DNA from: Candidatus Schekmanbacteria bacterium
GTDB lineage: Bacteria; CSSED10-310; JACPHN01
Direction of reading: 5' to 3'
NCBI GenBank assembly: GCA_016188575.1
Contig: JACPHN010000010.1
Coordinates: forward strand, 1-64,000
DNA length: 64,000 bases
Shown here in pieces: positions 1-64,000 of this stretch; the stretch's first letter is position 1, and each line of letters opens with the position of its first letter. A program made the translations under genes and the position numbers. The notes below the pieces were generated by a model. The model was not told the DNA's origin, made no database searches, and saw only the letters and a list, made by a program, of their open reading frames with translations.

Positions 1-275
1 GCAGCGAGGTCGGCGGATCCGAAACATCCTGGCACCCGGCCGCCAGCGTGGAGCTCCGCGCCGTCGCCCCGAAGGCCCCGGCCGGCAACCCCTCGATGTA
101 GGTGATGATGCGGTCGGCGTGCGATACGAGGTGATCTACGGGCTCAAGAGCATGTAGCGCGGGGGGGGGGTGAAAAGCAGAGCTAGCAGCAGCGCGCTAC
201 GAAGTAAGACAGCGCCATGCAGGGAGATGCTGGAGATTTTCAGCCGTCGGTCTACGCCACTCTGTCTTGCCATCA
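1..275 (-). pseudogene. Frameshifted N-terminus of a putative exported protein
   Basis: Reading leftwards, an ATG at 275 opens a frame whose residues 10-35 look like a signal peptide: a basic stretch (RRLK) followed by a leucine/alanine-rich segment (ALLLALLF). The frame then enters a run of ten C on this strand (161-170) and stops at 135-137. One more C would join it to an open, GC3-rich frame that runs off the left edge of the window (beginning LHALEPVDHLVSHADR). I do not recognise the protein. It could be a slippage-controlled gene, a decayed gene or a sequencing error. A competing plus-strand frame (3-101, ending KAPAGNPSM) is also GC3-rich, so the coding strand here is not certain. Confidence 0.3.
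161..170. repeat. Poly-G homopolymer tract (10 G)
   Basis: Ten consecutive G on the plus strand, just after the hydrophobic segment of the minus-strand reading frame. Tracts of this kind are known slippage sites in phase-variable surface genes of other bacteria. Here 11 bases, but not 10, would keep the minus-strand frame open. Confidence 0.6.
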
Positions 276-419
276 TGGTCCTCCCTCGCCTCTGCTTTCG
301 AGGTCGTGCGAACGCGCTGCAGACATTGCAGCTCCCGGCGCGAAATGTGCCCCCGGCCGGTATGAGATCGCATACCAGGGGCGATCGCAGTTGTCAAGGC
401 TTGTCCCTGGGCGCGGATC

Positions 420-738
420 GCGGAGTTGGTGGACCCTTTGTCTGAAGAGGTCGAGCACCTGGTCACCATTCCGGGCGGGCAAGAAACCGGCCGCGCGAGC
501 CATCCTCGGTGAGATCGGCATCGAGATGGGCCGTTTTGGCTCGCGCGCACGCCTCGCCTCTTGGGCTGGGCGCTGCCCGGGCAACAACGAGAGCGCCGAG
601 AAGCGACGTAGCGGTAAGACCCGTAAGGCCAATCGCTACCTGCGCCGGATCCTCCTTCAGTGCGCATGGGCTACGACAGCCAACTCCAGAAGGCTGAGTC
701 GCCGGTGGCCGCGCAGGCCTGACGGCACAGATCGATGA
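420..738 (+). pseudogene. IS110/IS116-family transposase remnant (C-terminal part)
   Basis: The last part of an IS110-family transposase. From about 499 the frame encodes AILGEIGIEMGRFGS, then LASWAG, a PGNNESAEKRRSG segment and RYLRRILLQCAW, all hallmarks of the C-terminal Transposase_20 domain. Just upstream, in another frame (about 425-480), PLSEEVEHLVTIPG is the segment that normally precedes it, so there is a frameshift near 475-490. The N-terminal DEDD catalytic domain is missing. No intact element ends were seen. The piece is inactive and marks past transposition next to the window's left edge. Confidence 0.8.
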
Positions 739-840
739 GGATTCCACGACGCCCGAGGGAGACGGAGTCCACGGGAGGTGGGCGTATTGTTCTCGTAGCG
801 TGGGGGGGTTTCGTCGGAAATACCTACCCATGAAAGCCCT

Positions 841-933
841 CCGTCCCTCCGCCCGGTTGGGGAGGAGGCGAGGTGGGGGGGTGTTCGCGATGCGCTTTCC
901 GCACAGCTTGCAGCCGCGCGGCGGTGGCTTCAG
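841..933 (-). repeat. Dispersed GC-rich repeat, copy 1 (partial)
   Basis: On the minus strand this reads CTGAAGCCACCGC, then a segment with GTGCGGAAAGCGCATC, then CCCCCACCTCGCCTCCTCC. It aligns with copy 2 at 10769-10907 and more loosely with a piece near 63890-63940. Only one terminal inverted repeat (921-933) is evident. That terminus contains the stop codon of the neighbouring ThDP-enzyme gene. Confidence 0.65.
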
Positions 934-2681
934 AGTGAGATCGCGCCCTTGCGGAAGTCCGTCGCGCCGATGAGAGCGTTGACGACGACGGACTTTCCCG
1001 CGGCAGCCAGAGCGCGGGCGTGAGACAGTGCCTCGGCGATCGCTGCGGGGTCCCCCAGTGCGATCCCCTCGCCGCCGAGCGCCTGGCCGACGAGGTGATA
1101 GTCCGTGTGGCGCAGCGGGGTACCGACGTCGTCGTGGAACATTTCTATCTGCTCCCGGGCGATCTGGCGCCAGCAGGCGTCATTACCGACAACGGCGATG
1201 ACGGCGATGCCGTGGCGCCGAAACGTGTCCCACTCGATCAGGCTGTAGCCGGCGGAGCCGTCCCCGTAGAGCAACCACACCTCGCTGTCGGGACAGGCGA
1301 GCTTGGCGCCGAGCGCGAAGCCGGCGCCAACGCCGAGTGTCCCGAAAACGCCCGGATCGAGCCAGGTGAGCGGTGACCGCGGCCGCAGCACGTAGGCCGC
1401 CGTCGCCACGCAGTCGCCCCCATCCGCCACGAAGAGCGCGTTCGCGGGCGCGGCTTTCTCGATTTCCTGGCACAGGTGCAGTGGGTTGATATATGCGGTC
1501 CTGATCGCTGCCTGGGAATCGATCTCGTCGTCTCGTTGTCGGTCCCGCTCCTGGAGCGCGTGCAGCCACGCTTCCTTGCTCCGCGCAGCGCCGCGCAGCT
1601 TTTCGGCAAGTTGCTGGAGGAAGATGCCGGGATCGGCGTACACCGCCAGGGTCGGGCGGCGGTTCTTTTTGAGGTCCACCAGGGAGCGACTGACCGAGAT
1701 CAGCGTCGTTCCGCTGCCGATCTGCCGCCCGTAATCGAGCCGGAAGTCGCACGGGACCCCCGCGAGCAGCACCAGATCCGCCTCGCGGAGCGCCTCGCGC
1801 CGCCGATGTCGGAGCTGGTGCTCGCACGCGGCACCGAGCAACCCGCGCGCCATACCTGAAAGATACGTAGGAATGCCCATCTGCGCGACCGCGCGGGCGA
1901 GATCGCGGACATCGTGGGGAGTCATCACCGCCCCGCTGCCGATCAACAGGATCGGGCGTTCGGCGTGGCCAACGAGCTCCGCGGCTTTGGCGACGTGCGA
2001 CTGCAGCGGATGTGGGAAGAAACTCGGCTGCGCCTGGGCGAGCTTGACGCGATCCGCCCCCGAAAAGACGCCCCGCACGTGGGCATTGAGGTAGAAGCTC
2101 AGCAGCGCCTCCCGAAGATCGTGTGAGTGCCCGCTCGATTTCCGCAGGTACATGGTGCGCACCAGCTCTTCGGGGTACAGCAGGTCGATCGGGATTTCCA
2201 CAAACACCGGGCCCGGCACGTCGGAGCGGGCGACGACGAAGGCTTCCTCGAGCACCGGAACGATCTCTCGCACCGCGCGCACCGCGGCGGCCCACTTGAC
2301 GTGCGGTCTCATCAGCGCGATCTGATCGATGTCCTGCAGGGCGCCGCGACCGCGCAAGACGGTAGCGGTCGCTCCGCCGAGCACAACAATGGGAGACTGA
2401 GCGAGCTGCGCGTTTTTTACAGCCGTCACCGCGTTCGTCAGACCCGGTCCGGCCGTGAGCGCCGCGACACCTGGAATCCCGGTGAGCCGCGCCACCGCGT
2501 CGGCGGCGAACACGGCGTTCCGCTCGTCTCTGACGTCGACGACGCGCAGGCCGTGACGCTTGGCCGCCACCAGCACCGGAGCGATGTGTCCGCCACAGAG
2601 TGTGAATATGAACGGGACACCGTGCTCCACGAGCACGTCAGCAACGAAGTCACCACCATTGACGGCGTGAGAATGGGGCAC
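930..2681 (-). CDS. ThDP-dependent enzyme, ILVBL/HACL2-like (acetolactate-synthase superfamily)
   Basis: A 583-residue thiamine-diphosphate enzyme with the usual three-domain order: PYR domain (about 8-180), central Rossmann-like domain (about 215-350) and PP domain (about 400-560). Glu53, in [14 protein letters not shown], is in the place of the catalytic glutamate that activates Th[14 protein letters not shown] near residue 474 followed by GNDACW is the metal/diphosphate motif. The N-terminus ([31 protein letters not shown]) is strikingly like animal ILVBL, now known as 2-hydroxyacyl-CoA lyase 2, rather than IlvB. C-C bond cleavage of a 2-hydroxyacyl-CoA or ligation of 2-oxo acids is therefore likely. 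The GTG start at 2681 follows GGAGG at a 6-base gap. No IlvN-type regulatory subunit lies nearby. The stop codon lies in a dispersed repeat. Confidence 0.85.
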
Positions 2682-2852
2682 GAGAATCCTCCGCGGGAGC
2701 TGTCCGGGACACTAGCGCCTTTTGCCGCGGCGGACAAGCCTGCGCCGGTGCTGCGGGCGCACAGGGCGGGTCCAAGTGAGTTGACCTGTTGGTCTCCGCC
2801 TCCTAAACTCCTGGCGTAACTCCGCATCTCCGCGCTTGCTCAAGGAGTCCCC

Positions 2853-3861
2853 AATGGCGTCTCTCGCTTCTTCCGTTACCGAATGCAACCGCTGCCGCTA
2901 CGACAACAGCTCGCCGCAGGGACACTACGAGAGCTACTTTCAGCGAGCCAACCATCCATCGAAAGCGCAGGCGTTCTGGATCCGCTACACCGTCTTCAGC
3001 CCGGCCGGCAAGCCCCAGGAGGGCCTGGGGGAGGTCTGGTCAATCTGGTTTGACGGTGACGCCGGCGAGATCGCCGCCGCCAAGTCGGAATTTCCCCTCC
3101 ACACCTGTCGGTTCTCCCCGGATGGCCTCGATGTCGAGATCGGGGGCTCGACCTTGAAGGGCGGCCGGCTGGTCGGGGCGGCACAGAGCCCCGGCCGCGA
3201 CCTGAGCTGGGACCTCACGTACGAGGGTGGCCAGGCGCCGCTGTTGCTCCTGCCGGAGAGGTTGTATAGCATCGGCTTTCCCAAGGCGAAGGCGCTGGTC
3301 GGAGTCCCGAACGCCAAGTACTATGGCGCGGTCACGGTGAACGGCGCCACGCACAAGATCGATGGTTGGCAGGGCAGCCAGAATCACAACTGGGGGAGCC
3401 AGCACACCGACTACTACGCCTGGGGTCAAATCGCCGGGTTTGATGATGAACCGGAGAGCTTTCTGGAATGCTCGACCGCGCAGCTTCGCCTCGGCCCGCT
3501 GTGGACACCACCCATGACGCTGGTCGTGCTGCGCTATCGGGGCGAGGAGTACCGGCTGAATTCGCTGTTGCAGGCGGTCAAGGCGCGCGGTCGATTCGCC
3601 TATTTCAAGTGGACGTTCGCGTCCGCGCAGGGCAAGGTTTCCGTCGATGGGAGGATTCATGCCCCCGCGTCCGCTTTCGTCGGCTTGCGATACTACAACC
3701 CCCCGGGTGGCACCAAGACCTGTCTGAACAGCAAGATCGCCACCTGTGAGCTTACCTTGCACCGGCAGGGCGAGCTTCCGGTCAAGCTCAAGTCAGCGAA
3801 CCGGGCCGCGTTCGAAATTCTCACGGACGACGCGAGCCACGGTGTCGCGGTGGTGGCGTAG
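2853..3861 (+). CDS. Tocopherol cyclase/CrtC-like lipocalin-fold protein
   Basis: About 335 residues. The ATG at 2853 is preferred over an upstream in-frame TTG because AAGGAG sits 5 bases before it. The sequence is beta-rich with many aromatic residues (WIRYTVF, WSIWFDG, LSWDLTYEG) and a central segment GWQGSQNHNWGSQHTDYY with clustered His, Asn and Trp. This pattern resembles the tocopherol cyclase, hydroxyneurosporene hydratase (CrtC) and AttH group of two-domain lipocalin-like proteins, which act on isoprenoid or other lipophilic substrates. A short CxxC at residues about 11-14 (CNRCRY) is unusual. No membrane segment or signal peptide is obvious. The substrate cannot be told. No carotenoid or quinone genes are adjacent. 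Confidence 0.5.
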
Positions 3862-3911
3862 CGGCGCGCCCTCGAGGGGCCGGGATAGCAGCGCAGGAAG
3901 GAGCCGCCGCG

Positions 3912-5216
3912 ATGTTCAAGCTTGGCGCCAGCGGAACAACCGTAGGGCAAGAGATTCGTGCCGGTCTGACGACCTTCATGACGATGGCCTACATCATCGT
4001 CGTCAACCCGGCGATCCTGGGAGCAGCGGCGCTGGGGGACCGCGGCATTCCGAAGGACGCGAGCCTCGTCGCTACGGTGCTCGCGGCGGCTTTCGGCACG
4101 ATCCTCATGGGGCTCTACGCCAACCGCCCTTTCGCGGTGGCGCCCTACATGGGAGAAAACGCCTTTGTTGCGTTCACGGTCGTCCTGGGCCTGGGTTACA
4201 CGTGGCAGAGCGCGCTCGGAGCCATCTTTATCGGCGGATTGCTCTTTGTGGCGCTCACTCTGGTGCGGCTCCGCACCTGGCTCGCGGCGGCCATCCCGCG
4301 CAGCTTGAAGAGCAGCTTTGCCGCCGGCATCGGTCTGTTCCTGACCTTCATCGGGCTCAATGACACCGGCATCGTGCGACTCGGGGTCGACAAGGCGCCC
4401 GTCAAGGTCGGTGATCTGACGACGGCGACAGCGCTGCTGGCGGTCTTCGCCTTTGTGCTGATGGTGTCTCTGCTCGTCAAACGCGTGAGCGGCGCGATCA
4501 TGATCGGCATCCTGGCAACGACGGGGCTCGGCTTTCTGCTGGGCCTGCAGCCGTTGCCCGCGCGATGGGCGGCGCTGCCGCCGAGCCTGGCGCCGACCTT
4601 TCTGGCGCTGGACATCCGCAGCGCGCTGACGTGGGGCTTCTTCCCGGTCATCCTCACGGTCTTCGTGATGGACTTCGTCGACACCATGGGCACGCTGATC
4701 GGCCTGTCCGCGCGCGCCGGACTGCTCGATGAGCGGGGGAACCTGCCCGAGATCGAGAAACCGATGCTCGTCGACGCGCTGGCTACCGTGTTCGGCGCGG
4801 CCGTCGGCACGACGACGACAGGCGCCTACATCGAATCGGCAGCGGGAATTGCGGAGGGAGGGCGCACGGGGCTCGCCTCTATCGTCACCGGAGTGGCGTT
4901 TCTCGGTGCGCTGTTTTTCACCGACGTGCTGACCGCGATTCCGGCCTTCGCCTACGGGCCGGCTCTTATCGTTGTCGGCATCATGATGCTCAGGCCGGTC
5001 ACCGAAATCGATTTCGACGACTACACCGAGCTCGTCCCGGCATTCGCGACGATGACGCTGATGAGTTTCAGCTACAACATCGGCATCGGCATGACGGCGG
5101 GATTCGTGCTGTTTGCGTTCGTCAAGCTGGTCGCGGGGCGGACGCGCGAGGTCCACCCGGGGATGTGGCTGCTCGCGGGGCTATCACTGCTGTTTTACGT
5201 TTTCTTTCCCTACTGA
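3912..5216 (+). CDS. NCS2/AzgA-type purine (guanine/hypoxanthine) permease
   Basis: A 434-residue inner-membrane transporter that probably imports purine bases with protons. It begins with the AzgA-subfamily pattern: GQEIRAGLTTFMTMAYIIVVNP followed shortly by a VAPYMGENAFVAF segment in TM3. A later FVMDFVDTMGTLIGLS plus GTTTTGAYIESAAGIAEGGRTG matches the TM8-TM10 substrate-site region. Around a dozen hydrophobic segments span the chain, and the length matches the family (430-450). AAGGAG lies 8 bases upstream of the ATG. It follows the CrtC-like gene by 50 bases and may be co-transcribed, though no functional link is apparent. Confidence 0.9.
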   Translation: MFKLGASGTTVGQEIRAGLTTFMTMAYIIVVNPAILGAAALGDRGIPKDASLVATVLAAAFGTILMGLYANRPFAVAPYMGENAFVAFTVVLGLGYTWQSALGAIFIGGLLFVALTLVRLRTWLAAAIPRSLKSSFAAGIGLFLTFIGLNDTGIVRLGVDKAPVKVGDLTTATALLAVFAFVLMVSLLVKRVSGAIMIGILATTGLGFLLGLQPLPARWAALPPSLAPTFLALDIRSALTWGFFPVILTVFVMDFVDTMGTLIGLSARAGLLDERGNLPEIEKPMLVDALATVFGAAVGTTTTGAYIESAAGIAEGGRTGLASIVTGVAFLGALFFTDVLTAIPAFAYGPALIVVGIMMLRPVTEIDFDDYTELVPAFATMTLMSFSYNIGIGMTAGFVLFAFVKLVAGRTREVHPGMWLLAGLSLLFYVFFPY

Positions 5217-5348
5217 GGCGCCGGGGCCTTGAGTACCGACGCCACGCAGCGTTAGCATGGTCGAACGACCGTCACGTGCGGGCCGAGCGCTGCCTCGCCC
5301 GCGCGCGTCGGGCGTTCATCGACGACATTTACGCAGGAGGTGACGACC

Positions 5349-7247
5349 GTGAATCACGTTGCGGCCCTGCCTCAGGACGAGCACGCCCGGAGCCTGAATC
5401 GGTGGCAATCAGCTCTCCGCTTGCTCGACCTCGCCGCCCACACTCTGTCTTTCGTCTACGTTCGCGTGCGCCACGCCCGCCTCGCGCGCTCGCTTCGGCC
5501 TTTCGCCGCTTTCCTCGAGCGGGAGCTCTTCCCCGCTCTCATGAAGGATCAGCGCAATCAGCTCGAGATCGAATGCGTCGAGGACTCCTCCTTCTCGCTG
5601 CGGGCGCGCATCGCCGAGCGGGATTTCTACTTCCCAGGCGTGTCCGAGCTGGCCGCGACGCTGTGGCGAATCGGTGTGCGCAAGCTCGCTCTGGATATTC
5701 GGCTGGAAGAGGGCCAGATCGTCGAATCGATCCTGCTGCTCGCACATGTCGCGCCGCATCTCTGTCGGCAAGCGGTAGCGGCGGCCCCTGCGGCCGCGTG
5801 GCGCGCCCAATCGATCGCGCGGTCCGTAACGAGCCCGGACGGATACCATCGATTCTGCGCCATCATCAGGTTCGACGTAAGAACGCGCGTGCTCAGTGTT
5901 CAGTACCACTATTGCGAGCTTCTCTTCAGCAGCGCTGTGCGCCACTACGTTTCGCGTCGCGCGCGAGAGCGGGATCACCGGGCCCTGTTCCGACTCGCCC
6001 CGCGCGCGGCAGCCGGCCTCTTCGGCGCCCTCGCCGTAATCTCCTTGTTCGCGCCGCCGGCAACCGTGCTGGGGCGGCTCGCTCTGCTCCTCCCCTTCGG
6101 CTTGCTCCTGGCGGTCGCCGTGGGCACGCTGGTTCATGGTCTCGGCAGCCTGCAGTACGATCGCGAGCATCATGAGCAGCTCATCGACGCGTATCTCGAG
6201 GAAATCGACGTCCTGTCCCGGTTCCCCCGCGCCGACCCCAATCCCATTCTGAAAATCAACGACCGCGGCGAGATCGCATACTCCAATCCCGCCGCTCAGG
6301 AGCTGCTGCGCTCGCTGTTATTGCCAGTAGACTCGCCCGAGAACCTGTTGCCGAAAGACTACGCGAAATCCGTGACGTCATGTTTGGCCAACAGGAACCA
6401 GGTGGAAACCTGGGAGCACGTCGTCGCTCAACGGCATATTCGCTATACGGTTACGGCATTCCTGGAAGAACGGGCGGTAATCGCCGCCGGTACCGACATC
6501 ACGCAGATCCGTGCGCTGCAGTCGGCACTGGAGGAGCTGAGCGCGAGTCTGGAGGAGCAGGTCGTGGCCAGAACCGACGAGCTCTACCGCACCCAGGACG
6601 CCATCGTGCTGTGCCTGGTCGGTCTGTCCGGAATGCGCCACAAGGAGACGGGTCAGCATCTGGAACGAACGCGGCGTTACGTCCAGCTTCTGGCCAGGGA
6701 GCTGCAGAGTCACCCCCGCTTTTCGGCCACAATCGATGACGCGTTTGTCACGCAACTGTTCAAGGCGGCCCCGCTGCACGACGTTGGCAAGGTGGGGATT
6801 CCCGATGCGATCCTGTTGAAACCGTCGTCGTTGACGCGTGACGAGTTCGAGCTGATGAAGAAGCACACCACCTACGGAGGGGATTCGCTGCGTCTGGCCG
6901 AGGAACAGTTGGGGTTTCCTTCGTTCGTGACGATAGCTCGGGAGATCGCGTATCACCATCACGAGAAATGGGACGGCAACGGTTACCCCGCCAGGCTGAG
7001 CGGCGATGACATTCCCGTCAGCGCGCGCCTGATGGCGCTGGCGGACGTGTACGACGCGCTTACGGTCGACCGCGTCTATCGGCCGGCGATTCCCCACGCC
7101 CGCGTGCGCGAGATGATCCTTGCGGACAGTGGCACTCATTTCGATCCTGACGTGGTGGAAGCGTTCAAGCGCGTCGAGGACGACTTCATCGAGGTGAGCC
7201 GGCAGTTCCGGGAGGACGTCGAGGAAGCGGTGAGCGTCTCGGTGTAG
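5349..7247 (+). CDS. Membrane-anchored PAS/HD-GYP domain protein (c-di-GMP phosphodiesterase type)
   Basis: About 632 residues. The GTG at 5349 is preferred over GTG 5340 because AGGAGG (5335-5340) is 8 bases before it. Residues 1-215 form a predicted cytosolic domain I do not recognise. Two hydrophobic helices follow (about 218-264), then a PAS-like domain (about 290-390, NPILKINDRGEIAYSNPAAQ), a short coiled coil, and a C-terminal HD-GYP domain. HDVGKVGIPD (about 477-486) carries the metal-binding HD. HHEKWDGNGYP (about 537-547) is the family's second motif, so the domain looks catalytically competent for cyclic-di-GMP hydrolysis. The usual receiver domain is absent, so input probably comes through the PAS or N-terminal part. 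Confidence 0.88.
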   Translation: MNHVAALPQDEHARSLNRWQSALRLLDLAAHTLSFVYVRVRHARLARSLRPFAAFLERELFPALMKDQRNQLEIECVEDSSFSLRARIAERDFYFPGVSELAATLWRIGVRKLALDIRLEEGQIVESILLLAHVAPHLCRQAVAAAPAAAWRAQSIARSVTSPDGYHRFCAIIRFDVRTRVLSVQYHYCELLFSSAVRHYVSRRARERDHRALFRLAPRAAAGLFGALAVISLFAPPATVLGRLALLLPFGLLLAVAVGTLVHGLGSLQYDREHHEQLIDAYLEEIDVLSRFPRADPNPILKINDRGEIAYSNPAAQELLRSLLLPVDSPENLLPKDYAKSVTSCLANRNQVETWEHVVAQRHIRYTVTAFLEERAVIAAGTDITQIRALQSALEELSASLEEQVVARTDELYRTQDAIVLCLVGLSGMRHKETGQHLERTRRYVQLLARELQSHPRFSATIDDAFVTQLFKAAPLHDVGKVGIPDAILLKPSSLTRDEFELMKKHTTYGGDSLRLAEEQLGFPSFVTIAREIAYHHHEKWDGNGYPARLSGDDIPVSARLMALADVYDALTVDRVYRPAIPHARVREMILADSGTHFDPDVVEAFKRVEDDFIEVSRQFREDVEEAVSVSV

Positions 7248-7265
7248 GGCGCGAGAAGCTCGCCG

Positions 7266-7295
7266 CCGACCCTCCGCGTGCGGGGGAAGGGATGG
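7266..7295. repeat. Short GC-rich hairpin repeat
   Basis: CCTCCGC-GT-GCGGGGG forms a hairpin just downstream of the HD-GYP gene, resembling the cores of the dispersed repeats near 10845, 37100, 44670 and 47470. It could also weaken transcription read-through into the radical SAM gene. There is no T-tract, so it is not a canonical terminator. Confidence 0.35.
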
Positions 7296-7388
7296 AGCGG
7301 GGGACGATCACGCCGGCGGCGAGCAGGCTGGGGATCCGGGCGACCCCGGCCTCTTGCCAGCGTCGCACATTTCTTATACCTTGATGCC

Positions 7389-8474
7389 ATGGGTCAAACC
7401 GGCTGTCAATCCGTCAATCGCCGCCCGACCGCCGCCGAACGGCGTTGCCGCCGCCTGTGGTTCGCGGGGCGCCTCGTCACTCGCGTGAGTGCCAGCCGTC
7501 TCCTCGGGCTGCGCCCGTTCTTCCTCTCGCACCTGATCACCGGGCACTGTAACTTTCTCTGCCCGCAGTGCCTGTGGAAGAACAACGCTGCCGGCGACCT
7601 CACCGCCGGCGAAATCCGTCGCTTCTACGCCGAGGCGCAGTCCCAAGGCTTTATCGCCAACTATGTCTGGGGCGGTGAACCACTCCAGCGCCGGGACGTC
7701 GCCGCCATCCTCGCCGCTTCGCGCGCGGCGGGGCTTTTCACGCTGGTGAATACCAACGCGTGGTTCCTCGCGCAGCGCCTGGACGAGATCGCGCCCAGCG
7801 TCGACGCATTCATCCTGTCACTTGACCACCCGCTGGCCGAGCTCCACGACGCCCACCGCGGTCTGACCGGCAGCCATGCGCGAGTCCTCGATGCCATCGA
7901 TCTCGTGCACCGCTCTCAGCCGGGCCTGACGATCATTGTAAATACGCTGGTCATGCGCCAGAACCTCGACGCCCTCGACGAGATGCTCGAGCTCTGGCGG
8001 CGCCTGGGCGTCGCCGGCTATATGAACTTCATCGAACGAGATCTGATGCGGGCCGGGCGCCGCGACGAGACACGAAGCTCCGACCTCGACCTCACCCCCG
8101 AGGAGCTCCGGCGTGCAGCCGCACACCTCGCCCGCAGGCAGTCGGAGGGCGCGCCGATCCTCAATAGCCGCGCCTACTTCGACACCTTCGCTAATGGCCG
8201 GCGACCGTACCGCTGCCACTTCCCCAAGGTTTTCCTCGAAGTCTGCGCAGACGGCTCGGTGGTGGACTGCACGGCTACCGAACGCCCCGTCGGCAACGTC
8301 AGCCGTGATCGGCTGCGCGACATCCTCGGTCGCCCGCGGATCGCCGGCATGATCGAGGACGGTGCGCGCTGGTGCTCGGTTCACAACAACGCCGATCGCA
8401 TCGACACTTCGCTGACATGGGAGCTGCACCCACCCGTGCTCCTCACGCTGGGTCGCCTCGCGTGGGGCAGATGA
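7389..8474 (+). CDS. Radical SAM protein (HpnH/SPASM-like)
   Basis: About 361 residues from the ATG at 7389; in-frame starts upstream would add a Arg/Gly-rich, non-conserved stretch. CNFLCPQC (about 55-62) is the CxxxCxxC motif that binds the 4Fe-4S cluster and SAM, and YVWGGEPLQR is the GGEP-type SAM-contact motif. The C-terminal half has further Cys (CHFPKVFLEVCADGSVVDC, GNVS) typical of proteins with a SPASM or twitch extension. Substrate unknown. It stands alone, convergent with the histidine kinase. A hexamer pair TTGCCA (7354) and TATACC (7375) lies immediately upstream but the spacing is poor. Confidence 0.8.
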   Translation: MGQTGCQSVNRRPTAAERRCRRLWFAGRLVTRVSASRLLGLRPFFLSHLITGHCNFLCPQCLWKNNAAGDLTAGEIRRFYAEAQSQGFIANYVWGGEPLQRRDVAAILAASRAAGLFTLVNTNAWFLAQRLDEIAPSVDAFILSLDHPLAELHDAHRGLTGSHARVLDAIDLVHRSQPGLTIIVNTLVMRQNLDALDEMLELWRRLGVAGYMNFIERDLMRAGRRDETRSSDLDLTPEELRRAAAHLARRQSEGAPILNSRAYFDTFANGRRPYRCHFPKVFLEVCADGSVVDCTATERPVGNVSRDRLRDILGRPRIAGMIEDGARWCSVHNNADRIDTSLTWELHPPVLLTLGRLAWGR

Positions 8475-8510
8475 CAAGTCGCTGTTGCCGCGGTGGGATC
8501 CCAGCGCCGG

Positions 8511-9692
8511 CTACGCCACCACGCGAGGCCGCCGCTCAGCGGCGGCGACCTTCTCCAGCGGCAACCGGACGCGGAACATCGAGCCCTCACCAGGCGCGCT
8601 GGTGACTTCCATTCTCCCGCCGTGCGCCGCGACGATGTGGCGAGCGATGGACAGGCCCAGGCCAGTCCCTGGAATCGCGTCACGCGTCGCTCGCGATCGA
8701 CAGAACGGGTCGAAGATCCGCTCCAACTCGTCAGCCGGGATTCCAAGCCCGCGGTCGACAACCTCGATCACCGCGTCGACGCCATCGGATTCGACAGCCA
8801 CGCCAACCTCCGCGCCGCCCGGGGAGTACTTCAGAGCGTTGCCAATAAGGTTGTCCAGCACCTGCAGGATCCGCTGCTCGTCGCACGGCAGCGCCAGCGG
8901 CGCGGAAGGTAGGGAAAGCGCGATATCGCGACCACGGGAGGCCTGCCGGTGGACCTCCACCGCTTCACTCACGAGCGCGCTCAGATCGTGTGTCCGCAGC
9001 CGTAGATCAAGCGCACCGGCCTCGGCACGAGCCACGTCGAGCAGGTCGCCGGCCAGGCGGTTCATCCGCCCCACCTGGCGGGTGATGACGCTGGTAAGCC
9101 TGGACACCTCCGACGCTCCCTGAACGCTCGGGTCGTCGAGCAGGTCCGCCGCCGTCTGGATCGTGCCGAGGGGGCTGCGCAAGTCGTGCACGACCGCGGC
9201 CAGCATCTGGAGCTGGGACTCGCGCTGCCGCGGCAGCGTGGCGGCCACTTCGTTGAACACCACCAAAACCTCCCGGACTTCGCGCGGCCCAAGCTCGGGT
9301 ACCCGGACGTCGAGCGCCCCATGACCAAAGCGCGTCACCGCTTCCCGGAGGAGAGACAGCGGCCGGGCAATCAGGGCCCTGCCAAGCAGGGTAATTCCCG
9401 GCACCGCCGACACCAGGAGGCCGGCGGCCGACACAGCGGCGGCGGTAGCCAGGTCGTCATGTCCAAGCACCAGGCTTTCCTCCTCCTCCGCCAGTCGGCG
9501 ATCGAGCTCGATGAGGCGGCTGAGGTCGTTAATCGCGCTCTGCCGGGCCGCTGTTGCCTCTCGATCGCCGCCTCCGGCAGCCGGTAATCCGCGCCGCCGC
9601 ACCGCGGCCAGATAGTTGTCGACGTGGCGGCGAACGCTAGCGATCAACGCCTCTTCTCGCTCACTGCGCGCGTTCCCGGGCGCGGATGGCAA
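8511..9692 (-). CDS. HAMP sensor histidine kinase, apparently lacking its first membrane helix
   Basis: A 393-residue frame. A helical N-terminal segment is followed by one membrane helix (about 82-108), HAMP (about 108-160), the H-box VVHDLRSPLGT (about residue 167) and a HATPase_c domain with NLIGNALKYSP, DRGLGIP and GTGLGLS. It should autophosphorylate on the H-box histidine in response to an unknown signal. The only available start is a weak TTG at 9692, directly after an in-frame stop. Kinases of this layout normally begin with a membrane helix before the sensor segment, so the 5' end looks truncated or frameshifted. No response regulator is adjacent. Confidence 0.75.
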   Translation of the reverse strand: MPSAPGNARSEREEALIASVRRHVDNYLAAVRRRGLPAAGGGDREATAARQSAINDLSRLIELDRRLAEEEESLVLGHDDLATAAAVSAAGLLVSAVPGITLLGRALIARPLSLLREAVTRFGHGALDVRVPELGPREVREVLVVFNEVAATLPRQRESQLQMLAAVVHDLRSPLGTIQTAADLLDDPSVQGASEVSRLTSVITRQVGRMNRLAGDLLDVARAEAGALDLRLRTHDLSALVSEAVEVHRQASRGRDIALSLPSAPLALPCDEQRILQVLDNLIGNALKYSPGGAEVGVAVESDGVDAVIEVVDRGLGIPADELERIFDPFCRSRATRDAIPGTGLGLSIARHIVAAHGGRMEVTSAPGEGSMFRVRLPLEKVAAAERRPRVVA

Positions 9693-9789
9693 TCAGCCAC
9701 GGTCTCGGCTATCTTCAAGAGTGACGCCGCGCCGCCACACCCATCCCGTGGCGCCGCGGCTGCGATCACCGGTAGCGAGGAGGGAGCAG

Positions 9790-10749
9790 ATGCAGTACCG
9801 GCGGCTTGGTGGCACCGGCCTACAGGTATCGGTCATTGGCTTTGGAGGCGCGGCGGTGAGCGGCGCGAGCGGCGGCTATGGCTTTGGGGACATCGCGGAG
9901 AAAACCGCGCACGCGCTCCTGCTCTCTGCCTACGAGCAGGGCATCACCCTGTTCGACACCGCGCCGATCTATGGATATGGCGAATCCGAGCGTCGCTTCG
10001 GCAAGGCCCTGGGCGCGGTGCGGGACAAGGTCGTGATCGCGTCAAAGTGCGGTGTGTGCTTCGACGCCCGCAAGCGAGTTGCCATCGACAACCGCCCTGA
10101 CGTGGTGCGCCGCATGCTCGAGCAGAGCCTTCGCGACCTCGACAGCGACTACATCGACATCTATCTGGTGCACTGGCCCGATCGCAAGACGCCCATCGAG
10201 GCGACCGTGCAAGCGCTCGCGGCGGCGCGGGAACGCGGGCAAGTCCGTCACATCGGCCTGTCGAACTGCAGCACCGAGGACATCCGCCGCGCGCTCGCGG
10301 TCGCCCCGATCGCCGTGCTGCAGCACGAGCACAATCTGTTTTCACGAGAGGCCGCGCGCGCGGTGCTGCCGTTGGCGGCCGAGCAAGAGCTGGGATTCAT
10401 GGGCTATGGAACACTGGACAAAGGCATCCTTACCGGCCGGGTTACGGCCGACCGCGCCTTCGAGAGCTGCGACGTCCGGGCGAGCGCGCCGTGGTGGACG
10501 CGCGCGGACCGTTCCACCAAATACGCGGCGATGCGCGAGATTGCCGGCCTGCTGGCCACCGCCGGGCACACGGGGCTCGAGCTCGCGCTGGCGTCCGCGC
10601 TGGCTTTGCCCACAGTGTCTACGGCGCTGTGCGGCATGAAGTCGGAGCAACAGGTGCGCGCGTGCGTCGCGGCGCTTGCTCACCTGCCGCCGGCCGAGGT
10701 GGTGGAGAGCGCGGCGGCCGCGGCGGCCGCGGCGGGCGCCTGCTCGTAG
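9790..10749 (+). CDS. Aldo/keto reductase
   Basis: A 319-residue NAD(P)H-dependent oxidoreductase with the AKR barrel. The catalytic tetrad is readable: Asp in LFDTAPIYGYGESE, Tyr in the same motif, Lys in VVIASKCG and His in IYLVHWPD. The C-terminal GLELALASALALPTVSTALCG corresponds to the cofactor-binding end of the barrel. AGGAGG is 6 bases upstream of the ATG. The protein ends in an alanine-rich tail. It starts about 100 bases from the divergent histidine kinase. Substrate cannot be predicted. Confidence 0.88.
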   Translation: MQYRRLGGTGLQVSVIGFGGAAVSGASGGYGFGDIAEKTAHALLLSAYEQGITLFDTAPIYGYGESERRFGKALGAVRDKVVIASKCGVCFDARKRVAIDNRPDVVRRMLEQSLRDLDSDYIDIYLVHWPDRKTPIEATVQALAAARERGQVRHIGLSNCSTEDIRRALAVAPIAVLQHEHNLFSREAARAVLPLAAEQELGFMGYGTLDKGILTGRVTADRAFESCDVRASAPWWTRADRSTKYAAMREIAGLLATAGHTGLELALASALALPTVSTALCGMKSEQQVRACVAALAHLPPAEVVESAAAAAAAAGACS

Positions 10750-10768
10750 GCGTGGGGTGCGCAGGTGT

Positions 10769-10907
10769 CCTGAATCCACCGCCTGTGCGACTGCGAGCTG
10801 CGCGGAAAGGGCATCACGAAGACCCCCACCTCACCTCCCCCCGCGCGGGGGGAGGACCAGGGAGGCGGGCGCGGTCACCCTGGCGCCGAGCAAGCGGTGG
10901 ATTCAGG
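10769..10907. repeat. MITE-like 139-bp element with 14-bp perfect terminal inverted repeats
   Basis: The left end CCTGAATCCACCGC (10769-10782) is matched perfectly by GCGGTGGATTCAGG (10894-10907). A 22-bp GC palindrome lies in the middle (10834-10855). Related copies occur at 841-933 and 12748-12901. There is no coding capacity. This fits a small non-autonomous palindromic element (MITE or REP-like). It fills most of the gap between the aldo/keto reductase and the kinase gene. Confidence 0.75.
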
Positions 10908-10983
10908 CGATAGCGCGTGTCGGGTGCCGCATGATATAGTGGCGTTGGCATAGTGTCCCAAGTTCCGGCGCCGGTGTAAGGGC

Positions 10984-12708
10984 ATGGAGGCGGCTACCAA
11001 CACAGACGAGCGCGTGCGGTCGGCGCAGCAACTCGATGAAATCCGCGCGTTTTTTGGACCGGAGACGCGCATCGGCCGGAAATATGAGCTCGTCGAGTTC
11101 ATAGGTGCTGGCTCCATGGGGGTGGTTTGCCGCGCGCGGGATGCCTTCATCGGGCGCGAGGTCGCCATCAAGTCGATCAACCTCGCGATTGACGATCCCG
11201 AGCTCCTCGCGCAGCTTCGCGAGCGGTTTCCCCGGGAGGCGCGCGCCACCGGAGCGCTCAACCATCCCAACATCGTCACCGTCTACGAAGCCGGCGAGGA
11301 GCTCGGGCGATACTACATCGTCATGGAGTACCTCCGGGGCGTCACGCTGAAGGATCTCGCGAATCGCCCCGAGCCATTGCCGATTCGCAACGTCATCTCC
11401 TTCATCCGCCAGATTGCCGAGGCGCTCGACTACTCGCACGAACGACACATCGTGCACCGCGACATCAAACCCGAAAACATCATCATCGTGGATGGAACCG
11501 TCGCGAAGCTGACGGATTTCGGCATCGCCAAGGTGCTCTCTTCCACTATCGCCGATGTGACGCGTGGCGACCGCATTCTGGGAACCCCAAGTTACATGGC
11601 GCCGGAGCAAGTCAAGGGGCTGTCCATCGACAGCAGGACCGACTTGTTCAGCCTCGGCTGCGTCTTCTACGAGCTGCTCACGGGGCGCAAGCCGTTCCAG
11701 CAGAGCAGCATCGGTGCGGTGCTGATCTCGATCATCTCCGAGGATCCCGCGTGGCTGGGAGCCATCGACCCGCGATTCCCGAAGGCGTTTGACGCTCTCC
11801 TCAAGCGGATGCTGGCCAAGAACCCCGCCGACCGCATCCAGTCGGCGCGCGAGCTGGTCGTGGCGCTGGACGAGCTGCCGGCCGAAGCGCTCGCTCAGGA
11901 AGTCGATGCGTTGCGCAGCGAGCAGTTTGCGAGCCGGCAGGAGCACGCAGAGCGTAAGCGGCGACCGCGCAGCGCCCCGGTGTCAACCGAAAAAACGCTC
12001 CAGCGCGATACCCCCCCGCCGGCAGCGGTTGAACCCACGCGGCAGCTCAAGTTGACGGACAGCATGGCAAACGAGCTGCGCGTCGCGTATCGCCAGGGGG
12101 CGATCGACTACAGCGAGCAGCGATGGGAGCAAGCCGCCGTGCAGATGCGAACGGTCTTGCGGCTCAATCCCGACCACGAGCTCGCCAAGCAGTTTCTGTC
12201 GCTGGCGGAGCGGCGGATGGAGCTCGAGGCGCAGGCGGCGCCGCTCCCCTCGCAATTCGAGGACACGGTCACCAAGCTCCCCCGAGTCCACGTCGAACCG
12301 GCACCGCAGCCGGCCTCCGAGGCCTCTTCGCCTGTGGCGGCCAAGGCCTCTCCTTCGCCCACTTCCGCGCGGCGCGGCAGGCCCTGGGCGGTAGCGATCG
12401 CTCTCTTGGTGGCGATCATCGTGGTCGTTGCCTTCGTGCTGCTCGGGCCCCGGCGCCCCACCGACAACCTGAGCAACTCGGGATCCTCTTCTCCCGGGAC
12501 CCAGGCCGAGCGCGACGCGCCGGAGCCTCCGAGGGGATCGCGCGCCTGGATTGATAGCCACTTCCAGCGGGCGAAGGCATGTTACGAATCCGGCGATGAT
12601 CTGTGCTTTGTTCGCGAGATCGAGCTGGTGCTCGATGCCGACCCGCAGCACGAGCAGGCGCGTGACTACTTGCAGCGATTTTGGCCAGGGCGCTCTACCG
12701 CCAAGTAG
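10984..12708 (+). CDS. Membrane-anchored Ser/Thr protein kinase (PknB-like)
   Basis: 574 residues. The eukaryotic-type kinase domain spans about 32-300: glycine loop FIGAGSMGVV, Lys in EVAIKSI, catalytic loop HRDIKPEN, DFG in LTDFGIAK, and GTPSYMAPE. All key residues are present, so it should be active. A Pro/Arg-rich linker, a TPR-like helical stretch (about 360-410), a second low-complexity linker and a single membrane helix (about 468-490, WAVAIALLVAIIVVVAFVLL) follow. The C-terminal about 80 residues would be periplasmic and contain two cysteines (ACYESGDDLCF) and a TPR-like pattern. The TATAGT at 10935 may be a -10 element, but no good -35 is visible. Confidence 0.92.
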   Translation: MEAATNTDERVRSAQQLDEIRAFFGPETRIGRKYELVEFIGAGSMGVVCRARDAFIGREVAIKSINLAIDDPELLAQLRERFPREARATGALNHPNIVTVYEAGEELGRYYIVMEYLRGVTLKDLANRPEPLPIRNVISFIRQIAEALDYSHERHIVHRDIKPENIIIVDGTVAKLTDFGIAKVLSSTIADVTRGDRILGTPSYMAPEQVKGLSIDSRTDLFSLGCVFYELLTGRKPFQQSSIGAVLISIISEDPAWLGAIDPRFPKAFDALLKRMLAKNPADRIQSARELVVALDELPAEALAQEVDALRSEQFASRQEHAERKRRPRSAPVSTEKTLQRDTPPPAAVEPTRQLKLTDSMANELRVAYRQGAIDYSEQRWEQAAVQMRTVLRLNPDHELAKQFLSLAERRMELEAQAAPLPSQFEDTVTKLPRVHVEPAPQPASEASSPVAAKASPSPTSARRGRPWAVAIALLVAIIVVVAFVLLGPRRPTDNLSNSGSSSPGTQAERDAPEPPRGSRAWIDSHFQRAKACYESGDDLCFVREIELVLDADPQHEQARDYLQRFWPGRSTAK

Positions 12709-12747
12709 CCCTTCTTCCCCGCCGCAACCGGCAAGTCACGGCGCTTC

Positions 12748-12901
12748 TCTGAATCCACCGCCTCGTCGATTGCAGGCCGCGCGGACTCTCCTCCCCCGCA
12801 AGGGCAGGAGGGACGGCATTCGCGCTCGGACAGGACGGAGCCGCTTCCTGTCCCCCTCCCCTCGCTTGCGGCGGGAGGGTCGGGGAGCGGTGGGCTTCAG
12901 G
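12748..12901. repeat. MITE-like repeat, 154-bp copy with terminal inverted repeats
   Basis: The left end (12748-12761, CTGAATCCACCGC) and right end (12887-12901, GCGGTGGGCTTCAGG) are near-perfect inverted repeats of the same sequence that bounds the 10769-10907 element. The interior has two GC-rich hairpin arms. The right terminus reaches into the sensor gene and contains its stop codon. Confidence 0.7.
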
Positions 12902-14433
12902 CTTCCTCGGAAGCCGGGACGGCCACCACCTCGATCAGCCCGACCAGCACCAGGCGCCGCAGGATGGCGTAGGTTTCCGGCTCGCCGAGCTCCGCTTCGA
13001 GCACGACGGAGCGCACCGTGGCCCCACCGGCCACCAGAGCCAGGACCCGCGACTCGTCAACCGTCAGGCGAAAGATCGTCTCCTCACTTGGGGTTCGCGA
13101 CCCGCACAACTGCATGTCCGGGTTCGGAAACATCTCCTTGGCTCGCCTGGCTTCGTCGAGGCGCCGCGCCGAATCCACCAGCAGCTCCTGCCATGACTTC
13201 GTGATCGTCCGCGGTCCGGTATAAACGGTTGGGGTAAATTTGAACTGGCCATCGTCCCAGGCGAACATCTCTTCGATGGCCGACACTCCCTGTGCCTGGC
13301 CGAGCACTGCATGAGCGATGTCTCCGTTGACGATGACCACCTGGCCCCGCGAGGATCCGTTGCTCAGCTCGAGGACGCCCGACTGCTCGGATGATGCAAT
13401 CATCTGAATGAGGTCCGGAAGCGCAAACAACCCGAGCTCTCCCTCCATGGCCATCGCCCGCGTGGCGATTTCCTTCACGCGGTGCTGCAAAGATACGCGC
13501 ATCGACTCAAAGGCAGTGGCCAGTTGGCCGATTTCTCCTTCCTGAGTGACGGCAACCGGCTTGTCGAGCCGCCCCATAGCAATGGCGGCGGTGTCCGCAA
13601 TGAGGCGGTCTATCGGTACGGCGATCTCCCGGCGCACCCCGCGTGCGACGAGCGCCACCAGTGCCATGAGCGAAACGGTCATGAGGCCGACCAATACGCC
13701 GATTCTGCGATCGAGCCCCGTGAAGCTGTCGGTGCTGAGCCCCAGTCGTATCGTCCCCCCGGAGCGGCCCACGTGCAGCTTGAACGGCGTCGCCACCTCC
13801 AGGATCTCCTTGCCGATTACCTCGTCGACGTAGGTCGACAAGGTCGCGTCGGCGCCAACCATAGCGCCCACCAGCGCCGTCGGCTCAGGGTCGGCGGGAA
13901 TGCGCACGCCGGCGTAGTTGTTCGCGCTCGCCGCCAGCGTCCTGCCGTTGTTGCCCACGATCAGTGCGTAGACGACGTCGCGGCGACCGCGAATGTCGGC
14001 CAGGAGCGCGGTCAGCTCTGCGCTCCGGTTTCCCCTGAGCAGCGCCGCACACTTGATCGCGAAGCTCTTGGCGAGCTTCGCGGCGATCGTTTCCTGCACC
14101 CCGATCTCCCGATCCGCCGGGATCTTCAGGCCGATACGGAGCACCCCGAGACGCTCGCCGCCGCTGCCCACCGTTCAGGATCACGCCGAAGACGATGTCG
14201 GCGGACACGACCGCCTCGCTCAGCGACCGCACCAGGAACTCGGTGTCATTGCCGGCGAGCGCGTTGCGGCAAACGGGCGACAGCAGCTTGGCCATGAATA
14301 TGGCATGATCATAGAGCATGTCTTCAAGCCGCCGTTGATTCGCTGACCAGATGAATCCGTTGAGCAACGGGATGAACAGGAGAACGACGAGCAGTCGCAC
14401 GGCGACGCTTCGGGATATCGAGCCAGCTCGCAT
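12897..14433 (-). pseudogene. HAMP-DUF4388 membrane sensor, split by a frameshift
   Basis: Likely start ATG 14433 (MRAGSISRSVAVRLLV), with an N-terminal membrane helix, an extracytoplasmic sensor region (YDHAIFMAKLLSPVCRNALAG), a second membrane helix (IGVLVGLMTVSLMALVALVA), HAMP and a C-terminal DUF4388/PatA-type domain (GELGLFALPDLIQMIASSEQSGVLEL). The frame breaks near 14170-14176. FGVILN ends in one frame, and GSGGERLGVLRIGLK continues in the next as if one base were extra. Either two pieces are made from the GTG at 14171, or the gene is inactive or mis-sequenced. DUF4388 proteins are known in signalling of myxobacteria and cyanobacteria. The stop codon lies in a dispersed repeat. Confidence 0.75.
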
Positions 14434-14745
14434 GCGCTCCGGCACCTTCGTAGAATGATGTTGCTCGCCGGGATCACGGCACCTGCCGCGTCCCGCCTCT
14501 GCCGTCGCGCGCGACCTCGGCCGGCGCGCCGGCTCCCAGTCGAGCCGTTGCGTCAAAAACAGTTTCTATTTATGATGCCACGCACTTCCGTGCAAGCTCG
14601 CCCTGAATCAGAGCGGAGGCCGCCTCCGCCTTGACGACCCTGCCGGGCCGCGCCGGAGATGAAGCTGTTGCCGCTGTGTGGACACCCATTGACGCCAGAC
14701 CGCCGCGCCCTGGAGCGGTCGACTCTCATTCGCGGGAGGTTGCCT
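14434..14745. other. Divergent intergenic region
   Basis: About 310 bases between the sensor gene and the ATP-grasp operon. It holds an unusually AT-rich patch (14552-14580) within GC-rich surroundings, with the promoter listed separately. I see no convincing small gene or RNA in the rest. Confidence 0.5.
14548..14576 (+). promoter_or_regulatory. Putative sigma70-type promoter of the ATP-grasp operon
   Basis: TTGCGT (14548-14553), a 17-base spacer and TATGAT (14571-14576). The -10 differs from consensus at one position and the spacing is optimal. Transcription would start near 14583, about 160 bases before the GTG start, leaving a long leader. Confidence 0.5.
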
Positions 14746-16176
14746 GTGATCGTCAAGCGCATTGCCATTCTTGCCTCCTATGACTGGAGCATGCGGCATG
14801 CCATGGCCGATTTTCTCGACTTCGTCGATCCTGTCGTGCGCTACCGTGGGAAGGAATACAAGATCGAGCTCACCCGCGTCAAGGCAGTCCCGGTCCTTTG
14901 CGGGAAGGACCTGCGCGACGTCGCCGACTTTGTAGTCGACCGCACCACGCACTGGAGCGAGTACTATCGCAACTGGGCTCACCAGGCGATGAACTCGGGA
15001 TTGCAACTGGCCAACAATACGTACACGTTCTTCAACTACAACAAGCATACGACCTACGACATCATGGCTCGCGCCATGCATCCCGCCGACCGCTTCCCCA
15101 CCACGGTGCTCTTGCCGTCGTTTGGCCCGACCACCAGCGACCACTATGCTCACGAGCGCTGGGTAGCACAGCAGGAAGCTCTGATCGAGAACACCAAATT
15201 CGGCTGGGATCCCAACCGCAAGGAGGTCGATTTCGCCGCGGTGGAGAAAGAACTGGCCGATCACGATCGCCACACTCGTGCCGCAGCCAGAATGCGCCGC
15301 GACTTCTACCCTCCGGGCGACTTCCTGCGGGAGACCATGGAGAAGGTCTTTGGAAACAAGTACCCCGTCTTCCTGAAAAAGACCGAGGGAGGCGGCGGCT
15401 CCGACGTCCACAAGATCAGCAACCTGGAGGAGCTCTACCAGAAATACGACGCGACGGGCGGGCGCTCGTTCCACCTCCAGGAAGGAATTCTCGATTTCGA
15501 CATCTTTATTCGCTGCATGGCGATAGGGCCATTGGTCCTTCCCATGAAATATCTTCCCGATTCGCCTCTCCACCAACATTATAGCCCAGACAAGCCACGA
15601 TATGATCGCAAGGTGATATCGCGGCTCGTTAACTACGTGAAGTTTATTAACTCCTACCATAGATGGACGTACAACAGCTATGAGTCGTTGATTCGAAACG
15701 GGCAAATCCACCCCATAGACTTCGCGAATGGGTGCCCGGACAGCCACTTTACGTCACTCCACGTACATTTCCCGTGGTTGATCGTGAGCCTCCTGAAGTG
15801 GCTATCGTTCTGTGCCATTACTGATAAAGATATGCGCATGGACATGGAACATATGCGCTACTTCAAAGTTCTCAACGATCCCAACATACCACAGATCGAA
15901 AAATACGAGTTCTGTGCCAGGGCGAGTGAGGAGTACTTTGAAACAGAGAAGTTCATGGATTTTTGCGCCGAGAACTTCTCTGACCTCGAGGAGAGAATGA
16001 TCGCGTTCTACGACGAGAAGTTAGACGAGATCATTGGCCATGCGATTGAATGGAGTAGCTTCCCGCTTAACGAACACGACTACTTCTTCCGCCACTACAA
16101 GGAGATGATGGATACCATATTCCGCCCGAATGCGCGCGCCTATCTCACCGACGCGATCTTCGACGACGAGGCTTGA
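14746..16176 (+). CDS. ATP-grasp-like ligase family protein
   Basis: About 476 residues from the GTG at 14746, which has GGGAGG 6 bases upstream. The segment FLKKTEGGGGSDVHKI (about 215-230) resembles the glycine-rich lid of ATP-grasp enzymes. HPIDFANGCPDSHFTSLH later could supply metal-binding Asp/Asn residues as at the end of an ATP-grasp site. Such enzymes couple a carboxylate to an amine or thiol using ATP. The overall family is not one I can name. From about 15550 the gene becomes noticeably AT-richer than its 5' half. Its stop overlaps the ATG of the next gene (TGATG), implying coupled translation. Confidence 0.55.
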   Translation: MIVKRIAILASYDWSMRHAMADFLDFVDPVVRYRGKEYKIELTRVKAVPVLCGKDLRDVADFVVDRTTHWSEYYRNWAHQAMNSGLQLANNTYTFFNYNKHTTYDIMARAMHPADRFPTTVLLPSFGPTTSDHYAHERWVAQQEALIENTKFGWDPNRKEVDFAAVEKELADHDRHTRAAARMRRDFYPPGDFLRETMEKVFGNKYPVFLKKTEGGGGSDVHKISNLEELYQKYDATGGRSFHLQEGILDFDIFIRCMAIGPLVLPMKYLPDSPLHQHYSPDKPRYDRKVISRLVNYVKFINSYHRWTYNSYESLIRNGQIHPIDFANGCPDSHFTSLHVHFPWLIVSLLKWLSFCAITDKDMRMDMEHMRYFKVLNDPNIPQIEKYEFCARASEEYFETEKFMDFCAENFSDLEERMIAFYDEKLDEIIGHAIEWSSFPLNEHDYFFRHYKEMMDTIFRPNARAYLTDAIFDDEA

Positions 16177-17234
16177 TGCGCAAGCGCAAGGCGGCGCTCG
16201 TCGGTGGAGGTCGCATCGCCGACCTCCACGTCGGCGGCTATCGCGACAACGCGTGGGCTGAGCTTCATGCCGTTTGCGACATCCGCCCGGAGGTCGCGCG
16301 CCGGCGCGCGGCGGAATGGGGGTGCCCGGTCTTCACCAGCTCCTTTTCGGAGATCCTGGAAAGCGACGAGATCGACATCGTCGAAGTCATCACGCCGCAC
16401 CACCTTCATTGCGAGATGGTCGTCGCCGCGGCGGCGGCGGGCAAGCACGTGTCGGTTCAAAAACCGATGGCCTTGACGCTTGCGGAATGCGACCGCATGA
16501 TTGACGCCTGCCGCCAGGCGGGCGTCAAGCTGCGCGTTTTTGAGAATTTCGTGTTTTATCCTCCCTACGTCCGCGCCAAGGAGCTTCTCGCGGAGGGCGC
16601 CATCGGCGAGCCGTTGACCCTGCGGCTGAGAATCGGCGCCGGCGCGGGCGGCTGGCCGGTTCCCTTGCGCACGTGGTTGTGGCGGCTCCGCGAGGGTCGC
16701 TGTGGTTTCGGGCCGACACTGTTCGATGACGGTTACCACAAATTCTCGGTGGCATGGGATTTTTTTGGCCCGGTGCAGGAGGTCGCCGCGCTCATCGACT
16801 ATTCTCTCGCCTTCGTCGACGCGCCTGCGGCCGTGGTGTGGCGGCACGCGGGCGGCTGCCTCGGCTCGATCGACGCGACGTTCAGCCCCAACTTGACCAT
16901 TGCGTCGAAGTACTATTCCGCGGACGAGCGAGTAGAGATTACCGGCACCGAGGGTGTTTTGTACCTGTCGACCTGTTCGGCGCAGCTCCTGCCAGGCGAG
17001 CCGGCGCTGACTTTGGTGAGAAATGGGCAAGCCCACAGTTTCACGGATCTGAGGTCCGACTGGCAGGCGAGCTTTGTCGATTGCACGAGGCATTTTTCGC
17101 GTGCCGTGGCACTCGACGAAGAGCCTCGCCTGACCGGAGCTCGGGGCCGGGAGGTCGTGCGCTTCGCGATAGGCGCGTATGAGGCAGCGCGGCGCGGCGG
17201 TGGCCCGGTCGAGCTGGAGGAGATCTCGTCGTGA
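16176..17234 (+). CDS. Gfo/Idh/MocA family oxidoreductase
   Basis: 352 residues. The N-terminal Rossmann fold has ALVGGGRIADLHVGGY and ends in a VSVQKPMAL motif, which corresponds to the family's EKP signature (Lys retained, Glu replaced by Gln). ITPHHLHCEMVVAAAAAGK is also typical. The C-terminal alpha/beta domain (VEITGTEGVLYL) supports dimerisation and substrate binding. It probably oxidises or reduces a sugar or amino-acid-like substrate with NAD(P). The start overlaps the upstream stop and its own stop overlaps the next GTG, placing it in the middle of a four-gene translationally coupled operon. Confidence 0.85.
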   Translation: MRKRKAALVGGGRIADLHVGGYRDNAWAELHAVCDIRPEVARRRAAEWGCPVFTSSFSEILESDEIDIVEVITPHHLHCEMVVAAAAAGKHVSVQKPMALTLAECDRMIDACRQAGVKLRVFENFVFYPPYVRAKELLAEGAIGEPLTLRLRIGAGAGGWPVPLRTWLWRLREGRCGFGPTLFDDGYHKFSVAWDFFGPVQEVAALIDYSLAFVDAPAAVVWRHAGGCLGSIDATFSPNLTIASKYYSADERVEITGTEGVLYLSTCSAQLLPGEPALTLVRNGQAHSFTDLRSDWQASFVDCTRHFSRAVALDEEPRLTGARGREVVRFAIGAYEAARRGGGPVELEEISS

Positions 17235-17542
17235 CGGAGCTGCGGGAAACGGTGCCTTGGAACGTCCGCGGGGCGCTTGCGCGGGTCGCCGTGCTCGCGG
17301 TCCGACGCCTTGGCCGCCTGCCAGACGCGACGCTGGCGCGCTGGCTCGCGGTGGCAATGAAAGGTGCGACGCTCCTGCCGTCCGGTACGCCCATTCGGGA
17401 CGGCCTCGCCGAGCTGAGCGCGATCTTTGCGCACCCGGGGGAGGACGCCGCAACAGTCCGCGAGGTGCTGGCGCGTTCCCGTCCGGAGCAGCTCGTGGCG
17501 CTCGTCTATGGCGCGTGGCGGCAGCGCCCGCCGGTGCGCTGA
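17231..17542 (+). CDS. Small hypothetical protein
   Basis: 103 residues, starting at a GTG that overlaps the previous stop (GTGA) and ending in a stop that overlaps the next ATG (TGATG). It is rich in Ala, Arg and Leu, probably all helical, with no membrane segment and no recognised motif. The double overlap supports it being a real gene. It may be a partner or carrier for the enzymes on either side. Confidence 0.6.
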   Translation: MTELRETVPWNVRGALARVAVLAVRRLGRLPDATLARWLAVAMKGATLLPSGTPIRDGLAELSAIFAHPGEDAATVREVLARSRPEQLVALVYGAWRQRPPVR

Positions 17543-18471
17543 TGGCAGAGCCGGCGCGATGGATCGTGGGCGATCCGGTGGACGTGCGGACGCCGGAGGG
17601 CGCCAGACAGGTTTCGGAGCACGCGCTCCTGGAGGCGCCGGGTAGTCCCGCCGTCGTAATCGCCGCGCCGGGGCTGCGAGATCCGGCCGCGGTGGCGGCG
17701 AGCGCTGTGGAACGTGGTGCGCGCACGCTCTTCCTGATGCCGGTGGGGCTGACGCTGGAGGCGCTCGATGGTCTGCGCGCGCGGTTCGGCAACCTCGGCA
17801 CCCGGCTTGGGGCCGTCGACCCGCTCGGTGCGCATCCCGTTGCTGCGCTCATGCGGCGCAGTCTCGACAGGTGGGATGTTGGCCAGCTTCAGCACGTGCG
17901 CCTGGCGTCTCATGGCCCCGGAGACGGCTGCGCGCAGGGCCGCGAGGCGCTCTGGGCACATCCCTGTCTGGATGGCGCGGCGCTGCTGGCGGGCTGGTTC
18001 GGCGAGGTTTTGGCGGCGCGGGCACTGGCGCGGCGCACCGGCGCCGGAGGCGCGGCGCTGGTAGAGGCGCTGCGTTTTCGCCGCCCCGGATGTGTGGGCG
18101 TGCGCGAGATTACGGTGACGTTTTCGGCCGCGACAGCATCCGCCGCTTCCGGGTGGAGGCACGCGCTGGAAGTTACGGGGACCGACGGGGTAGCGCTCGC
18201 GGAGCTGGGCACCTGGCGCCCCCCAAACGCCGCACCGTTACGGCTGCGCGTGGGAGCGGAGTTGCGTATACCTGAGCTCACGGGTGAGGCAGCGGGGTAT
18301 GGCCCGCGCGAGCTATATGACCTCGGGCTGCGACGCGGGATCGCAGCGGCGCTCGCCGGGCTGGCGCGCGGTGAAGGCGAGCTTCAGCTTCGCGCCGCGG
18401 CGGCCGAGAATCACAGAAGATCCGAGCTCGCAGCCATGCTGGCAACGCCGCGCGAACACTCTAGCTGCTGA
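17542..18471 (+). CDS. Oxidoreductase-like protein (degenerate Gfo/Idh/MocA relative?)
   Basis: 309 residues. VVIAAPGLRDPAAVAASAVERG resembles the second half of a Rossmann domain and ALEVTGTDGVALAEL resembles the C-terminal beta-sheet segment seen in the oxidoreductase two genes upstream. The nucleotide-binding GxGxxG loop is missing, so it may be a non-catalytic partner or bind a different ligand. It is last in the operon, and its 3' end overlaps the convergent DUF445 gene by 11 bases. Confidence 0.5.
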   Translation: MAEPARWIVGDPVDVRTPEGARQVSEHALLEAPGSPAVVIAAPGLRDPAAVAASAVERGARTLFLMPVGLTLEALDGLRARFGNLGTRLGAVDPLGAHPVAALMRRSLDRWDVGQLQHVRLASHGPGDGCAQGREALWAHPCLDGAALLAGWFGEVLAARALARRTGAGGAALVEALRFRRPGCVGVREITVTFSAATASAASGWRHALEVTGTDGVALAELGTWRPPNAAPLRLRVGAELRIPELTGEAAGYGPRELYDLGLRRGIAAALAGLARGEGELQLRAAAAENHRRSELAAMLATPREHSSC

Positions 18472-19657
18472 AAAACAGCAGGAGCTGCACGGCTCCGATT
18501 GCCAGTCCGAGAGCACCGCCGACGAGAATCAGCTTCAGCTCATCTTCCTTGAATACCGGCCGCAGAAAATTCTCGAATTCGAAGCTTGGCAATGCGATCA
18601 TCCTACGGTACAGCGTGCCCTGGAGATCGAGGACATCGTCCGTGTATTTGTGGAGGATGCGAACCAGACGCGGCAAGTCTGCGATGATGCGAGCGCTCAC
18701 CTGGGCGCGCGCCTCGCGGTACTCTTGAGTGCCGACCGCAAGCTGTACGACGGGCTTCACGAGCCCGAGCGAGGCGTCGACGGCGCGCGCAACGTGGCGC
18801 TGAATGATCTTCTCCAGCCGCGGCTTGCCCGGCCCCTGCACAATTTCCTGCAACAGCCGCTCAGAGTTGAGAATCTCCCACGCTACGAGCTGCGAGTACT
18901 CCTTGGATACTTCCTTTTGCCGGCGCAGGAACAACCCCTGCCAGGTAATGGGCCCGAACTTGGTAGGTTCCAGCGGTTCGAAAATCATCTTGATGGCGAG
19001 CCAGTTGGTGACGTAGCCGACCGCGAAGCCGGCCAGAGGAAGGATCCACCACGCCGGGAAAGCCATCCACACCAACATCTGGAGAATGCCGAACAAGAAG
19101 CCGAAGTGAAATCCTGATCGCTCTATGAACTTGAATTCGGCGGCGCCGCACTGCTGAAAGATCTTGTTGAGCAGCGCCTTGTTCTGGACGAGGCGTTCGA
19201 TGAAAATCTTGCGAATATCGAGGAACTCACCGATGTTCCGCTTGATCTCGGCGATGACATCAGCGATGAGTGACGGCATTTCCGCTTGCAGTCGCGCGAC
19301 GATTTCGTCCTTGACGCGCTGCGGCATGGCCTCCCACAGTGTGGGCACGGTCTCCTCCATTACCTCGGTGAGGATGTCGGATAGCAGCGGCTGAAATCGC
19401 GGGCGCACTTCCTCGGCCATGGCATGTGGGTCCACTCGGGAAATGACGACATCGATGTCGAGCGCCTTTGCGGTAATGGTGTCCACGGCCACTCGCGCCA
19501 TCTTGGGGGCCTTGGCGGGAATGATTCCTTGCCAGCCGAGGTAGGGTTTCAGCCCGACGAACTCCAATGGGAAAAACGTCATCTTGATCGCAACGACGTT
19601 GGTGATCCAGCCGATGAAAGCGCTGAAAAGCGGAATTAGGACGTAATAGACCCACAT
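18461..19657 (-). CDS. DUF445 family membrane protein
   Basis: 398 residues. An N-terminal membrane helix carries FIGWITNVVAIKMTFFPLE followed by GWQGIIPAKA. A second copy of the same motif (VGYVTNWLAIKMIFEPLEP, then TWQGLFLRRQ) lies about residues 200-240 after a pair of hydrophobic segments. This duplicated TNxxAIKM...WQG arrangement defines DUF445 (YheB/YjiN-like) proteins, whose function is unknown. The region between is helical and charged. A C-terminal helix (LILVGGALGLAIGAVQLLLFF) anchors the other end. It appears monocistronic. Confidence 0.88.
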   Translation of the reverse strand: MWVYYVLIPLFSAFIGWITNVVAIKMTFFPLEFVGLKPYLGWQGIIPAKAPKMARVAVDTITAKALDIDVVISRVDPHAMAEEVRPRFQPLLSDILTEVMEETVPTLWEAMPQRVKDEIVARLQAEMPSLIADVIAEIKRNIGEFLDIRKIFIERLVQNKALLNKIFQQCGAAEFKFIERSGFHFGFLFGILQMLVWMAFPAWWILPLAGFAVGYVTNWLAIKMIFEPLEPTKFGPITWQGLFLRRQKEVSKEYSQLVAWEILNSERLLQEIVQGPGKPRLEKIIQRHVARAVDASLGLVKPVVQLAVGTQEYREARAQVSARIIADLPRLVRILHKYTDDVLDLQGTLYRRMIALPSFEFENFLRPVFKEDELKLILVGGALGLAIGAVQLLLFFSS

Positions 19658-19669
19658 GCCCGACTGGCG

Positions 19670-20008
19670 CTAGTTGCGGCTGAAGCGCTGATACCTTCCG
19701 TCAAAGAAGGCCTGAAAATGCAGGAAAAGCTGGCAGTTACGAATCCCTCTTCCCGAAGTATCGGCGACGAGGTCCCGCTGGGAAGCGAGCGCCCTTCCCG
19801 TCGACTCGTCGAGGAGGAGCTCGTACCATGGGGTGTCGTCCGCGGGCTCCTCCCGAGCCTCGGCGACCGGTGACGAAGTCGGCGGCGAGCATGCGCGGAC
19901 CACCACGCCTCGATAGTTGGCCCGCACGTGAATGACCACTTCCCCCACATGATAGCGGCATCGCCGCTCAGTTCCGTCATCTCGCATTGCCTTTGCCACC
20001 TCCCGCAT
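19670..20008 (-). CDS. HspQ/YccV-like protein
   Basis: 112 residues. YHVGEVVIHVRANYRGVVV, then DDTPWYELLLDE and a final FFDGRY match the small beta-barrel YccV family. In E. coli the member HspQ binds hemimethylated DNA and acts as a Lon specificity enhancer, so a role in protein quality control is plausible. ATG 20008 is taken as the start. A second ATG at 19987 with GGAGG and AAAGG upstream is equally possible. It lies 12 bases upstream of the DUF445 gene and may be co-transcribed with it. Confidence 0.75.
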   Translation of the reverse strand: MREVAKAMRDDGTERRCRYHVGEVVIHVRANYRGVVVRACSPPTSSPVAEAREEPADDTPWYELLLDESTGRALASQRDLVADTSGRGIRNCQLFLHFQAFFDGRYQRFSRN

Positions 20009-20267
20009 GCGCTTGCCGAACTGTGCACGGATGATGAACCGGCAAGCCTACTAGCACCGCACGGCCGCGGTCGCAATCGCTCGATGCGCCGTCGTGTCAA
20101 CCCCGACATTGCAGGTCTGGCGGCGCCCGCCTATCGTGAAAGGTAGGGTAATTCAGCCTGCGGGTGGCGCATCCCCACCATCCGCCGCGGTGTCCGCCGG
20201 GTCCCGATCCCGTCGGTCTGCGGCAGCGCGGCTATTGAGGTCTCAGCGAAGCGAGTCACGCGTCCGC

Positions 20268-20828
20268 ATGCACACGACAAGCGCCAAACCGATTGGTCCT
20301 GCACAGGCGTCGGGCGGCAGCGACCGCAACATTTCCCGCGGCGAAAACGCGCGCGTAACGGGCGCCTCCGAAGCCGCCCCGGAGCGCTATCAGGTGGTCC
20401 TTTCGGTTCCACCGGAGCGCGCTCTGAAGGCGGCCGCGGCCGTTGCGGAGCTGTGGGGGGCGGAGTGGACGGACCTCGGGAGTGGCAACGCCCAGCTCTT
20501 GCTCCCGCAAGAGGCCGGCCTGCGGCGCGGCCTCGCGCGGTGTCGATTGCGGGTGGACGCCGCTGCCGAGGGGTGCGAGGTGGAGCTGCTTGTCGTGGAA
20601 TATTGCCTGCAGATCCACGCTCCGCTCGCCGGTGCCGCGGCCATGGGTGCGCTCGGCACCGGCGTGATGGTCCTTTGGCCCTTCTTCCCCGCATTGATCG
20701 CGCTCTTGCCCATCGGACTGCTCATGACGCTCGGCGCCTGGTTTCTCGTCGGCCCGGCGCGCGCGCCGCTACAGCGGCCGGCGTCGTTTCTGGGACGCCT
20801 CGTGGAGGAGCTCGAAACCGCGCCATGA
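20268..20828 (+). CDS. Small two-helix membrane protein coupled to kinase fusion
   Basis: 186 residues from ATG 20268; a longer in-frame start at 20094 would add a low-complexity Arg-rich stretch. Residues about 45-120 form a compact alpha/beta domain (YQVVLSVPPERALKAAAAVAELWG). Two adjacent membrane helices follow (AAAMGALGTGVMVLWPFFPALIALLPIGLLMTLGAWFLV), then a short cytoplasmic tail. No family recognised. The stop overlaps the start of the kinase-ATPase-TPR gene (ATGA), so it is probably a membrane partner or anchor for that otherwise soluble kinase. Confidence 0.65.
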   Translation: MHTTSAKPIGPAQASGGSDRNISRGENARVTGASEAAPERYQVVLSVPPERALKAAAAVAELWGAEWTDLGSGNAQLLLPQEAGLRRGLARCRLRVDAAAEGCEVELLVVEYCLQIHAPLAGAAAMGALGTGVMVLWPFFPALIALLPIGLLMTLGAWFLVGPARAPLQRPASFLGRLVEELETAP

Positions 20829-23800
20829 TCGCCGATCCCCTGGCGGGCTGCCCAAGAATCGGGGCGTACGAGCTGCACGGACGCCTCGGTGCCGGCGGCA
20901 TGGGCGTGGTCTACCGCGGCACCGACGTCGCCACGGGCGCGGCGGTCGCGATCAAGATGATGCTCGATGCCGACGAGCGGCACCAGCGCATACTGCGCCG
21001 CGAGATTGCCGCGCTGGCCCGGCTCGATCACCCCGGCATCGTAGCCATCCGCGCGCATGGGGTGCACGAGTCCCGGACCTGGTACGCGATGGACCTCGTC
21101 CCTGGCCTGTCCATCTCCCGGCACTGTGCGCAGTTGCGCGCCGAGCTCCCGCAGACCGCCGCCGGCGGGCTCGGCTCCGCGTATGTCCGCCGGGTAGCCG
21201 CGATCCTGGTCGACGTCGCCTGGACCCTCGCCTACTTGCACGGTCAGGGCTTCGTGCACCGCGATCTCAAACCGGACAATCTCCTGGTTACCCCCGAAGA
21301 TCGGGCAGTTGTCGTCGATTTCGGCCTGGCGGAGCAGTTCCGCGTATTCATCTCGCGGGAAGCCTTGGCGGTCGCCTTGCGCAGCTCCTCCGGCACCGTC
21401 CATTACATGTCCCCCGAGCAGCTCCGCGGGGAGAATGTCGATGCGCGCTCGGATCTGTACTCCTATGGTTGCGTGATGTTCGAGCTCCTGGCGGGGAAAC
21501 CGCCGTATGCCGCCGCGAGCTTCTCACAGGTCGTCGAGGGCCACCTCGCACGCCCGATCCCGGTCCTCGACGAGCTTGCTACTGGCGTTCCCCAGGAGCT
21601 GATGCAGGTGATTGCGGGACTCCTGGAGAAACACCGGCGGCGGCGTACCGCCTTCGCGGTAGACGTGGCCGTGGCGCTGAGCCGCTTCCTCGGGCTGGAA
21701 ACGCCAGATCAGCCGATGCGAGCGTGCAGCTACTTGTATCGCCCGGAGCTATGTGGTCGAGAAGGAGAGCTGCGCCGCATCGAGAGCTCACTGGCGGCGG
21801 CCGCCAGGGGGCACGGTGGGCTGGTGGCCATCGGCGGCGAGAGCGGTGTGGGAAAAACGCGGCTCGCTTCCGAAGCCGTAGCCCGGCTCAATGTGCGCTT
21901 CGCGGCAATCCTCACCGCCACATGTCGCCTCGAGGGCGGCGCTCTGCATGCCTTCTTTCCGCTATTCGAAGCGATCGGGGACCGCCGTCGAAGCGCCGGG
22001 CCCGGCAGCCTCGAGGCGCTCCTTGGCGACCGCGGCGCGGCGCTTTTGCCCTTCCTACCCGAGGACATCGCGTCACGGTGCGCAGGGACAACAGCACCGC
22101 CTGAAGAGATCGCGCCGGCGGAGGCCAAGCTGCGAATTTTCCGCGCGGTCGCGTGGCTGCTCGCAGAGCATGCCGAGGGGCGACCGTTGCTGCTCGTCAT
22201 CGACGACCTCCAGTGGGCGGACGATCTTTCGTGGAGCACGTTGCTCTACTTGGTGCGCAATCCAACGCCGGACGCGGCCGTCGGCTTGCTGGCGACCTAT
22301 CGCGCGGACGAGGCGGAGCCGCGCCTCGCGGACCTTCTTTCCGAGAGCGGCGTCCTGTCGATTCAGCTCGAGCGGCTCGCGCCGGCCGACGTCGGCGAGG
22401 TGGTCGCGGGAATGCTCGCGCTGCCGGCAGCGCCGCGCTCCTTTGCCGCTCATCTCGCGGCGCTGTCCGGAGGCAACCCGTTTTTTGTCGCGGAGTCCCT
22501 GCGCGCCGCGGTGGACGCCGGCGCGCTCTGGCGCGACACGCACGGCCAGTGGTTGGTTGATCTGGAGGGCGAGCCCGGTTCGACCGCGACGCCACAGTGG
22601 GAGCGGCTCGCGCTTCCGGAGACCGTGCGCGCGCTCGTCTTCCGGCGGCTTGCAGCCTTGTCCCCGGGCGCGGAGGCGCTCGTGCGCGTGGCGGCGGTGC
22701 TGGGCAGGGAGCTCGCGCCGCGGGCGCTGCGCGCCGCCGCGGAGCTCGGCGAGGACGCGTTTCTCCTGGTGCTCGACGAGCTGGTGCGCCGACACGTTCT
22801 CGAGGAATCGCCGTTGACCGGTCGGGTCAGCTTCACCCACGACAAGATCCAGGAGATGGTCTACGAACGACTGGAGGCGGCGACGCGGGAGCGCCTGCAT
22901 CGCCGCTGTGCCGAAATGTACGAGCTCCAGGCGAGGGGTGTCCCGGGCGCGGAAGAAGAAGTCGCCGAGGAGCTCGCGCGCCACTGGCACCGCGCCGGGG
23001 AAAGCCGTCGCGCCCTCCCGCACCTGCACATTGCCGCGCAGCGCGCTGTCGCTCGCTACGACTTCGCAACGGCGGCCTCCTGCTTTCGCACCGTAATCGC
23101 GCTCGAGGACGCGGAGAGCACGGCCGGCATTCGCGCGCGCATCGATTTCGTGCACAAGGTGCTGATCCCGACGGCGCGCAGCGTCGAGGGCACCGAACAG
23201 ATCAACGCGGCCATCGACGCCGCGACCGCTCTTGCCGACGAGCAGCTTCTGGCGGACGCGTACTACACCTCGGCCTTTGTCCTGCTGATCCGCAGCCGCT
23301 ACGCCGACGGGATGACCGCGGCCAACAACGCGCTGGGGCGCTACCGGGCGCTCGAACGCGCGGCCTCCACGGCGGCCACGCTCAACGTCCTCGGCAACCT
23401 GCGCAGTGAAGCCGGAGATTTCGATGGCGCCATGCGCTGCCTCGACGAGAGCCTGGCGATCAAGGAAGCGCTTGGCGATCTGGATGGCGCCGCCACGACA
23501 ATCGGCAACATCGGGAACATCCAATACCGGACCGGAAATCTGGAAGCGGCTCTGACGAGTTTCGGCAAGGCCCTCAAGATCCATCGGGAACGAAACAATC
23601 GCAAGATGACCGCAAGCATGCTGAGCTCGATCGCGGTGATCTACTACGAACGCGGCAACCTGGAAAAGGCGCGCGAGCTCAACGACCTGGCCTTGCGGAT
23701 TCACCGCGAGCTCGGAGACCGCCGCCACGAGGGCCTCACGCTCACCAACCTGGCCGGCGTCATGACCCTGCTTGGCGAGCTCGACAGAGCAGTCGACCTC

Positions 23801-24367
23801 TACGAGCAGGCGCTGGCGATCAAGCGCGAGACCCGCCACCGCTTCGGAGAGGGGATCGTGCTGGCAAACCTGGGGTCGGCGCGGGTGGAGCGCGGAGAGC
23901 TCGAAGTTGGCGCCGAGCTCCTCCGACAGGCGCTGCGGATCGCCGAGGAGATCGGTGATGCCGAGGGTATCGGCTTCTATTGCACGCAGCTCGGGATGGT
24001 CCATCGCCTGGCTGACGACACCCTGGAGGAAGCGGAGCGGCTCGCGGCCCGGGCCCGGACCACGCTGAAAGACTGCGGAGCGAGGCTCGGGTACCTGCAG
24101 GCCCTGTGCGAGCAGGGGAACCTGGCGATCGCGGCGGGATCGCTGCCGGCGGCACTGCGGGATGAGGTGGTGGAGCTCGCTGCAGAGATGGGTCTGAAAG
24201 AGAGCGACCGCAGCGAGGTCGGAGCGGCGCTCAGGCGATTCCTGGCGGCGTATGCCGCGGTCGCGGCAGGCGGTGCGGAGCGCCTTTGGAGGGGGGAGGC
24301 AGTGCGGTTGATGTCTCCGGGGATGCGGCAGTGGGTCGAGCGGCGGGAGCAGGGGCCAGGGCGATGA
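20825..24367 (+). CDS. Ser/Thr kinase-STAND ATPase-TPR fusion
   Basis: 1180 residues. The kinase domain (about 12-280) has LGAGGMGVVYRG, Lys in VAIKMM, HRDLKPDN near 145, VDFGLA near 165 and GTVHYMSPEQ. A STAND/AAA ATPase (about 310-640) follows, with Walker A GGESGVGKTRLA near 338 and Walker B LLLVIDDLQWAD near 455. A helical region and a long array of TPRs with the GNLEAALTSFGKALKI type of repeat fill about 760-1110. This is the PknK/adenylate-cyclase-like architecture common in myxobacteria, used as ligand- or partner-triggered signalling hubs. It is translationally coupled to the small membrane protein before it. All kinase and ATPase key residues are present. Confidence 0.93.
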   Translation: MIADPLAGCPRIGAYELHGRLGAGGMGVVYRGTDVATGAAVAIKMMLDADERHQRILRREIAALARLDHPGIVAIRAHGVHESRTWYAMDLVPGLSISRHCAQLRAELPQTAAGGLGSAYVRRVAAILVDVAWTLAYLHGQGFVHRDLKPDNLLVTPEDRAVVVDFGLAEQFRVFISREALAVALRSSSGTVHYMSPEQLRGENVDARSDLYSYGCVMFELLAGKPPYAAASFSQVVEGHLARPIPVLDELATGVPQELMQVIAGLLEKHRRRRTAFAVDVAVALSRFLGLETPDQPMRACSYLYRPELCGREGELRRIESSLAAAARGHGGLVAIGGESGVGKTRLASEAVARLNVRFAAILTATCRLEGGALHAFFPLFEAIGDRRRSAGPGSLEALLGDRGAALLPFLPEDIASRCAGTTAPPEEIAPAEAKLRIFRAVAWLLAEHAEGRPLLLVIDDLQWADDLSWSTLLYLVRNPTPDAAVGLLATYRADEAEPRLADLLSESGVLSIQLERLAPADVGEVVAGMLALPAAPRSFAAHLAALSGGNPFFVAESLRAAVDAGALWRDTHGQWLVDLEGEPGSTATPQWERLALPETVRALVFRRLAALSPGAEALVRVAAVLGRELAPRALRAAAELGEDAFLLVLDELVRRHVLEESPLTGRVSFTHDKIQEMVYERLEAATRERLHRRCAEMYELQARGVPGAEEEVAEELARHWHRAGESRRALPHLHIAAQRAVARYDFATAASCFRTVIALEDAESTAGIRARIDFVHKVLIPTARSVEGTEQINAAIDAATALADEQLLADAYYTSAFVLLIRSRYADGMTAANNALGRYRALERAASTAATLNVLGNLRSEAGDFDGAMRCLDESLAIKEALGDLDGAATTIGNIGNIQYRTGNLEAALTSFGKALKIHRERNNRKMTASMLSSIAVIYYERGNLEKARELNDLALRIHRELGDRRHEGLTLTNLAGVMTLLGELDRAVDLYEQALAIKRETRHRFGEGIVLANLGSARVERGELEVGAELLRQALRIAEEIGDAEGIGFYCTQLGMVHRLADDTLEEAERLAARARTTLKDCGARLGYLQALCEQGNLAIAAGSLPAALRDEVVELAAEMGLKESDRSEVGAALRRFLAAYAAVAAGGAERLWRGEAVRLMSPGMRQWVERREQGPGR

Positions 24368-24560
24368 GCGGGTCGAGGGCGGGGCAGTGTGGCGTTTCTT
24401 CACAGAATCGTGTATCTTCGACACGGCTGCGACGGAGCGCCGCGTTGGGGGGCGCCCCGAGTTGTGGCCCGAAAATTGCAAGAAGCTTCGGAGCGCGCCC
24501 GCTGCACCGCGCACCCGCGCCCCGGACGCCAGGCCTCATCCCCGACCCAGTGAGCAGATC

Positions 24561-25502
24561 ATGCAACAGAACGAGAAGCCGACGACCCCAGTAGATCGTC
24601 CACTCGACTCCGATCTCCCGGGTAGCAACGGAACCGCCGCGATCGCGTCGCCGCCAACGCTGCCGTCCCTTGTCAAACGTTACGCCCAAAATGCCTACTT
24701 CCTGGCCAAGGAAACCACCAAGGCCATCGCGCTGCGCCCTGCGTACGCCGCCTACGAGCGCCGCCTCACGGCCAAAGCCGCGACCTGGCAGCTCCCTCGC
24801 CACATCGCCCTGGTGATGGATGGCAATCGCCGTTTCGCGCGCCTGACCGGCCTCGGGGAATTGCGGCTCGGCCACGAGCGCGGCGCCGAGAAAGTCTTCG
24901 AGCTCCTCGGCTGGTGCTACGAGCTGCGCATCCCGGTAGTGACCCTGTGGGGCTTCTCGCTTGACAATTTTCAGCGCGTCGAGACGGAAGTGTCTTCCCT
25001 GATGGAGATCATCGAGCGCAAGACCCGCGAGCTGCACCGGCACCCTTCGGTGCATCGCAACCGCGTGCGCATTCGCTTCATCGGCCGCCTGGACCTGCTG
25101 CCCGCATCCCTGCGCAGCGCCATTCGCGAGGTCGAGGCGGTCACGGCGGGGTATGGCGACTTTCTCGTCAACCTCGCCATCGCCTACAGCGGCCGCGAGG
25201 AAATCGCGGACGCGTGCCGCCGTTACCTCGAGGAGCAGGTGCGGAGCGGCGCATCTCTGGAGGAAGCCGCGGCGAGCTTTACCGATGACACCATCAGTCG
25301 CTACCTGTACACCTCGGGCCAGCCGGAACCCGACCTCATCGTGCGCACCAGCGGCGAAGTTCGCCTGTCAGGATTCCTGCTCTGGCAGGGAGCCCAGTCG
25401 GAATACTACTTCTGCGATGCGTACTGGCCCGCTTTCCGGAAGATCGACTTCCTGCGCGCACTGCGCGCCTACCACTTTCGCCAGCGGCGGTTCGGGCGCT
25501 GA
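24561..25502 (+). CDS. uppS: Cis-prenyltransferase (undecaprenyl diphosphate synthase family)
   Basis: 313 residues from ATG 24561. IALVMDGNRRFARL (about 88-101) carries the Asp and Asn-Arg that bind the isopentenyl substrate. WGFSLDNFQR and the C-terminal RTSGEVRLSGFLLWQGAQSE match the remaining conserved regions. The enzyme condenses farnesyl diphosphate with isopentenyl units to make long polyprenyl diphosphate, the lipid carrier precursor for cell-wall and surface glycans. It has an extra N-terminal region of about 80 residues compared with E. coli UppS (about 250), so it could be a second, more specialised cis-prenyltransferase. No cdsA, dxr or frr neighbours, unlike the usual uppS operon. 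Confidence 0.85.
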   Translation: MQQNEKPTTPVDRPLDSDLPGSNGTAAIASPPTLPSLVKRYAQNAYFLAKETTKAIALRPAYAAYERRLTAKAATWQLPRHIALVMDGNRRFARLTGLGELRLGHERGAEKVFELLGWCYELRIPVVTLWGFSLDNFQRVETEVSSLMEIIERKTRELHRHPSVHRNRVRIRFIGRLDLLPASLRSAIREVEAVTAGYGDFLVNLAIAYSGREEIADACRRYLEEQVRSGASLEEAAASFTDDTISRYLYTSGQPEPDLIVRTSGEVRLSGFLLWQGAQSEYYFCDAYWPAFRKIDFLRALRAYHFRQRRFGR

Positions 25503-25533
25503 GCGCACCCGGCACCCGCGGCGCGCGGCCGGG

Positions 25534-25956
25534 CTATACCAGGCCGAGCATGCGCAGGCCGAGCCCCAGCGCCGTGAAGCCCGGAAGCATGCCCGCCACA
25601 AACGCCACGTAGATCCAGCGGGAATGGCGGCGCGCCGCGGTGACGTCGCCCGCCGCCACCGCGCGCACCCGCGCGAACACGGGACCGACACAAAGCACGT
25701 TGACCAGCACGGCCGCCAGCCCGCAGAGGATCTTGGCCAGATAGACGCCGCCGAAGCGATCCAGATCGAACATCCACAGGCCGCTGACCACCACCGCCGT
25801 AAACGCGGGGATCTCGACAAAGGCATCGATCCAGCGGTGCAGGCGGGCAACCGTGGGCAGCTCCCCGGCGCCGGCAATCTCGAGCACCGCCTCGACGGCC
25901 ACGCAGCCAAGCCAGGTTCCGAGGGCGAGAAAATGGACGAATAGCGCTCCGCTCAT
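25534..25956 (-). CDS. Small four-helix membrane protein
   Basis: 140 residues with four hydrophobic helices, starting MSGALFVHFLALGTWLG and containing conserved-looking His (FVHFLALG, HRWIDAF, HSRW) near helix ends. This resembles the CopD/DUF2269 group of small integral membrane proteins with possible haem or metal binding, but the match is weak. ATG 25956 has AGGAG upstream. It is alone, convergent with the prenyltransferase gene. Confidence 0.6.
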   Translation of the reverse strand: MSGALFVHFLALGTWLGCVAVEAVLEIAGAGELPTVARLHRWIDAFVEIPAFTAVVVSGLWMFDLDRFGGVYLAKILCGLAAVLVNVLCVGPVFARVRAVAAGDVTAARRHSRWIYVAFVAGMLPGFTALGLGLRMLGLV

Positions 25957-26116
25957 GGCAGGTGTTCTCCTCTGTCCTGCGGGGATGCCGGTGCAGCGAA
26001 CCGCCCTCAGCCATACTGGATCCGCGCGCGCAAAGCAAGGTCCGGGCTCGCCCTTGCGGCACCGGCGAGCGCCTCGCTAGACTCCTACCCAGTGCTCACG
26101 ACGGGAGATCCCAAGA

Positions 26117-26719
26117 ATGCCCGCTGTCGATTCGATCAGCATCCCAGCCGGACCGCGACCGCTCACCTACGACGACTATGCCGAGCTGCCCGACGACGGG
26201 AATCGGTACGAGCTCATCGATGGAGAAATCTTCGTGACTCCTGCGCCCGTACCAAGACACCAGATCGTCAGCAGAAACCTCGAATGGACGCTCTACGCAT
26301 ACGTCCGCGAACGCGCTCTCGGAGAGGTCCTGTACGCCCCGATCGACGTGGTCCTGGATCCCGCGGCGAAAACTCAGATCGTCCAACCGGACCTCGTGTA
26401 CATCAGCAAGGAAAACTTGCGAATCATCGGCGAGAAGTATATCGAAGGCCCGCCGGACTTGATCGTCGAGATCTTCTCGCCGCGCACGCGACGCCGGGAC
26501 GTGCGCGTGAAATCCGAGCTCTACGCGCGCTATGGCGTCGCCTCCTACTGGCTCGTGGACCCGGACATCGATCGCATCGAGGTGCTCGAGCTCGCTGCGG
26601 GGCGCTACGAGGAGAAGGCGCGCGCCGATTGCCCGGCCGTGCTGCGGCCGGCGCGGTTTCCCGGCCTGGAAATCTCGCTCGCGGACGTGTTTGCGCGCGG
26701 AGGCAATAGAAACCTTTGA
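26117..26719 (+). CDS. Uma2 family (DUF820) restriction-endonuclease-fold protein
   Basis: 200 residues. PLTYDDYAELPDDGNRYELIDGEIF, then QPDLVYISKENL, PPDLIVEIFSPRTRRRD and KSELYARYGVASYWLVDPD follow the Uma2 pattern, whose PD-(D/E)xK nuclease core is formed by Glu (YELIDGE), Asp (QPDL), Glu (VEIFS) and Lys (VKSELYA). All are present. The family is abundant in cyanobacteria and large environmental genomes, usually of unknown role. It is followed after 37 bases by an AT-rich methyltransferase gene. Confidence 0.9.
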   Translation: MPAVDSISIPAGPRPLTYDDYAELPDDGNRYELIDGEIFVTPAPVPRHQIVSRNLEWTLYAYVRERALGEVLYAPIDVVLDPAAKTQIVQPDLVYISKENLRIIGEKYIEGPPDLIVEIFSPRTRRRDVRVKSELYARYGVASYWLVDPDIDRIEVLELAAGRYEEKARADCPAVLRPARFPGLEISLADVFARGGNRNL

Positions 26720-26756
26720 CGCCGTTATCTTTGTTTTCGTGGCATTGAGGCCGTGT

Positions 26757-27500
26757 ATGCGTCATTACGAAAAAATCTTGCCAACTCAGCATCATGGGAT
26801 GTTTTTGTACGAAGGCGAGCACGAGAAATTTGTAGAAAAGTTATACGAATTCTCAAAAAACCACGGGAGCATAGAAGAACCAGAAAATATATTCCGCCTT
26901 CACCCTTGCGATGATATCGATCACGTATTCATTTCCAGCAATCCTGTTCAAATCAGATTCCTATGCTTTCTCATGCGCATCGCCAATGCAAGGAGAGTTC
27001 TGGAAGTAGGGACGTGCATAGGAATATCAACAATGTTCTTCGCCAGAGAGCTGCTATCTCGGGGAGATTCTGTATCGTCCTTACACGTCACTACAATAGA
27101 AAAATACCACCGCTTTTCTGATATTGCCGAAGTGAACTTCCGATCAAACAGACTGGATAATATCATCGAACTTGTGCGCGGCGACGCTGGTTACTACCTT
27201 TCCTCGCTGGACGCAACCGTAAAATTCGACTTCGTATACATAGACGGCGGCAAGGAAAATTACGCCGAATACTTCCGTTCTGTGTATTCTCACCTCACTA
27301 TAGGCGGCCTTATCATTGTCGACGATGTATTCTTTCATGGCGATGTTCTAAATAGCACGCCATCATCTCCAAAGTCTTCTGGTGTTCTTGAATGTCTCTC
27401 AATCTCGGATAGTCTTGAAGGCTGCTACAAATGCCTGATTCCAATATGCAACGGCATGCTTCTTGTCCTCAAGCTTCGCGAGACTGATGCCGCTTCATGA
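26757..27500 (+). CDS. Class I SAM O-methyltransferase, AT-rich
   Basis: 247 residues from ATG 26757. RRVLEVGTCIGISTMFFARELL is motif I of the caffeoyl-CoA/catechol-type O-methyltransferases, FDFVYIDGGKENYAEYF carries the metal-binding Asp region, and GGLIIVDDVFFHGDV completes the fold. Composition changes sharply: this gene is under about 50% G+C with AT-ending codons, while genes on both sides are near two-thirds G+C, so recent transfer is likely. Its stop overlaps the start of the Maf-like gene (ATGA), so it joined an existing coupled operon. Probable role: methylating a glycan or its precursor. Confidence 0.8.
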   Translation: MRHYEKILPTQHHGMFLYEGEHEKFVEKLYEFSKNHGSIEEPENIFRLHPCDDIDHVFISSNPVQIRFLCFLMRIANARRVLEVGTCIGISTMFFARELLSRGDSVSSLHVTTIEKYHRFSDIAEVNFRSNRLDNIIELVRGDAGYYLSSLDATVKFDFVYIDGGKENYAEYFRSVYSHLTIGGLIIVDDVFFHGDVLNSTPSSPKSSGVLECLSISDSLEGCYKCLIPICNGMLLVLKLRETDAAS

Positions 27501-29269
27501 CCCTGCCGCCCAACACCGACCTGTGGGAGCATGAAGCGGCCGCAAGCGGCGCGCGCCTGGTGGTCCTGCTGGGGATCGGCAGCGCGCAGCGGCTCGCCGC
27601 GGCCCAAACCCGGCTGGCGGCGCCTCCGGCAGGCCCCGTTGTCCTTGTCGTCGAGGCGGACCTCGACCTGCTTGCGGCGCTCCTTTCCAGCACCGATGCC
27701 GAATCACTCGTGCATCGACCCGGGCAGGACCTCTGGGCCGCGGCTCCCGCGCCCGACGGGGCACTTCCGGATGGCGATCGAGCCGATGCCGAAGCGTTCT
27801 TTAGAACCAACCTCGAGGCGGCGGCTGTGCGCAGCGCCCGGGACGCACGCCTGCTACCATGTGAGCTCAGCCTGCGGCAGCACCCTCGCTTCTATGCCGC
27901 GGTGGTCTCGGCGTGGAAGCAGGCGTTGGCGCGGCACCTTCTGGATATGGCAAGCCAGGATGAGTTTGCAGCACTGCTCGTTCGCAACCGCATCGCCAAT
28001 CTGCGATTTCTGCCGGAATCCTTGACCGCCCAGCGCCTCTTCGCCGTGGCGCACGGTGGTCAGCCGCGGCCGGCCATCGTTGTCGGGGCCGGCCCCAGCC
28101 TCGACAGAAACGTTCATCTCCTCGCGGCTCTCTCGCGCCATGCGTTCGTGATCGCTACCGACACCGCCATCGCGCCGCTGTTGCGCGCCGGAGCCGAACC
28201 GCATCTGGCGGTTGCGGGTGACCCTCAGGAGGAGATCGCGCGGCGATTCGAGGGCATGGATACGGGCCGTTGCATTCTGGTAACCGAGCTCTCGGTGCAT
28301 CCGCGCGTGCATCGCTGCCACCCGCCCTCCAGGACTGCCTTCGCGACCTTTGAAGATCCCTTCACTGCGTTTCTGGAGCGCCATCTCCGACCGCTAGGGC
28401 GACTGGACGTCTGGGGTTCCGTGGTTACCATGGCAACCGACCTGGCGAGGCGCATGGGGTGCAACCCGGTCGTCTTCGCTGGCGTCGATTCCGCGTATAC
28501 GGGCGGCCGGTGTTATTGCTCGGGCTCGCGGCCCCACGACGACGCCCTCCGGACCAAGGCCGGGAGCGAGTCGTGGACCGAAGTGTGGTCGCGATATCGG
28601 CACGGGCGGCCTGTCATCGAGGAACGCGACATCTTCGGCGGGTATCAGCCGACGCTGCGCTCGCTGATCGCCTATCGGGACTGGCTTCAGAGCTACGCGC
28701 GTAGCCACCCCGAGCTCCTCATGCTCAACGCCACTGGAGGCGGAGCTCTCGGCGGCAGTGAGCTTTTTTCCGGATCCCATTGCGGAGCGGGAGGCGGCGA
28801 GATCCGGCAGGTGGCGCTGGACGACTTCGCGCACCGACTGGGACGGTCGCTGCGGTCGCGCACCGACGCCGGCCCGTGGGAGCGTTTGCAGGCGGCGACG
28901 ATGCCGATAGCAGGCGCGAGCGCCAGTGCGGAGCAGATCTCTCACCTTGGACGCGAGGCGCTACGGCGGCTACAGGCGGCGAGAGCGGACTTCCGGGCTG
29001 CCGGGCATGCAGCGCGCACGAGTGACACGGCGCGCGCGCTCGGGTTGGTGCAGCGACTGGAGGTCGAACAGTACGAGGTTTTCCGCTGGATCGCCGCGAT
29101 CGCCGGCGAGACGCGCCGCGAGCTGACGATCGCTGCGCTGCCGGAGCTGTGCGACGCCTACGAGCGCGCCGCCGACGAGCTAACCGCGGCGTGGTCCAGC
29201 GCTACGCAGAGCTGCGATGGAGCAGCGCAAGCGCCGCCTGCCAACAGCGAGCGCGGCACCGTCGCGTGA
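27497..29269 (+). CDS. Maf/MptE-like (DUF115) protein, putative nonulosonic acid transferase
   Basis: 590 residues. The central domain begins PAIVVGAGPSLDRNVHLL and continues FVIATDTAIAPLLRAGAEPHLAVAGDPQ, the signature of DUF115 proteins. These include the flagellin glycosylation factor Maf, which transfers pseudaminic or legionaminic acid onto protein, and the archaeal enzyme MptE. A Ser/Gly-rich segment (GGGALGGSELFSGSHCGAGGG) and a helical C-terminus follow. The position next to LegC, LegB and a cytidylyltransferase fits a transferase using the CMP-nonulosonate made here. No flagellin or other acceptor gene is in the window. Confidence 0.7.
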   Translation: MTLPPNTDLWEHEAAASGARLVVLLGIGSAQRLAAAQTRLAAPPAGPVVLVVEADLDLLAALLSSTDAESLVHRPGQDLWAAAPAPDGALPDGDRADAEAFFRTNLEAAAVRSARDARLLPCELSLRQHPRFYAAVVSAWKQALARHLLDMASQDEFAALLVRNRIANLRFLPESLTAQRLFAVAHGGQPRPAIVVGAGPSLDRNVHLLAALSRHAFVIATDTAIAPLLRAGAEPHLAVAGDPQEEIARRFEGMDTGRCILVTELSVHPRVHRCHPPSRTAFATFEDPFTAFLERHLRPLGRLDVWGSVVTMATDLARRMGCNPVVFAGVDSAYTGGRCYCSGSRPHDDALRTKAGSESWTEVWSRYRHGRPVIEERDIFGGYQPTLRSLIAYRDWLQSYARSHPELLMLNATGGGALGGSELFSGSHCGAGGGEIRQVALDDFAHRLGRSLRSRTDAGPWERLQAATMPIAGASASAEQISHLGREALRRLQAARADFRAAGHAARTSDTARALGLVQRLEVEQYEVFRWIAAIAGETRRELTIAALPELCDAYERAADELTAAWSSATQSCDGAAQAPPANSERGTVA

Positions 29270-29279
29270 GCTTCCCTGG

Positions 29280-30476
29280 CTACTCGGCGTGGGCCGTGTC
29301 CGCGGCGAGCTCCCGCAGGGCCGCGATCACCCGTGCCTGCTGCTGTTCAGTGAGTCCGGCCGAGCTCGGGAGGCTCAGGCCCGTCGCCGCAAGGCCCAGA
29401 GCGACCGCGCCGCCGATGAACGGGCAGCCTCGCAGGTAGGGCAACGTATGAAGCGGTGTCCACGTCGGGCGGACGTCGATCTTTTTCTTCGCGAGGTGCG
29501 CCAGGAGCACATCTCTGCCGGCCCCGAACCTCGTGGCATCCACCAGAACGGTGAACAGCCAGTCATTCGCTAACGCCCAGGGGAACCGCGGCGGCGGTAC
29601 GATGCCCGGGAGCCCGCGCAGCGATGCTGCATAGCGCTCGACAATGATGCGCTTTCGCGCTTGGATCTCGGGAAGCAAGCGCAACTGACCCAGTCCAAGC
29701 GCCGCAGCGATGTTTGTCAGCCGGTAGTTGTAGCCCGCGCGGTCGTGCCAGTACGCGGCTCCGGGAATCCGCGCCTGAGTGGAAAGATGGCGGGCAAGCC
29801 GGGCCAGATCGTCGCTGTCGGTAACGAGCATACCGCCACCGCCGCTGGTAATCAGCTTGTTGCCGTTGAACGAAAAACAGCCGGCGTCACCGACGGATCC
29901 GACGTGACGGCGCTCGTAGGCGCGGCCAATCCAAAATGCGTTGACCGCCTCGCACGCGTCCTCGATAAGGACGATGCCGAGCTTTCGGCAGGTTGCCGCG
30001 AGGTCCGTGAGTCGCGCCGGATGTCCGTAGATGTGCGCCACCACGATGGCCCGCGGCAGGCCACGCCCGCTCCGTCGCCGCTGACTCAGCTCCGCCAGCA
30101 TCAGCTCGGAGTCAACGTTCCAGGTCTCGGGTTCCGAATCGAAGAGCACAATGCGGCAGCGCTCGTACAAGAAGGGATTCACGGTTGCCGCAAAGGTAAA
30201 GGTTGGTGCCCACACCTCATCGTCCTGTCCAAGCCCCAGGGAAACCGCGGCCAGATGCAGCGCGGCCGTCCCGCTGGCGCAGGCCACCGCGTGGCGAGCC
30301 CCGACGAGGCGGGCGAATTCCTCCTCGAAACGGCCGACGAAGGGGCCAACGGAGGAAACGCAGTTGTCGTCGAGACACTGCAGTACCAGCGCGCGCTCCT
30401 CGGCGCCGAGAAACGGTTCGGCGAGCGGCACGGAAGCCAGCGGGGGAGCGGCGGCGACTGGCGCGATTTCAGTCAT
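29280..30476 (-). CDS. legC: LegC-family PLP aminotransferase (DegT/DnrJ/EryC1)
   Basis: 398 residues. The LegC subgroup pattern is clear: PLAEPFLGAEERALVLQCLD, NCVSSVGPFVGRFEEEFA, then SGTAALHLA. The PLP-binding lysine is in SFNGNKLITSGGGGML, with the usual VLIEDACEA before it. In Campylobacter LegC aminates the 4-keto-6-deoxy intermediate made by LegB on the way to legionaminic acid. It is last in a six-gene minus-strand operon and overlaps legB by 8 bases, so dehydratase and aminotransferase are made together. It ends 10 bases from the convergent Maf-like gene. Confidence 0.85.
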   Translation of the reverse strand: MTEIAPVAAAPPLASVPLAEPFLGAEERALVLQCLDDNCVSSVGPFVGRFEEEFARLVGARHAVACASGTAALHLAAVSLGLGQDDEVWAPTFTFAATVNPFLYERCRIVLFDSEPETWNVDSELMLAELSQRRRSGRGLPRAIVVAHIYGHPARLTDLAATCRKLGIVLIEDACEAVNAFWIGRAYERRHVGSVGDAGCFSFNGNKLITSGGGGMLVTDSDDLARLARHLSTQARIPGAAYWHDRAGYNYRLTNIAAALGLGQLRLLPEIQARKRIIVERYAASLRGLPGIVPPPRFPWALANDWLFTVLVDATRFGAGRDVLLAHLAKKKIDVRPTWTPLHTLPYLRGCPFIGGAVALGLAATGLSLPSSAGLTEQQQARVIAALRELAADTAHAE

Positions 30477-31469
30477 GGCGCTGGCCGACGTCGTAGCAGG
30501 ACAGGTGTTCGCGAAGCCACGCGCACGTTATCGCCAAACCCTCTCGCAGTGGGACGAGCGGCTCCCATCCCAGGAGGTCCCGCGCCCGGGCGCGATCGGA
30601 CTGCAGGACCCACACCTCGCTGTGCGGAGGCCGCATGCGCTCGCTGACCGCCTTTGGCACCGCGCGCACGCTCGTGACCTCGCAGCACAGTGCGAGCAGC
30701 TCGGCGATGGATACCGTCAAGCCGGTCCCGAGGTGCACCACGGCGCCTTCGATGCCGGGCGTTGCCGCGGCGGCCAAGAACCCGCGCACGGTGTCGTCGA
30801 CATAGGTGAAGTCGCGGCGCGGGTCCAGAGAGCCGAGATCGACCTCCTGCCGGCCCGCCAGAAGCTGCGTCAGGATTGTGGGGATGACGGCCCGTGTGGA
30901 CTGGCGCGGGCCGTACGTATTGAAGGGTCGCAAGGTCACCACTGGCAATCCGTAAGTATGCGCATAAGATTCGCACAGCTTGTCAGCGGCGATTTTCGAG
31001 GCGCTGTAGGGCGACTGCGCTGTGAGCGGATGGCTCTCCGTGATGGGGATCGTCTGCGGTGTCCCATAAACCTCGCTCGTCGAAGTGTGCACGAGGCGCC
31101 GGCAGCCGCGCTTGCGGACCGCCTCGAGCACGTTGAAGGTGCCCCGGATGTTGGTGTCGATAACGTCCTGAACGGACCCGAAACTATACGGAATGGACAC
31201 CTGGGCCGCGAGATGAAAGACCGTGTCGATCCGTTCGCAGCAGCCCTCGACGAAGGTCTGATCGCGGATGTCGCCGAACCGTACGGTGATCGCCGCACGC
31301 GCCTCGCGCGGCAGGCGCGCCAGCCAGCCGGCGGAGCCCTGTGAATTGTAGCGGCAGAACGCCACGGCCTGCGCGCCAAGCCGGCTGAGGCATTCCGTGA
31401 GGTGACTGCCGATGAAGCCCCCCGCCCCGGTAACCAGGACTCTGCGACCCGTCCAGCTCAGCGATGCGC

Positions 31470-31473
<4 letters not shown>
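30469..31473 (-). CDS. legB: LegB-type NDP-sugar 4,6-dehydratase (SDR)
   Basis: 334 residues. VLVTGAGGFIGSHLTE binds NAD(H). TSTSEVYG and YSASKIAADK supply the Ser/Thr and Tyr-Lys catalytic residues. FNTYGPRQSTRAVIPTI and LGSLDPRRDFTYVDDT match LegB closely. LegB converts GDP- or UDP-GlcNAc to its 4-keto-6-deoxy derivative, the first committed step to legionaminic acid. The reading frame overlaps the class III aminotransferase by 4 bases upstream and LegC by 8 downstream. The PtmE-type guanylyltransferase at 42.7 kb argues for the GDP-linked route. Confidence 0.85.
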
Positions 31474-32720
<1,247 letters not shown>

Positions 32721-32739
32721 GTTCAGTCGTGACCCTTCC

Positions 32740-33507
32740 TCAGGCTTCGAACGCGCTGTGATCGAAACCAGCATGGAGTGTACGAAACCGCTCGTAGTAG
32801 GCCGCAGAAACCGCCTGGCTCAGCGCGGCGACCTCCGGGTTGGCCTGCAGAAACGCAACGATGCTCGCAATCGTGAGCTCTTCGTGAGCGCTGCCGAGTC
32901 GTCCGAGCACGGCTCGAAAGAAGGCGAGGTCTTCCGGGTAGTCGAGAGTCATGCGGTAGCCGGCTCCCTCGCCCGTTGCCGCGATACGCTCCACCCGATA
33001 CCTCCCGGAGTCCGCAAAATACTTTCCCCAGCCTTGGGTATCGGTCTCTTTCTTGCGCCGGCAGACGTCCGCCAGCGCCGAGGTCTTCACTCCGAGCGGT
33101 GCGGCGCCGAATGGCAAGCCGGTGCAACAAATGTAGTCGGCACCGGTCACCGCGAAGCGTTCCAGGATCAGGTCAACGTGCTCCCAACTGCACAGCAGGT
33201 CGTCGCCGTCGACATTGACGAAAAAGTCCAGGCCATGCTCCGTCGCAGCACCGAGGTAGCGTGCAAGCACGTCGTCGACCGGCCCTCGGTAGGCGATCCA
33301 ACCGAGGCGCCGGCCGAGCTCCGCCAGAACGTCGTCCTCCGGCTCGACGGTAGTGCAGAGCACGCGGATCTCCGGAAGCCGCGGCAGCGACATTCTCTCG
33401 AGCACGCACTGGAGCGCCGGCCGACCGGCAACGTCCGCCAGCATCTTTTCTGGTAACCGAGATGATCTGAGGCGCGCGATTACAAACAGGCCGAGCTTGG
33501 CATCCAT
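32740..33507 (-). CDS. SpsF/NeuA-type cytidylyltransferase
   Basis: 255 residues. The N-terminus FVIARLRSSRLPEKMLADVAGRPAL is the nucleotide-binding signature of the CMP-Kdo/CMP-sialic acid synthetase superfamily, in its SpsF-like branch. VNVDGDDLLC holds the metal-binding acidic pair and YRMTLDYPEDLAFF the C-terminal conserved block. It probably activates the locus's nonulosonic acid with CTP, filling the LegF step, though SpsF-type proteins are less well studied than NeuA. It overlaps the upstream glycosyltransferase by 28 bases. Confidence 0.75.
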   Translation of the reverse strand: MDAKLGLFVIARLRSSRLPEKMLADVAGRPALQCVLERMSLPRLPEIRVLCTTVEPEDDVLAELGRRLGWIAYRGPVDDVLARYLGAATEHGLDFFVNVDGDDLLCSWEHVDLILERFAVTGADYICCTGLPFGAAPLGVKTSALADVCRRKKETDTQGWGKYFADSGRYRVERIAATGEGAGYRMTLDYPEDLAFFRAVLGRLGSAHEELTIASIVAFLQANPEVAALSQAVSAAYYERFRTLHAGFDHSAFEA

Positions 33508-34694
33508 GGCGGCGAGGCAGCTCCTGGGGCGGGTGATGGTGCGAGGCGTGGCTCCCCCAGGTCGTATTCGCTGCGACTGGGGTGAGCTCGCAGAGGGTGC
33601 GTCGTGATATGTGCTGCTGCAGGGTTGCGGAGGTTTCGCGCTGCATCCACGTACCCCGGGAAGCGCCGCAAGGCCTCCGCAAAACAGTCCTGGGCCGCCG
33701 ATTCCTCATGGCCAAGGCGGAGGGCCACGCCGAGGTTGTTCAGGCACTCCGGCTTGCTTGCCCGCGCCCGCGCGACAGCCAGCGCACGGCGCGCTCCGGC
33801 AAGGTCGGCGGAGAGCAGCAGGATCGTGCCGCGGACGAATCCCAGGTCAAGATCTTCGAGACCATTGCCGCCGAGCACCGCGTCGAGGAACGCCATCGCC
33901 TGTTCATACTCGCCGCGAAACAGCGCCATCGAGCACAGCGTCCAGGAAACGCGGTCGCGCGCCATGCCGTGTCCAAGAAGAAACTCGTGCACGTCCGCAT
34001 ATGCGTGCTTGGCGAGCGCCTGGCGGAGACACGACCGCTGCAGGGTAAGGTCACGCGAAAGGCTGTTCGCAAGTGCGTACTGCCGGTAGCCGATCGCCGC
34101 GGAGACGCCGACTCTCGCCCCGGCCCGCAGGGCGCGCAATGCGAAATCGATGTCGTCTGCAGTGGCCAGGCAGGGGTCATAGCCGACGCGGCGGGCGAGA
34201 TCGGTGCGCACCACCGGCCATGCCAGGCCCGGCAGGTAGTTGCGCTCGAACAGTCGCAGCGGGCCGTCCGGTTCCAGCATGAAGGCCGGCACCGGCAGAT
34301 TGCGCACCAGGACACCGGTCGCGCCGTCGTGCAGGGCGGCGGCGTCGAACATCAAGTCGCAGCCGCGCTCGCTCAGCTCCGCAACCAGGCGCTCGATTCG
34401 CCCCTCCAGCAGCTCGTCATCCGCATCGAGCCAGGCCAGAAAGGGGCTGGTGACGTGGCGGAGCGCGAAACGCCGCGCGTGCCCCAGTCCCACGTGCTGC
34501 GGCACGACGGCGCACGAGACCGCATCGCCTCCGGCGTCCCGAGCACAGACGGCAGTGCCGTCACTGGACTGATCATCGACGACGAGAATGGAGGCAGGGC
34601 GCTGCGCCAGCGCGGAACGTACGGCGCGGGCGATCGTGGCAGCGGCGTTGCGAGCGACAATGACGATGGTCGTGTATCGGGAAAGCGCTACCAT
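33480..34694 (-). CDS. GT2 glycosyltransferase with C-terminal TPR-like region
   Basis: 404 residues. A GT-A fold occupies about 1-230: TIVIVARNAAATIARAVRSAL, ILVVDDQSSDGT, then WLDADDELLEGR as the DxD-type nucleotide-sugar site. Helical TPR-like repeats fill about 250-365 (GEYEQAMAFLDAVLGG, NLGVALRLGHEES). A Pro/Ser-rich tail encoded over the next gene's start follows. The enzyme probably adds one sugar of the surface glycan. It overlaps the upstream GT2 by 7 bases and the cytidylyltransferase by 28, consistent with one operon. Confidence 0.82.
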   Translation of the reverse strand: MVALSRYTTIVIVARNAAATIARAVRSALAQRPASILVVDDQSSDGTAVCARDAGGDAVSCAVVPQHVGLGHARRFALRHVTSPFLAWLDADDELLEGRIERLVAELSERGCDLMFDAAALHDGATGVLVRNLPVPAFMLEPDGPLRLFERNYLPGLAWPVVRTDLARRVGYDPCLATADDIDFALRALRAGARVGVSAAIGYRQYALANSLSRDLTLQRSCLRQALAKHAYADVHEFLLGHGMARDRVSWTLCSMALFRGEYEQAMAFLDAVLGGNGLEDLDLGFVRGTILLLSADLAGARRALAVARARASKPECLNNLGVALRLGHEESAAQDCFAEALRRFPGYVDAARNLRNPAAAHITTHPLRAHPSRSEYDLGEPRLAPSPAPGAASPPWMPSSACL

Positions 34695-36022
34695 CGTGAC
34701 CAGATCGACAAGAAGGGAGTGTTCGGTCGAGCTTGCCGCATGACTCTTGCCATGGCCGGTTCATACGATCGCGAGGAGAGAACCACGAGGCCGAGGTGGC
34801 GGAGATCGGGGTCGTCGATTGCAAAGACGCGGAGCCCGAACCGCGCGCGGTAGACCGCGGGAGGGGAGACCACGAGCAGATCGGGCCGGGGGAGGCGCAG
34901 CTCCTCCCAAATCTCGAGCAACATCTCGGTGTGGCCGCCGGCGCCGTACACGGCCACGGGGCCCGGTGCCGAAAGCAGGATCGGCGCATGGCGAACGAGC
35001 GCCTGCCGAATCACGGCGCGCGCTCCCGTGTGCTTGCGCGCGGCGACAACGTCCGCGGCCGGCGGCGCCAGCAAGCGGATGATCGATTCCCGCTGCAGAC
35101 TGGGGATTCTCGCGACGAGCTCGCGCAGCACGGGGCCGAAGAAGTCAAACACCGCGGCGCGGACAAAGGCGCCGTGGAGGTCAGGGCACTCGCGGTCCAC
35201 CGTTTCGAGCAGCGCCGTGAGCACCGCGTCCTGCCACACCGAGTTCGCGGAGCCCGCCGATCCGTACGAGCCCGCGTCGAGGCGCAGGGCCACAAACGGC
35301 GTGGGCACGTAGCAAAACCCCGACCGGAACGCCATGGTCATGTACAGAAACCAGTCCGCGTGCCAGCGCAGCTCGGGCCTCAGACCGCCAGCCGCGCGCA
35401 CCTGGCTCGCCCGCGCCACCGCCGCTCCGCCAGCGATCAGGCCACCGCCAAAACGCTCGACGAACGTCTCCGGGGACACGAATACCGGAGCTGTCGAGCG
35501 ACCCGCGGGCTCGACCACGCCGGTTTCCGGATCGCTGCTGAAATGGCACGTATCGCCGCAGCAGAAGGCCGCGCCGGAGTGCCGCTCGAGCTGCTCCACA
35601 CCGAGCGCGCAGGTGTGGTTGAGCAGCCGGTCGTCGGCGGATCCGAGCACGAGATAGTCGCCTTGGGCAACCTCGATACCGCGGTTGAGAGTACCCTCGC
35701 ATCCCACGTTCTGATCGTTCCGCAGCAGCCTTACGACGCCAGGGTGAGCTGTCCGGTAGGCTTCAGCGACGGCCGCGCTGTCATCCGTGGAGGCGTCGTC
35801 AATGACGATGATCTCCAGCGGTGGGCGCGACTGAGCCAGCGCACCTTCGATCGCCGCGCCGAGAAACGACGCGTGGTTGCGGTTGGGGATGATGATGGAG
35901 GTAGCGGACACCGCCTGCTCGCACGCGCGTGGTGATTCATTCCACTCGGCCGGCGATGCGATCGACTTGCGATCGTCGGCTCCTGATCCCTTATCGGCAG
36001 GCCCTCTGAGGTGCTTGAGCAA
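34688..36022 (-). CDS. GT2 glycosyltransferase with extra C-terminal domain
   Basis: SIIIPNRNHASFLGAAIEGAL, IIVIDDASTDDS and LVLGSADDRLL define a GT-A glycosyltransferase domain. A domain of about 110 residues at the C-terminus has APGPVAVYGAGGHTEMLLEIW, a Rossmann-like nucleotide-binding loop as found in NeuD-like or methyltransferase-linked proteins. The start is unclear: the frame is open to a GTG at 36163, which would overlap the divergent radical SAM gene, and the first plausible codon clear of it is TTG 36022. It heads the minus-strand operon. Confidence 0.75.
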   Translation of the reverse strand: MLKHLRGPADKGSGADDRKSIASPAEWNESPRACEQAVSATSIIIPNRNHASFLGAAIEGALAQSRPPLEIIVIDDASTDDSAAVAEAYRTAHPGVVRLLRNDQNVGCEGTLNRGIEVAQGDYLVLGSADDRLLNHTCALGVEQLERHSGAAFCCGDTCHFSSDPETGVVEPAGRSTAPVFVSPETFVERFGGGLIAGGAAVARASQVRAAGGLRPELRWHADWFLYMTMAFRSGFCYVPTPFVALRLDAGSYGSAGSANSVWQDAVLTALLETVDRECPDLHGAFVRAAVFDFFGPVLRELVARIPSLQRESIIRLLAPPAADVVAARKHTGARAVIRQALVRHAPILLSAPGPVAVYGAGGHTEMLLEIWEELRLPRPDLLVVSPPAVYRARFGLRVFAIDDPDLRHLGLVVLSSRSYEPAMARVMRQARPNTPFLSIWSRW

Positions 36023-36117
36023 GAACGTCGGCTTCGCTGCCGCAGCACCTGGCCCGCAGCTAAAGAATTTCAGCAGCGCACCGATAATAGACGTATGAGT
36101 GTCTTCATACCCTGGCC

Positions 36118-37134
36118 ATGCAGGTGCGTATGGACCGGCTTCCGGCGATTTCCCTTTCGGCACATCACAACTACGTTGCGTTCTTCCTCACGCTCGCCTG
36201 CAATCTCAGGTGTGCGTACTGCATAAATCTCCACGACGGCGGCACGCGCTACGCCGTCGCCAAACGCAAGCACCTGGACACCGAAGAGTGGCTCCTGGCG
36301 ATAGATCGCCTGCGGCTTCGCGCCGATCTTCCCTTGACTCTGCAGGGCGGGGAGCCCACGCTGAGCCGGAGCTTCTTTGCGCTCGCGCAGCGCGCCGACC
36401 CCGCGCTCAAGATGGATCTTCTGACCAACATGGGCTTCGACGTCGAAGAGCTCATCCGCAACGTGCCGGTCTCCCGCTTCGTAAGGGAAGCGCCCTATGC
36501 CGCGATTCGCGTCACCTACCACCCCGGCCAGAACGACATCGACGCGATTATCGAGAAGACCGTCAGACTTGAGGCCGCCGGCTTCCGCGTCGGCATCTAC
36601 GGCATCCGCCATCCAGATCCGCACCTGCGATCCGAGCTGGAGCGCGCGGGCGACAAGTGTCTGGCGAGAGGTCTCGATTTTCGCTGGAAGGAGTTTCTCG
36701 GCTTGTGGCAAAACGCGCTTCACGGCACATACAAGTACGAAGGCGCAGTCAGCGGCCAGCCCTATCGCGGGTGCGAGTGCCGGACCACCGAGCTCATCGT
36801 CGACCCCGCGGGATACGTTTTCCGCTGCCACTCGGACCTCTACCGCGGTCGCGGTCCCATTGGCCACATCTTGGATCCGGGTTTCGACGCAGGTGCATTG
36901 GACGCGTTTCGGTACTGCGCATTTCTCGGCGACTGCAACCCGTGCGACGTCAAGGTCAAGACCAACCGGCTGCAAATCTTCGGTCACACCAGTGTGGAGA
37001 TCAGAAACGTTGATGCTGCCTACCTCACCTCCGCCACCGAGCGGGCGGAGGCGCACATCCGTCACCCCGGCACAGGCCGGTCCCCACTCTCACCCCGCGA
37101 GCGGGGGGAGACGGCTGACGGCGTCCACTCATGA
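36118..37134 (+). CDS. Radical SAM protein 1 of the glycan locus
   Basis: 338 residues. CNLRCAYC (about 28-35) is the CxxxCxxC cluster motif and LTLQGGEPTL the SAM-contact motif. The C-terminal part has clustered Cys (CECRTTELIVDPAGYVFRC, CAFLGDCNPC) typical of SPASM auxiliary-cluster domains. Substrate unknown. First gene of the 17-gene plus-strand operon; the start codon is ATG 36118 (an ATG at 36130 is also possible). A GC-rich hairpin repeat has been absorbed into the last about 20 codons, giving a non-conserved tail rich in Arg, Gly and Ser. The stop overlaps the next gene by 4 bases. Confidence 0.82.
   Translation: MQVRMDRLPAISLSAHHNYVAFFLTLACNLRCAYCINLHDGGTRYAVAKRKHLDTEEWLLAIDRLRLRADLPLTLQGGEPTLSRSFFALAQRADPALKMDLLTNMGFDVEELIRNVPVSRFVREAPYAAIRVTYHPGQNDIDAIIEKTVRLEAAGFRVGIYGIRHPDPHLRSELERAGDKCLARGLDFRWKEFLGLWQNALHGTYKYEGAVSGQPYRGCECRTTELIVDPAGYVFRCHSDLYRGRGPIGHILDPGFDAGALDAFRYCAFLGDCNPCDVKVKTNRLQIFGHTSVEIRNVDAAYLTSATERAEAHIRHPGTGRSPLSPRERGETADGVHS
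37065..37125. repeat. GC-rich hairpin repeat inside a coding region
   Basis: CCCCGC-GA-GCGGGG (37093-37106) with flanking CCCCACTCTCA and GGGGAGACGG. It is similar to the cores at 44665-44682 and 47458-47482. It forms the C-terminal codons of the upstream radical SAM gene. Confidence 0.6.
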
Positions 37135-38204
37135 CGGATTATCGGATCGACGGCCACAAGCTTCTCTGGCATCTCGATCGCGTCGCCGAGTGGCAGCGTC
37201 GGCGCACGATTACCCCCATCTACGTCGAAGTCTCCCCTGTCGCCTACTGTAACCACAAGTGCCTCTTCTGCGGCATCGACTTCGCGCAAGCCAGAGCCGT
37301 CCTGCTGCCCGTTGCCGGCTTCGCGAGGGCGCTCGGGGCCATGGGCAAAGCGGGCGTGCGCAGCATCATGTACGCTGGCGAGGGGGAGCCGCTGCTGCAC
37401 AGAAATTTTGCTGAGCTCGTCGCCAGAACCCGGGAATGCGGAATCGACGTGGCGCTGACGACCAATGGGATGCTCGGATCCGAAGCTGTCTGGCGGGAGC
37501 TCTTGCCGGCCATGACGTGGGTAAAGTTCAGCGTCGACGCGGGTTCAGCAGACGTCTACGCCCAGGTCCATGGCGTTGCCAGAAGCGCGTTTGACAAGAC
37601 TCTCGCCAGCATCGCCGCGGCCGTTGCCGAGCGGCAGCGGACGGCCCTGAAGACGACGATCGGCGTTCAGTTCGTCGCGCTCGACGCCAACTTCGGCGAT
37701 CTCGAGAACGCCATCGAGCGGTTCGCACCCATGGGCGTCGACTACTTCGTCATCAAACCGTTCTCGCGCCACCCGCAGATGTTGGCGCCAATCGACGTCG
37801 CGTATCCGCCGGAACGTATCGACTGGCTGCGGGAGGTGACCAGGAAGCATCAGAAGCGAACCGCCATGCGCGTCCTCTTGCGCGAGGAGGCGATGGAGCG
37901 TTACCAACAGCGGAGCTTCCAGTTCCAACACTGCCGCGCCTTGCCATTCTGGGGCTACATTACCGCGCGCGGCGACTTCTACACCTGCAGCGTCTTTCTC
38001 GGAGACCCCAGGTTTCGCGCCGGCAACGTGCTCTCCGATGACGTGGAGGAGATTCTCTTCGGCAAGGCGCGCAGCGATTCCATACACTTCGGGGAGCATG
38101 GCCTTCAGCTCGGCAGGGAGTGCCGGCTGAACTGCCGTATGGCGCGGGCAAACGAATTTCTGGAGGTCGTTGCCAACGAACCAGACCACGTAAATTTCAT
38201 ATGA
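37131..38204 (+). CDS. Radical SAM protein 2 of the glycan locus
   Basis: 357 residues. CNHKCLFC (about 41-48) is the cluster motif and IMYAGEGEPLLH the GEGEP-type SAM motif. The C-terminal half holds HCRALPFWGYITARGDFYTC, GNVL and ECRLNC, a SPASM-like arrangement. The start (ATGA) and stop (ATGA) both overlap neighbours by 4 bases, so it is translated stepwise between radical SAM protein 1 and the GT9 gene. Low identity by eye to the other radical SAM proteins here suggests different reactions rather than recent duplication. Confidence 0.83.
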   Translation: MTDYRIDGHKLLWHLDRVAEWQRRRTITPIYVEVSPVAYCNHKCLFCGIDFAQARAVLLPVAGFARALGAMGKAGVRSIMYAGEGEPLLHRNFAELVARTRECGIDVALTTNGMLGSEAVWRELLPAMTWVKFSVDAGSADVYAQVHGVARSAFDKTLASIAAAVAERQRTALKTTIGVQFVALDANFGDLENAIERFAPMGVDYFVIKPFSRHPQMLAPIDVAYPPERIDWLREVTRKHQKRTAMRVLLREEAMERYQQRSFQFQHCRALPFWGYITARGDFYTCSVFLGDPRFRAGNVLSDDVEEILFGKARSDSIHFGEHGLQLGRECRLNCRMARANEFLEVVANEPDHVNFI

Positions 38205-39151
38205 ACAGCAGACCCAAGATCCTCATTCTCAAGCTCGGCTATTCGGAGACGCTCGACCCGGAGATCGGACGGGTCGCTAGCCTCGGGGATGTCGTGCGCA
38301 CGACCCCCATTCTGGAAGCCCTCAGGGAACGACATCCCGGGGCGCATATCAGTTGGGTCGTGTCGGCGTCCGCAGAACCTCTCTTGCACGGTCACCGGCG
38401 GATCGATCGCATCCTGGTTTGGGACGAGTTCGTGCCGTTTCAGCTCATGCGCGAGAAGTTCGACGTCCTGGTGAACCTCGAGAAAATCCCGGGCGTGTGC
38501 GCGGTGGCGGACATGATCGACGCCTGGACCAAATATGGCTTCCGCTTCGACAGTTTGACTGGCAATTACCACGCCTATGAGCGCGGCCTGAACTTTATCG
38601 ACTACATCGCGCAGAAACGAGCCAATGGCAAGGCCAAGGCGTGCTGGCAGAAGGTCCTCATCGAGATGATGGGCGTGTCGTGGCGGGAACAACCGTATGA
38701 GATTGGCTATCGTCCGGCGACGGACGCGTCAGTCGACATCGGGCTGAATCACATGATCGGGCCAAAGTGGCCGTCCAAGGCCATGCCGCGGCCGCGGTGG
38801 GAGCAGCTCGAGCATCGGCTGCGTGGCGCCGGCTTCACGACAAGCTGGCAACAGGGGCTGGAAGACCTCTATCAGTACATGGACTGGATCAATTCCTGCC
38901 GGATCCTGGTGTCTCAGGACAGTCTCGGAGTCCACATCGCGCTGGCCCTGGGCAAGGCGGTGGTAGCGATGTTCGGCCCGACCGATGCCGAGGAGATTTT
39001 CTTTTACGGCCGAGGTCGAGCAATTCTCGCGGGGCGGGAGTGCGATCTGGCGCCGTGCTATGCCCCGCGCTGCCCGAGCGGCCGGCAGTGCATGCGCGAC
39101 GTCGACATCGACGAAGTGGTGACATCGGTACATGAGCTCGCACGACAGTAG
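38201..39151 (+). CDS. GT9 family glycosyltransferase (heptosyltransferase-like)
   Basis: 316 residues from ATG 38201, which overlaps the previous stop. VASLGDVVRTTPILEALRERHP is the N-terminal signature of the ADP-heptose:LPS heptosyltransferase family and SQDSLGVHIALALGKAVVAMFGPT is its C-terminal donor-site signature. It is slightly shorter than WaaF/WaaC and has a Cys-rich end (CDLAPCYAPRCPSGRQC). It probably transfers a heptose or related sugar in the surface glycan. The 3' end overlaps the transketolase gene by 20 bases. Confidence 0.85.
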   Translation: MNSRPKILILKLGYSETLDPEIGRVASLGDVVRTTPILEALRERHPGAHISWVVSASAEPLLHGHRRIDRILVWDEFVPFQLMREKFDVLVNLEKIPGVCAVADMIDAWTKYGFRFDSLTGNYHAYERGLNFIDYIAQKRANGKAKACWQKVLIEMMGVSWREQPYEIGYRPATDASVDIGLNHMIGPKWPSKAMPRPRWEQLEHRLRGAGFTTSWQQGLEDLYQYMDWINSCRILVSQDSLGVHIALALGKAVVAMFGPTDAEEIFFYGRGRAILAGRECDLAPCYAPRCPSGRQCMRDVDIDEVVTSVHELARQ

Positions 39152-39935
39152 CGGCGAAACGCGGCGGCGGGCGCTGGAGATCCGGCGGCGGATCATCGAC
39201 ATGGCGCACCGCTCGGGGAGCGCGCACGTCGGCTCGGCGCTTTCCTGTGCTGACATCCTGGCGGTGCTCTACTTCGAGGTGCTGCGCCTGCGCCCGTGGG
39301 AAAACCGTGATTACTTTGTCCTCAGCAAGGGCCACGCGGCGATGTGCCTGTACGCGGCACTCGATCTGTCCGGTATTCTCGAGCCCGGGCAGGCCGACTC
39401 CTACTTCCTCAACGACGGCGCACTGCCGGCACATCTGGACCGCTTTACCGGGCGTGGCATCGAGGTCTCGGCGGGTTCGCTGGGGCACGGGTTCAACGTC
39501 GCCCTCGGGCTCGCCTACGGCCTCAAGCTGCGGCGGAGCCCGCAGGCCGTCTACGCCTTGATCGGCGACGGAGAGTCGCAGGAAGGCTCTATCTGGGAAG
39601 GTGCCATGTTCGCCCCGAAGCTCGGCCTGGACAACGTCACTGTGTTTCTCGACTTCAATAACCTCCAGGGGTACGGTCGGGCGACGGAGCTTTGCAGCTT
39701 CGAGCCGGTCGCCGACAAGTGGCGCGCCTTCGGCTGGCATGCTGTCGACGTAGACGGCCACGATCACGAGGCCCTGTGCGACGCCATCGCCCAGCGCTCC
39801 GGCGGCCGGCCCAAGATGATCGTGGCGCGCACCGTCAAGGGCAAGGGTGTGTCGTTCATGGAGGACCAGCTCGTGTGGCACTACTACGTCGTCACCGCGG
39901 AGCTGAGGGCACGGGCCATGGAGGAGTTGCAGTGA
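39132..39935 (+). CDS. Split transketolase, N-terminal (ThDP-binding) subunit
   Basis: 267 residues. SGSAHVGSALSCADILAVLYF, LSKGHAAMCLYAAL and GSLGHGFNVALGLA match transketolase N-terminal subunits. ALIGDGESQEGSIWEGAMFA then FLDFNNLQGYG is the GDG...N diphosphate/metal motif. The reaction moves a two-carbon ketol unit between sugars. The position between a glycosyltransferase and a methyltransferase suggests a dedicated sugar-modifying role rather than central metabolism. The stop overlaps the start of the C-terminal subunit. Confidence 0.88.
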   Translation: MSSHDSSGETRRRALEIRRRIIDMAHRSGSAHVGSALSCADILAVLYFEVLRLRPWENRDYFVLSKGHAAMCLYAALDLSGILEPGQADSYFLNDGALPAHLDRFTGRGIEVSAGSLGHGFNVALGLAYGLKLRRSPQAVYALIGDGESQEGSIWEGAMFAPKLGLDNVTVFLDFNNLQGYGRATELCSFEPVADKWRAFGWHAVDVDGHDHEALCDAIAQRSGGRPKMIVARTVKGKGVSFMEDQLVWHYYVVTAELRARAMEELQ

Positions 39936-40876
39936 GGAGCTCCTTCATCGATGCGGTTATCGCCCTGAGCAAGGAGCGGCCCGAGGTCTTCATCTTGAGC
40001 GGGGACGCGGGCCTCGGCGTCTTCGACCAGTTCCAGCGCACGGACCCGCACCGGTTTCTGAACATGGGCGTGGCCGAGCAGAACATGGCGGGCTTTGCCG
40101 CCGGTCTCGCGATGGCGGGGTTTCGCGTGGTTCTCTACAATATCATCCCGTTCGTTCTCTACCGCTGCTACGAGCAGGTCCGCAACGATATCTGCTATCA
40201 GCGCCTGCCGGTCGTGCTGACGGGAATCGGCAGTGGTGTAACCTATGCCCCGGCGGGCATGACGCACTATTCGGTCGAGGACCTGGGGATTTGCCGAACC
40301 CTCCCCAATCTGACGGTGCTCTCACCGATCGATCCCGTGGAAGCGCGCGCCGCAGCCGCGTTCGCGCTGCAAGCCACCGCACCGGTTTACGTACGGCTGC
40401 CCAAACGCGGGGAACCCACATTTCACACGCATGGCGACATCGACATTACCCTGCCGCAGGTGCTGCAAGTGGGAGCGGAGGTGGCGCTACTGTTTCACGG
40501 GTCGGTCGCCGAAGAGGTCATCGCCGCGGTGGAGGCGCTCGGCGCCGAGGGAGCCTGCCCGCTGGTAATCGCCCTGCCCCTGCTCCAGCCGCTCGCCGAA
40601 GACGCCCTTGTTCCCCTCCTCGCCGAGATGCGGCACGTGGTCACGGTCGAAGAGCATTTCGTGGGGTGCGGTCTCGGCTCGCTCATCGCCAGGCTCGCCA
40701 CCCGCCATCACGTGGGCTGGCGCCTGCACACGCTCGGAATCGCTGACGGCTTCATTCACGAGATCCAGGACTGCAGACACCTGCGCCAGCGGCACGGGAT
40801 TTCCGCGGCGGGCATCGCCGCCACCGTCAGACGACTACTCGGAACCCGCGCGGCGGCGCGGCGAAAGGCAGTGTAA
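39932..40876 (+). CDS. Split transketolase, C-terminal subunit
   Basis: 314 residues from GTG 39932 (GTGA overlap), with GGAGGAG a few bases before. GDAGLGVF, then NMGVAEQNMAGFAAGLAMAG contains the catalytic Glu of the PYR domain. GVTYAPAGMTHYSVEDLG holds the His of the active site. It pairs with the preceding subunit to form an alpha2-beta2 enzyme like other split transketolases. The transketolase C-terminal domain (about 190-300) is complete. Confidence 0.87.
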   Translation: MRSSFIDAVIALSKERPEVFILSGDAGLGVFDQFQRTDPHRFLNMGVAEQNMAGFAAGLAMAGFRVVLYNIIPFVLYRCYEQVRNDICYQRLPVVLTGIGSGVTYAPAGMTHYSVEDLGICRTLPNLTVLSPIDPVEARAAAAFALQATAPVYVRLPKRGEPTFHTHGDIDITLPQVLQVGAEVALLFHGSVAEEVIAAVEALGAEGACPLVIALPLLQPLAEDALVPLLAEMRHVVTVEEHFVGCGLGSLIARLATRHHVGWRLHTLGIADGFIHEIQDCRHLRQRHGISAAGIAATVRRLLGTRAAARRKAV

Positions 40877-40878
40877 CC

Positions 40879-41541
40879 GTGGGCAGACTGCTAGACATCA
40901 TCAATCCGCTGCATCGCTCGACCTCCCGCGACTACCTTGCGCGCATGATGGATCGGAAGGCCGAGTGCATGCGCGTCGCACGCCAATACGGTCGGGACTT
41001 TTGGGATGGCGAGCGCCGGTACGGGTACGGCGGTTACGCCTACGACGGCCGCTGGCTCGCGGTCGCCGAACAACTCGCGGCGCAATTCGAGCTGCGTGAC
41101 GATGCCGCCGTTCTCGATGTCGGTTGCGGCAAGGGCTTTCTCCTCTACGAGCTCTCGCGGGTTCTTCCTCGCGCCCGCCTGTGTGGGTTCGACGTCTCCC
41201 CCTACGCCCTCGCCGCGGCAAAGACCGAAATCCGCCGGAGCCTTTTCGCCCATCGCGCCCAGGACCCTTTTCCGTTCGCGAATCAACAGTTCGATCTCGT
41301 CATTTCCATCACGACACTTCACAACTTGCAGGTGTTCGACCTCGCGCAGGCTTTTTCCGAGATCGACCGCGTCGGGAAAAACGGCTTCATCACGGTGGAG
41401 AGCTTCCGCACTGAGCAGGAGCTATTCAACCTGCAGTGTTGGGCGCTCACCTGCGAATCTTTCTACACACCGGAAGCCTGGGTGTGGCTCATGAATCATT
41501 TCGGATATCGCGGGGATTACGAGTTTATCTACTTCGAGTGA
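40879..41541 (+). CDS. Class I SAM methyltransferase
   Basis: 220 residues from GTG 40879, two bases after the transketolase stop. AAVLDVGCGKGFLLYELSRVLP is motif I and FDLVISITTLHNLQVFD the post-motif region. An unusual N-terminal helix pair (RDYLARMMDRKAECMRVARQYG) precedes the domain. It presumably methylates a sugar of the locus, possibly at the transketolase-derived branch. It is followed by the largest gap in the operon (56 bases). Confidence 0.82.
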   Translation: MGRLLDIINPLHRSTSRDYLARMMDRKAECMRVARQYGRDFWDGERRYGYGGYAYDGRWLAVAEQLAAQFELRDDAAVLDVGCGKGFLLYELSRVLPRARLCGFDVSPYALAAAKTEIRRSLFAHRAQDPFPFANQQFDLVISITTLHNLQVFDLAQAFSEIDRVGKNGFITVESFRTEQELFNLQCWALTCESFYTPEAWVWLMNHFGYRGDYEFIYFE

Positions 41542-41560
41542 CACCGGTCGCGAGGTCACT
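41537..41560. other. Inverted repeat spanning a stop codon
   Basis: AGTGAC and GTCACT form a six-base stem with a 12-base loop across the methyltransferase stop, at the only sizeable gap in the long operon. It may be an RNA stability or processing element. No T-tract follows. Confidence 0.3.
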
Positions 41561-41597
41561 GAACCAACCCGGAGGCAGGGGAGGACGAGAAGGGTCA

Positions 41598-42668
41598 ATG
41601 AGCTCCAGATATTCAACCATGAAGATCTTCCACTTCGCGGAGAAGCTGGATTCTCTGTTGCCGGAGGTCGCGGAGATTCAGCCACCGATTCATATCCGCA
41701 TCAAGCCGACCAATGTATGCAATCACCACTGTTGGTACTGCGCATATCGCACTCCAGAGCTGCAACTCGGGAAGGACATGGTGATTCGCGACCAGATTCC
41801 GCGGGAAAAAATGGCGGAGATCGTCGCGGACGTGGCCGCGCTGGGCGTGAAGGCGGTGACGTTCAGCGGCGGCGGCGACCCTTTCGTCTACCCCTATCTG
41901 TTGGAGACCGCCCGCCGGCTCGCCGATAGCCCGGTGCGCTTCGCCTCGCTCACAAATGGCGCCCGCCTGTGTGGCGAGGTGGCCGAGGTGTTCGCGCATA
42001 ATGCGACCTGGGTGCGGGTTTCGATCGACGGCTGGGATGACGAAAGCTACGCAAAGTACCGCAACACCAAGATCGGCGAATTCTCCAAAGTCGTGCAGAA
42101 CATCGAGGCCTTCGCCAGGCTCGGCGGTGGTTGCCACCTCGGTGTCTCCGTCATCGTCGATCGCGGCAACGCCGGCCACGTTCTTGAGCTTGTCCGCCGC
42201 CTCAAGGATGCCGGCGTGGCGAGCGCCAAGGTCTCACCGTGCATCGTCAGCAACGATAGAAGCGAGACGAACGCCTACCACGCAAACATTTCCTCGATCG
42301 TTGAAGAACAGATCAGGCGCGCCAAGGAGGAGCTGGCGGGGGACGGATTCGACATCCACAATGCCTATCACGCGCAGCTCACGACGTTCGCCAAAGAATA
42401 CTCGTGGTGCCCATACCTGCAAATTCTGCCCGTCATCGGCGCGGACCTGAACGTTTATTCATGCCAGGACAAGGCGTACAATCTCGACAGCGGGTTGATC
42501 GGATCCATCAAGGATCGGCGGTTCGCAGACTTTTGGATGGCTGACAAGAGCAAGTTCTTCAGGATCGACCCTTCCAGGGACTGTAATCACCACTGTGTGG
42601 CTCACGCCAAGAATCAGTCCGTTTTCGGCTATCTGGAGGCCGACCCGGACCACTTGGGGTTCGTATGA
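41598..42668 (+). CDS. Radical SAM protein 3 of the glycan locus
   Basis: 356 residues from ATG 41598. CNHHCWYC (about 41-48) is the cluster motif and VTFSGGGDPFVYP a GGGDP variant of the SAM motif. WVRVSIDGWDDESYAKYR follows the barrel. The C-terminus has CPYLQILPVIGADLNVYSC and DCNHHC, a SPASM-like region. Substrate unknown. The stop overlaps the CBS-nucleotidyltransferase by 4 bases, tying it to nucleotide-sugar formation. Confidence 0.83.
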   Translation: MSSRYSTMKIFHFAEKLDSLLPEVAEIQPPIHIRIKPTNVCNHHCWYCAYRTPELQLGKDMVIRDQIPREKMAEIVADVAALGVKAVTFSGGGDPFVYPYLLETARRLADSPVRFASLTNGARLCGEVAEVFAHNATWVRVSIDGWDDESYAKYRNTKIGEFSKVVQNIEAFARLGGGCHLGVSVIVDRGNAGHVLELVRRLKDAGVASAKVSPCIVSNDRSETNAYHANISSIVEEQIRRAKEELAGDGFDIHNAYHAQLTTFAKEYSWCPYLQILPVIGADLNVYSCQDKAYNLDSGLIGSIKDRRFADFWMADKSKFFRIDPSRDCNHHCVAHAKNQSVFGYLEADPDHLGFV

Positions 42669-43729
42669 TACTCGATTCCGCTGCCGGTGACATCGCGGAG
42701 CTGCTGAGCAAGATTTGCATCGCGCCCGAGGCGACGATTCGCGACGCCATGGAGGCGATTGCGCGCGGCGGTTTGCAGATCAGCCTGGTCGTCGACGGCG
42801 GGCGGCGGCTCGTTGGCACGGTCACCGACGGCGACATCCGCGTGGCGCTCCTCGCGGACGCCCGGATGAACGATCCTATCGGCCCGCGCTGCAACCGCGC
42901 CTACACCTGGGTGCACCGCGGCACCAGCCGCGCCGAGATCATCGACCTGATGAAGGCGCGATCGATCAATCAGGTTCCGATCCTGGACGACGACCATCGG
43001 CTCGTCGGACTGCAGCATCTGCAGCAACTCATCGGCATCCGCAAGAAGCCCAACTGGGCGGTGATCATGGCCGGGGGGCGCGGCCAACGCCTGCAGCCGC
43101 TTACTGACACCACTCCGAAACCCATGCTCAGGGTGGCCGGCCGGCCGATCCTGGAGCGGCTCATCCTGCACTTGGTGGGCTATGGAGTCACGCGAATCTT
43201 TCTTGCCGTGAGCTACAAGGCGGATGTGATCGAGAGCTACTTCGGCGCCGGCGAGCGGTTTGGGTGCCACCTTCGCTACCTGAAGGAGCAGCGGCCGCTG
43301 GGCACGGGCGGCGGGCTCGCGCTCCTGCCGGAAGCGCCCGAGCACCCGTTGCTGGTGCTGAACGGAGATCTCATCACCCAGTTCGACGTGGAAGCGCTGC
43401 TCGAGTTTCACCGTGCCCAGGGCGCCGCGGCAACGGTTGGGGTCGGCGAATACCAGCACCTGGTGCCGTACGGTGTCCTCACACTGGAAGACGGGCGCGT
43501 CAGCGGCATCGCGGAGAAACCGCTGCTGGTCCTTGCGGTCAACGCGGGAATCTACGTCCTGGAACCGCATCTGCTGGCGCGAATCCCCGCAGATCGCGCC
43601 ATGGGACTTCCGGACGTGCTTGCGGACTGCCTCGACCGGCGCGAGCGCGTGGCCGGCTATCGCATCTCGGGTGATTGGATGGATCTCGGAACCAAGGCAC
43701 AGCTCGAGCTGGCGCGGGGGGCGGTGTGA
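42665..43729 (+). CDS. ptmE: PtmE-type CBS-domain sugar-phosphate nucleotidyltransferase
   Basis: 354 residues. Two CBS repeats (about 10-125, GTVTDGDIRVALLAD, INQVPILDDDHRLVGLQ) precede a nucleotidyltransferase domain: VIMAGGRGQRLQPLT, TTPKPMLRVAGRP, VLNGDLITQFD, VNAGIYVLEP, WMDLGT. This order matches Campylobacter PtmE, which makes GDP-glucosamine in the legionaminic acid pathway, and MNT1-like enzymes. The CBS pair probably senses adenosine ligands to regulate activity. It begins within the stop of radical SAM protein 3 and ends within the start of the fusion enzyme. Confidence 0.8.
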   Translation: MILDSAAGDIAELLSKICIAPEATIRDAMEAIARGGLQISLVVDGGRRLVGTVTDGDIRVALLADARMNDPIGPRCNRAYTWVHRGTSRAEIIDLMKARSINQVPILDDDHRLVGLQHLQQLIGIRKKPNWAVIMAGGRGQRLQPLTDTTPKPMLRVAGRPILERLILHLVGYGVTRIFLAVSYKADVIESYFGAGERFGCHLRYLKEQRPLGTGGGLALLPEAPEHPLLVLNGDLITQFDVEALLEFHRAQGAAATVGVGEYQHLVPYGVLTLEDGRVSGIAEKPLLVLAVNAGIYVLEPHLLARIPADRAMGLPDVLADCLDRRERVAGYRISGDWMDLGTKAQLELARGAV

Positions 43730-45837
43730 GCGCGCCTGGGACTGCGACGCCACGCCTGCCGAGGACGGCAGTCATCGGCGCCACCGGCTACCTGGGTCGC
43801 GCGCTCTACCAGGCGCACCTGGCCGCGGATGCGCGCACGGTGGGCACGAGCCGGGCGCCGCGGCGCGGCGGCGAGCTGCTCCCCCTCGACCTTGCCGACA
43901 AGCGCACGCTGCGACCTCGGCTGCGGGAGCTGGGGATCGAAGAGGCAATCATTGCCGCCGGGATCGCCACTGTCGCGCGCTGCGAGGCGGAGCAGGCGCG
44001 TTCGGCAGAAATCAACGTCACCGGCACCCAGCAGCTTCTGGAAGCGTTGCGCGAGCAAGAGATCCGGCCGGTGTTTATCTCGACGGATCTCGTGTTCGAC
44101 GGTGAGCGCGGCGCATACACCGAAATCGATGAACCCCACCCCATAGTCGCGTACGGGGAGCAGAAGCGCGCCGTGGAGCAGCTTTTGGCGGAGATGTTTG
44201 ACGGCCGAGCGCTGATTCTCCGGGTCAGCAAGGTTTTCTCCACCACCAGGGGTGATGGCACGCTGCTCGATGAGCTGGCAGCCACGTGGGCGGCGGGTGG
44301 CGTGGTGCGGGCAGCGGTCGATCAACGCTTCAACCCGATCTTGCGGGAGGACTTCGTGCGTGTCGTGCTGCATCTCCAGCGCCTGTGCACCTGCGGGCTG
44401 GTGCATCTGTGTGGGGACAATGCGTGGACCCGCCATGAGCTTGCGGAGCGGCTGGCGGCACGGCTTTCAGTGGCTCCTTCGAGGCTGGAGAGAATCGCCA
44501 TTCGCGATCTCGGTATCGGCCCGGTGCGGCCGCGCGATACGACGATGAGCAACCGCCGACTGCGGCAACTCTACCGCGAACCGTTCGCCGACATGGAGGC
44601 ATGTCTTGACGAGGTGGCCCGGCAATATGGCGCGCCGGTTTTCCTCCCACCCCGGCCCTCCTCTCCCCCCGCGGGCGGGGGGTGGCAGGGGTGGGGGCTG
44701 CCGGCTCCGGGCGGCGCTGAAGCGGCCCGTTCCCCGTTCCGCGTGCCCTTTCTCGACCTGAGAGTGGTGGATCCCGTCGAGCGCCGGGGCTTGCTGGATG
44801 CAGTCGATCGGATCCTGGCGCACGGGCGGGTCGTCGGGGGGCCGGAGGTGGCGGACCTGGAGGCGGAGCTCGCAGCGCGCTGTGAGCGGCGCTTCGCGTG
44901 TGGGGTCGGTTCAGGGACCGCCGCGTTGACCCTGGCGCTCGGCGGCCTCGGCGTCGGGCCCGGAGACGAGGTCGTCGTGCCCGCATTGAGCTTTGTGGCC
45001 ACGGCAAACGCGGTGGCGCTGCTGGGCGCTCGTCCGGTCTTCGCCGACATCCGCGCCGACCTCAATATCGACCCGGAGTCCGCGGCGGCGTGTATCGGGC
45101 CGCGGACGCGAGCGGTCGTCGTCGTTCACTACGCAGGGAGGTGCGGCGACATGGCCGCGCTGACTACTCTTTGCGAAGATCGCCGCGTCGCTCTGGTCGA
45201 GGACGCGGCGCAGGCGTGGGGCGCGCGCTACTGCGGCCGGCCCGCCGGGTCGTTTGGGCTCAGCGCCGCCTTGAGCATGAACGCCATGAAAATCCTCGCC
45301 GCGTGCGGTGAGTGCGGCGCCGTGCTGACAGATTGCGAGGAGATCCGCGCCCGAATCGGAGCGCTCACGTACAACGGCATCGTGAACAAGGAAATCTGCC
45401 AGCAGCCGAGCTCGAACTACCGTATGGATACGCTGCAGGCCGCAATGCTCCTTTATCGCCTGCAGGGCGTCGAAAAGGTGATTGCGCGGCGGCGCCAGAT
45501 CGCTCAATACTACGACGACGCCCTCGGCGATATCCTCCAGACGCCGCCCAGATCCGCCGAGTCGTTCGATGTCTACTATTCCTACATCGTGCGTACGGAG
45601 CATCGAGATGATCTCCTCGCGCATCTCGCGGCGCACGGCGTCGAAGCGAAAGTCCAGCATCCCTTGCTGATGTGCCAACAACCAGCCTACCGGGACCGCG
45701 GTGCCCCGGCCGTGTCGAACGCCGATCATCTTGTGAGCAGAATCCTGTCGCTGCCCGTTAACGAAAAACTCTCCGACGAACAGACGGAAATCGTCGTCGC
45801 GGGGGTTCGCGGCTTCCTGGGAAAGGGTGGCGCATGA
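43726..45837 (+). CDS. RmlD-like SDR fused to DegT/DnrJ/EryC1 aminotransferase
   Basis: 703 residues from GTG 43726. The N-terminal half (about 1-300) is a reductase of the dTDP-4-dehydrorhamnose reductase type (VIGATGYLGRALYQ, FISTDLVFDGERG, YGEQKRAVE with Tyr/Lys). The C-terminal half (about 340-703) is a PLP aminotransferase starting FRVPFLDLR, with GSGTAALTLALGG, EDAAQAWGA and the PLP lysine in SMNAMKILAACGECG. The joining linker (about 305-335, PPRPSSPPAGGGWQGWG) is encoded by a dispersed GC-rich repeat, so two once separate genes seem to have been fused by its insertion. It would reduce and aminate nucleotide-linked sugars. Confidence 0.85.
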   Translation: MSAPGTATPRLPRTAVIGATGYLGRALYQAHLAADARTVGTSRAPRRGGELLPLDLADKRTLRPRLRELGIEEAIIAAGIATVARCEAEQARSAEINVTGTQQLLEALREQEIRPVFISTDLVFDGERGAYTEIDEPHPIVAYGEQKRAVEQLLAEMFDGRALILRVSKVFSTTRGDGTLLDELAATWAAGGVVRAAVDQRFNPILREDFVRVVLHLQRLCTCGLVHLCGDNAWTRHELAERLAARLSVAPSRLERIAIRDLGIGPVRPRDTTMSNRRLRQLYREPFADMEACLDEVARQYGAPVFLPPRPSSPPAGGGWQGWGLPAPGGAEAARSPFRVPFLDLRVVDPVERRGLLDAVDRILAHGRVVGGPEVADLEAELAARCERRFACGVGSGTAALTLALGGLGVGPGDEVVVPALSFVATANAVALLGARPVFADIRADLNIDPESAAACIGPRTRAVVVVHYAGRCGDMAALTTLCEDRRVALVEDAAQAWGARYCGRPAGSFGLSAALSMNAMKILAACGECGAVLTDCEEIRARIGALTYNGIVNKEICQQPSSNYRMDTLQAAMLLYRLQGVEKVIARRRQIAQYYDDALGDILQTPPRSAESFDVYYSYIVRTEHRDDLLAHLAAHGVEAKVQHPLLMCQQPAYRDRGAPAVSNADHLVSRILSLPVNEKLSDEQTEIVVAGVRGFLGKGGA
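44645..44705. repeat. GC-rich hairpin repeat at the domain junction of the fusion
   Basis: CCCCCCGC-GG-GCGGGGGG (44665-44682) followed by TGGCAGGGGTGGGGG. It is the same type of element as at 37065-37125, 47445-47500 and in the MITE-like copies. It stays in frame and links the reductase and aminotransferase domains. Confidence 0.65.
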
Positions 45838-46403
45838 GCGCGATATTCCTCGGCCACGCTGACCTGGTTTCGGTGCGCCAGGACCACATCTCACCATTGC
45901 TCGAGCTCGCCCGGCGCAGCCCGTTGCGGCGCGCTCGCTACTGCTTCCACGCCGACCACGCCAGCCGCGTCCACGAGATGCTCATCGCGTTCTGCGGCGA
46001 TTCCTTCGTTTCGCCGCACCGGCACGAAGACAAGGTCGAGTCGTTCCACCTCGTCCAAGGCGAGCTCGCGGTGGTGTTCTTTGCGGACGATGGCACTCCG
46101 ACCGGTCGCCTGGACATGGGGCCAGCCGCCTCCGGAAAGCCGTTCTACTATCGCCTCAACAGGATGTTGTGGCACACCGTCGTGCCGCTTGCGGAAATCG
46201 TCGTGCTCCACGAAACCACCAGTGGCCCATTCTCGCCCGGGGGCACGGAATACGCCCCATGGGGTCCGGCGGAAAGCGACGAGACCGGCTGCCGCATCTT
46301 CACGAAGCGCGCGCTCGCGGCCCCCCCCATCTTTCCTTTCCCCGCCCCCGAGCTGCTCGCGGAGACCGCGGCAGCGGCGCCTGCGGAGCCGCGCCGGCGA
46401 TGA
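45834..46403 (+). CDS. WbuC-family cupin metalloprotein
   Basis: 189 residues. SRVHEMLIAF, FVSPHRHEDKVESFHLVQGELAVV, then LWHTVVPLAEIVVLHE and SGPFSPGGTEYAPWGP match the WbuC family, small cupins found in O-antigen clusters. Likely metal ligands are the two His of PHRHED, the following Glu and the His of LWHTVV. Function is unproven, perhaps isomerisation or protection of a sugar intermediate. It overlaps both neighbours by 4 bases and has an Ala/Pro/Arg-rich tail. Confidence 0.78.
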   Translation: MSAIFLGHADLVSVRQDHISPLLELARRSPLRRARYCFHADHASRVHEMLIAFCGDSFVSPHRHEDKVESFHLVQGELAVVFFADDGTPTGRLDMGPAASGKPFYYRLNRMLWHTVVPLAEIVVLHETTSGPFSPGGTEYAPWGPAESDETGCRIFTKRALAAPPIFPFPAPELLAETAAAAPAEPRRR

Positions 46404-47515
46404 CGCTATACACCGACAACCTGAGCGGCACGGCGCTGCAGGCAGAGCTCGACGACATTCGCCGCCGCCTGGGGCTCGCGGCGCTCGATGAGGCTCTGCG
46501 TTTTCCCCAGTACTTCCAGATCGAGACGGTCCGCGTATGCAACGCTCGTTGCCCGTTTTGCGCCGTTGCGCAGTGGGACAAGACCGTACCCGTCATGCCC
46601 GACCCGCTCTTCGAGAGGATCGCCGCGGAGCTCGCAGAGCACGCCGATTGGGTTCGCGTCGTCATGGTGCAGCGCGCGGGGGAGCCGCTCATGGACAAGA
46701 AGATCGTGGCGCGGGTAAAGCGCCTCAAGGACGCGGGAATCAGGCGCGTGACCATGTCCACCAACGCGGCGCTGCTGACCGAAGCCAAAGCGGTCGCGCT
46801 GCTCGAGGCGGGGCTGGACGAGATCATGTTTTCGATCGACTCGATTGAGCGGGAAGAATACGAAAAGCTGCGCGTGCGCCTCAGCTTCGACACGGTCATG
46901 GCAAACATCCGGCGCTTCTTCGCGCTGCGGAACCGACTCCGCCCAGATTTTCTGATTCGCGTCCGCGGAGTATGTTTCCTTGATCCGGCAAGCTCCCACG
47001 ATCGCCCGCGCATCTCGCGGTGGCTGCACGCGTGGGACGATCAGCGCCTCCCCCACGACCGGATCTACTTCAAACGGCCGCACAACTGGGGCAATCAGCA
47101 TGCCTTCGACGGCGTCCCGCCGTATGAGGAGGTTTTTCACCCGTGCGTGCTGCCATGGTCGACGCTACACGTCACGACCATGGGCCTCGTTCCGCTCTGC
47201 CCCCAGGACTTCGACGCCAGGATGAGCTTGGGCGACGTCAATCGCGACAGCATCGCTGCGGTGTGGCGCGGCGAGGGATTCGCCCGGGTCAGACGCCTAC
47301 ACCGGGAGGGAAAGCGCGGGGAGATCTCGTTTTGTCGCGGCTGCCGCCTCTTCGACGAGGACGCGCACCTCGAGAAGAAGCTTGATGCGCTCGCCGACGA
47401 GAGCGGAAGCGACGCCCCGCTCCCCGCAGGCGCGCGAGTGGGAAGCGACCTCTCTCTCCCTCCCCCCGCAAGCGGGGGAGGGCCAGGGTGGGGGGACCGC
47501 AATGAAGCTACCTGA
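46400..47515 (+). CDS. Radical SAM/SPASM protein 4 of the glycan locus
   Basis: 371 residues. CNARCPFC (about 48-55) is the cluster motif and VMVQRAGEPLMD the SAM-contact segment. The C-terminus has CVLPWSTLHVTTMGLVPLC, SLGDVNRDSIAAVWRG and FCRGC, a SPASM domain with Cys ligands for extra clusters. The final about 25 residues (LPPPASGGGPGWG) come from an inserted hairpin repeat. The stop lies inside the LegI gene start region (14-base overlap). The reaction is unknown; SPASM enzymes often act on peptides, but several act on sugars. Confidence 0.84.
   Translation: MTLYTDNLSGTALQAELDDIRRRLGLAALDEALRFPQYFQIETVRVCNARCPFCAVAQWDKTVPVMPDPLFERIAAELAEHADWVRVVMVQRAGEPLMDKKIVARVKRLKDAGIRRVTMSTNAALLTEAKAVALLEAGLDEIMFSIDSIEREEYEKLRVRLSFDTVMANIRRFFALRNRLRPDFLIRVRGVCFLDPASSHDRPRISRWLHAWDDQRLPHDRIYFKRPHNWGNQHAFDGVPPYEEVFHPCVLPWSTLHVTTMGLVPLCPQDFDARMSLGDVNRDSIAAVWRGEGFARVRRLHREGKRGEISFCRGCRLFDEDAHLEKKLDALADESGSDAPLPAGARVGSDLSLPPPASGGGPGWGDRNEAT
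47445..47500. repeat. GC-rich hairpin repeat inside a coding region
   Basis: CCCTCCCCC-CGCAAGCG-GGGGAGGG (47458-47482) followed by CCAGGGTGGGGGG. It supplies the last codons of radical SAM protein 4 and the G-rich ribosome-binding region of the LegI gene. Confidence 0.65.
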
Positions 47516-48587
47516 AGCTCGTGTCTTTGTCATCGCGGAGGGCGGCGTCAACCACAACGGCTCGACCGAGATCGGGCTGGCGCTCATCGACGCCGCCAGA
47601 GCCGCCGGCGCCGATGCCATCAAGTTTCAGACCTTCCGCGCCGACCGCCTGGTTACCGGCCGGGCACCTCTCGCCGCCTACCAGCGTGCCGGCGCTAGCC
47701 TGGCTCGGGACCAGCGCGATATGCTCACCCGCCTCGAGCTGTCAGAAGAGCAGCACGAACGGTTCCGCGAGCACTGCGAGGAGGTAGGAATCGAGCTCCT
47801 GTCGACACCGTTTGACGAGATCAGCCTGCGCTACCTCGTGGGTCTCGGCGTGCCGCGGATCAAGGTCGCCTCCGGCGAGATCACCAACGGGCCGCTGCTG
47901 CTGCAGGCGGGCCGAACGGGAAAGCCCGTGATTCTCTCTACCGGCATGGCCACGCTCGGAGAAGTAGAGGAGGCGCTGGCAGTGATCGCGTTTGGGCGCC
48001 TGGAGGCGCGGTCGTGGCCGACCCCGGAACGACTGCGCGCGGTCCAGGCGAGCGCCGCAGCCCGGGCGGCGCTGGCCGACGGCGTCACGCTGCTCCACTG
48101 CACCACGGCCTACCCGGCCCCCTGGCGCAGCGTCAACCTGCGGGCAATGGATACGCTGCGGTCTGCCTTCGGCCTGCCCGTGGGGTACTCCGACCACACC
48201 ACCGGAATCGCCGTGGCCGTCGCCGCTGTCGCGCGCGGCGCCGTCATCGTCGAGAAACACGTCACGCTCGACAAGCAGATGCCGGGTCCTGACCATGCGG
48301 CGTCGATCTCGCCCGCGGAGCTGGCCGAGCTGGTGAACGCGGTCCGGGCGGTAGAAGAGGCACTGGGATCCGAAAATAAGACCCCGCAGGCCGCGGAGCT
48401 GGAAAACACCGCGGTGGTCCGGAAGTGCCTGGTGGCGGCGCGATCGATCACCGCCGGCGAGCTGCTTTCCGAGGAAAACGTCGTGGCCAAGCGGCCGGCG
48501 CGGGGCCTGTCGCCCATGGCGATGTGGCGCTTGATCGGCCGGCCGGCGCGGCGCAGCTATCAGCTCGACGAGCCACTGGAGGAATGA
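47502..48587 (+). CDS. legI: Nonulosonic acid synthase (NeuB/LegI family)
   Basis: 361 residues from ATG 47502. FVIAEGGVNHNGSTEIG, IKFQTFRAD, LSTPFD, IKVASGEITNG, STGMATLGEVEEAL, HCTTAYPAP, GYSDHTTG and VEKHVTLDKQMPGPDHAAS are the full set of NeuB-family motifs. A C-terminal SAF/antifreeze-like domain (KCLVAARSITAGELLSEENVVAKRPARGLSP) follows. It condenses a six-carbon amino sugar with phosphoenolpyruvate to make a nine-carbon sugar. Given LegB and LegC, legionaminic acid or a variant is the likely product. Stop overlaps the next start (TGATG). Confidence 0.9.
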   Translation: MKLPEARVFVIAEGGVNHNGSTEIGLALIDAARAAGADAIKFQTFRADRLVTGRAPLAAYQRAGASLARDQRDMLTRLELSEEQHERFREHCEEVGIELLSTPFDEISLRYLVGLGVPRIKVASGEITNGPLLLQAGRTGKPVILSTGMATLGEVEEALAVIAFGRLEARSWPTPERLRAVQASAAARAALADGVTLLHCTTAYPAPWRSVNLRAMDTLRSAFGLPVGYSDHTTGIAVAVAAVARGAVIVEKHVTLDKQMPGPDHAASISPAELAELVNAVRAVEEALGSENKTPQAAELENTAVVRKCLVAARSITAGELLSEENVVAKRPARGLSPMAMWRLIGRPARRSYQLDEPLEE

Positions 48588-50128
48588 TGGACCGCGAGCA
48601 GCGTTTCCTGATCGTCCGCTCCGCGGGGCAGCCGTGCCTGCGCGCGCTGCTCGACCTCATCGCCCGGCCCGGCCGCAGCATCCACGTTCTCAGTCCCAAT
48701 CCGGTAGAGGATCCCCGCATCGATGCGGTCTTCCCCATCCTGCGCATCACCCGGCGAAGCGTCAGCCTCGGCGGTACGCTCCCGGATTCGCGGCGGTACG
48801 ACAAGGTGTTCCTCTTGCTTGACTTGCGCCTGTACACGCTGCTCAGCTACCGCAAGTTCTCGCGCTTCGTCGAACAAAGTCGCCTCGGCGATTGCGTGCA
48901 CGTCTTCGGTCACTGGAACGGAAAGCTGCTCGGCAGGCAGAGCTCGCAACTGACCGCCGCCTTCCGCACTGCCCGGCGGCGGGCCGTAGCAGCGCTCGGC
49001 TACGGCCTTCGCCTGCTGCTGGCGGTGGTCCGACCCATCACTCACGTGCGGCTGTGCGACATCCGCGTCGAGCGTATCGGGCACCTCGCGGCCAACAACG
49101 AGAGCTTCCTGCGCAAGGCATACCTGGAAAAGGACCGGGGTCCCTTCGTGCTCGTCTCCCGGCGCAGCGACAGGATCGCCAATCGCCAGCTTTTCACCAT
49201 GCTCGCGCGGCGCGTTCCCGTCGTCCGCAGCTCCTTGCTTGCTGACATCATCACCTCCCCGACGTTCCGCCGCTCGCCCTCCATGGTCGACCTGTGGAGC
49301 TCCTTTCGCAGCACCGTTGAGTGCCGCGAGCTCGACGCGGCGCCGCCACAGCTCCGCTGGCTGCCGCAAGAGGAGTCGCAGGGTGCCGCGATCTTGGCAG
49401 AAATGGGGGTGGACTCATGGTTCGCGTGCTTTCACACACGCGACGACGCGTACCTCAATGCCACATTCCCGGACGTCGACTGGTGCTATCACGACTTCCG
49501 CGATGCGGACATTCACGACTACCTGCCGGCGATGCGCCGTGTCGCCGCGCTCGGCGGCTACGCGATTCGCGTCGGCAGCATCGTCAAGGAGCCGCTGCGC
49601 CACGACAATCATCCGCGTATCATCGACTATTCCACGAGCCGGTTTCAGTCCGACTTCATGGACGTGTATCTGGCGGCGAAATGCGCCTACTTCGTCGGCT
49701 CAACCGCGGGCCTATACTTGATCGCCACCATTTTCAACGTCCCGCTGGTGGTGTGTAACGGCGTTTTCGGGCATACCGGCCTGAGCTCGCGCGAGCTGAT
49801 GGTGCCGAAAAACATTTGGAGCGTGGCCGAAAATCGACTCCTGACCTTTGGTGAGGTATATCGCAGCGGCGCAAGCCATATCCTCAGTTGGCAGGAATTC
49901 AGGCGGCATGAGCTGCGCCCGGTCGCCAACACCCCTGACGACATCGCCGCGGCCACGGAAGAGCTGCACGAGAGGGCGTTTGGCACCGCGCGCTACAGCG
50001 AAGACGATGAACTGCGGCAGCAGCGGTTTCGGGACATCTATCGGCGGAGCTCGAATCAGTACTACGAGTATCCGTCGCGAATTGGGCGAGGCTTCCTGTC
50101 CACATATGAGCACTTGCTGGTAGATTGA
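48587..50128 (+). CDS. TIGR04372-like glycosyltransferase
   Basis: 513 residues; ATG 48587 is chosen over 48584 because GGAGG sits 4 bases before it. FVLVSRRSDR, CFHTRDDAYL, DFRDADIHDYLPAMRRVAALGGYAIRVGS and YFVGSTAGLYLIATIFNVPLVVCNGV resemble the TIGR04372 family of putative glycosyltransferases often found in LPS or capsule loci with nonulosonic acid genes. The latter motif resembles the donor-binding region of GT-B folds. The N-terminal about 180 residues are less familiar. Confidence 0.72.
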   Translation: MDREQRFLIVRSAGQPCLRALLDLIARPGRSIHVLSPNPVEDPRIDAVFPILRITRRSVSLGGTLPDSRRYDKVFLLLDLRLYTLLSYRKFSRFVEQSRLGDCVHVFGHWNGKLLGRQSSQLTAAFRTARRRAVAALGYGLRLLLAVVRPITHVRLCDIRVERIGHLAANNESFLRKAYLEKDRGPFVLVSRRSDRIANRQLFTMLARRVPVVRSSLLADIITSPTFRRSPSMVDLWSSFRSTVECRELDAAPPQLRWLPQEESQGAAILAEMGVDSWFACFHTRDDAYLNATFPDVDWCYHDFRDADIHDYLPAMRRVAALGGYAIRVGSIVKEPLRHDNHPRIIDYSTSRFQSDFMDVYLAAKCAYFVGSTAGLYLIATIFNVPLVVCNGVFGHTGLSSRELMVPKNIWSVAENRLLTFGEVYRSGASHILSWQEFRRHELRPVANTPDDIAAATEELHERAFGTARYSEDDELRQQRFRDIYRRSSNQYYEYPSRIGRGFLSTYEHLLVD

Positions 50129-50138
50129 TGGAGGAACA

Positions 50139-51179
50139 ATGAGATTCTTGGTAGTCGGCCTTGGTTCAATGGGTGCTCGCCGTATCCGCAATCTCCAGTT
50201 CCTGCAAGCGGGAACGATTGTGGGGATGGACCCGCGCGAGGACCGGCGGCAGCGAGCAGCCGAGAAGTATGACGTCGTGTCCTGGGCGACTCTGGAAGAG
50301 GCGATGGCCGTGCGGCCGGACGCCATCATCATTTCGACGCCCCCAGACTTTCACGATCACTATATGTGGCGAGCCGCGGAGCTTGGCGTCAGCTTCTTTT
50401 GCGAGGCGAGCGTCGAGGCGCGCGGTCGCGGCGAGCTTGCGCGGCTTTGTGAAGAGCGCGGCATTCTGGCGGCACCGTCCTTTACGTTTCGCTGCCACCC
50501 CCAGATCAAGCGCCTCAAGCACCTCGTCGACAGCGGCGCTATCGGGCGCGTCGTTGCGTTCACGTACCAGTCCGGCCAGTACCTCCCGGACTGGCACCCC
50601 TGGGAACACATCCGGGACTACTACGTCAGCAAGCGAGAAACCGGGGCGTGCCGTGAGATGGTGCCCTTCGAGCTGTTGTGGCTGTGCTGGATCATGGGCG
50701 AGGTCACGGCGGTAAGCTGTTTCAAGGACAAGCTGGCCGGTCTCGAGGCCGATATCGACGACGTCTATCAGCTCTTGCTTCGATTCGAGTCCGGCGCGCT
50801 CGGCCACCTGTTGGTGGACGTCGTGGCCCGGACCCCGGTGCGCGTCTGCCGATTCACCGGAGACCGGGGCGTGCTCGAGTGGGACGCCGGGCGCAAGCAG
50901 GTGCGGCTGTTTCGCGCCGGCGCCGGCGCCTGGGAAGAGTATTCCGACGAAGAGCAGGTCGTCGAGCCGGGCTACGTCAACGCGGAGAACATGTACATCG
51001 AGGAAATGCGGCACTTTCTCGCGGCCTTGCAAGGCAAGAGCACCTATCCGTTCTCGCTCCGGGAGGAAGAGCGCATCCTGAGCCTCCTGCAAGCGGCAGA
51101 GGCGAGCGCCCAGCAGGGCAGGCACGTGCGCTCGCATGGCGCCCGTCGTGCGGAAGACAGGGGCACGAGCCATGTCTGA
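50139..51179 (+). CDS. Gfo/Idh/MocA family oxidoreductase (glycan locus)
   Basis: 346 residues. FLVVGLGSMGARRIRNLQFL is the NAD(P)-binding loop. IIISTPPDFHDHYMWRAAELGV and FCEASVEARG stand where EKP-type proteins have their catalytic Lys; that Lys is absent, so the reaction may differ. The C-terminal domain (VCRFTGDRGVLEWD) is normal. Oxidoreductases of this group occur in many legionaminic acid clusters. GGAGGA lies upstream of the ATG. Overlaps the next gene by 8 bases. Confidence 0.83.
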   Translation: MRFLVVGLGSMGARRIRNLQFLQAGTIVGMDPREDRRQRAAEKYDVVSWATLEEAMAVRPDAIIISTPPDFHDHYMWRAAELGVSFFCEASVEARGRGELARLCEERGILAAPSFTFRCHPQIKRLKHLVDSGAIGRVVAFTYQSGQYLPDWHPWEHIRDYYVSKRETGACREMVPFELLWLCWIMGEVTAVSCFKDKLAGLEADIDDVYQLLLRFESGALGHLLVDVVARTPVRVCRFTGDRGVLEWDAGRKQVRLFRAGAGAWEEYSDEEQVVEPGYVNAENMYIEEMRHFLAALQGKSTYPFSLREEERILSLLQAAEASAQQGRHVRSHGARRAEDRGTSHV

Positions 51180-51942
51180 CTACATGTCTTCGGCGGAGTA
51201 CCTCGACTATCTCGTCGCCAACTGTGGGGTCCGCGGAATTGACGACAAGCGCCCTGTCGAGGTTTGCAAGCGCCCCGACGTCGATATCGTCCTGCAGTAC
51301 TGCGCGTGGCTCGAGCTGCAACCGGAAGACAAGGTGCTCGAGGTCGGATGTGGCATCGGTCGCATCCTCAAGGAGCTGCACGAGAGCTTCCGGGTGCGCC
51401 CCTATGGTACCGACAAGTTCCCCGCGGCCGTTGCGGCCGCCCGGGAGCGCGTAGGGGAGATTTGCGCGGAGATCGCGTGCGCTCCGGTGGAAGCACTGCC
51501 TTTTTCAGATCGCTCGTTTGACAAGATCCTGTGCTGGGGAGTTTTCGACTTGACCGATCAGGCGCGCGCCTTGCAAGAGATGGCGCGAGTGCTGATGCCC
51601 GGTGGCAAGCTCTTGCTCACTGGGAAGAACGATACGTTCGCCCTCGATGACCAGGAAGCCCGCATCGCCGAGGAGGCATCGGTGCGCAAGGGCATTCCCA
51701 ACCACTACACCGACTTCGCCGCGCTGCTTGCCTGGAGCACCACGCTCGGGCTGCGGTGCGAGCGCGCGCGCTACTTCCACAGGCGGGGCGACTTCATGCA
51801 GGGAATCGGCGCGGAGGAGCGGCCGGCACGCTTCTACGAGTACGCAGTGCTGCTGCAGCGCCTACCGGCCGCCAGTCCGACGGTGACGGCGCTGCCGGTG
51901 ATCGGGCGACTGCGCAGTCGGGGAGATGACGATCTTCGTTGA
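51172..51942 (+). CDS. Class I SAM methyltransferase
   Basis: 256 residues from ATG 51172. DKVLEVGCGIGRILKELHESF is motif I; FDKILCWGVFDLTDQARALQEMARVLMPGGKLLLTGKND completes the fold of Methyltransf_11 proteins. The C-terminal part (RARYFHRRGDFMQGIG) may bind the sugar acceptor. It overlaps the oxidoreductase by 8 bases and lies 18 bases before the mosaic gene. Confidence 0.82.
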   Translation: MSDYMSSAEYLDYLVANCGVRGIDDKRPVEVCKRPDVDIVLQYCAWLELQPEDKVLEVGCGIGRILKELHESFRVRPYGTDKFPAAVAAARERVGEICAEIACAPVEALPFSDRSFDKILCWGVFDLTDQARALQEMARVLMPGGKLLLTGKNDTFALDDQEARIAEEASVRKGIPNHYTDFAALLAWSTTLGLRCERARYFHRRGDFMQGIGAEERPARFYEYAVLLQRLPAASPTVTALPVIGRLRSRGDDDLR

Positions 51943-51960
51943 GCGGCGCGAAGGGTCCTC

Positions 51961-53490
51961 GTGAATAGAACGGTGCTCGGGAAGCGAGTGTCGAAAGACA
52001 CGCAATCGGTTATCTTGTACACAATGATGTACGATAACTATCCCTACTATTACAAACGCTTTCTATTTTACAAATTGGCATGTAATACTGAAATAAACAA
52101 CGCGATTATTATTTACGATTCAAAGCTGGATTGGATTCCGGAAAAGAAGACGCTGGCAGGATGGGCAGATCGCGTTGAGATCCTGGACTACCACGAGCTT
52201 GTGCGAGCGCGGATAGATTTCTCGAAAGATCATTTTCTCGACGATTCTATATATTTTCTCCGCAACAGGCTGAAGGAGTGTTTGCCCAGAATCGACTTCA
52301 TATATGCTGTATGGTTTCACCTGAGTCCATTCGATAAGATGATTCTGGAATGTTTGTATGATATAAATCCAGATTCCGTTGTCATTCAGCTAGAAGACGG
52401 ATTGCATGATTACATGTACTATCTTCACGGCGACCTTTTCCCCGAGCCGGACATATACAAAGAGTCACATTTTGTCAACACCGAATATCGCAAGTACTTC
52501 TCAAAGTCACTCCCGCCATTTGACAAACGTCGTTTCTATTACGCGCTCACGTTGCCGTCGCTCATCACACGCGAGGAGTCCCAGCAAATACCGATCTTGG
52601 AAGTATGCGACGTGGAGCGCGCACGTGACGGCGAACCGCTTCGAGACGCCGTGATCATCGTCCCGCAGACGCGGCAGGAGCTGCTCTGGCTCGCCGAGCT
52701 CGCGGCGGGTCCCGAGCTAGACCGCTATCCACGACGGATGGTGTCACTCAACTGCTTGGGCTTTCGGTACCGCGAAATCCAGGTGCTGCCAATCGCCCAC
52801 CTCATGAGGTCGGCGCGCCACATCGGAGTGGCGCCAGCCAATGACCGCGCTCACCGGCTGCTCGACCTTGTGCGCGAGGTCGACGCGTCTCTGTTGTCGC
52901 GGATAGCAGTGTATGATCGGGACCCCACCAAGGCGTTCGTGCAGAAGCTGCACCCGTATGAGGAAGTGCAGGCGGCGCAGCACGAGCTGTTCCTGGTCAG
53001 CTCACCGCTGTTCGGGGCCGAGATCGCCGCCGACCTCCGCGCGAGAGGCGTGGGCGATGACATCCTCTATCACGTTGAAGATGAGGATTTGACCTATCTT
53101 GGCGCGCTGGCGCGACTCCCCCGGACGGTATCCGGCAGCGCCCGCGCGGCACGAACGGCGTTGGCGTTCGTGGGAGAGCACGTTGCCCACGAGTTTTTCA
53201 ACGACCCATTGCTGGTCGATCAGGGCTACACGTTCTTCAACTCGCTCGTGCCCATGGAGTTTCTCCCGCTGGAGTCCTGCTGTTTGCTGTCGGGCCATTC
53301 GAGTGTGCTGTTCCGCAAGCGCTGGTCGCGGCACGGCGTTGAGGCCATCGCGGTCGTCCCGACGGACGGCTGCGATGTCGCCCACTGGAAAACTCCGTAT
53401 CGTTACAGTCAGGCGCAGGTCGATGCCATCGCGGATGTCATGGGCCGCACCGGCGTGCGTCTGGTCAGGCGCCCCTATCGGACGGGCTGA
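51961..53490 (+). CDS. Unrecognised, possibly glycosyltransferase-like, mosaic composition
   Basis: 509 residues from GTG 51961. The first about 200 codons are AT-rich (YDNYPYYYKRFLFYKLACNT, EINNAIIIYDSKLDW); the last about 300 have the genome's high G+C. The break is near 52560. LEDGLHDYMYYLHG is reminiscent of the acidic motif of polysialyl- and sialyltransferase-like families, and LPLESCCLLSGHSSVLFR of donor-site serines, but I cannot assign a family. The context, after the CMP-nonulosonate genes, suits a transferase of the finished sugar. Confidence 0.6.
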   Translation: MNRTVLGKRVSKDTQSVILYTMMYDNYPYYYKRFLFYKLACNTEINNAIIIYDSKLDWIPEKKTLAGWADRVEILDYHELVRARIDFSKDHFLDDSIYFLRNRLKECLPRIDFIYAVWFHLSPFDKMILECLYDINPDSVVIQLEDGLHDYMYYLHGDLFPEPDIYKESHFVNTEYRKYFSKSLPPFDKRRFYYALTLPSLITREESQQIPILEVCDVERARDGEPLRDAVIIVPQTRQELLWLAELAAGPELDRYPRRMVSLNCLGFRYREIQVLPIAHLMRSARHIGVAPANDRAHRLLDLVREVDASLLSRIAVYDRDPTKAFVQKLHPYEEVQAAQHELFLVSSPLFGAEIAADLRARGVGDDILYHVEDEDLTYLGALARLPRTVSGSARAARTALAFVGEHVAHEFFNDPLLVDQGYTFFNSLVPMEFLPLESCCLLSGHSSVLFRKRWSRHGVEAIAVVPTDGCDVAHWKTPYRYSQAQVDAIADVMGRTGVRLVRRPYRTG

Positions 53491-53532
53491 TGCCGGCCGG
53501 CGCGGCGACGCCACCATCGAAACGAGGTTAGC

Positions 53533-54747
53533 ATGACAGGCCGTGTTTTCGTCTGCCCCGTAATCAACGCTCTCGGTCCCGCGCGCGATCCCCGTCACCC
53601 TGACCTGCTCGCCACCTGGCCGGACGTCGACCGCGGTCTCGCCCGCTATTTCGAGCGCTCCTTTCGCGATGAGCTCCGGGATTCTGTCGGGCGGCCGGTG
53701 CAGCTTTCGTGGTTTCCGGTGAGCTGGTCAGGCTTCTCGTCAAATCCCGTGAATCGCGATTTCGGGTGGTTTACCGTGTATGACCACCTGGTCGAGACCT
53801 GGGGGGAGGCCATGGCCAGGGCGGGCGACGGCATCTACTGGATGTACAACCACCCCGATCGATCGGGCGTCGGCAATGTCTGGGGGCTCGACTGGTTTCA
53901 CAACTGCCACTACCTCAACGTCCTGAACCGGCTGCTTCTGGAGCGCGCCTATTTCCCTGGAGCGGTGCAGATCCCCACCGCAAACTCGGATTCCACGAAT
54001 TTCACCGAGGCGTTCTTCCCCTTCGAGCTCAGCAACCGCAACGCGAAGCACATCAACTGGAATCGCATCGAGGCGGATGGGCGGCGCCTGTCGGAGGTGC
54101 TCCAGTGGGCGTCGGCGCCCGACGACTGGCAGCCGTACAGGCCGAGTCACGAGGACCACCAGCGGCCGGGTCGCATGAACCACTGGATGTTTCGGATCGT
54201 TGACCTCAGAACGGACGATATTGCGATACCGGGGCGCGAGTGGGAGCGCGCTTTCGCCCAGGCCGCAGCGGGCGCCGACGTGGTCGTGGCCGCGTACGAG
54301 CACGACTTTCGCGACCGCGCGCACGTCGTCCAGGAGGTCATGCTGAAACCCATCGCACAGGCGGCGCAGCGTTTCCCCGAGGTGCGGATCGTCAACGCGA
54401 CTTTTCAGGAGGCGGCCCTCGCGATCACGGGGGGAGATGCGCGCCGGCCTGGATTCTCGCTTGAGCGGCGCCAGGGTTACGATCTGATCCGCGCGGACAC
54501 GCCGCTGTTCGGCGTCAGCCCCTACGTGGCGATCCGCGACGACGCCACTGGCGTCATCCGGCAGGACTTCCCCGTCCCCTGTGGAAAGCAGGCCTGGGCG
54601 CTGCCTGCGGACGCGCTACCGGAGCGAGGTCTCGCCGGCATTGCGGGGTTCGCGGCTGGCGGACGGCAGGGGGTGGCCCGCTTTCTGATCGAGAGCGGGA
54701 GCGAACCGGTCACCGCACCGTGCCCGGCGCAGGTGATTCCGCTCTGA
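53533..54747 (+). CDS. Unrecognised enzyme-like protein, last gene of the glycan operon
   Basis: 404 residues; GAGG precedes the ATG. VFVCPVINALGPARDPRHPDLL opens a probable alpha/beta barrel, with repeated His, Asp and Trp motifs (WMYNHPDRSGVGNVWGLDWFHNCHY, VVVAAYEHDFRDRAHVV). The pattern is reminiscent of the deacetylase/glycoside hydrolase barrel superfamily (WbmS-like), which could trim or deacetylate the glycan; this is a guess. No signal peptide. The gene ends at 54747, directly against an IS5-family remnant. Confidence 0.6.
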   Translation: MTGRVFVCPVINALGPARDPRHPDLLATWPDVDRGLARYFERSFRDELRDSVGRPVQLSWFPVSWSGFSSNPVNRDFGWFTVYDHLVETWGEAMARAGDGIYWMYNHPDRSGVGNVWGLDWFHNCHYLNVLNRLLLERAYFPGAVQIPTANSDSTNFTEAFFPFELSNRNAKHINWNRIEADGRRLSEVLQWASAPDDWQPYRPSHEDHQRPGRMNHWMFRIVDLRTDDIAIPGREWERAFAQAAAGADVVVAAYEHDFRDRAHVVQEVMLKPIAQAAQRFPEVRIVNATFQEAALAITGGDARRPGFSLERRQGYDLIRADTPLFGVSPYVAIRDDATGVIRQDFPVPCGKQAWALPADALPERGLAGIAGFAAGGRQGVARFLIESGSEPVTAPCPAQVIPL

Positions 54748-54751
54748 GGCA

Positions 54752-55085
54752 ATGGTGACAGCCGAGCGGGTGGGGTTTTCGTGGAGGAAGAAGGTGTAGG
54801 ATTCTCTGAGCTCATCCGAAATGCGCCAGCCATCATTTTGTGTGACCATGCCCATGAAGAACCTCCCGAGCCACGGTGTGCCGCCAGCCACGGCAGGTGC
54901 AACATCCCTCGCATGTCTTTCGCCCTCCCCGAGGCGGATAGGTAGCCGGGTGCCCACTTCATCTGTGAGCTGCCGACGGCGGCGAGTTTGCCGTGGACAT
55001 CGCCGTAGCCATAGCCCTCGCCCTGAGCGTACCGCGCAACCAGCGGCGGCCGGGAACATCGCTCAACGCCCACTGGGATAGGCTC
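54752..55085 (-). mobile_element. IS5-family remnant A (5' end)
   Basis: The outer end at 55068-55085 is GCCCACTGGGATAGGCTC, a near-perfect copy of the inverted repeat that bounds remnant B. Inwards, ATG 54849 begins MVTQNDGWRISDEL, the N-terminus of IS5/IS427-group transposases. After two frameshifts the next bases still encode LPPRKPHPLGCH, which normally follows. The rest of the transposase is gone, cut off at the end of the preceding gene. Fills the 54748-55158 gap. Confidence 0.75.
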
Positions 55086-55158
55086 TTGGACAGCAGGAGA
55101 GCCCGAATGAGCCCGGGGGCGATCCGTGAGAGACCGCTTCGTCTCTCTGTCCTGACGT

Positions 55159-58100
55159 TCAACCACCTGGGCCAGCGTCCCTGGCATCGACCCCGGCAAT
55201 CAACGAGGTCAGCCTGTCGATATCGGGCGGTTTGAGCAGGTGCTCGTCAAATCCCGCCTCCTGCAATTGGTCCGCGTCTTTCTGGTACCCCGTCATGGCG
55301 ATGATGCGCATCTGCGTGCCATGCTCTTCTCGAAGCTTTCGGGCCACCGCGTAACCGTCCATTCCAGGAAGCCCCAGGTCGAGAAGCACGACATCCGGGT
55401 GGAATCCCCGTGCCGCCTCCAGTGCTGAAGGCCCATCGTGCGCCGCTCGGACGTCGTGCCCCCGCATCGTCAGGAGATCCACGAGAGTCGTAGCAGCGTC
55501 CTCCTCATCATCCACGATCAGGACTTCGTGAGGTACAACCGGTTGCTGACCGGCCTGCCTGCCGCGGAGAAGCGCGAGACGTCCAGTGCGCAGTCGTGGC
55601 AGGGTCACCACAAACTCGCTGCCGGACCCTAATCCGGCGCTGAAGGCCACGACGTGCCCCCGGTGCATCTCCACCAGGCTGCGCACGAGTGCCAATCCGA
55701 GCCCCAGCCCACCCTTGGCGCGATCGGGGAACCGGGGGGCCTGCGTGAACAGCTCGAACGCGTGCGCGAGGACCTCAGGCTCCATCCCGATGCCATTGTC
55801 TCGGATCGAGAGCTTGACTGTGTCCTCCGTGGCCTTGACCGTTAGCCAGATCCGGCCGCCGTTGTCGGTATACTTCACCGCATTGGCCAGCAAGTTCTCC
55901 ACGACCTGCGCCAGTCGCCCCGCGTCTCCCAGGACGAGCACCGTCCCCTCCGGTGGCAGAGATGTCGTGAGCTCGTGCCGGGCGATATCGATCATTGGTG
56001 TGACCGTCTCGATCCCCGACCTGACTGCCTCCACCAAGTCGACCGATTCCCGCACGATCTCGAGCTTGCCCGAGATGACGCGCCCCACATCCAGGATCTG
56101 GTCGAGCAGCGTGGTCATGCGCTGGATCTGCCGCTCCATCATGGCGCTCACCTGCTCGACGCGCGGTGGGATTCCGTCGGTCCCGCTGATAATAGCGATG
56201 CCGTTTGCCACCGCGCTCAACGGATTGCGTAGCTCGTGGCCAAGCATGGCGAGGAACTCGTCTTTCCGGCGGTGGTCCCGCTCGAGCTCATCGGAGCGCT
56301 TCTCGGCTGCCATCTCTGCCAGCCGAAGATCCGTGATGTCCTCGATCGCCACCAAGATGAGGTCGGCCTGACCAACTCGCTTCATCATGTGCCCGTTGAT
56401 TCTCATGGCGCGCCAGCCAATGCTCTCGAACGCATGTTCCACGTCATAGCCGCGAAGGTCTCGCTCCCTCGGAAGAATCTCCTCCAGCAGCCTCCGGAGT
56501 CTGGGAATGTCCCACTGGCCGTTCCCCAGCTCAAAGACCAATCGTCCCTCTGTCTCCTCCGCGCTCGTCTGAAAGGTCTCATGGTACGCTTTGCTCGCCG
56601 AGACCACCTTGAGCGTGGTATCGAGGACGAGAAGGGGCATCCGGGAAGCGTGGATGATGGACTCGGCATAAAGCCGCGCCTCCTCGCTCTCGATCGCCGC
56701 CCGCTTCTGTGCGCTGACCTCGTGGTAGGTGACGCAAACGCCGTCGATCCGCTCATTTTCGGTGCGATAGGGAAGCACTCTTCTGAAAAACCACCGGCCG
56801 CCGTCGGCCGTCACCTCGGCCTCGACCGGCACGAGCTTCTCTAGCACGCGTCCAATATCGGCGAGCAGGTGTTCATCCTGCACCTGTAGCTTGACGTGAT
56901 CCAGCGACCGCCCAACGTCCGACGGAACGACGCGCATGATCTCGCTGCACGCGGGGGTGTAGCGCCTGATCCGGAGCTCACGGTCCAGGAAGAAGGTCGG
57001 GACGGCCGCGCTCACCAGGAGGTTTTTCAGATCCGAGGCCAGGGAATGAAGCTCTGCATTCCTGTCCTCGAGCTGACGATTGGTCGTCATCAGCTCCTCG
57101 TTGAGCGACTGCATCTCCTCTTTGGAGGTCTCGAGCTCTTCGTTGCTTGACTGGATCTCCTCATTGAGGGAGAGAAGCTCCTCGTGGCTGGCCTGATGCT
57201 CCTCGTTCACCGTCTGGAGCTGCTCCATCAGTCTTCGCAGCTCGAGACGGGTGTTCTTGAGCTCCACCTCGAGCTGACGCGTCAGTGGCACGTCGGCCAC
57301 TCCGCCCTCAACAAGACTGGCGGCAGCCTCCGGCGGTCGCGGGAGGTCGCGAAAGGCCACGATGAACAGTCCCTCTGCTTCTGCCACGGAGGTCAGGGGC
57401 TCGATCGTCACCTCAACGTCGACCGTCCCCGATTCACGTTCCATGCTCATGCCAGTGATCGTCACCATCCGCTTCTGCTCGATGGCCTCGATGAGCCCGC
57501 CTCTCAGCTGCGCGTAGAGCCCGGGTCGCGCCCAGGAGAACAGGTCCATCCGGACTTGACCCGGAGGCTGAACCAGGTACTCCCCTGTCGGCCCGAAGAA
57601 GTAAAGAATGTCGAAGCTCCGATCGATGGCGACGCAGGCCGAAGTGTGGCGCTGAAGCACGAACTGCTCGAGGATTCGTGTGGCCTTCTGTCTTTTCAGT
57701 GGTCCAGCCGGCCCAAAAGGAACCCCATATGCCGGCGCCCTGGCTGTCTGCCAGGGCTGAACCCGGTTGCGGTCCATTCGGACAGGCCCCAGCGGCCGGT
57801 ACATGCGGTGCTTGCTCGAGCTCACATCGAAAAGCTCTGGGCGCCCGCCGATCGTCTCGGTGCTGCCGAGCCACAAAGTGCCTTTGGCGCGAAGCGAGTA
57901 ATGGAACATCTCGAGCAGCTTTTCCTGCGCATGAGGCTGCAGATAGATGAGCACGTTCCGGCAGCTCACCAGATCGAGGCTGGAGAAAGGCGGATCGGAC
58001 AGCAGATTGTGGGCAGCAAAGGTGACAACGTCGCGTACAGCCTGGTCCATCTGGAATGTATCGCCCACCCGACGAAAGAACCGGCGAAGCCGCTCTTCGG

Positions 58101-59208
58101 AGAAGGAGCCTTGAATGTCAGCGGGAAAGAGCCCCTGCCTTGCAAACGCCAAAGCCTCGTGGCTCAAGTCGGAGGCAAACACTTGCAGCCGGAGATGGCT
58201 TCCCTTGCGCGCGATCTGCTCGAGGAAGACCATGGCCAGGCTGTAGGCTTCCTCGCCCGTCGCGCAGCCCGCCGACCAGACCCGAACTGACGTATCTTGT
58301 TCATGGCTCTCGAGCAGCTCCGGCACGACCTGTTCTTGCAGGTGTCGCCAGGCCCCGGGATCGCGAAAGAACGACGTCACACCGATGAGGACGTCGCGAT
58401 AGAGCGCCTCGATCTCCTGCGGCTGCGTGCGCAGGAGCTCGAGGTAGTCATGCCAGCCGGAGATCCGGTGGATGCCCATCCGCCGCTCCGTTCGGCGCTG
58501 CAGCGTGCCCATCTTATAGTTGCGAAAGTTGATGCCATACTGTCTGCCGAGCAGCGCCAGCACGGCGTCGAGCCCGTCACCCGGTTCTCCGAGCACCTGC
58601 CTCCCGGCCTCGTAGGAAGCTGGGCGACTGCGCGGGACTGTCGCGTACTCGAGGAGAATCAGGCCCATCTCTTCGGGAGGCACAACCGCGTCCGCAACGC
58701 CTGTGTCGATGGCGCGGCGTGGCATCGCGTCGAACTCGGCGGTCTCGGGCTCCTGGACGAGGCACAGTCCGCCCGCCGCCCGGATCTCCCTCAGGCCGGC
58801 GGACCCGTCATCACCGGTTCCAGAGAGAATGATACCGACGGCGCGCTCCGCATAACTCGCCGCTACGGACGACAGAAACGCGTCAATGGGCCTGGCCCGG
58901 AAATGTGGCTGGTCAGGCGTGCCGACCTCAAGTGATCCGTCACGTACGCGGAGTGAAGTGGCAGGCGCAATGACGTATACGTGGTTGGGCTCGAGGCGCT
59001 CGTTGCCTTCGACTTGCGTGATCTCCAGGTTCGTTGCCGACTGCAGGATACTTGCGACATGGCTTTCATGCGCAGGAGCGAGGTGCTGGACGATGACATA
59101 CGCAATCCCGGCGTCAGCAGGCGCGTGCTCGAGGAGCATCCTACAGGCAGTGATGCCGCCGGCAGAAGCCCCGATGCTGACCACCAGGGAAGGCAAATGT
59201 TGCACCAA
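55159..59208 (-). CDS. CheB-CheR-PAS-histidine kinase-receiver hybrid
   Basis: 1349 residues from TTG 59208 (GTG 59205 also possible). CheB methylesterase domain (about 8-190) with Ser15 in SIGASAGG, His in VIVQHLAP and Asp in GTGDDGSAG. CheR methyltransferase domain (about 215-480: RRTERRMGIHRISG, SAGCATGEEAYSLAM, SCRNVLIYL). A PAS-like segment, then a Gln/Glu-rich coiled coil with repeated LNEE (about 645-720), two PAS domains, HisKA (LAMLGHELRNPL, His near 990), HATPase_c (NAVKYTDNGG, GLGLGLALVRS) and a receiver (VLIVDDEEDA, phosphoacceptor Asp near 1277). All catalytic residues seem present. No membrane helix, so it is cytosolic, and no chemoreceptor is adjacent. Bracketed by two IS5-type remnants. 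Confidence 0.95.
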   Translation of the reverse strand: MVQHLPSLVVSIGASAGGITACRMLLEHAPADAGIAYVIVQHLAPAHESHVASILQSATNLEITQVEGNERLEPNHVYVIAPATSLRVRDGSLEVGTPDQPHFRARPIDAFLSSVAASYAERAVGIILSGTGDDGSAGLREIRAAGGLCLVQEPETAEFDAMPRRAIDTGVADAVVPPEEMGLILLEYATVPRSRPASYEAGRQVLGEPGDGLDAVLALLGRQYGINFRNYKMGTLQRRTERRMGIHRISGWHDYLELLRTQPQEIEALYRDVLIGVTSFFRDPGAWRHLQEQVVPELLESHEQDTSVRVWSAGCATGEEAYSLAMVFLEQIARKGSHLRLQVFASDLSHEALAFARQGLFPADIQGSFSEERLRRFFRRVGDTFQMDQAVRDVVTFAAHNLLSDPPFSSLDLVSCRNVLIYLQPHAQEKLLEMFHYSLRAKGTLWLGSTETIGGRPELFDVSSSKHRMYRPLGPVRMDRNRVQPWQTARAPAYGVPFGPAGPLKRQKATRILEQFVLQRHTSACVAIDRSFDILYFFGPTGEYLVQPPGQVRMDLFSWARPGLYAQLRGGLIEAIEQKRMVTITGMSMERESGTVDVEVTIEPLTSVAEAEGLFIVAFRDLPRPPEAAASLVEGGVADVPLTRQLEVELKNTRLELRRLMEQLQTVNEEHQASHEELLSLNEEIQSSNEELETSKEEMQSLNEELMTTNRQLEDRNAELHSLASDLKNLLVSAAVPTFFLDRELRIRRYTPACSEIMRVVPSDVGRSLDHVKLQVQDEHLLADIGRVLEKLVPVEAEVTADGGRWFFRRVLPYRTENERIDGVCVTYHEVSAQKRAAIESEEARLYAESIIHASRMPLLVLDTTLKVVSASKAYHETFQTSAEETEGRLVFELGNGQWDIPRLRRLLEEILPRERDLRGYDVEHAFESIGWRAMRINGHMMKRVGQADLILVAIEDITDLRLAEMAAEKRSDELERDHRRKDEFLAMLGHELRNPLSAVANGIAIISGTDGIPPRVEQVSAMMERQIQRMTTLLDQILDVGRVISGKLEIVRESVDLVEAVRSGIETVTPMIDIARHELTTSLPPEGTVLVLGDAGRLAQVVENLLANAVKYTDNGGRIWLTVKATEDTVKLSIRDNGIGMEPEVLAHAFELFTQAPRFPDRAKGGLGLGLALVRSLVEMHRGHVVAFSAGLGSGSEFVVTLPRLRTGRLALLRGRQAGQQPVVPHEVLIVDDEEDAATTLVDLLTMRGHDVRAAHDGPSALEAARGFHPDVVLLDLGLPGMDGYAVARKLREEHGTQMRIIAMTGYQKDADQLQEAGFDEHLLKPPDIDRLTSLIAGVDARDAGPGG

Positions 59209-59473
59209 GCCTGGGCCCCCTTCTGACCTACCGGTCTGTCTGACATGGGAGCATCTTATCCCAACTGCATCGATTCACGGGATCTGCCGAAGTTGCCTCC
59301 AGACTCATCACCTACGTGTTGCGCACCATGTTCCCTGGGGCAAATGGGGCACACCTGCGCGGAGGACACGGCGAACGGTGAGCAGCGAAGGATCGTACAT
59401 GCTCTGGCAGATCATGTCAATTGCCAGGTCGGAGCTTCCTCTGATATCCCGAGACCTGGTCGATAACGAGTAA

Positions 59474-59871
59474 GAGCCTATCCCAGTAGGCCCGTAGCTC
59501 GCCAGGGAATAAGGCCAGCGTGAAATGCAGTTGGGCTAGATAGTTCCGAGGTTTTTGTCCCAACGTACCAAGCTCGCCCGAAAGCGGTTCATCCCACTGT
59601 GCAACCGCTCCGCGACCCACCGCCGTGCCTTGCACCCCCTCAGTCTTGATGGCCGGCCAGGAACCTCGGAGCTCTTGATGAGGAAAGGTACACCGAAGGC
59701 AAGCCGATGCTGTACAGACTCGTTTGCTGGTGAAGATGAGCGCACCATGAGGTCGAGCCAGCGGACCCCCACACGGCCACGCCGAGGGCCAGGGCGAAGG
59801 CGACGGCCAGGGCTACGAGGGGAGCTCCGGAGCGGACAGGAACATCGCTCAACGCCTACTGGGATAGGCTC
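59474..59871 (-). mobile_element. IS5-family remnant B (internally deleted, both ends present)
   Basis: A 398-bp element bounded by perfect 18-bp inverted repeats: GAGCCTATCCCAGTAGGC (59474-59491) and its reverse complement (59854-59871). Inside, on the minus strand, ARRWVAERLHSGMNRFRASL and, in the next frame, KPRNYLAQLHFTLALF are the C-terminal region of an IS5/IS427-group transposase. The middle is missing and the frame is broken. Remnant A carries the same outer 33 bp, so both derive from one IS family and sit in the same orientation. Confidence 0.85.
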
Positions 59872-60206
59872 GTAGCCGCGGGCGCCGCCAGCACCGCTGG
59901 CCAGCCCCAATACTAGCGACCTGCGAACGCGGTGGGTATCCAGAATACGCGGAGTCGCGGTAATTCCATCTCACACCTCCTGTGCGGCCACCGGACCGGA
60001 GCATCTCGCGGGCTCGGCGCCGGCGGCGACCACGTCAAGCCCGCGCGGCTGAATGCGCGGGCCGCCGCTCCCTTTGACGCGACGCCAAGGGAAGTTGGAC
60101 TCGTCAGACAATGCTGTGTCTTCATTGCAATCTCTGTGCCTGGGTGCCATGACGGTGGGGTGCCTCCGTGGCCATTCCCCGCAGCACGCGCAGGCGTGGC
60201 GCCAGG

Positions 60207-60238
60207 GAATTCAGGTTCCACCGGTGGAAGGAGAATTC
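60207..60238. terminator. Palindromic hairpin downstream of the NHL gene
   Basis: GAATTC (60207-60212), a perfect 14-bp palindrome TTCCACCGGTGGAA (60216-60229) and GAATTC (60233-60238) form a 32-bp near-palindrome. It lies about 75 bases after the minus-strand NHL gene stop and could end that transcript, though no T-tract is present. A protein-binding site is an alternative. Confidence 0.4.
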
Positions 60239-60312
60239 GCTACCGTTGCAACGGGACCGCCATTCAGGGGCTTCGCCCGTGCTCTCATGCCTGGCCCGCC
60301 GCGAAGCCGGAG

Positions 60313-63129
60313 CTACGGCCAGGGACAAAGCTGGGTCATGGTCCAGTCGCGCACAGCCGCGCAGTCTGCCGGGAGATTCGGCGCGACCTCAGCTACGACG
60401 GCCTCAGCCACGACTGCCTCGGCCTCAGCGAGGCCGCGGAGTGCGATTGCAAAGCTCGCGTCACTCTTGCACACCGCTCGGCCCTGCCAAAACACCGCCG
60501 CGTAGCCCGGCGCGGTCTGCCAGACGTGAGCGCCGCGAACCGGGTCCCCCGCGCGAAAGTGGGTGATTGCCTCCAGAAGCGCGTTCAGCCAGTGCGGACA
60601 CAGCTCCTCCTCCCCTGCGAGCGCGTCCAGAGCAGCCGAAAAATCGCCGGCGAGCCGGAGTGCCAGCGCCCGCGCGCGTCCGGCTCCGGGATGAAAAGGC
60701 ATCAGATTCAGGCTCTGCAGGGCTTCCGCACGGCGGCCGCACAGGGCCAACAGCGAGGCGGTGAGCACACCAAGGGTGCCACCACCTGGCAAGGCCCGCG
60801 CCTGGATCACCCGCAGCGCCTTCGGCCACTGCAGGTCGCACGCCAGCGCGCTGGCCACAAAGACCGTCCGCGGCCATCCGGTTTCCTCGCCGGGCAGGCG
60901 CTCGAACGCCGCAAGCGCGCGATCACAGCACCGGGAGCGGTGGTGGATGACGCCCGAGCACCACTGTCGCAGGTCCCCGCCGACCGGCTCGATGCACGCC
61001 AGCGCCTCGGCCACCCGCCCGCACGCCGCCAGCGCCTCCGCGACGATTCCCGCCACCTGGACATGTGCCGGCCCACCGGCGTCGCGTAGGCGCCGCTCAA
61101 GCGCAATCGCCGCGTCCAGGTTACCGGTGTGAACCCAGGATCGGCACAGCCCCACCGCCACGCTCGGGTGGCTATCGAGAGACAGTGCCTGCAGCCGGCT
61201 ACAGAGCTCGGCGCCGACGGCGGTCAGCCCCGCGCGCGCGAGCGCGATCGGCAGGTCCATCCCGAAGCTCTGCAGAACCGCGACCTGGCCACCCGCGGTT
61301 GCGAAGAGTCCACCGAGCTTGCGCGCCGCTCCGGCCCGCGCGACGCGGCGTCGCGCTATGGCGTCGTCCAGGGGAAGGGCTTGCTGCTCGAGCGGCACGC
61401 ACCAGGCTTCGATCGCGGCACTTGCTGTGGCTGCGAGGGCGTCGCGGGCGCTGCGATGAGCGGCCACGGCGGCGCGGGCAACTGGCGGCAGCAAACCGGC
61501 GTTGTGCAGCTCGCCCAGCACGCGCGCCAGCAACCAGCGGTGAGTGAGCCATGGCCTCCGCTGCTGAGGCGTTTCGGCGGGTACGATTTCAGGCTTTTCG
61601 CGCGCCACGGCGGCGGCCAAGCCGTCGAGCACATTCGCGATCAGCCGCTCCCAGGCCGCGATCACCGCATCGCACGCATACGCGCAAACGTCCGCGTCGT
61701 CGATCGCCGAAGTCAGGGGGGCCTCGCTGCGCGCCGCCTCGAGCTGCGCAAGTAGCGCCGTCACGAGCGATCGCAGCTCGTCATGCGCCAACTCGGTCAC
61801 GGCGTCAGCGCGAGCCCCCGCCCCACGCTCGCGCCCGGAGGGCTGGGGTCGGGGGTCATGATCGAGAGGGCCGTGCTCCTCCAACCGGCTCATGACCAGA
61901 CCGGCCTCAGCCAAAGTCCCAACCAAGCTCGCGGTGACCCTCGCCGCCGTCGCGCTCAGCGGCAAGCCCGCGAAAAGAAGCCCCGGTGGCCTCCCATCGA
62001 GCAGACAAGAGCCGGGCGGCTGCTTCAGAATCCCACTCGCTTGGTTCACGAGCCGCGCGACGAGCTCGTTGGTCCGCCGCAGCAATTGCCTAACCGCCGT
62101 GCTGAAGGCGTCGAGCAGAGCTGCCGGGGGCACTCCAGACCCGGCCCAGATCCTCCCGTCGCACTCGCTCTGGTCCCCGCCTCCACGCACTCCCGAGGAT
62201 TGCTCAGGATTCCAGGCGCTGGCCGGTCGAGTAATGAACTGGTTGGTGCTTCCAGCCTCGCAGGTCGGCGGCTCCACTGCGGGGCACATCAGCGGCACCA
62301 GCCCCCCGTCGCCATACGCCCAGATCCGGCCACCGGCGACCAGCACGCTGTGGCCTTCATGCACTGGCAAGCTGATCGGCTCCAGGGCGTCACCGGGTCC
62401 GATGTCACGTGCGAGCGCACGATCCTCGCGGTCGAACAGCACGAGGCCGCGGCCGTTCGCACCGACGATAGTGCAGTGAGGGCTGCGAGGCAGAGTGCTG
62501 ACACGCCGTATCGCCGTATCCGTCACCGCGAGCGCCCCCTGCCGATCGAGCACAAACGCGCCGTGCGGTGCGGCGAACAGGTCATGCGGGAAATCGAGCT
62601 CGGGAATGGCGATGTCGTCCGGCTCGCGCATGAGAATCCGCTGCAGGGCAGCGCGACAGGCGCGCCGCGTGCTTCCCCAGTCTACCGCCGCAGTGAACCG
62701 CAGATCCGCCGCATACCGGCAGATGCGGTGATTTCCGCGGTCCAGGATGAGGATTTCCCCATGCGGAGACTGGACCACCACGGTCGGCTCGCAGAAGTTG
62801 CTGTCGCCCCGCCCATACCCACCGACTCCGCCGAGATCCGTACCATCGAGCCGAAAAACGCGAATCCGGTGGTTCCAGGAGTCGCAGATCAGCAGGCGGT
62901 CGCCCGCGACGAGCAGACCTTTTGGATAGCGGAAGCCCGGACGCCCGTGCGGACTCCGGCCGATCTCGGCGATGATTTCCCCGTCGCGGTCGACCTTCAG
63001 CACGCAGTGCCCGAAGGTATCGGCCACGAAAACAGCGCCATCTCCGGCCGCGCACACCCCGCCGATGCGCGCGCGCTCTTCCTCAGGAAAACGGTCGCGA
63101 AACCGCATCACCAGGCCTCCCGTCGTCAT
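60313..63129 (-). CDS. NHL-repeat beta-propeller protein with helical C-terminus
   Basis: 938 residues. The N-terminal about 300 residues contain NHL-type repeats (VFVADTFGHCVLKVDRDGEII, LLICDSWNHRIRVFRLDG, ILILDRGNHRICRYAADL), which build a beta-propeller. A linker follows, then an alanine-rich all-helical region (about 400-930) with TPR-like spacing (VAEALAACGRVAEALACIEP). Such proteins are usually scaffolds. No signal peptide is seen. The start (ATG 63129) overlaps the stop of the acyltransferase gene by 4 bases, so the two are coupled, which hints at a role in the same glycan system. Confidence 0.75.
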   Translation of the reverse strand: MTTGGLVMRFRDRFPEEERARIGGVCAAGDGAVFVADTFGHCVLKVDRDGEIIAEIGRSPHGRPGFRYPKGLLVAGDRLLICDSWNHRIRVFRLDGTDLGGVGGYGRGDSNFCEPTVVVQSPHGEILILDRGNHRICRYAADLRFTAAVDWGSTRRACRAALQRILMREPDDIAIPELDFPHDLFAAPHGAFVLDRQGALAVTDTAIRRVSTLPRSPHCTIVGANGRGLVLFDREDRALARDIGPGDALEPISLPVHEGHSVLVAGGRIWAYGDGGLVPLMCPAVEPPTCEAGSTNQFITRPASAWNPEQSSGVRGGGDQSECDGRIWAGSGVPPAALLDAFSTAVRQLLRRTNELVARLVNQASGILKQPPGSCLLDGRPPGLLFAGLPLSATAARVTASLVGTLAEAGLVMSRLEEHGPLDHDPRPQPSGRERGAGARADAVTELAHDELRSLVTALLAQLEAARSEAPLTSAIDDADVCAYACDAVIAAWERLIANVLDGLAAAVAREKPEIVPAETPQQRRPWLTHRWLLARVLGELHNAGLLPPVARAAVAAHRSARDALAATASAAIEAWCVPLEQQALPLDDAIARRRVARAGAARKLGGLFATAGGQVAVLQSFGMDLPIALARAGLTAVGAELCSRLQALSLDSHPSVAVGLCRSWVHTGNLDAAIALERRLRDAGGPAHVQVAGIVAEALAACGRVAEALACIEPVGGDLRQWCSGVIHHRSRCCDRALAAFERLPGEETGWPRTVFVASALACDLQWPKALRVIQARALPGGGTLGVLTASLLALCGRRAEALQSLNLMPFHPGAGRARALALRLAGDFSAALDALAGEEELCPHWLNALLEAITHFRAGDPVRGAHVWQTAPGYAAVFWQGRAVCKSDASFAIALRGLAEAEAVVAEAVVAEVAPNLPADCAAVRDWTMTQLCPWP

Positions 63130-63887
63130 CGCCCCGCGCGCGGGCGGGGCTGGGAGGGGGGTATTCCCGCGCCGACCGGCCGGATTGCTTTCGCGGGGCA
63201 GCCGTAGGCGACCGTGTCCGGCGGAATGTCGGTGAGGACAATGGCCCCGGCGCCTACCAGCGCCCCGGCGCCTACCGAGGTCCCCTCGCGCACAACCGCG
63301 CCCGCTCCCACGAACGCACCGGCGCCGACGTGGGCCGCGCCGAGGACCACCGCCGCTGGTGCGAGGTGAGCGAACGGCTCCACGACCGCATCGTGCTCGA
63401 CAATTGCGCCCGTATTCACGATCACGTGGGCGCTCACGACGGCGCGCGGATTGATAATTGCGTTTGCGCCCACGGTAGTGCCCTCTCCCAGCCGAGCGGT
63501 CGCAGCCACGACGGCACGCGGGTGCACGGCTTGCACGACGATGTAGCCCGCGAGCGCGGCCCGCTCGACGAGGAGCCGTCGTCCCTCCTGAGAGCCGATG
63601 CCGCCGACGCCCACGAAGGCGTGCGCCACGCCGTGCTCTCGAAGGGCCGCGAGCCGATCGTCGCCACCCAGGATGGTGACTCCCTCCAGCGCCTCTCCCC
63701 AGCGCCGGGGATCGCGGTCGAGCAGCGCCACGACCTCAAATCGACCGTCTTGCCTCAAGATGTCGATGACCACGCATGCGTGGCCGCCGGCGCCGAGGCC
63801 GATGATCGGGATTCGCTCGCCGCAAGTAAGTGGAGGGCTCCCAGGTCGTTCGCCTGGCAACGTGGATGCGATCACGGCTCTATCCAC
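63126..63887 (-). CDS. NeuD/PglD/LegH-type sugar acyltransferase
   Basis: 253 residues from GTG 63887. An N-terminal nucleotide-sugar-binding Rossmann segment (IPIIGLGAGGHACVVIDIL) is followed by a left-handed beta-helix of hexapeptide repeats (LGEGTTVGANAIINPRAVV to VGAGALVGAGAIVL), with the catalytic His in NTGAIVEHDAVV. This is the NeuD/PglD family, which includes LegH, the N-acetyltransferase of legionaminic acid synthesis. It lies 8 kb from the glycan operon, so assignment as the missing LegH is inference. The last codons come from a GC-rich hairpin (63131-63150). Confidence 0.82.
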   Translation of the reverse strand: MDRAVIASTLPGERPGSPPLTCGERIPIIGLGAGGHACVVIDILRQDGRFEVVALLDRDPRRWGEALEGVTILGGDDRLAALREHGVAHAFVGVGGIGSQEGRRLLVERAALAGYIVVQAVHPRAVVAATARLGEGTTVGANAIINPRAVVSAHVIVNTGAIVEHDAVVEPFAHLAPAAVVLGAAHVGAGAFVGAGAVVREGTSVGAGALVGAGAIVLTDIPPDTVAYGCPAKAIRPVGAGIPPSQPRPRAGR

Positions 63888-63889
63888 AC

Positions 63890-63945
63890 CGCAGCCTGCT
63901 TGCGGCGGGAGGTGAGGGGGTCTTCGCGAGGCGCGTCGGCAAGAA
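63890..63945 (-). repeat. Dispersed GC-rich repeat, related piece
   Basis: On the minus strand this reads CGCGAAGACCCCCTCACC followed by TCCCGCCGCAAGCAGG, matching the inner part of the 10769-10907 element (CACGAAGACCCCCACCTC). No terminal repeat is evident. The last 40 bases of the window contain CTGAG-TGGTAG-CTCAG, a small hairpin of unknown meaning. Confidence 0.5.
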
Positions 63946-64000
63946 GTCGCGGCCGCCTATGGGGGCGATTCGAGGGGCTGAGTGGTAGCTCAGTGTAGCC

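Follow-up and report, generated by a model that had tools for sequence, protein, structure and literature searches.

A putative split transketolase and radical SAM cassette interleaved with legionaminic-type genes in a candidate surface-glycan island of Candidatus Schekmanbacteria

Introduction

Most known examples of radical SAM enzymes that work on sugars come from the biosynthesis of antibiotics: BtrN, DesII and BlsE, the latter two of which act on nucleotide-linked sugars. BtrN, from the butirosin pathway, is a twitch radical SAM dehydrogenase (PMC9012708). In the lincomycin octose pathway a transaldolase yields octulose-8-P, from which an NDP-octose is then made (PMC12945683), and in Geobacter sulfurreducens GSU2085-GSU2087 correspond to hldE, GSU2086 and gmhA (PMC5585712). 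For CMP-legionaminic acid in Campylobacter jejuni, a pathway through precursors linked to GDP has been described (Schoenhofen 2009, as cited in PMC7439481).

Here we describe a window (the whole 64,000-nt stretch of DNA analysed) in which legionaminic-type genes are interleaved with four radical SAM genes and a split transketolase. Our preferred reading, to which we assign a probability of roughly two-thirds, is that two juxtaposed sugar-precursor pathways are interleaved in one surface-glycan island and that the second builds an unusual sugar. A search of the open literature returned no paper joining 'legionaminic acid' with 'radical SAM' and no description of a cassette combining transketolase, radical SAM enzymes and surface polysaccharide; most subscription papers lay outside this search, so both results are weak evidence, and the cassette is apparently undescribed.

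Results

The initial annotation had proposed a coupled operon of 17 genes, and all 17 open reading frames were found tightly packed on the plus strand at 36118-54747 (Table 1). Nearly all junctions overlap or abut, mostly by 4 nt (RS1/RS2, RS2/GT9, TktN/TktC, RS3/PtmE, PtmE/DegT, DegT/WbuC and WbuC/RS4), and the largest gap is 81 nt. Pfam and NCBIfam profiles also bore out the PtmE-, LegI-, DegT aminotransferase-, WbuC- and glycosyltransferase-type genes proposed for it. Absent from that annotation were the transketolase pair (39132-40876), a divergent operon spanning 29280-35911 with LegB-like, LegC-like and CMP-transferase genes, the Maf-type gene (27497) and the LegG and NeuD genes. By GC content the cassette is not sharply foreign, with MT1 and RS3 lower (0.59-0.60) than most neighbours. 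A stretch resembling the 52024..53490 protein recurs downstream, beside another GT4372 gene.

Table 1. Genes of the operon, the divergent operon and associated loci, with the profile matches obtained for each.
Feature	Position	Strand	Profile match or remark
RS1, radical SAM, distinct Cys-rich tail	36118..37134	+	PF04055 28.3 bits, just under cut-off
RS2, twitch-type radical SAM	37131..38204	+	PF04055 67 bits
GT9, heptosyltransferase-family glycosyltransferase	38201..39151	+	PF01075 29.9 bits
TktN, split transketolase N-terminal half	39132..39935	+	PF00456 118 bits
TktC, split transketolase C-terminal half	39932..40876	+	PF02779 and PF02780
MT1, class I SAM methyltransferase	40879..41541	+	PF13847 among others
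RS3, twitch-type radical SAM, cassette hallmark	41598..42668	+	PF04055 74 bits
PtmE-like sugar-1-P nucleotidyltransferase, two CBS domains, Leg module	42665..43729	+	PF00483 114 bits, PF00571 x2
RmlD-type reductase/DegT aminotransferase fusion	43726..45837	+	PF04321 129 bits, PF01041 303 bits
WbuC-type cupin	45834..46403	+	TIGR04366 124 bits, cut-off 42
RS4, BtrN-like twitch radical SAM	46400..47515	+	PF04055 71 bits, PF13186 42 bits
NeuB/LegI nonulosonic acid synthase	47502..48587	+	TIGR03569 438 bits, cut-off 400
GT4372, TIGR04372-family glycosyltransferase	48587..50128	+	197 bits, cut-off 45
Gfo/Idh/MocA oxidoreductase	50139..51179	+	PF22725, PF01408
Second SAM methyltransferase	51172..51942	+	PF08241 67 bits
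Protein without Pfam or NCBIfam match	52024..53490	+	Match in L080
Protein without Pfam or NCBIfam match	53533..54747	+	Pfam and NCBIfam profile searches
GT2 glycosyltransferase, first gene of divergent operon	34688..35911	-	PF00535 86 bits
GT2 glycosyltransferase	33480..34694	-	PF00535 77.5 bits
CMP-sugar synthetase, LegF/NeuA-like	32740..33507	-	PF02348 40.8 bits, cut-off 22.6
Class III aminotransferase	31470..32720	-	PF00202 138 bits
LegB-like 4,6-dehydratase	30469..31473	-	Best NCBIfam TIGR04180, 377 bits, below cut-off 475
LegC-like aminotransferase	29280..30431	-	Best NCBIfam TIGR04181, 335 bits, below cut-off 420
Maf-type protein, MptE-like domain	27497..29269	+	PF01973 99 bits; no NCBIfam match
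NeuD/LegH-type acetyltransferase, window edge	63126..63773	-	TIGR03570 183 bits, cut-off 161
LegG, downstream on same contig	C46:66274-67344		TIGR03568 425 bits, cut-off 236

A legionaminic-type pathway on the island, predicted from gene families, is supported, and is fuller than initially claimed through the addition of the LegB-like and LegC-like proteins, the CMP-sugar synthetase, LegG, NeuD and the Maf-type protein. NeuB was scored as LegI type, passing TIGR03569 and reaching 256 bits with the PseI model, below its cut-off of 340. As in C. jejuni, there are counterparts of PtmE, LegG, LegI/NeuB, the CMP-transferase and the acetyltransferase and candidate counterparts of LegB and LegC, together with a Maf-type protein; unlike in C. 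jejuni, three operons share the genes, among which the radical SAM/transketolase cassette is interspersed, and the LegB and LegC candidates fall under their NCBIfam cut-offs. The Maf-type protein is a probable flagellin nonulosonate transferase, and the genome carries five flagellin matches. The RmlD-DegT fusion could belong either to this pathway or to the cassette.

RS3 has 62 relatives at 46-64% identity in many phyla, with cassette carriers in Planctomycetota, Nitrospirota, Omnitrophota, Campylobacterota, Pseudomonadota and archaea; within the window's own family (1 genome) and phylum (8 genomes) there was no other strong match. Homologues of MT1 (up to 63% identity) were found near RS3 at 42 of the 62 loci and the split transketolase beside it at 32, with WbuC also a recurrent neighbour. 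An RS2 homologue scoring >80 bits was near RS3 at 41 loci, some of these possibly being paralogous radical SAM genes, and RS2-family members were present at 29 loci once clustered. The order RS1-RS2-GT9-TktN-TktC-...-RS3 recurs at L041 and L056, an Omnitrophota locus (L030) reads RS2-TktN-TktC-MT1-RS3-DegT-WbuC-RS4-...-GT4372, and the complete genome of Candidatus Brocadia pituitae holds homologues of all four radical SAM genes with GT9, transketolase, MT1 and WbuC in about 17 kb. RS3 neighbours MT1, RS2, TktN and TktC far more often than NeuB, found within 10 kb at two loci, which favours two pathways.

According to the initial annotation, a single 17-gene pathway would yield a novel nonulosonic acid, its radical SAM enzymes modifying either a legionaminic-type acid or the precursors of one. 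RS3 is translationally coupled to PtmE, and RS4 to NeuB; this coupling and the presence of a full set of Leg-type genes on the island are in keeping with the proposal, as are a mild enrichment of NeuB near RS3 (within 30 kb in 8 of 30 genomes, against about 1.25 expected) and locus L037, where RS3, PtmE-like, NeuB and Gfo/Idh genes lie within 8 kb. However, no NeuB lies within 10 kb at 60 of the 62 loci, five of the 30 genomes have no NeuB at all, including the complete B. pituitae genome with its four radical SAM homologues, and RS4 tracks RS3 rather than NeuB: in each of the eight genomes that match RS4 strongly, the two genes are less than 12 kb apart. Relatives pair these enzymes with the split transketolase, MT1 and WbuC and rarely with NeuB, so that the expected co-occurrence with Leg genes is largely lacking; on the RS3 neighbourhoods and the NeuB-free complete genome we rejected the single pathway, which we consider unlikely. 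Since NeuB occurs somewhat more often than expected in the 30 kb around RS3, the two pathways appear often to be parts of one surface-glycan island, and the same enrichment, with the L037 combination, makes a joint product with a nonulosonic acid conceivable in some lineages.

Both transketolase halves have the split enzyme of Carboxydothermus hydrogenoformans as their best PDB match (TktN, 6yak, 5e-66; TktC, 6yaj, 4.5e-42) and share its architecture of two adjacent genes. The ThDP and donor-site residues are present (the GDG/N motif, H32, H68 and H250, and the Pyr-domain Glu), the three TktN histidines being nearly invariant. Unlike in the C. hydrogenoformans enzyme, the GEDGASHQ loop of 6yaj is YAPAGMTHY in TktC and similar in its close relatives, a change that makes an acceptor different from that of 6yaj probable on sequence grounds. 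DXS is another close relative of TktC. At three loci (L044, L078 and L031) the place of Tkt is taken by an acetolactate-synthase-like ThDP protein, and C2 transfer is therefore indicated as the common step. GT9 is 58-61% identical to its counterparts at L018, L022 and L041.

A sister variant of the cassette has GmhA-like and HldE-like genes directly upstream, i.e. a gene set predicted to lead from a ketose phosphate to an NDP-sugar, and in several relatives the Geobacter trio GSU2086-HldE-GmhA, which is absent from this window, stands upstream of RS2-Tkt-MT1-RS3. The variant bears a resemblance, and only that, to the lincomycin pathway in combining a dedicated C-C bond-forming sugar enzyme with subsequent GmhA-like/HldE-like steps; it differs in that the enzyme is of transketolase rather than transaldolase type and that radical SAM enzymes take the place of the lincomycin modifying enzymes. 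Together with the heptosyltransferase-family GT9, the variant would suit a modified heptose or conventional LPS-core sugar, the transketolase only supplying sedoheptulose-7-P and the radical SAM enzymes acting late. Sedoheptulose-7-P, however, normally comes from the housekeeping transketolase, the acetolactate-synthase-like protein replaces Tkt at some loci, and GmhA and HldE are missing from the window-type variant. Their homologues are found only on other contigs, on which ground a heptose pathway in this island was rejected, and we regard this explanation as quite improbable.

The four dissimilar radical SAM genes first annotated here were recovered. RS2, RS3 and RS4 pass the Pfam PF04055 cut-off of 29.5 bits (67-74 bits) and share 24-29% mutual identity, and RS1 had no significant match to any of them in a comparison of the four operon proteins. 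Their tails had been called SPASM-like, but those of RS2, RS3 and RS4 belong to the twitch type, which is shorter; four Cys are conserved beyond the core (268/286/331/335, 271/289/329/333 and 249/267/312/315, respectively). RS1 carries a Cys-rich tail of another kind, and all 10 Cys of RS1 are conserved in five sequences. Homologues of RS1 are 57% identical at L041 and 47% in B. pituitae. In RS4 the core CX3CX2C Cys (47/51/54) and the auxiliary Cys are invariant in nine sequences.

Among proteins of solved structure, RS4 is closest in sequence to BtrN (1.9e-14), with all four auxiliary Cys aligned and an aminotransferase gene close by; unlike BtrN, to which its overall identity is low, RS4 lies in a surface-sugar locus and not an aminocyclitol antibiotic cluster. 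RS2 profile matches in the PDB were DesII (5e-17) and BlsE (9e-15), and the same two enzymes were the best Foldseek matches of the RS3 AlphaFold model (pLDDT 91.6), although identity over the RS3 fold alignments is about 17-20% and RS2 and RS3 form conserved families of their own. No NCBIfam maturase model was passed by RS1-RS4, the best score being 81 bits (RS4, TIGR04317) against a cut-off of 380. Because RS4 is nearest BtrN, RS2 (by sequence) and RS3 (by fold) are nearest DesII and BlsE, and no maturase cut-off is passed, these enzymes resemble carbohydrate-type radical SAM proteins more than maturases of peptides. Ribosomal peptide maturation, or synthesis of a small molecule unrelated to a glycan, is very improbable: twitch/SPASM tails are common among peptide maturases, the peptide enzyme SuiB ranked first in the RS2 Foldseek search (which did not separate sugar from peptide enzymes) and the RS3 sequence search matches SkfB, yet RS4 is BtrN-like, neighbours at well-covered loci are sugar-specific, and the maturase reading was rejected on scores far from the NCBIfam cut-offs and operon gaps with no room for a precursor gene.

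Discussion

The reading of two interleaved pathways builds on what the sequences show: the families to which the proteins belong, their conservation together, the order of the genes, Cys motifs that are intact at both the radical SAM and the auxiliary sites, and the transketolase residues. From these we infer candidate substrates and a product, and the succession of steps is guesswork. The first pathway would comprise the PtmE-like protein, LegB, LegC, NeuD/LegH, LegG, NeuB/LegI and the CMP-transferase, and the Maf-type protein may place its legionaminic-type product on flagellin. The second would be an independent cassette, RS1-RS2-GT9-TktN-TktC-MT1-RS3 with DegT-WbuC-RS4, common to several phyla. 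In it the split transketolase may join a ketol unit of two carbons to a sugar or its phosphate, giving a higher-carbon or branched sugar, and the twitch radical SAM enzymes may oxidise or deoxygenate particular carbons by way of a 5'-deoxyadenosyl radical. RS4, acting like BtrN, would convert an alcohol to a ketone that the DegT domain could aminate, MT1 would methylate, and GT9 would transfer the product.

The odds seem evenly balanced that the cassette is a pathway shared by horizontal transfer among many bacterial phyla and some archaea, whose split transketolase and several carbohydrate-type radical SAM enzymes jointly produce surface sugars of a new class, higher-carbon or branched and modified by radical chemistry. 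The present analysis separates the question of the cassette from that of legionaminic acid, and the complete B. pituitae genome offers a compact, testable gene set. If the proposal is true, radical SAM sugar chemistry and transketolase carbon-chain building would be placed in surface glycans, and new monosaccharides would be widespread in environmental microbes.

Organisation of the operon and of the legionaminic-type genes

The operon is packed as tightly as the initial annotation described, with 17 genes, 4-nt overlaps at most junctions and gaps of no more than 81 nt, and its four radical SAM proteins (RS1 to RS4) are indeed mutually dissimilar. Pfam and NCBIfam searches extended this picture with a two-gene transketolase and with legionaminic-type genes in a divergent operon and downstream, and left two operon proteins without any known family. 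The legionaminic genes noted initially are present as a partial list; the divergent operon, the Maf-type gene and the downstream contig genes add the missing members, making the set on the island complete, though the LegB-like and LegC-like proteins score under their equivalog cut-offs. Five flagellin matches were found in the genome.

The stretch related to the 52024-53490 protein adjoins a second TIGR04372-like glycosyltransferase gene downstream, and the two types of protein are possibly a functional pair. The pyruvate-kinase barrel protein sits in the downstream legionaminic operon close to LegG; since NeuB consumes phosphoenolpyruvate, a link to that reaction is conceivable.

Features of the glycan island and of related loci (C46, contig of the window; G000, its genome; L080, downstream stretch of C46; L030 and L077, loci of RS3 relatives)
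Feature	Coordinates	Assignment or context
RS1	36118 (+)	Radical SAM
RS2	37131 (+)	Radical SAM
RS3	41598 (+)	Radical SAM
RS4	46400 (+)	Radical SAM
Other operon members	within 36118-54747 (+)	GT9 glycosyltransferase; two-gene transketolase; two methyltransferases; CBS/NTP-transferase (PtmE-like); RmlD-DegT fusion; WbuC cupin; NeuB; TIGR04372 glycosyltransferase; Gfo/Idh oxidoreductase
Protein of no known family	52024-53490	Related stretch at L080:4303-4725
CheB-CheR-PAS-histidine kinase-receiver fusion	55159-59139 (-)	Large; immediately past operon
Divergent operon	35911 down to 29280	Two GT2; CMP-sugar synthetase (PF02348); class III aminotransferase; LegB-like; LegC-like
Maf-type protein	27497	PF01973
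Pyruvate-kinase barrel protein	C46:67484-68446 = L080:7484-8446 (-)	Outside window; PF00224, 140 bits; 320 aa
TnpB/OrfB_IS605-type gene	C46:71420-72619 = L080:11420-12619 (-)	Within island; adjoins fifth radical SAM gene, RS2-related
Others beyond window, same 79.7-kb contig		NeuD/LegH-type acetyltransferases; LegG/NeuC (TIGR03568, 425 bits); another DegT; fifth radical SAM protein
Two more radical SAM matches	G000:C56:57544-58098 and 86058-86513	Other contig
B12-binding radical SAM protein	L030:13678-15552	After RS4
GSU2086-family protein	L077:2860-3852	ArgZ-like C-terminal domain

Radical SAM proteins and their relatives

In RS2, RS3 and RS4 the CX3CX2C core is retained together with the four additional cysteines of a twitch domain; characterised twitch domains hold one auxiliary [4Fe-4S] cluster (PMC9012708). 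In sequence comparisons BtrN was closest to RS4, with all four auxiliary cysteines aligned, and DesII and BlsE were closest to the RS2 profile. In Foldseek searches with confident AlphaFold models (pLDDT 91.6 for RS3, 90.9 for RS2), DesII and BlsE were nearest to RS3, and SuiB and DesII ranked about equally for RS2. No radical SAM protein of the operon came near the cut-off of the NCBIfam maturase models.

A scan of GTDB genomes yielded 62 loci with RS3 relatives (46-64% identity) in Planctomycetota, Nitrospirota, Omnitrophota, Campylobacterota, Pseudomonadota, Chlorobiota, Elusimicrobiota, SAR324 and archaea. The RS3 quick tree mixes phyla (18 label changes against a minimum of 13), which suggests horizontal transfer but falls short of proof, because bins may contain foreign contigs. 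Within 10 kb of RS3 lay MT1, the adjoining methyltransferase (42/62), RS2 (41, or 29 once clustered into families), the transketolase halves TktN and TktC (32 each), WbuC (12) and RS4 (10), all lower bounds because loci are cut by contig ends. De novo clustering recovered the window's order RS1-RS2-GT9-TktN-TktC-(MT)-RS3 in L041 and L056, and RS2-TktN-TktC-MT1-RS3-DegT-WbuC-RS4-B12-radical-SAM-...-GT4372 in Omnitrophota L030. These genes are conserved together as a cassette, and judging by the shared order the window looks like a version of it in which PtmE, RmlD and NeuB lie interleaved. The B12-binding protein follows RS4 in several loci and is absent from the window.

The proposed coupling of the radical SAM enzymes to nonulosonic acid synthesis was not supported, while the legionaminic pathway and, probably, carbohydrate-type radical SAM chemistry stand. 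NeuB lies near RS3 in 2/62 loci and PtmE in 1/62 (±10 kb), counts that are likewise lower bounds. Searching the 30 RS3-carrier genomes for NeuB (TIGR03569, E <= 1e-30) gave no match in five, namely four drafts and the complete genome of Ca. Brocadia pituitae. All four radical SAM families are co-located in the latter without any nonulosonic acid synthase, in a ~17-kb locus with GT9 (60% identity), TktN (63%), TktC (57%), MT1 (63%), RS3 (61%), RS4 (39%), RS1 (47%), RS2 (39%, to an RS2 relative) and a WbuC-type gene. Eight genomes have RS4 matches better than 1e-50, and in each of them 0.3 to 11 kb separate RS4 from RS3. NeuB and RS3 do often occupy one surface-glycan island: 8/30 genomes, against about 1.25 expected, have NeuB no more than 30 kb from RS3.

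Cassette variants and proposed chemistry

GSU2086-family, HldE-like and GmhA-like genes, as a full or partial trio, lie ahead of the cassette in L021, L024, L027, L030, L035, L043, L046 and L077. In three Planctomycetota loci (L031, L044, L078) the split transketolase between RS2 and RS3 is replaced by an acetolactate-synthase-like ThDP protein. Given these variants, C2-unit transfer by a ThDP enzyme is likely the common step and an NDP-sugar the likely product. The GSU2086-family protein, with its ArgZ-like C-terminal domain (also in L035, L021, L024, L027, L043 and L078), recurs near the HldE/GmhA-like genes; the corresponding Geobacter genes GSU2085-2087 are annotated as hldE, a sugar-biosynthesis-operon protein and gmhA (PMC5585712). 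The cassette resembles the lincomycin octose route (PMC12945683) in logic, but is not a member of it.

Both transketolase halves are nearest to the split transketolase of Carboxydothermus. TktN retains donor-site histidines H32, H68 and H250, whereas the loop GEDGASHQ of 6yaj is YAPAGMTHY in TktC, which suggests a different acceptor.

What is shown is gene content and co-conservation; the chemistry that we infer would begin with a C2 addition that depends on ThDP. RS2 and RS3 would then oxidise or deoxygenate by radical chemistry, RS4 would oxidise in the manner of BtrN ahead of transamination by DegT, MT1 would methylate and GT9 would transfer the product. The cassette itself is the finding of greater interest.
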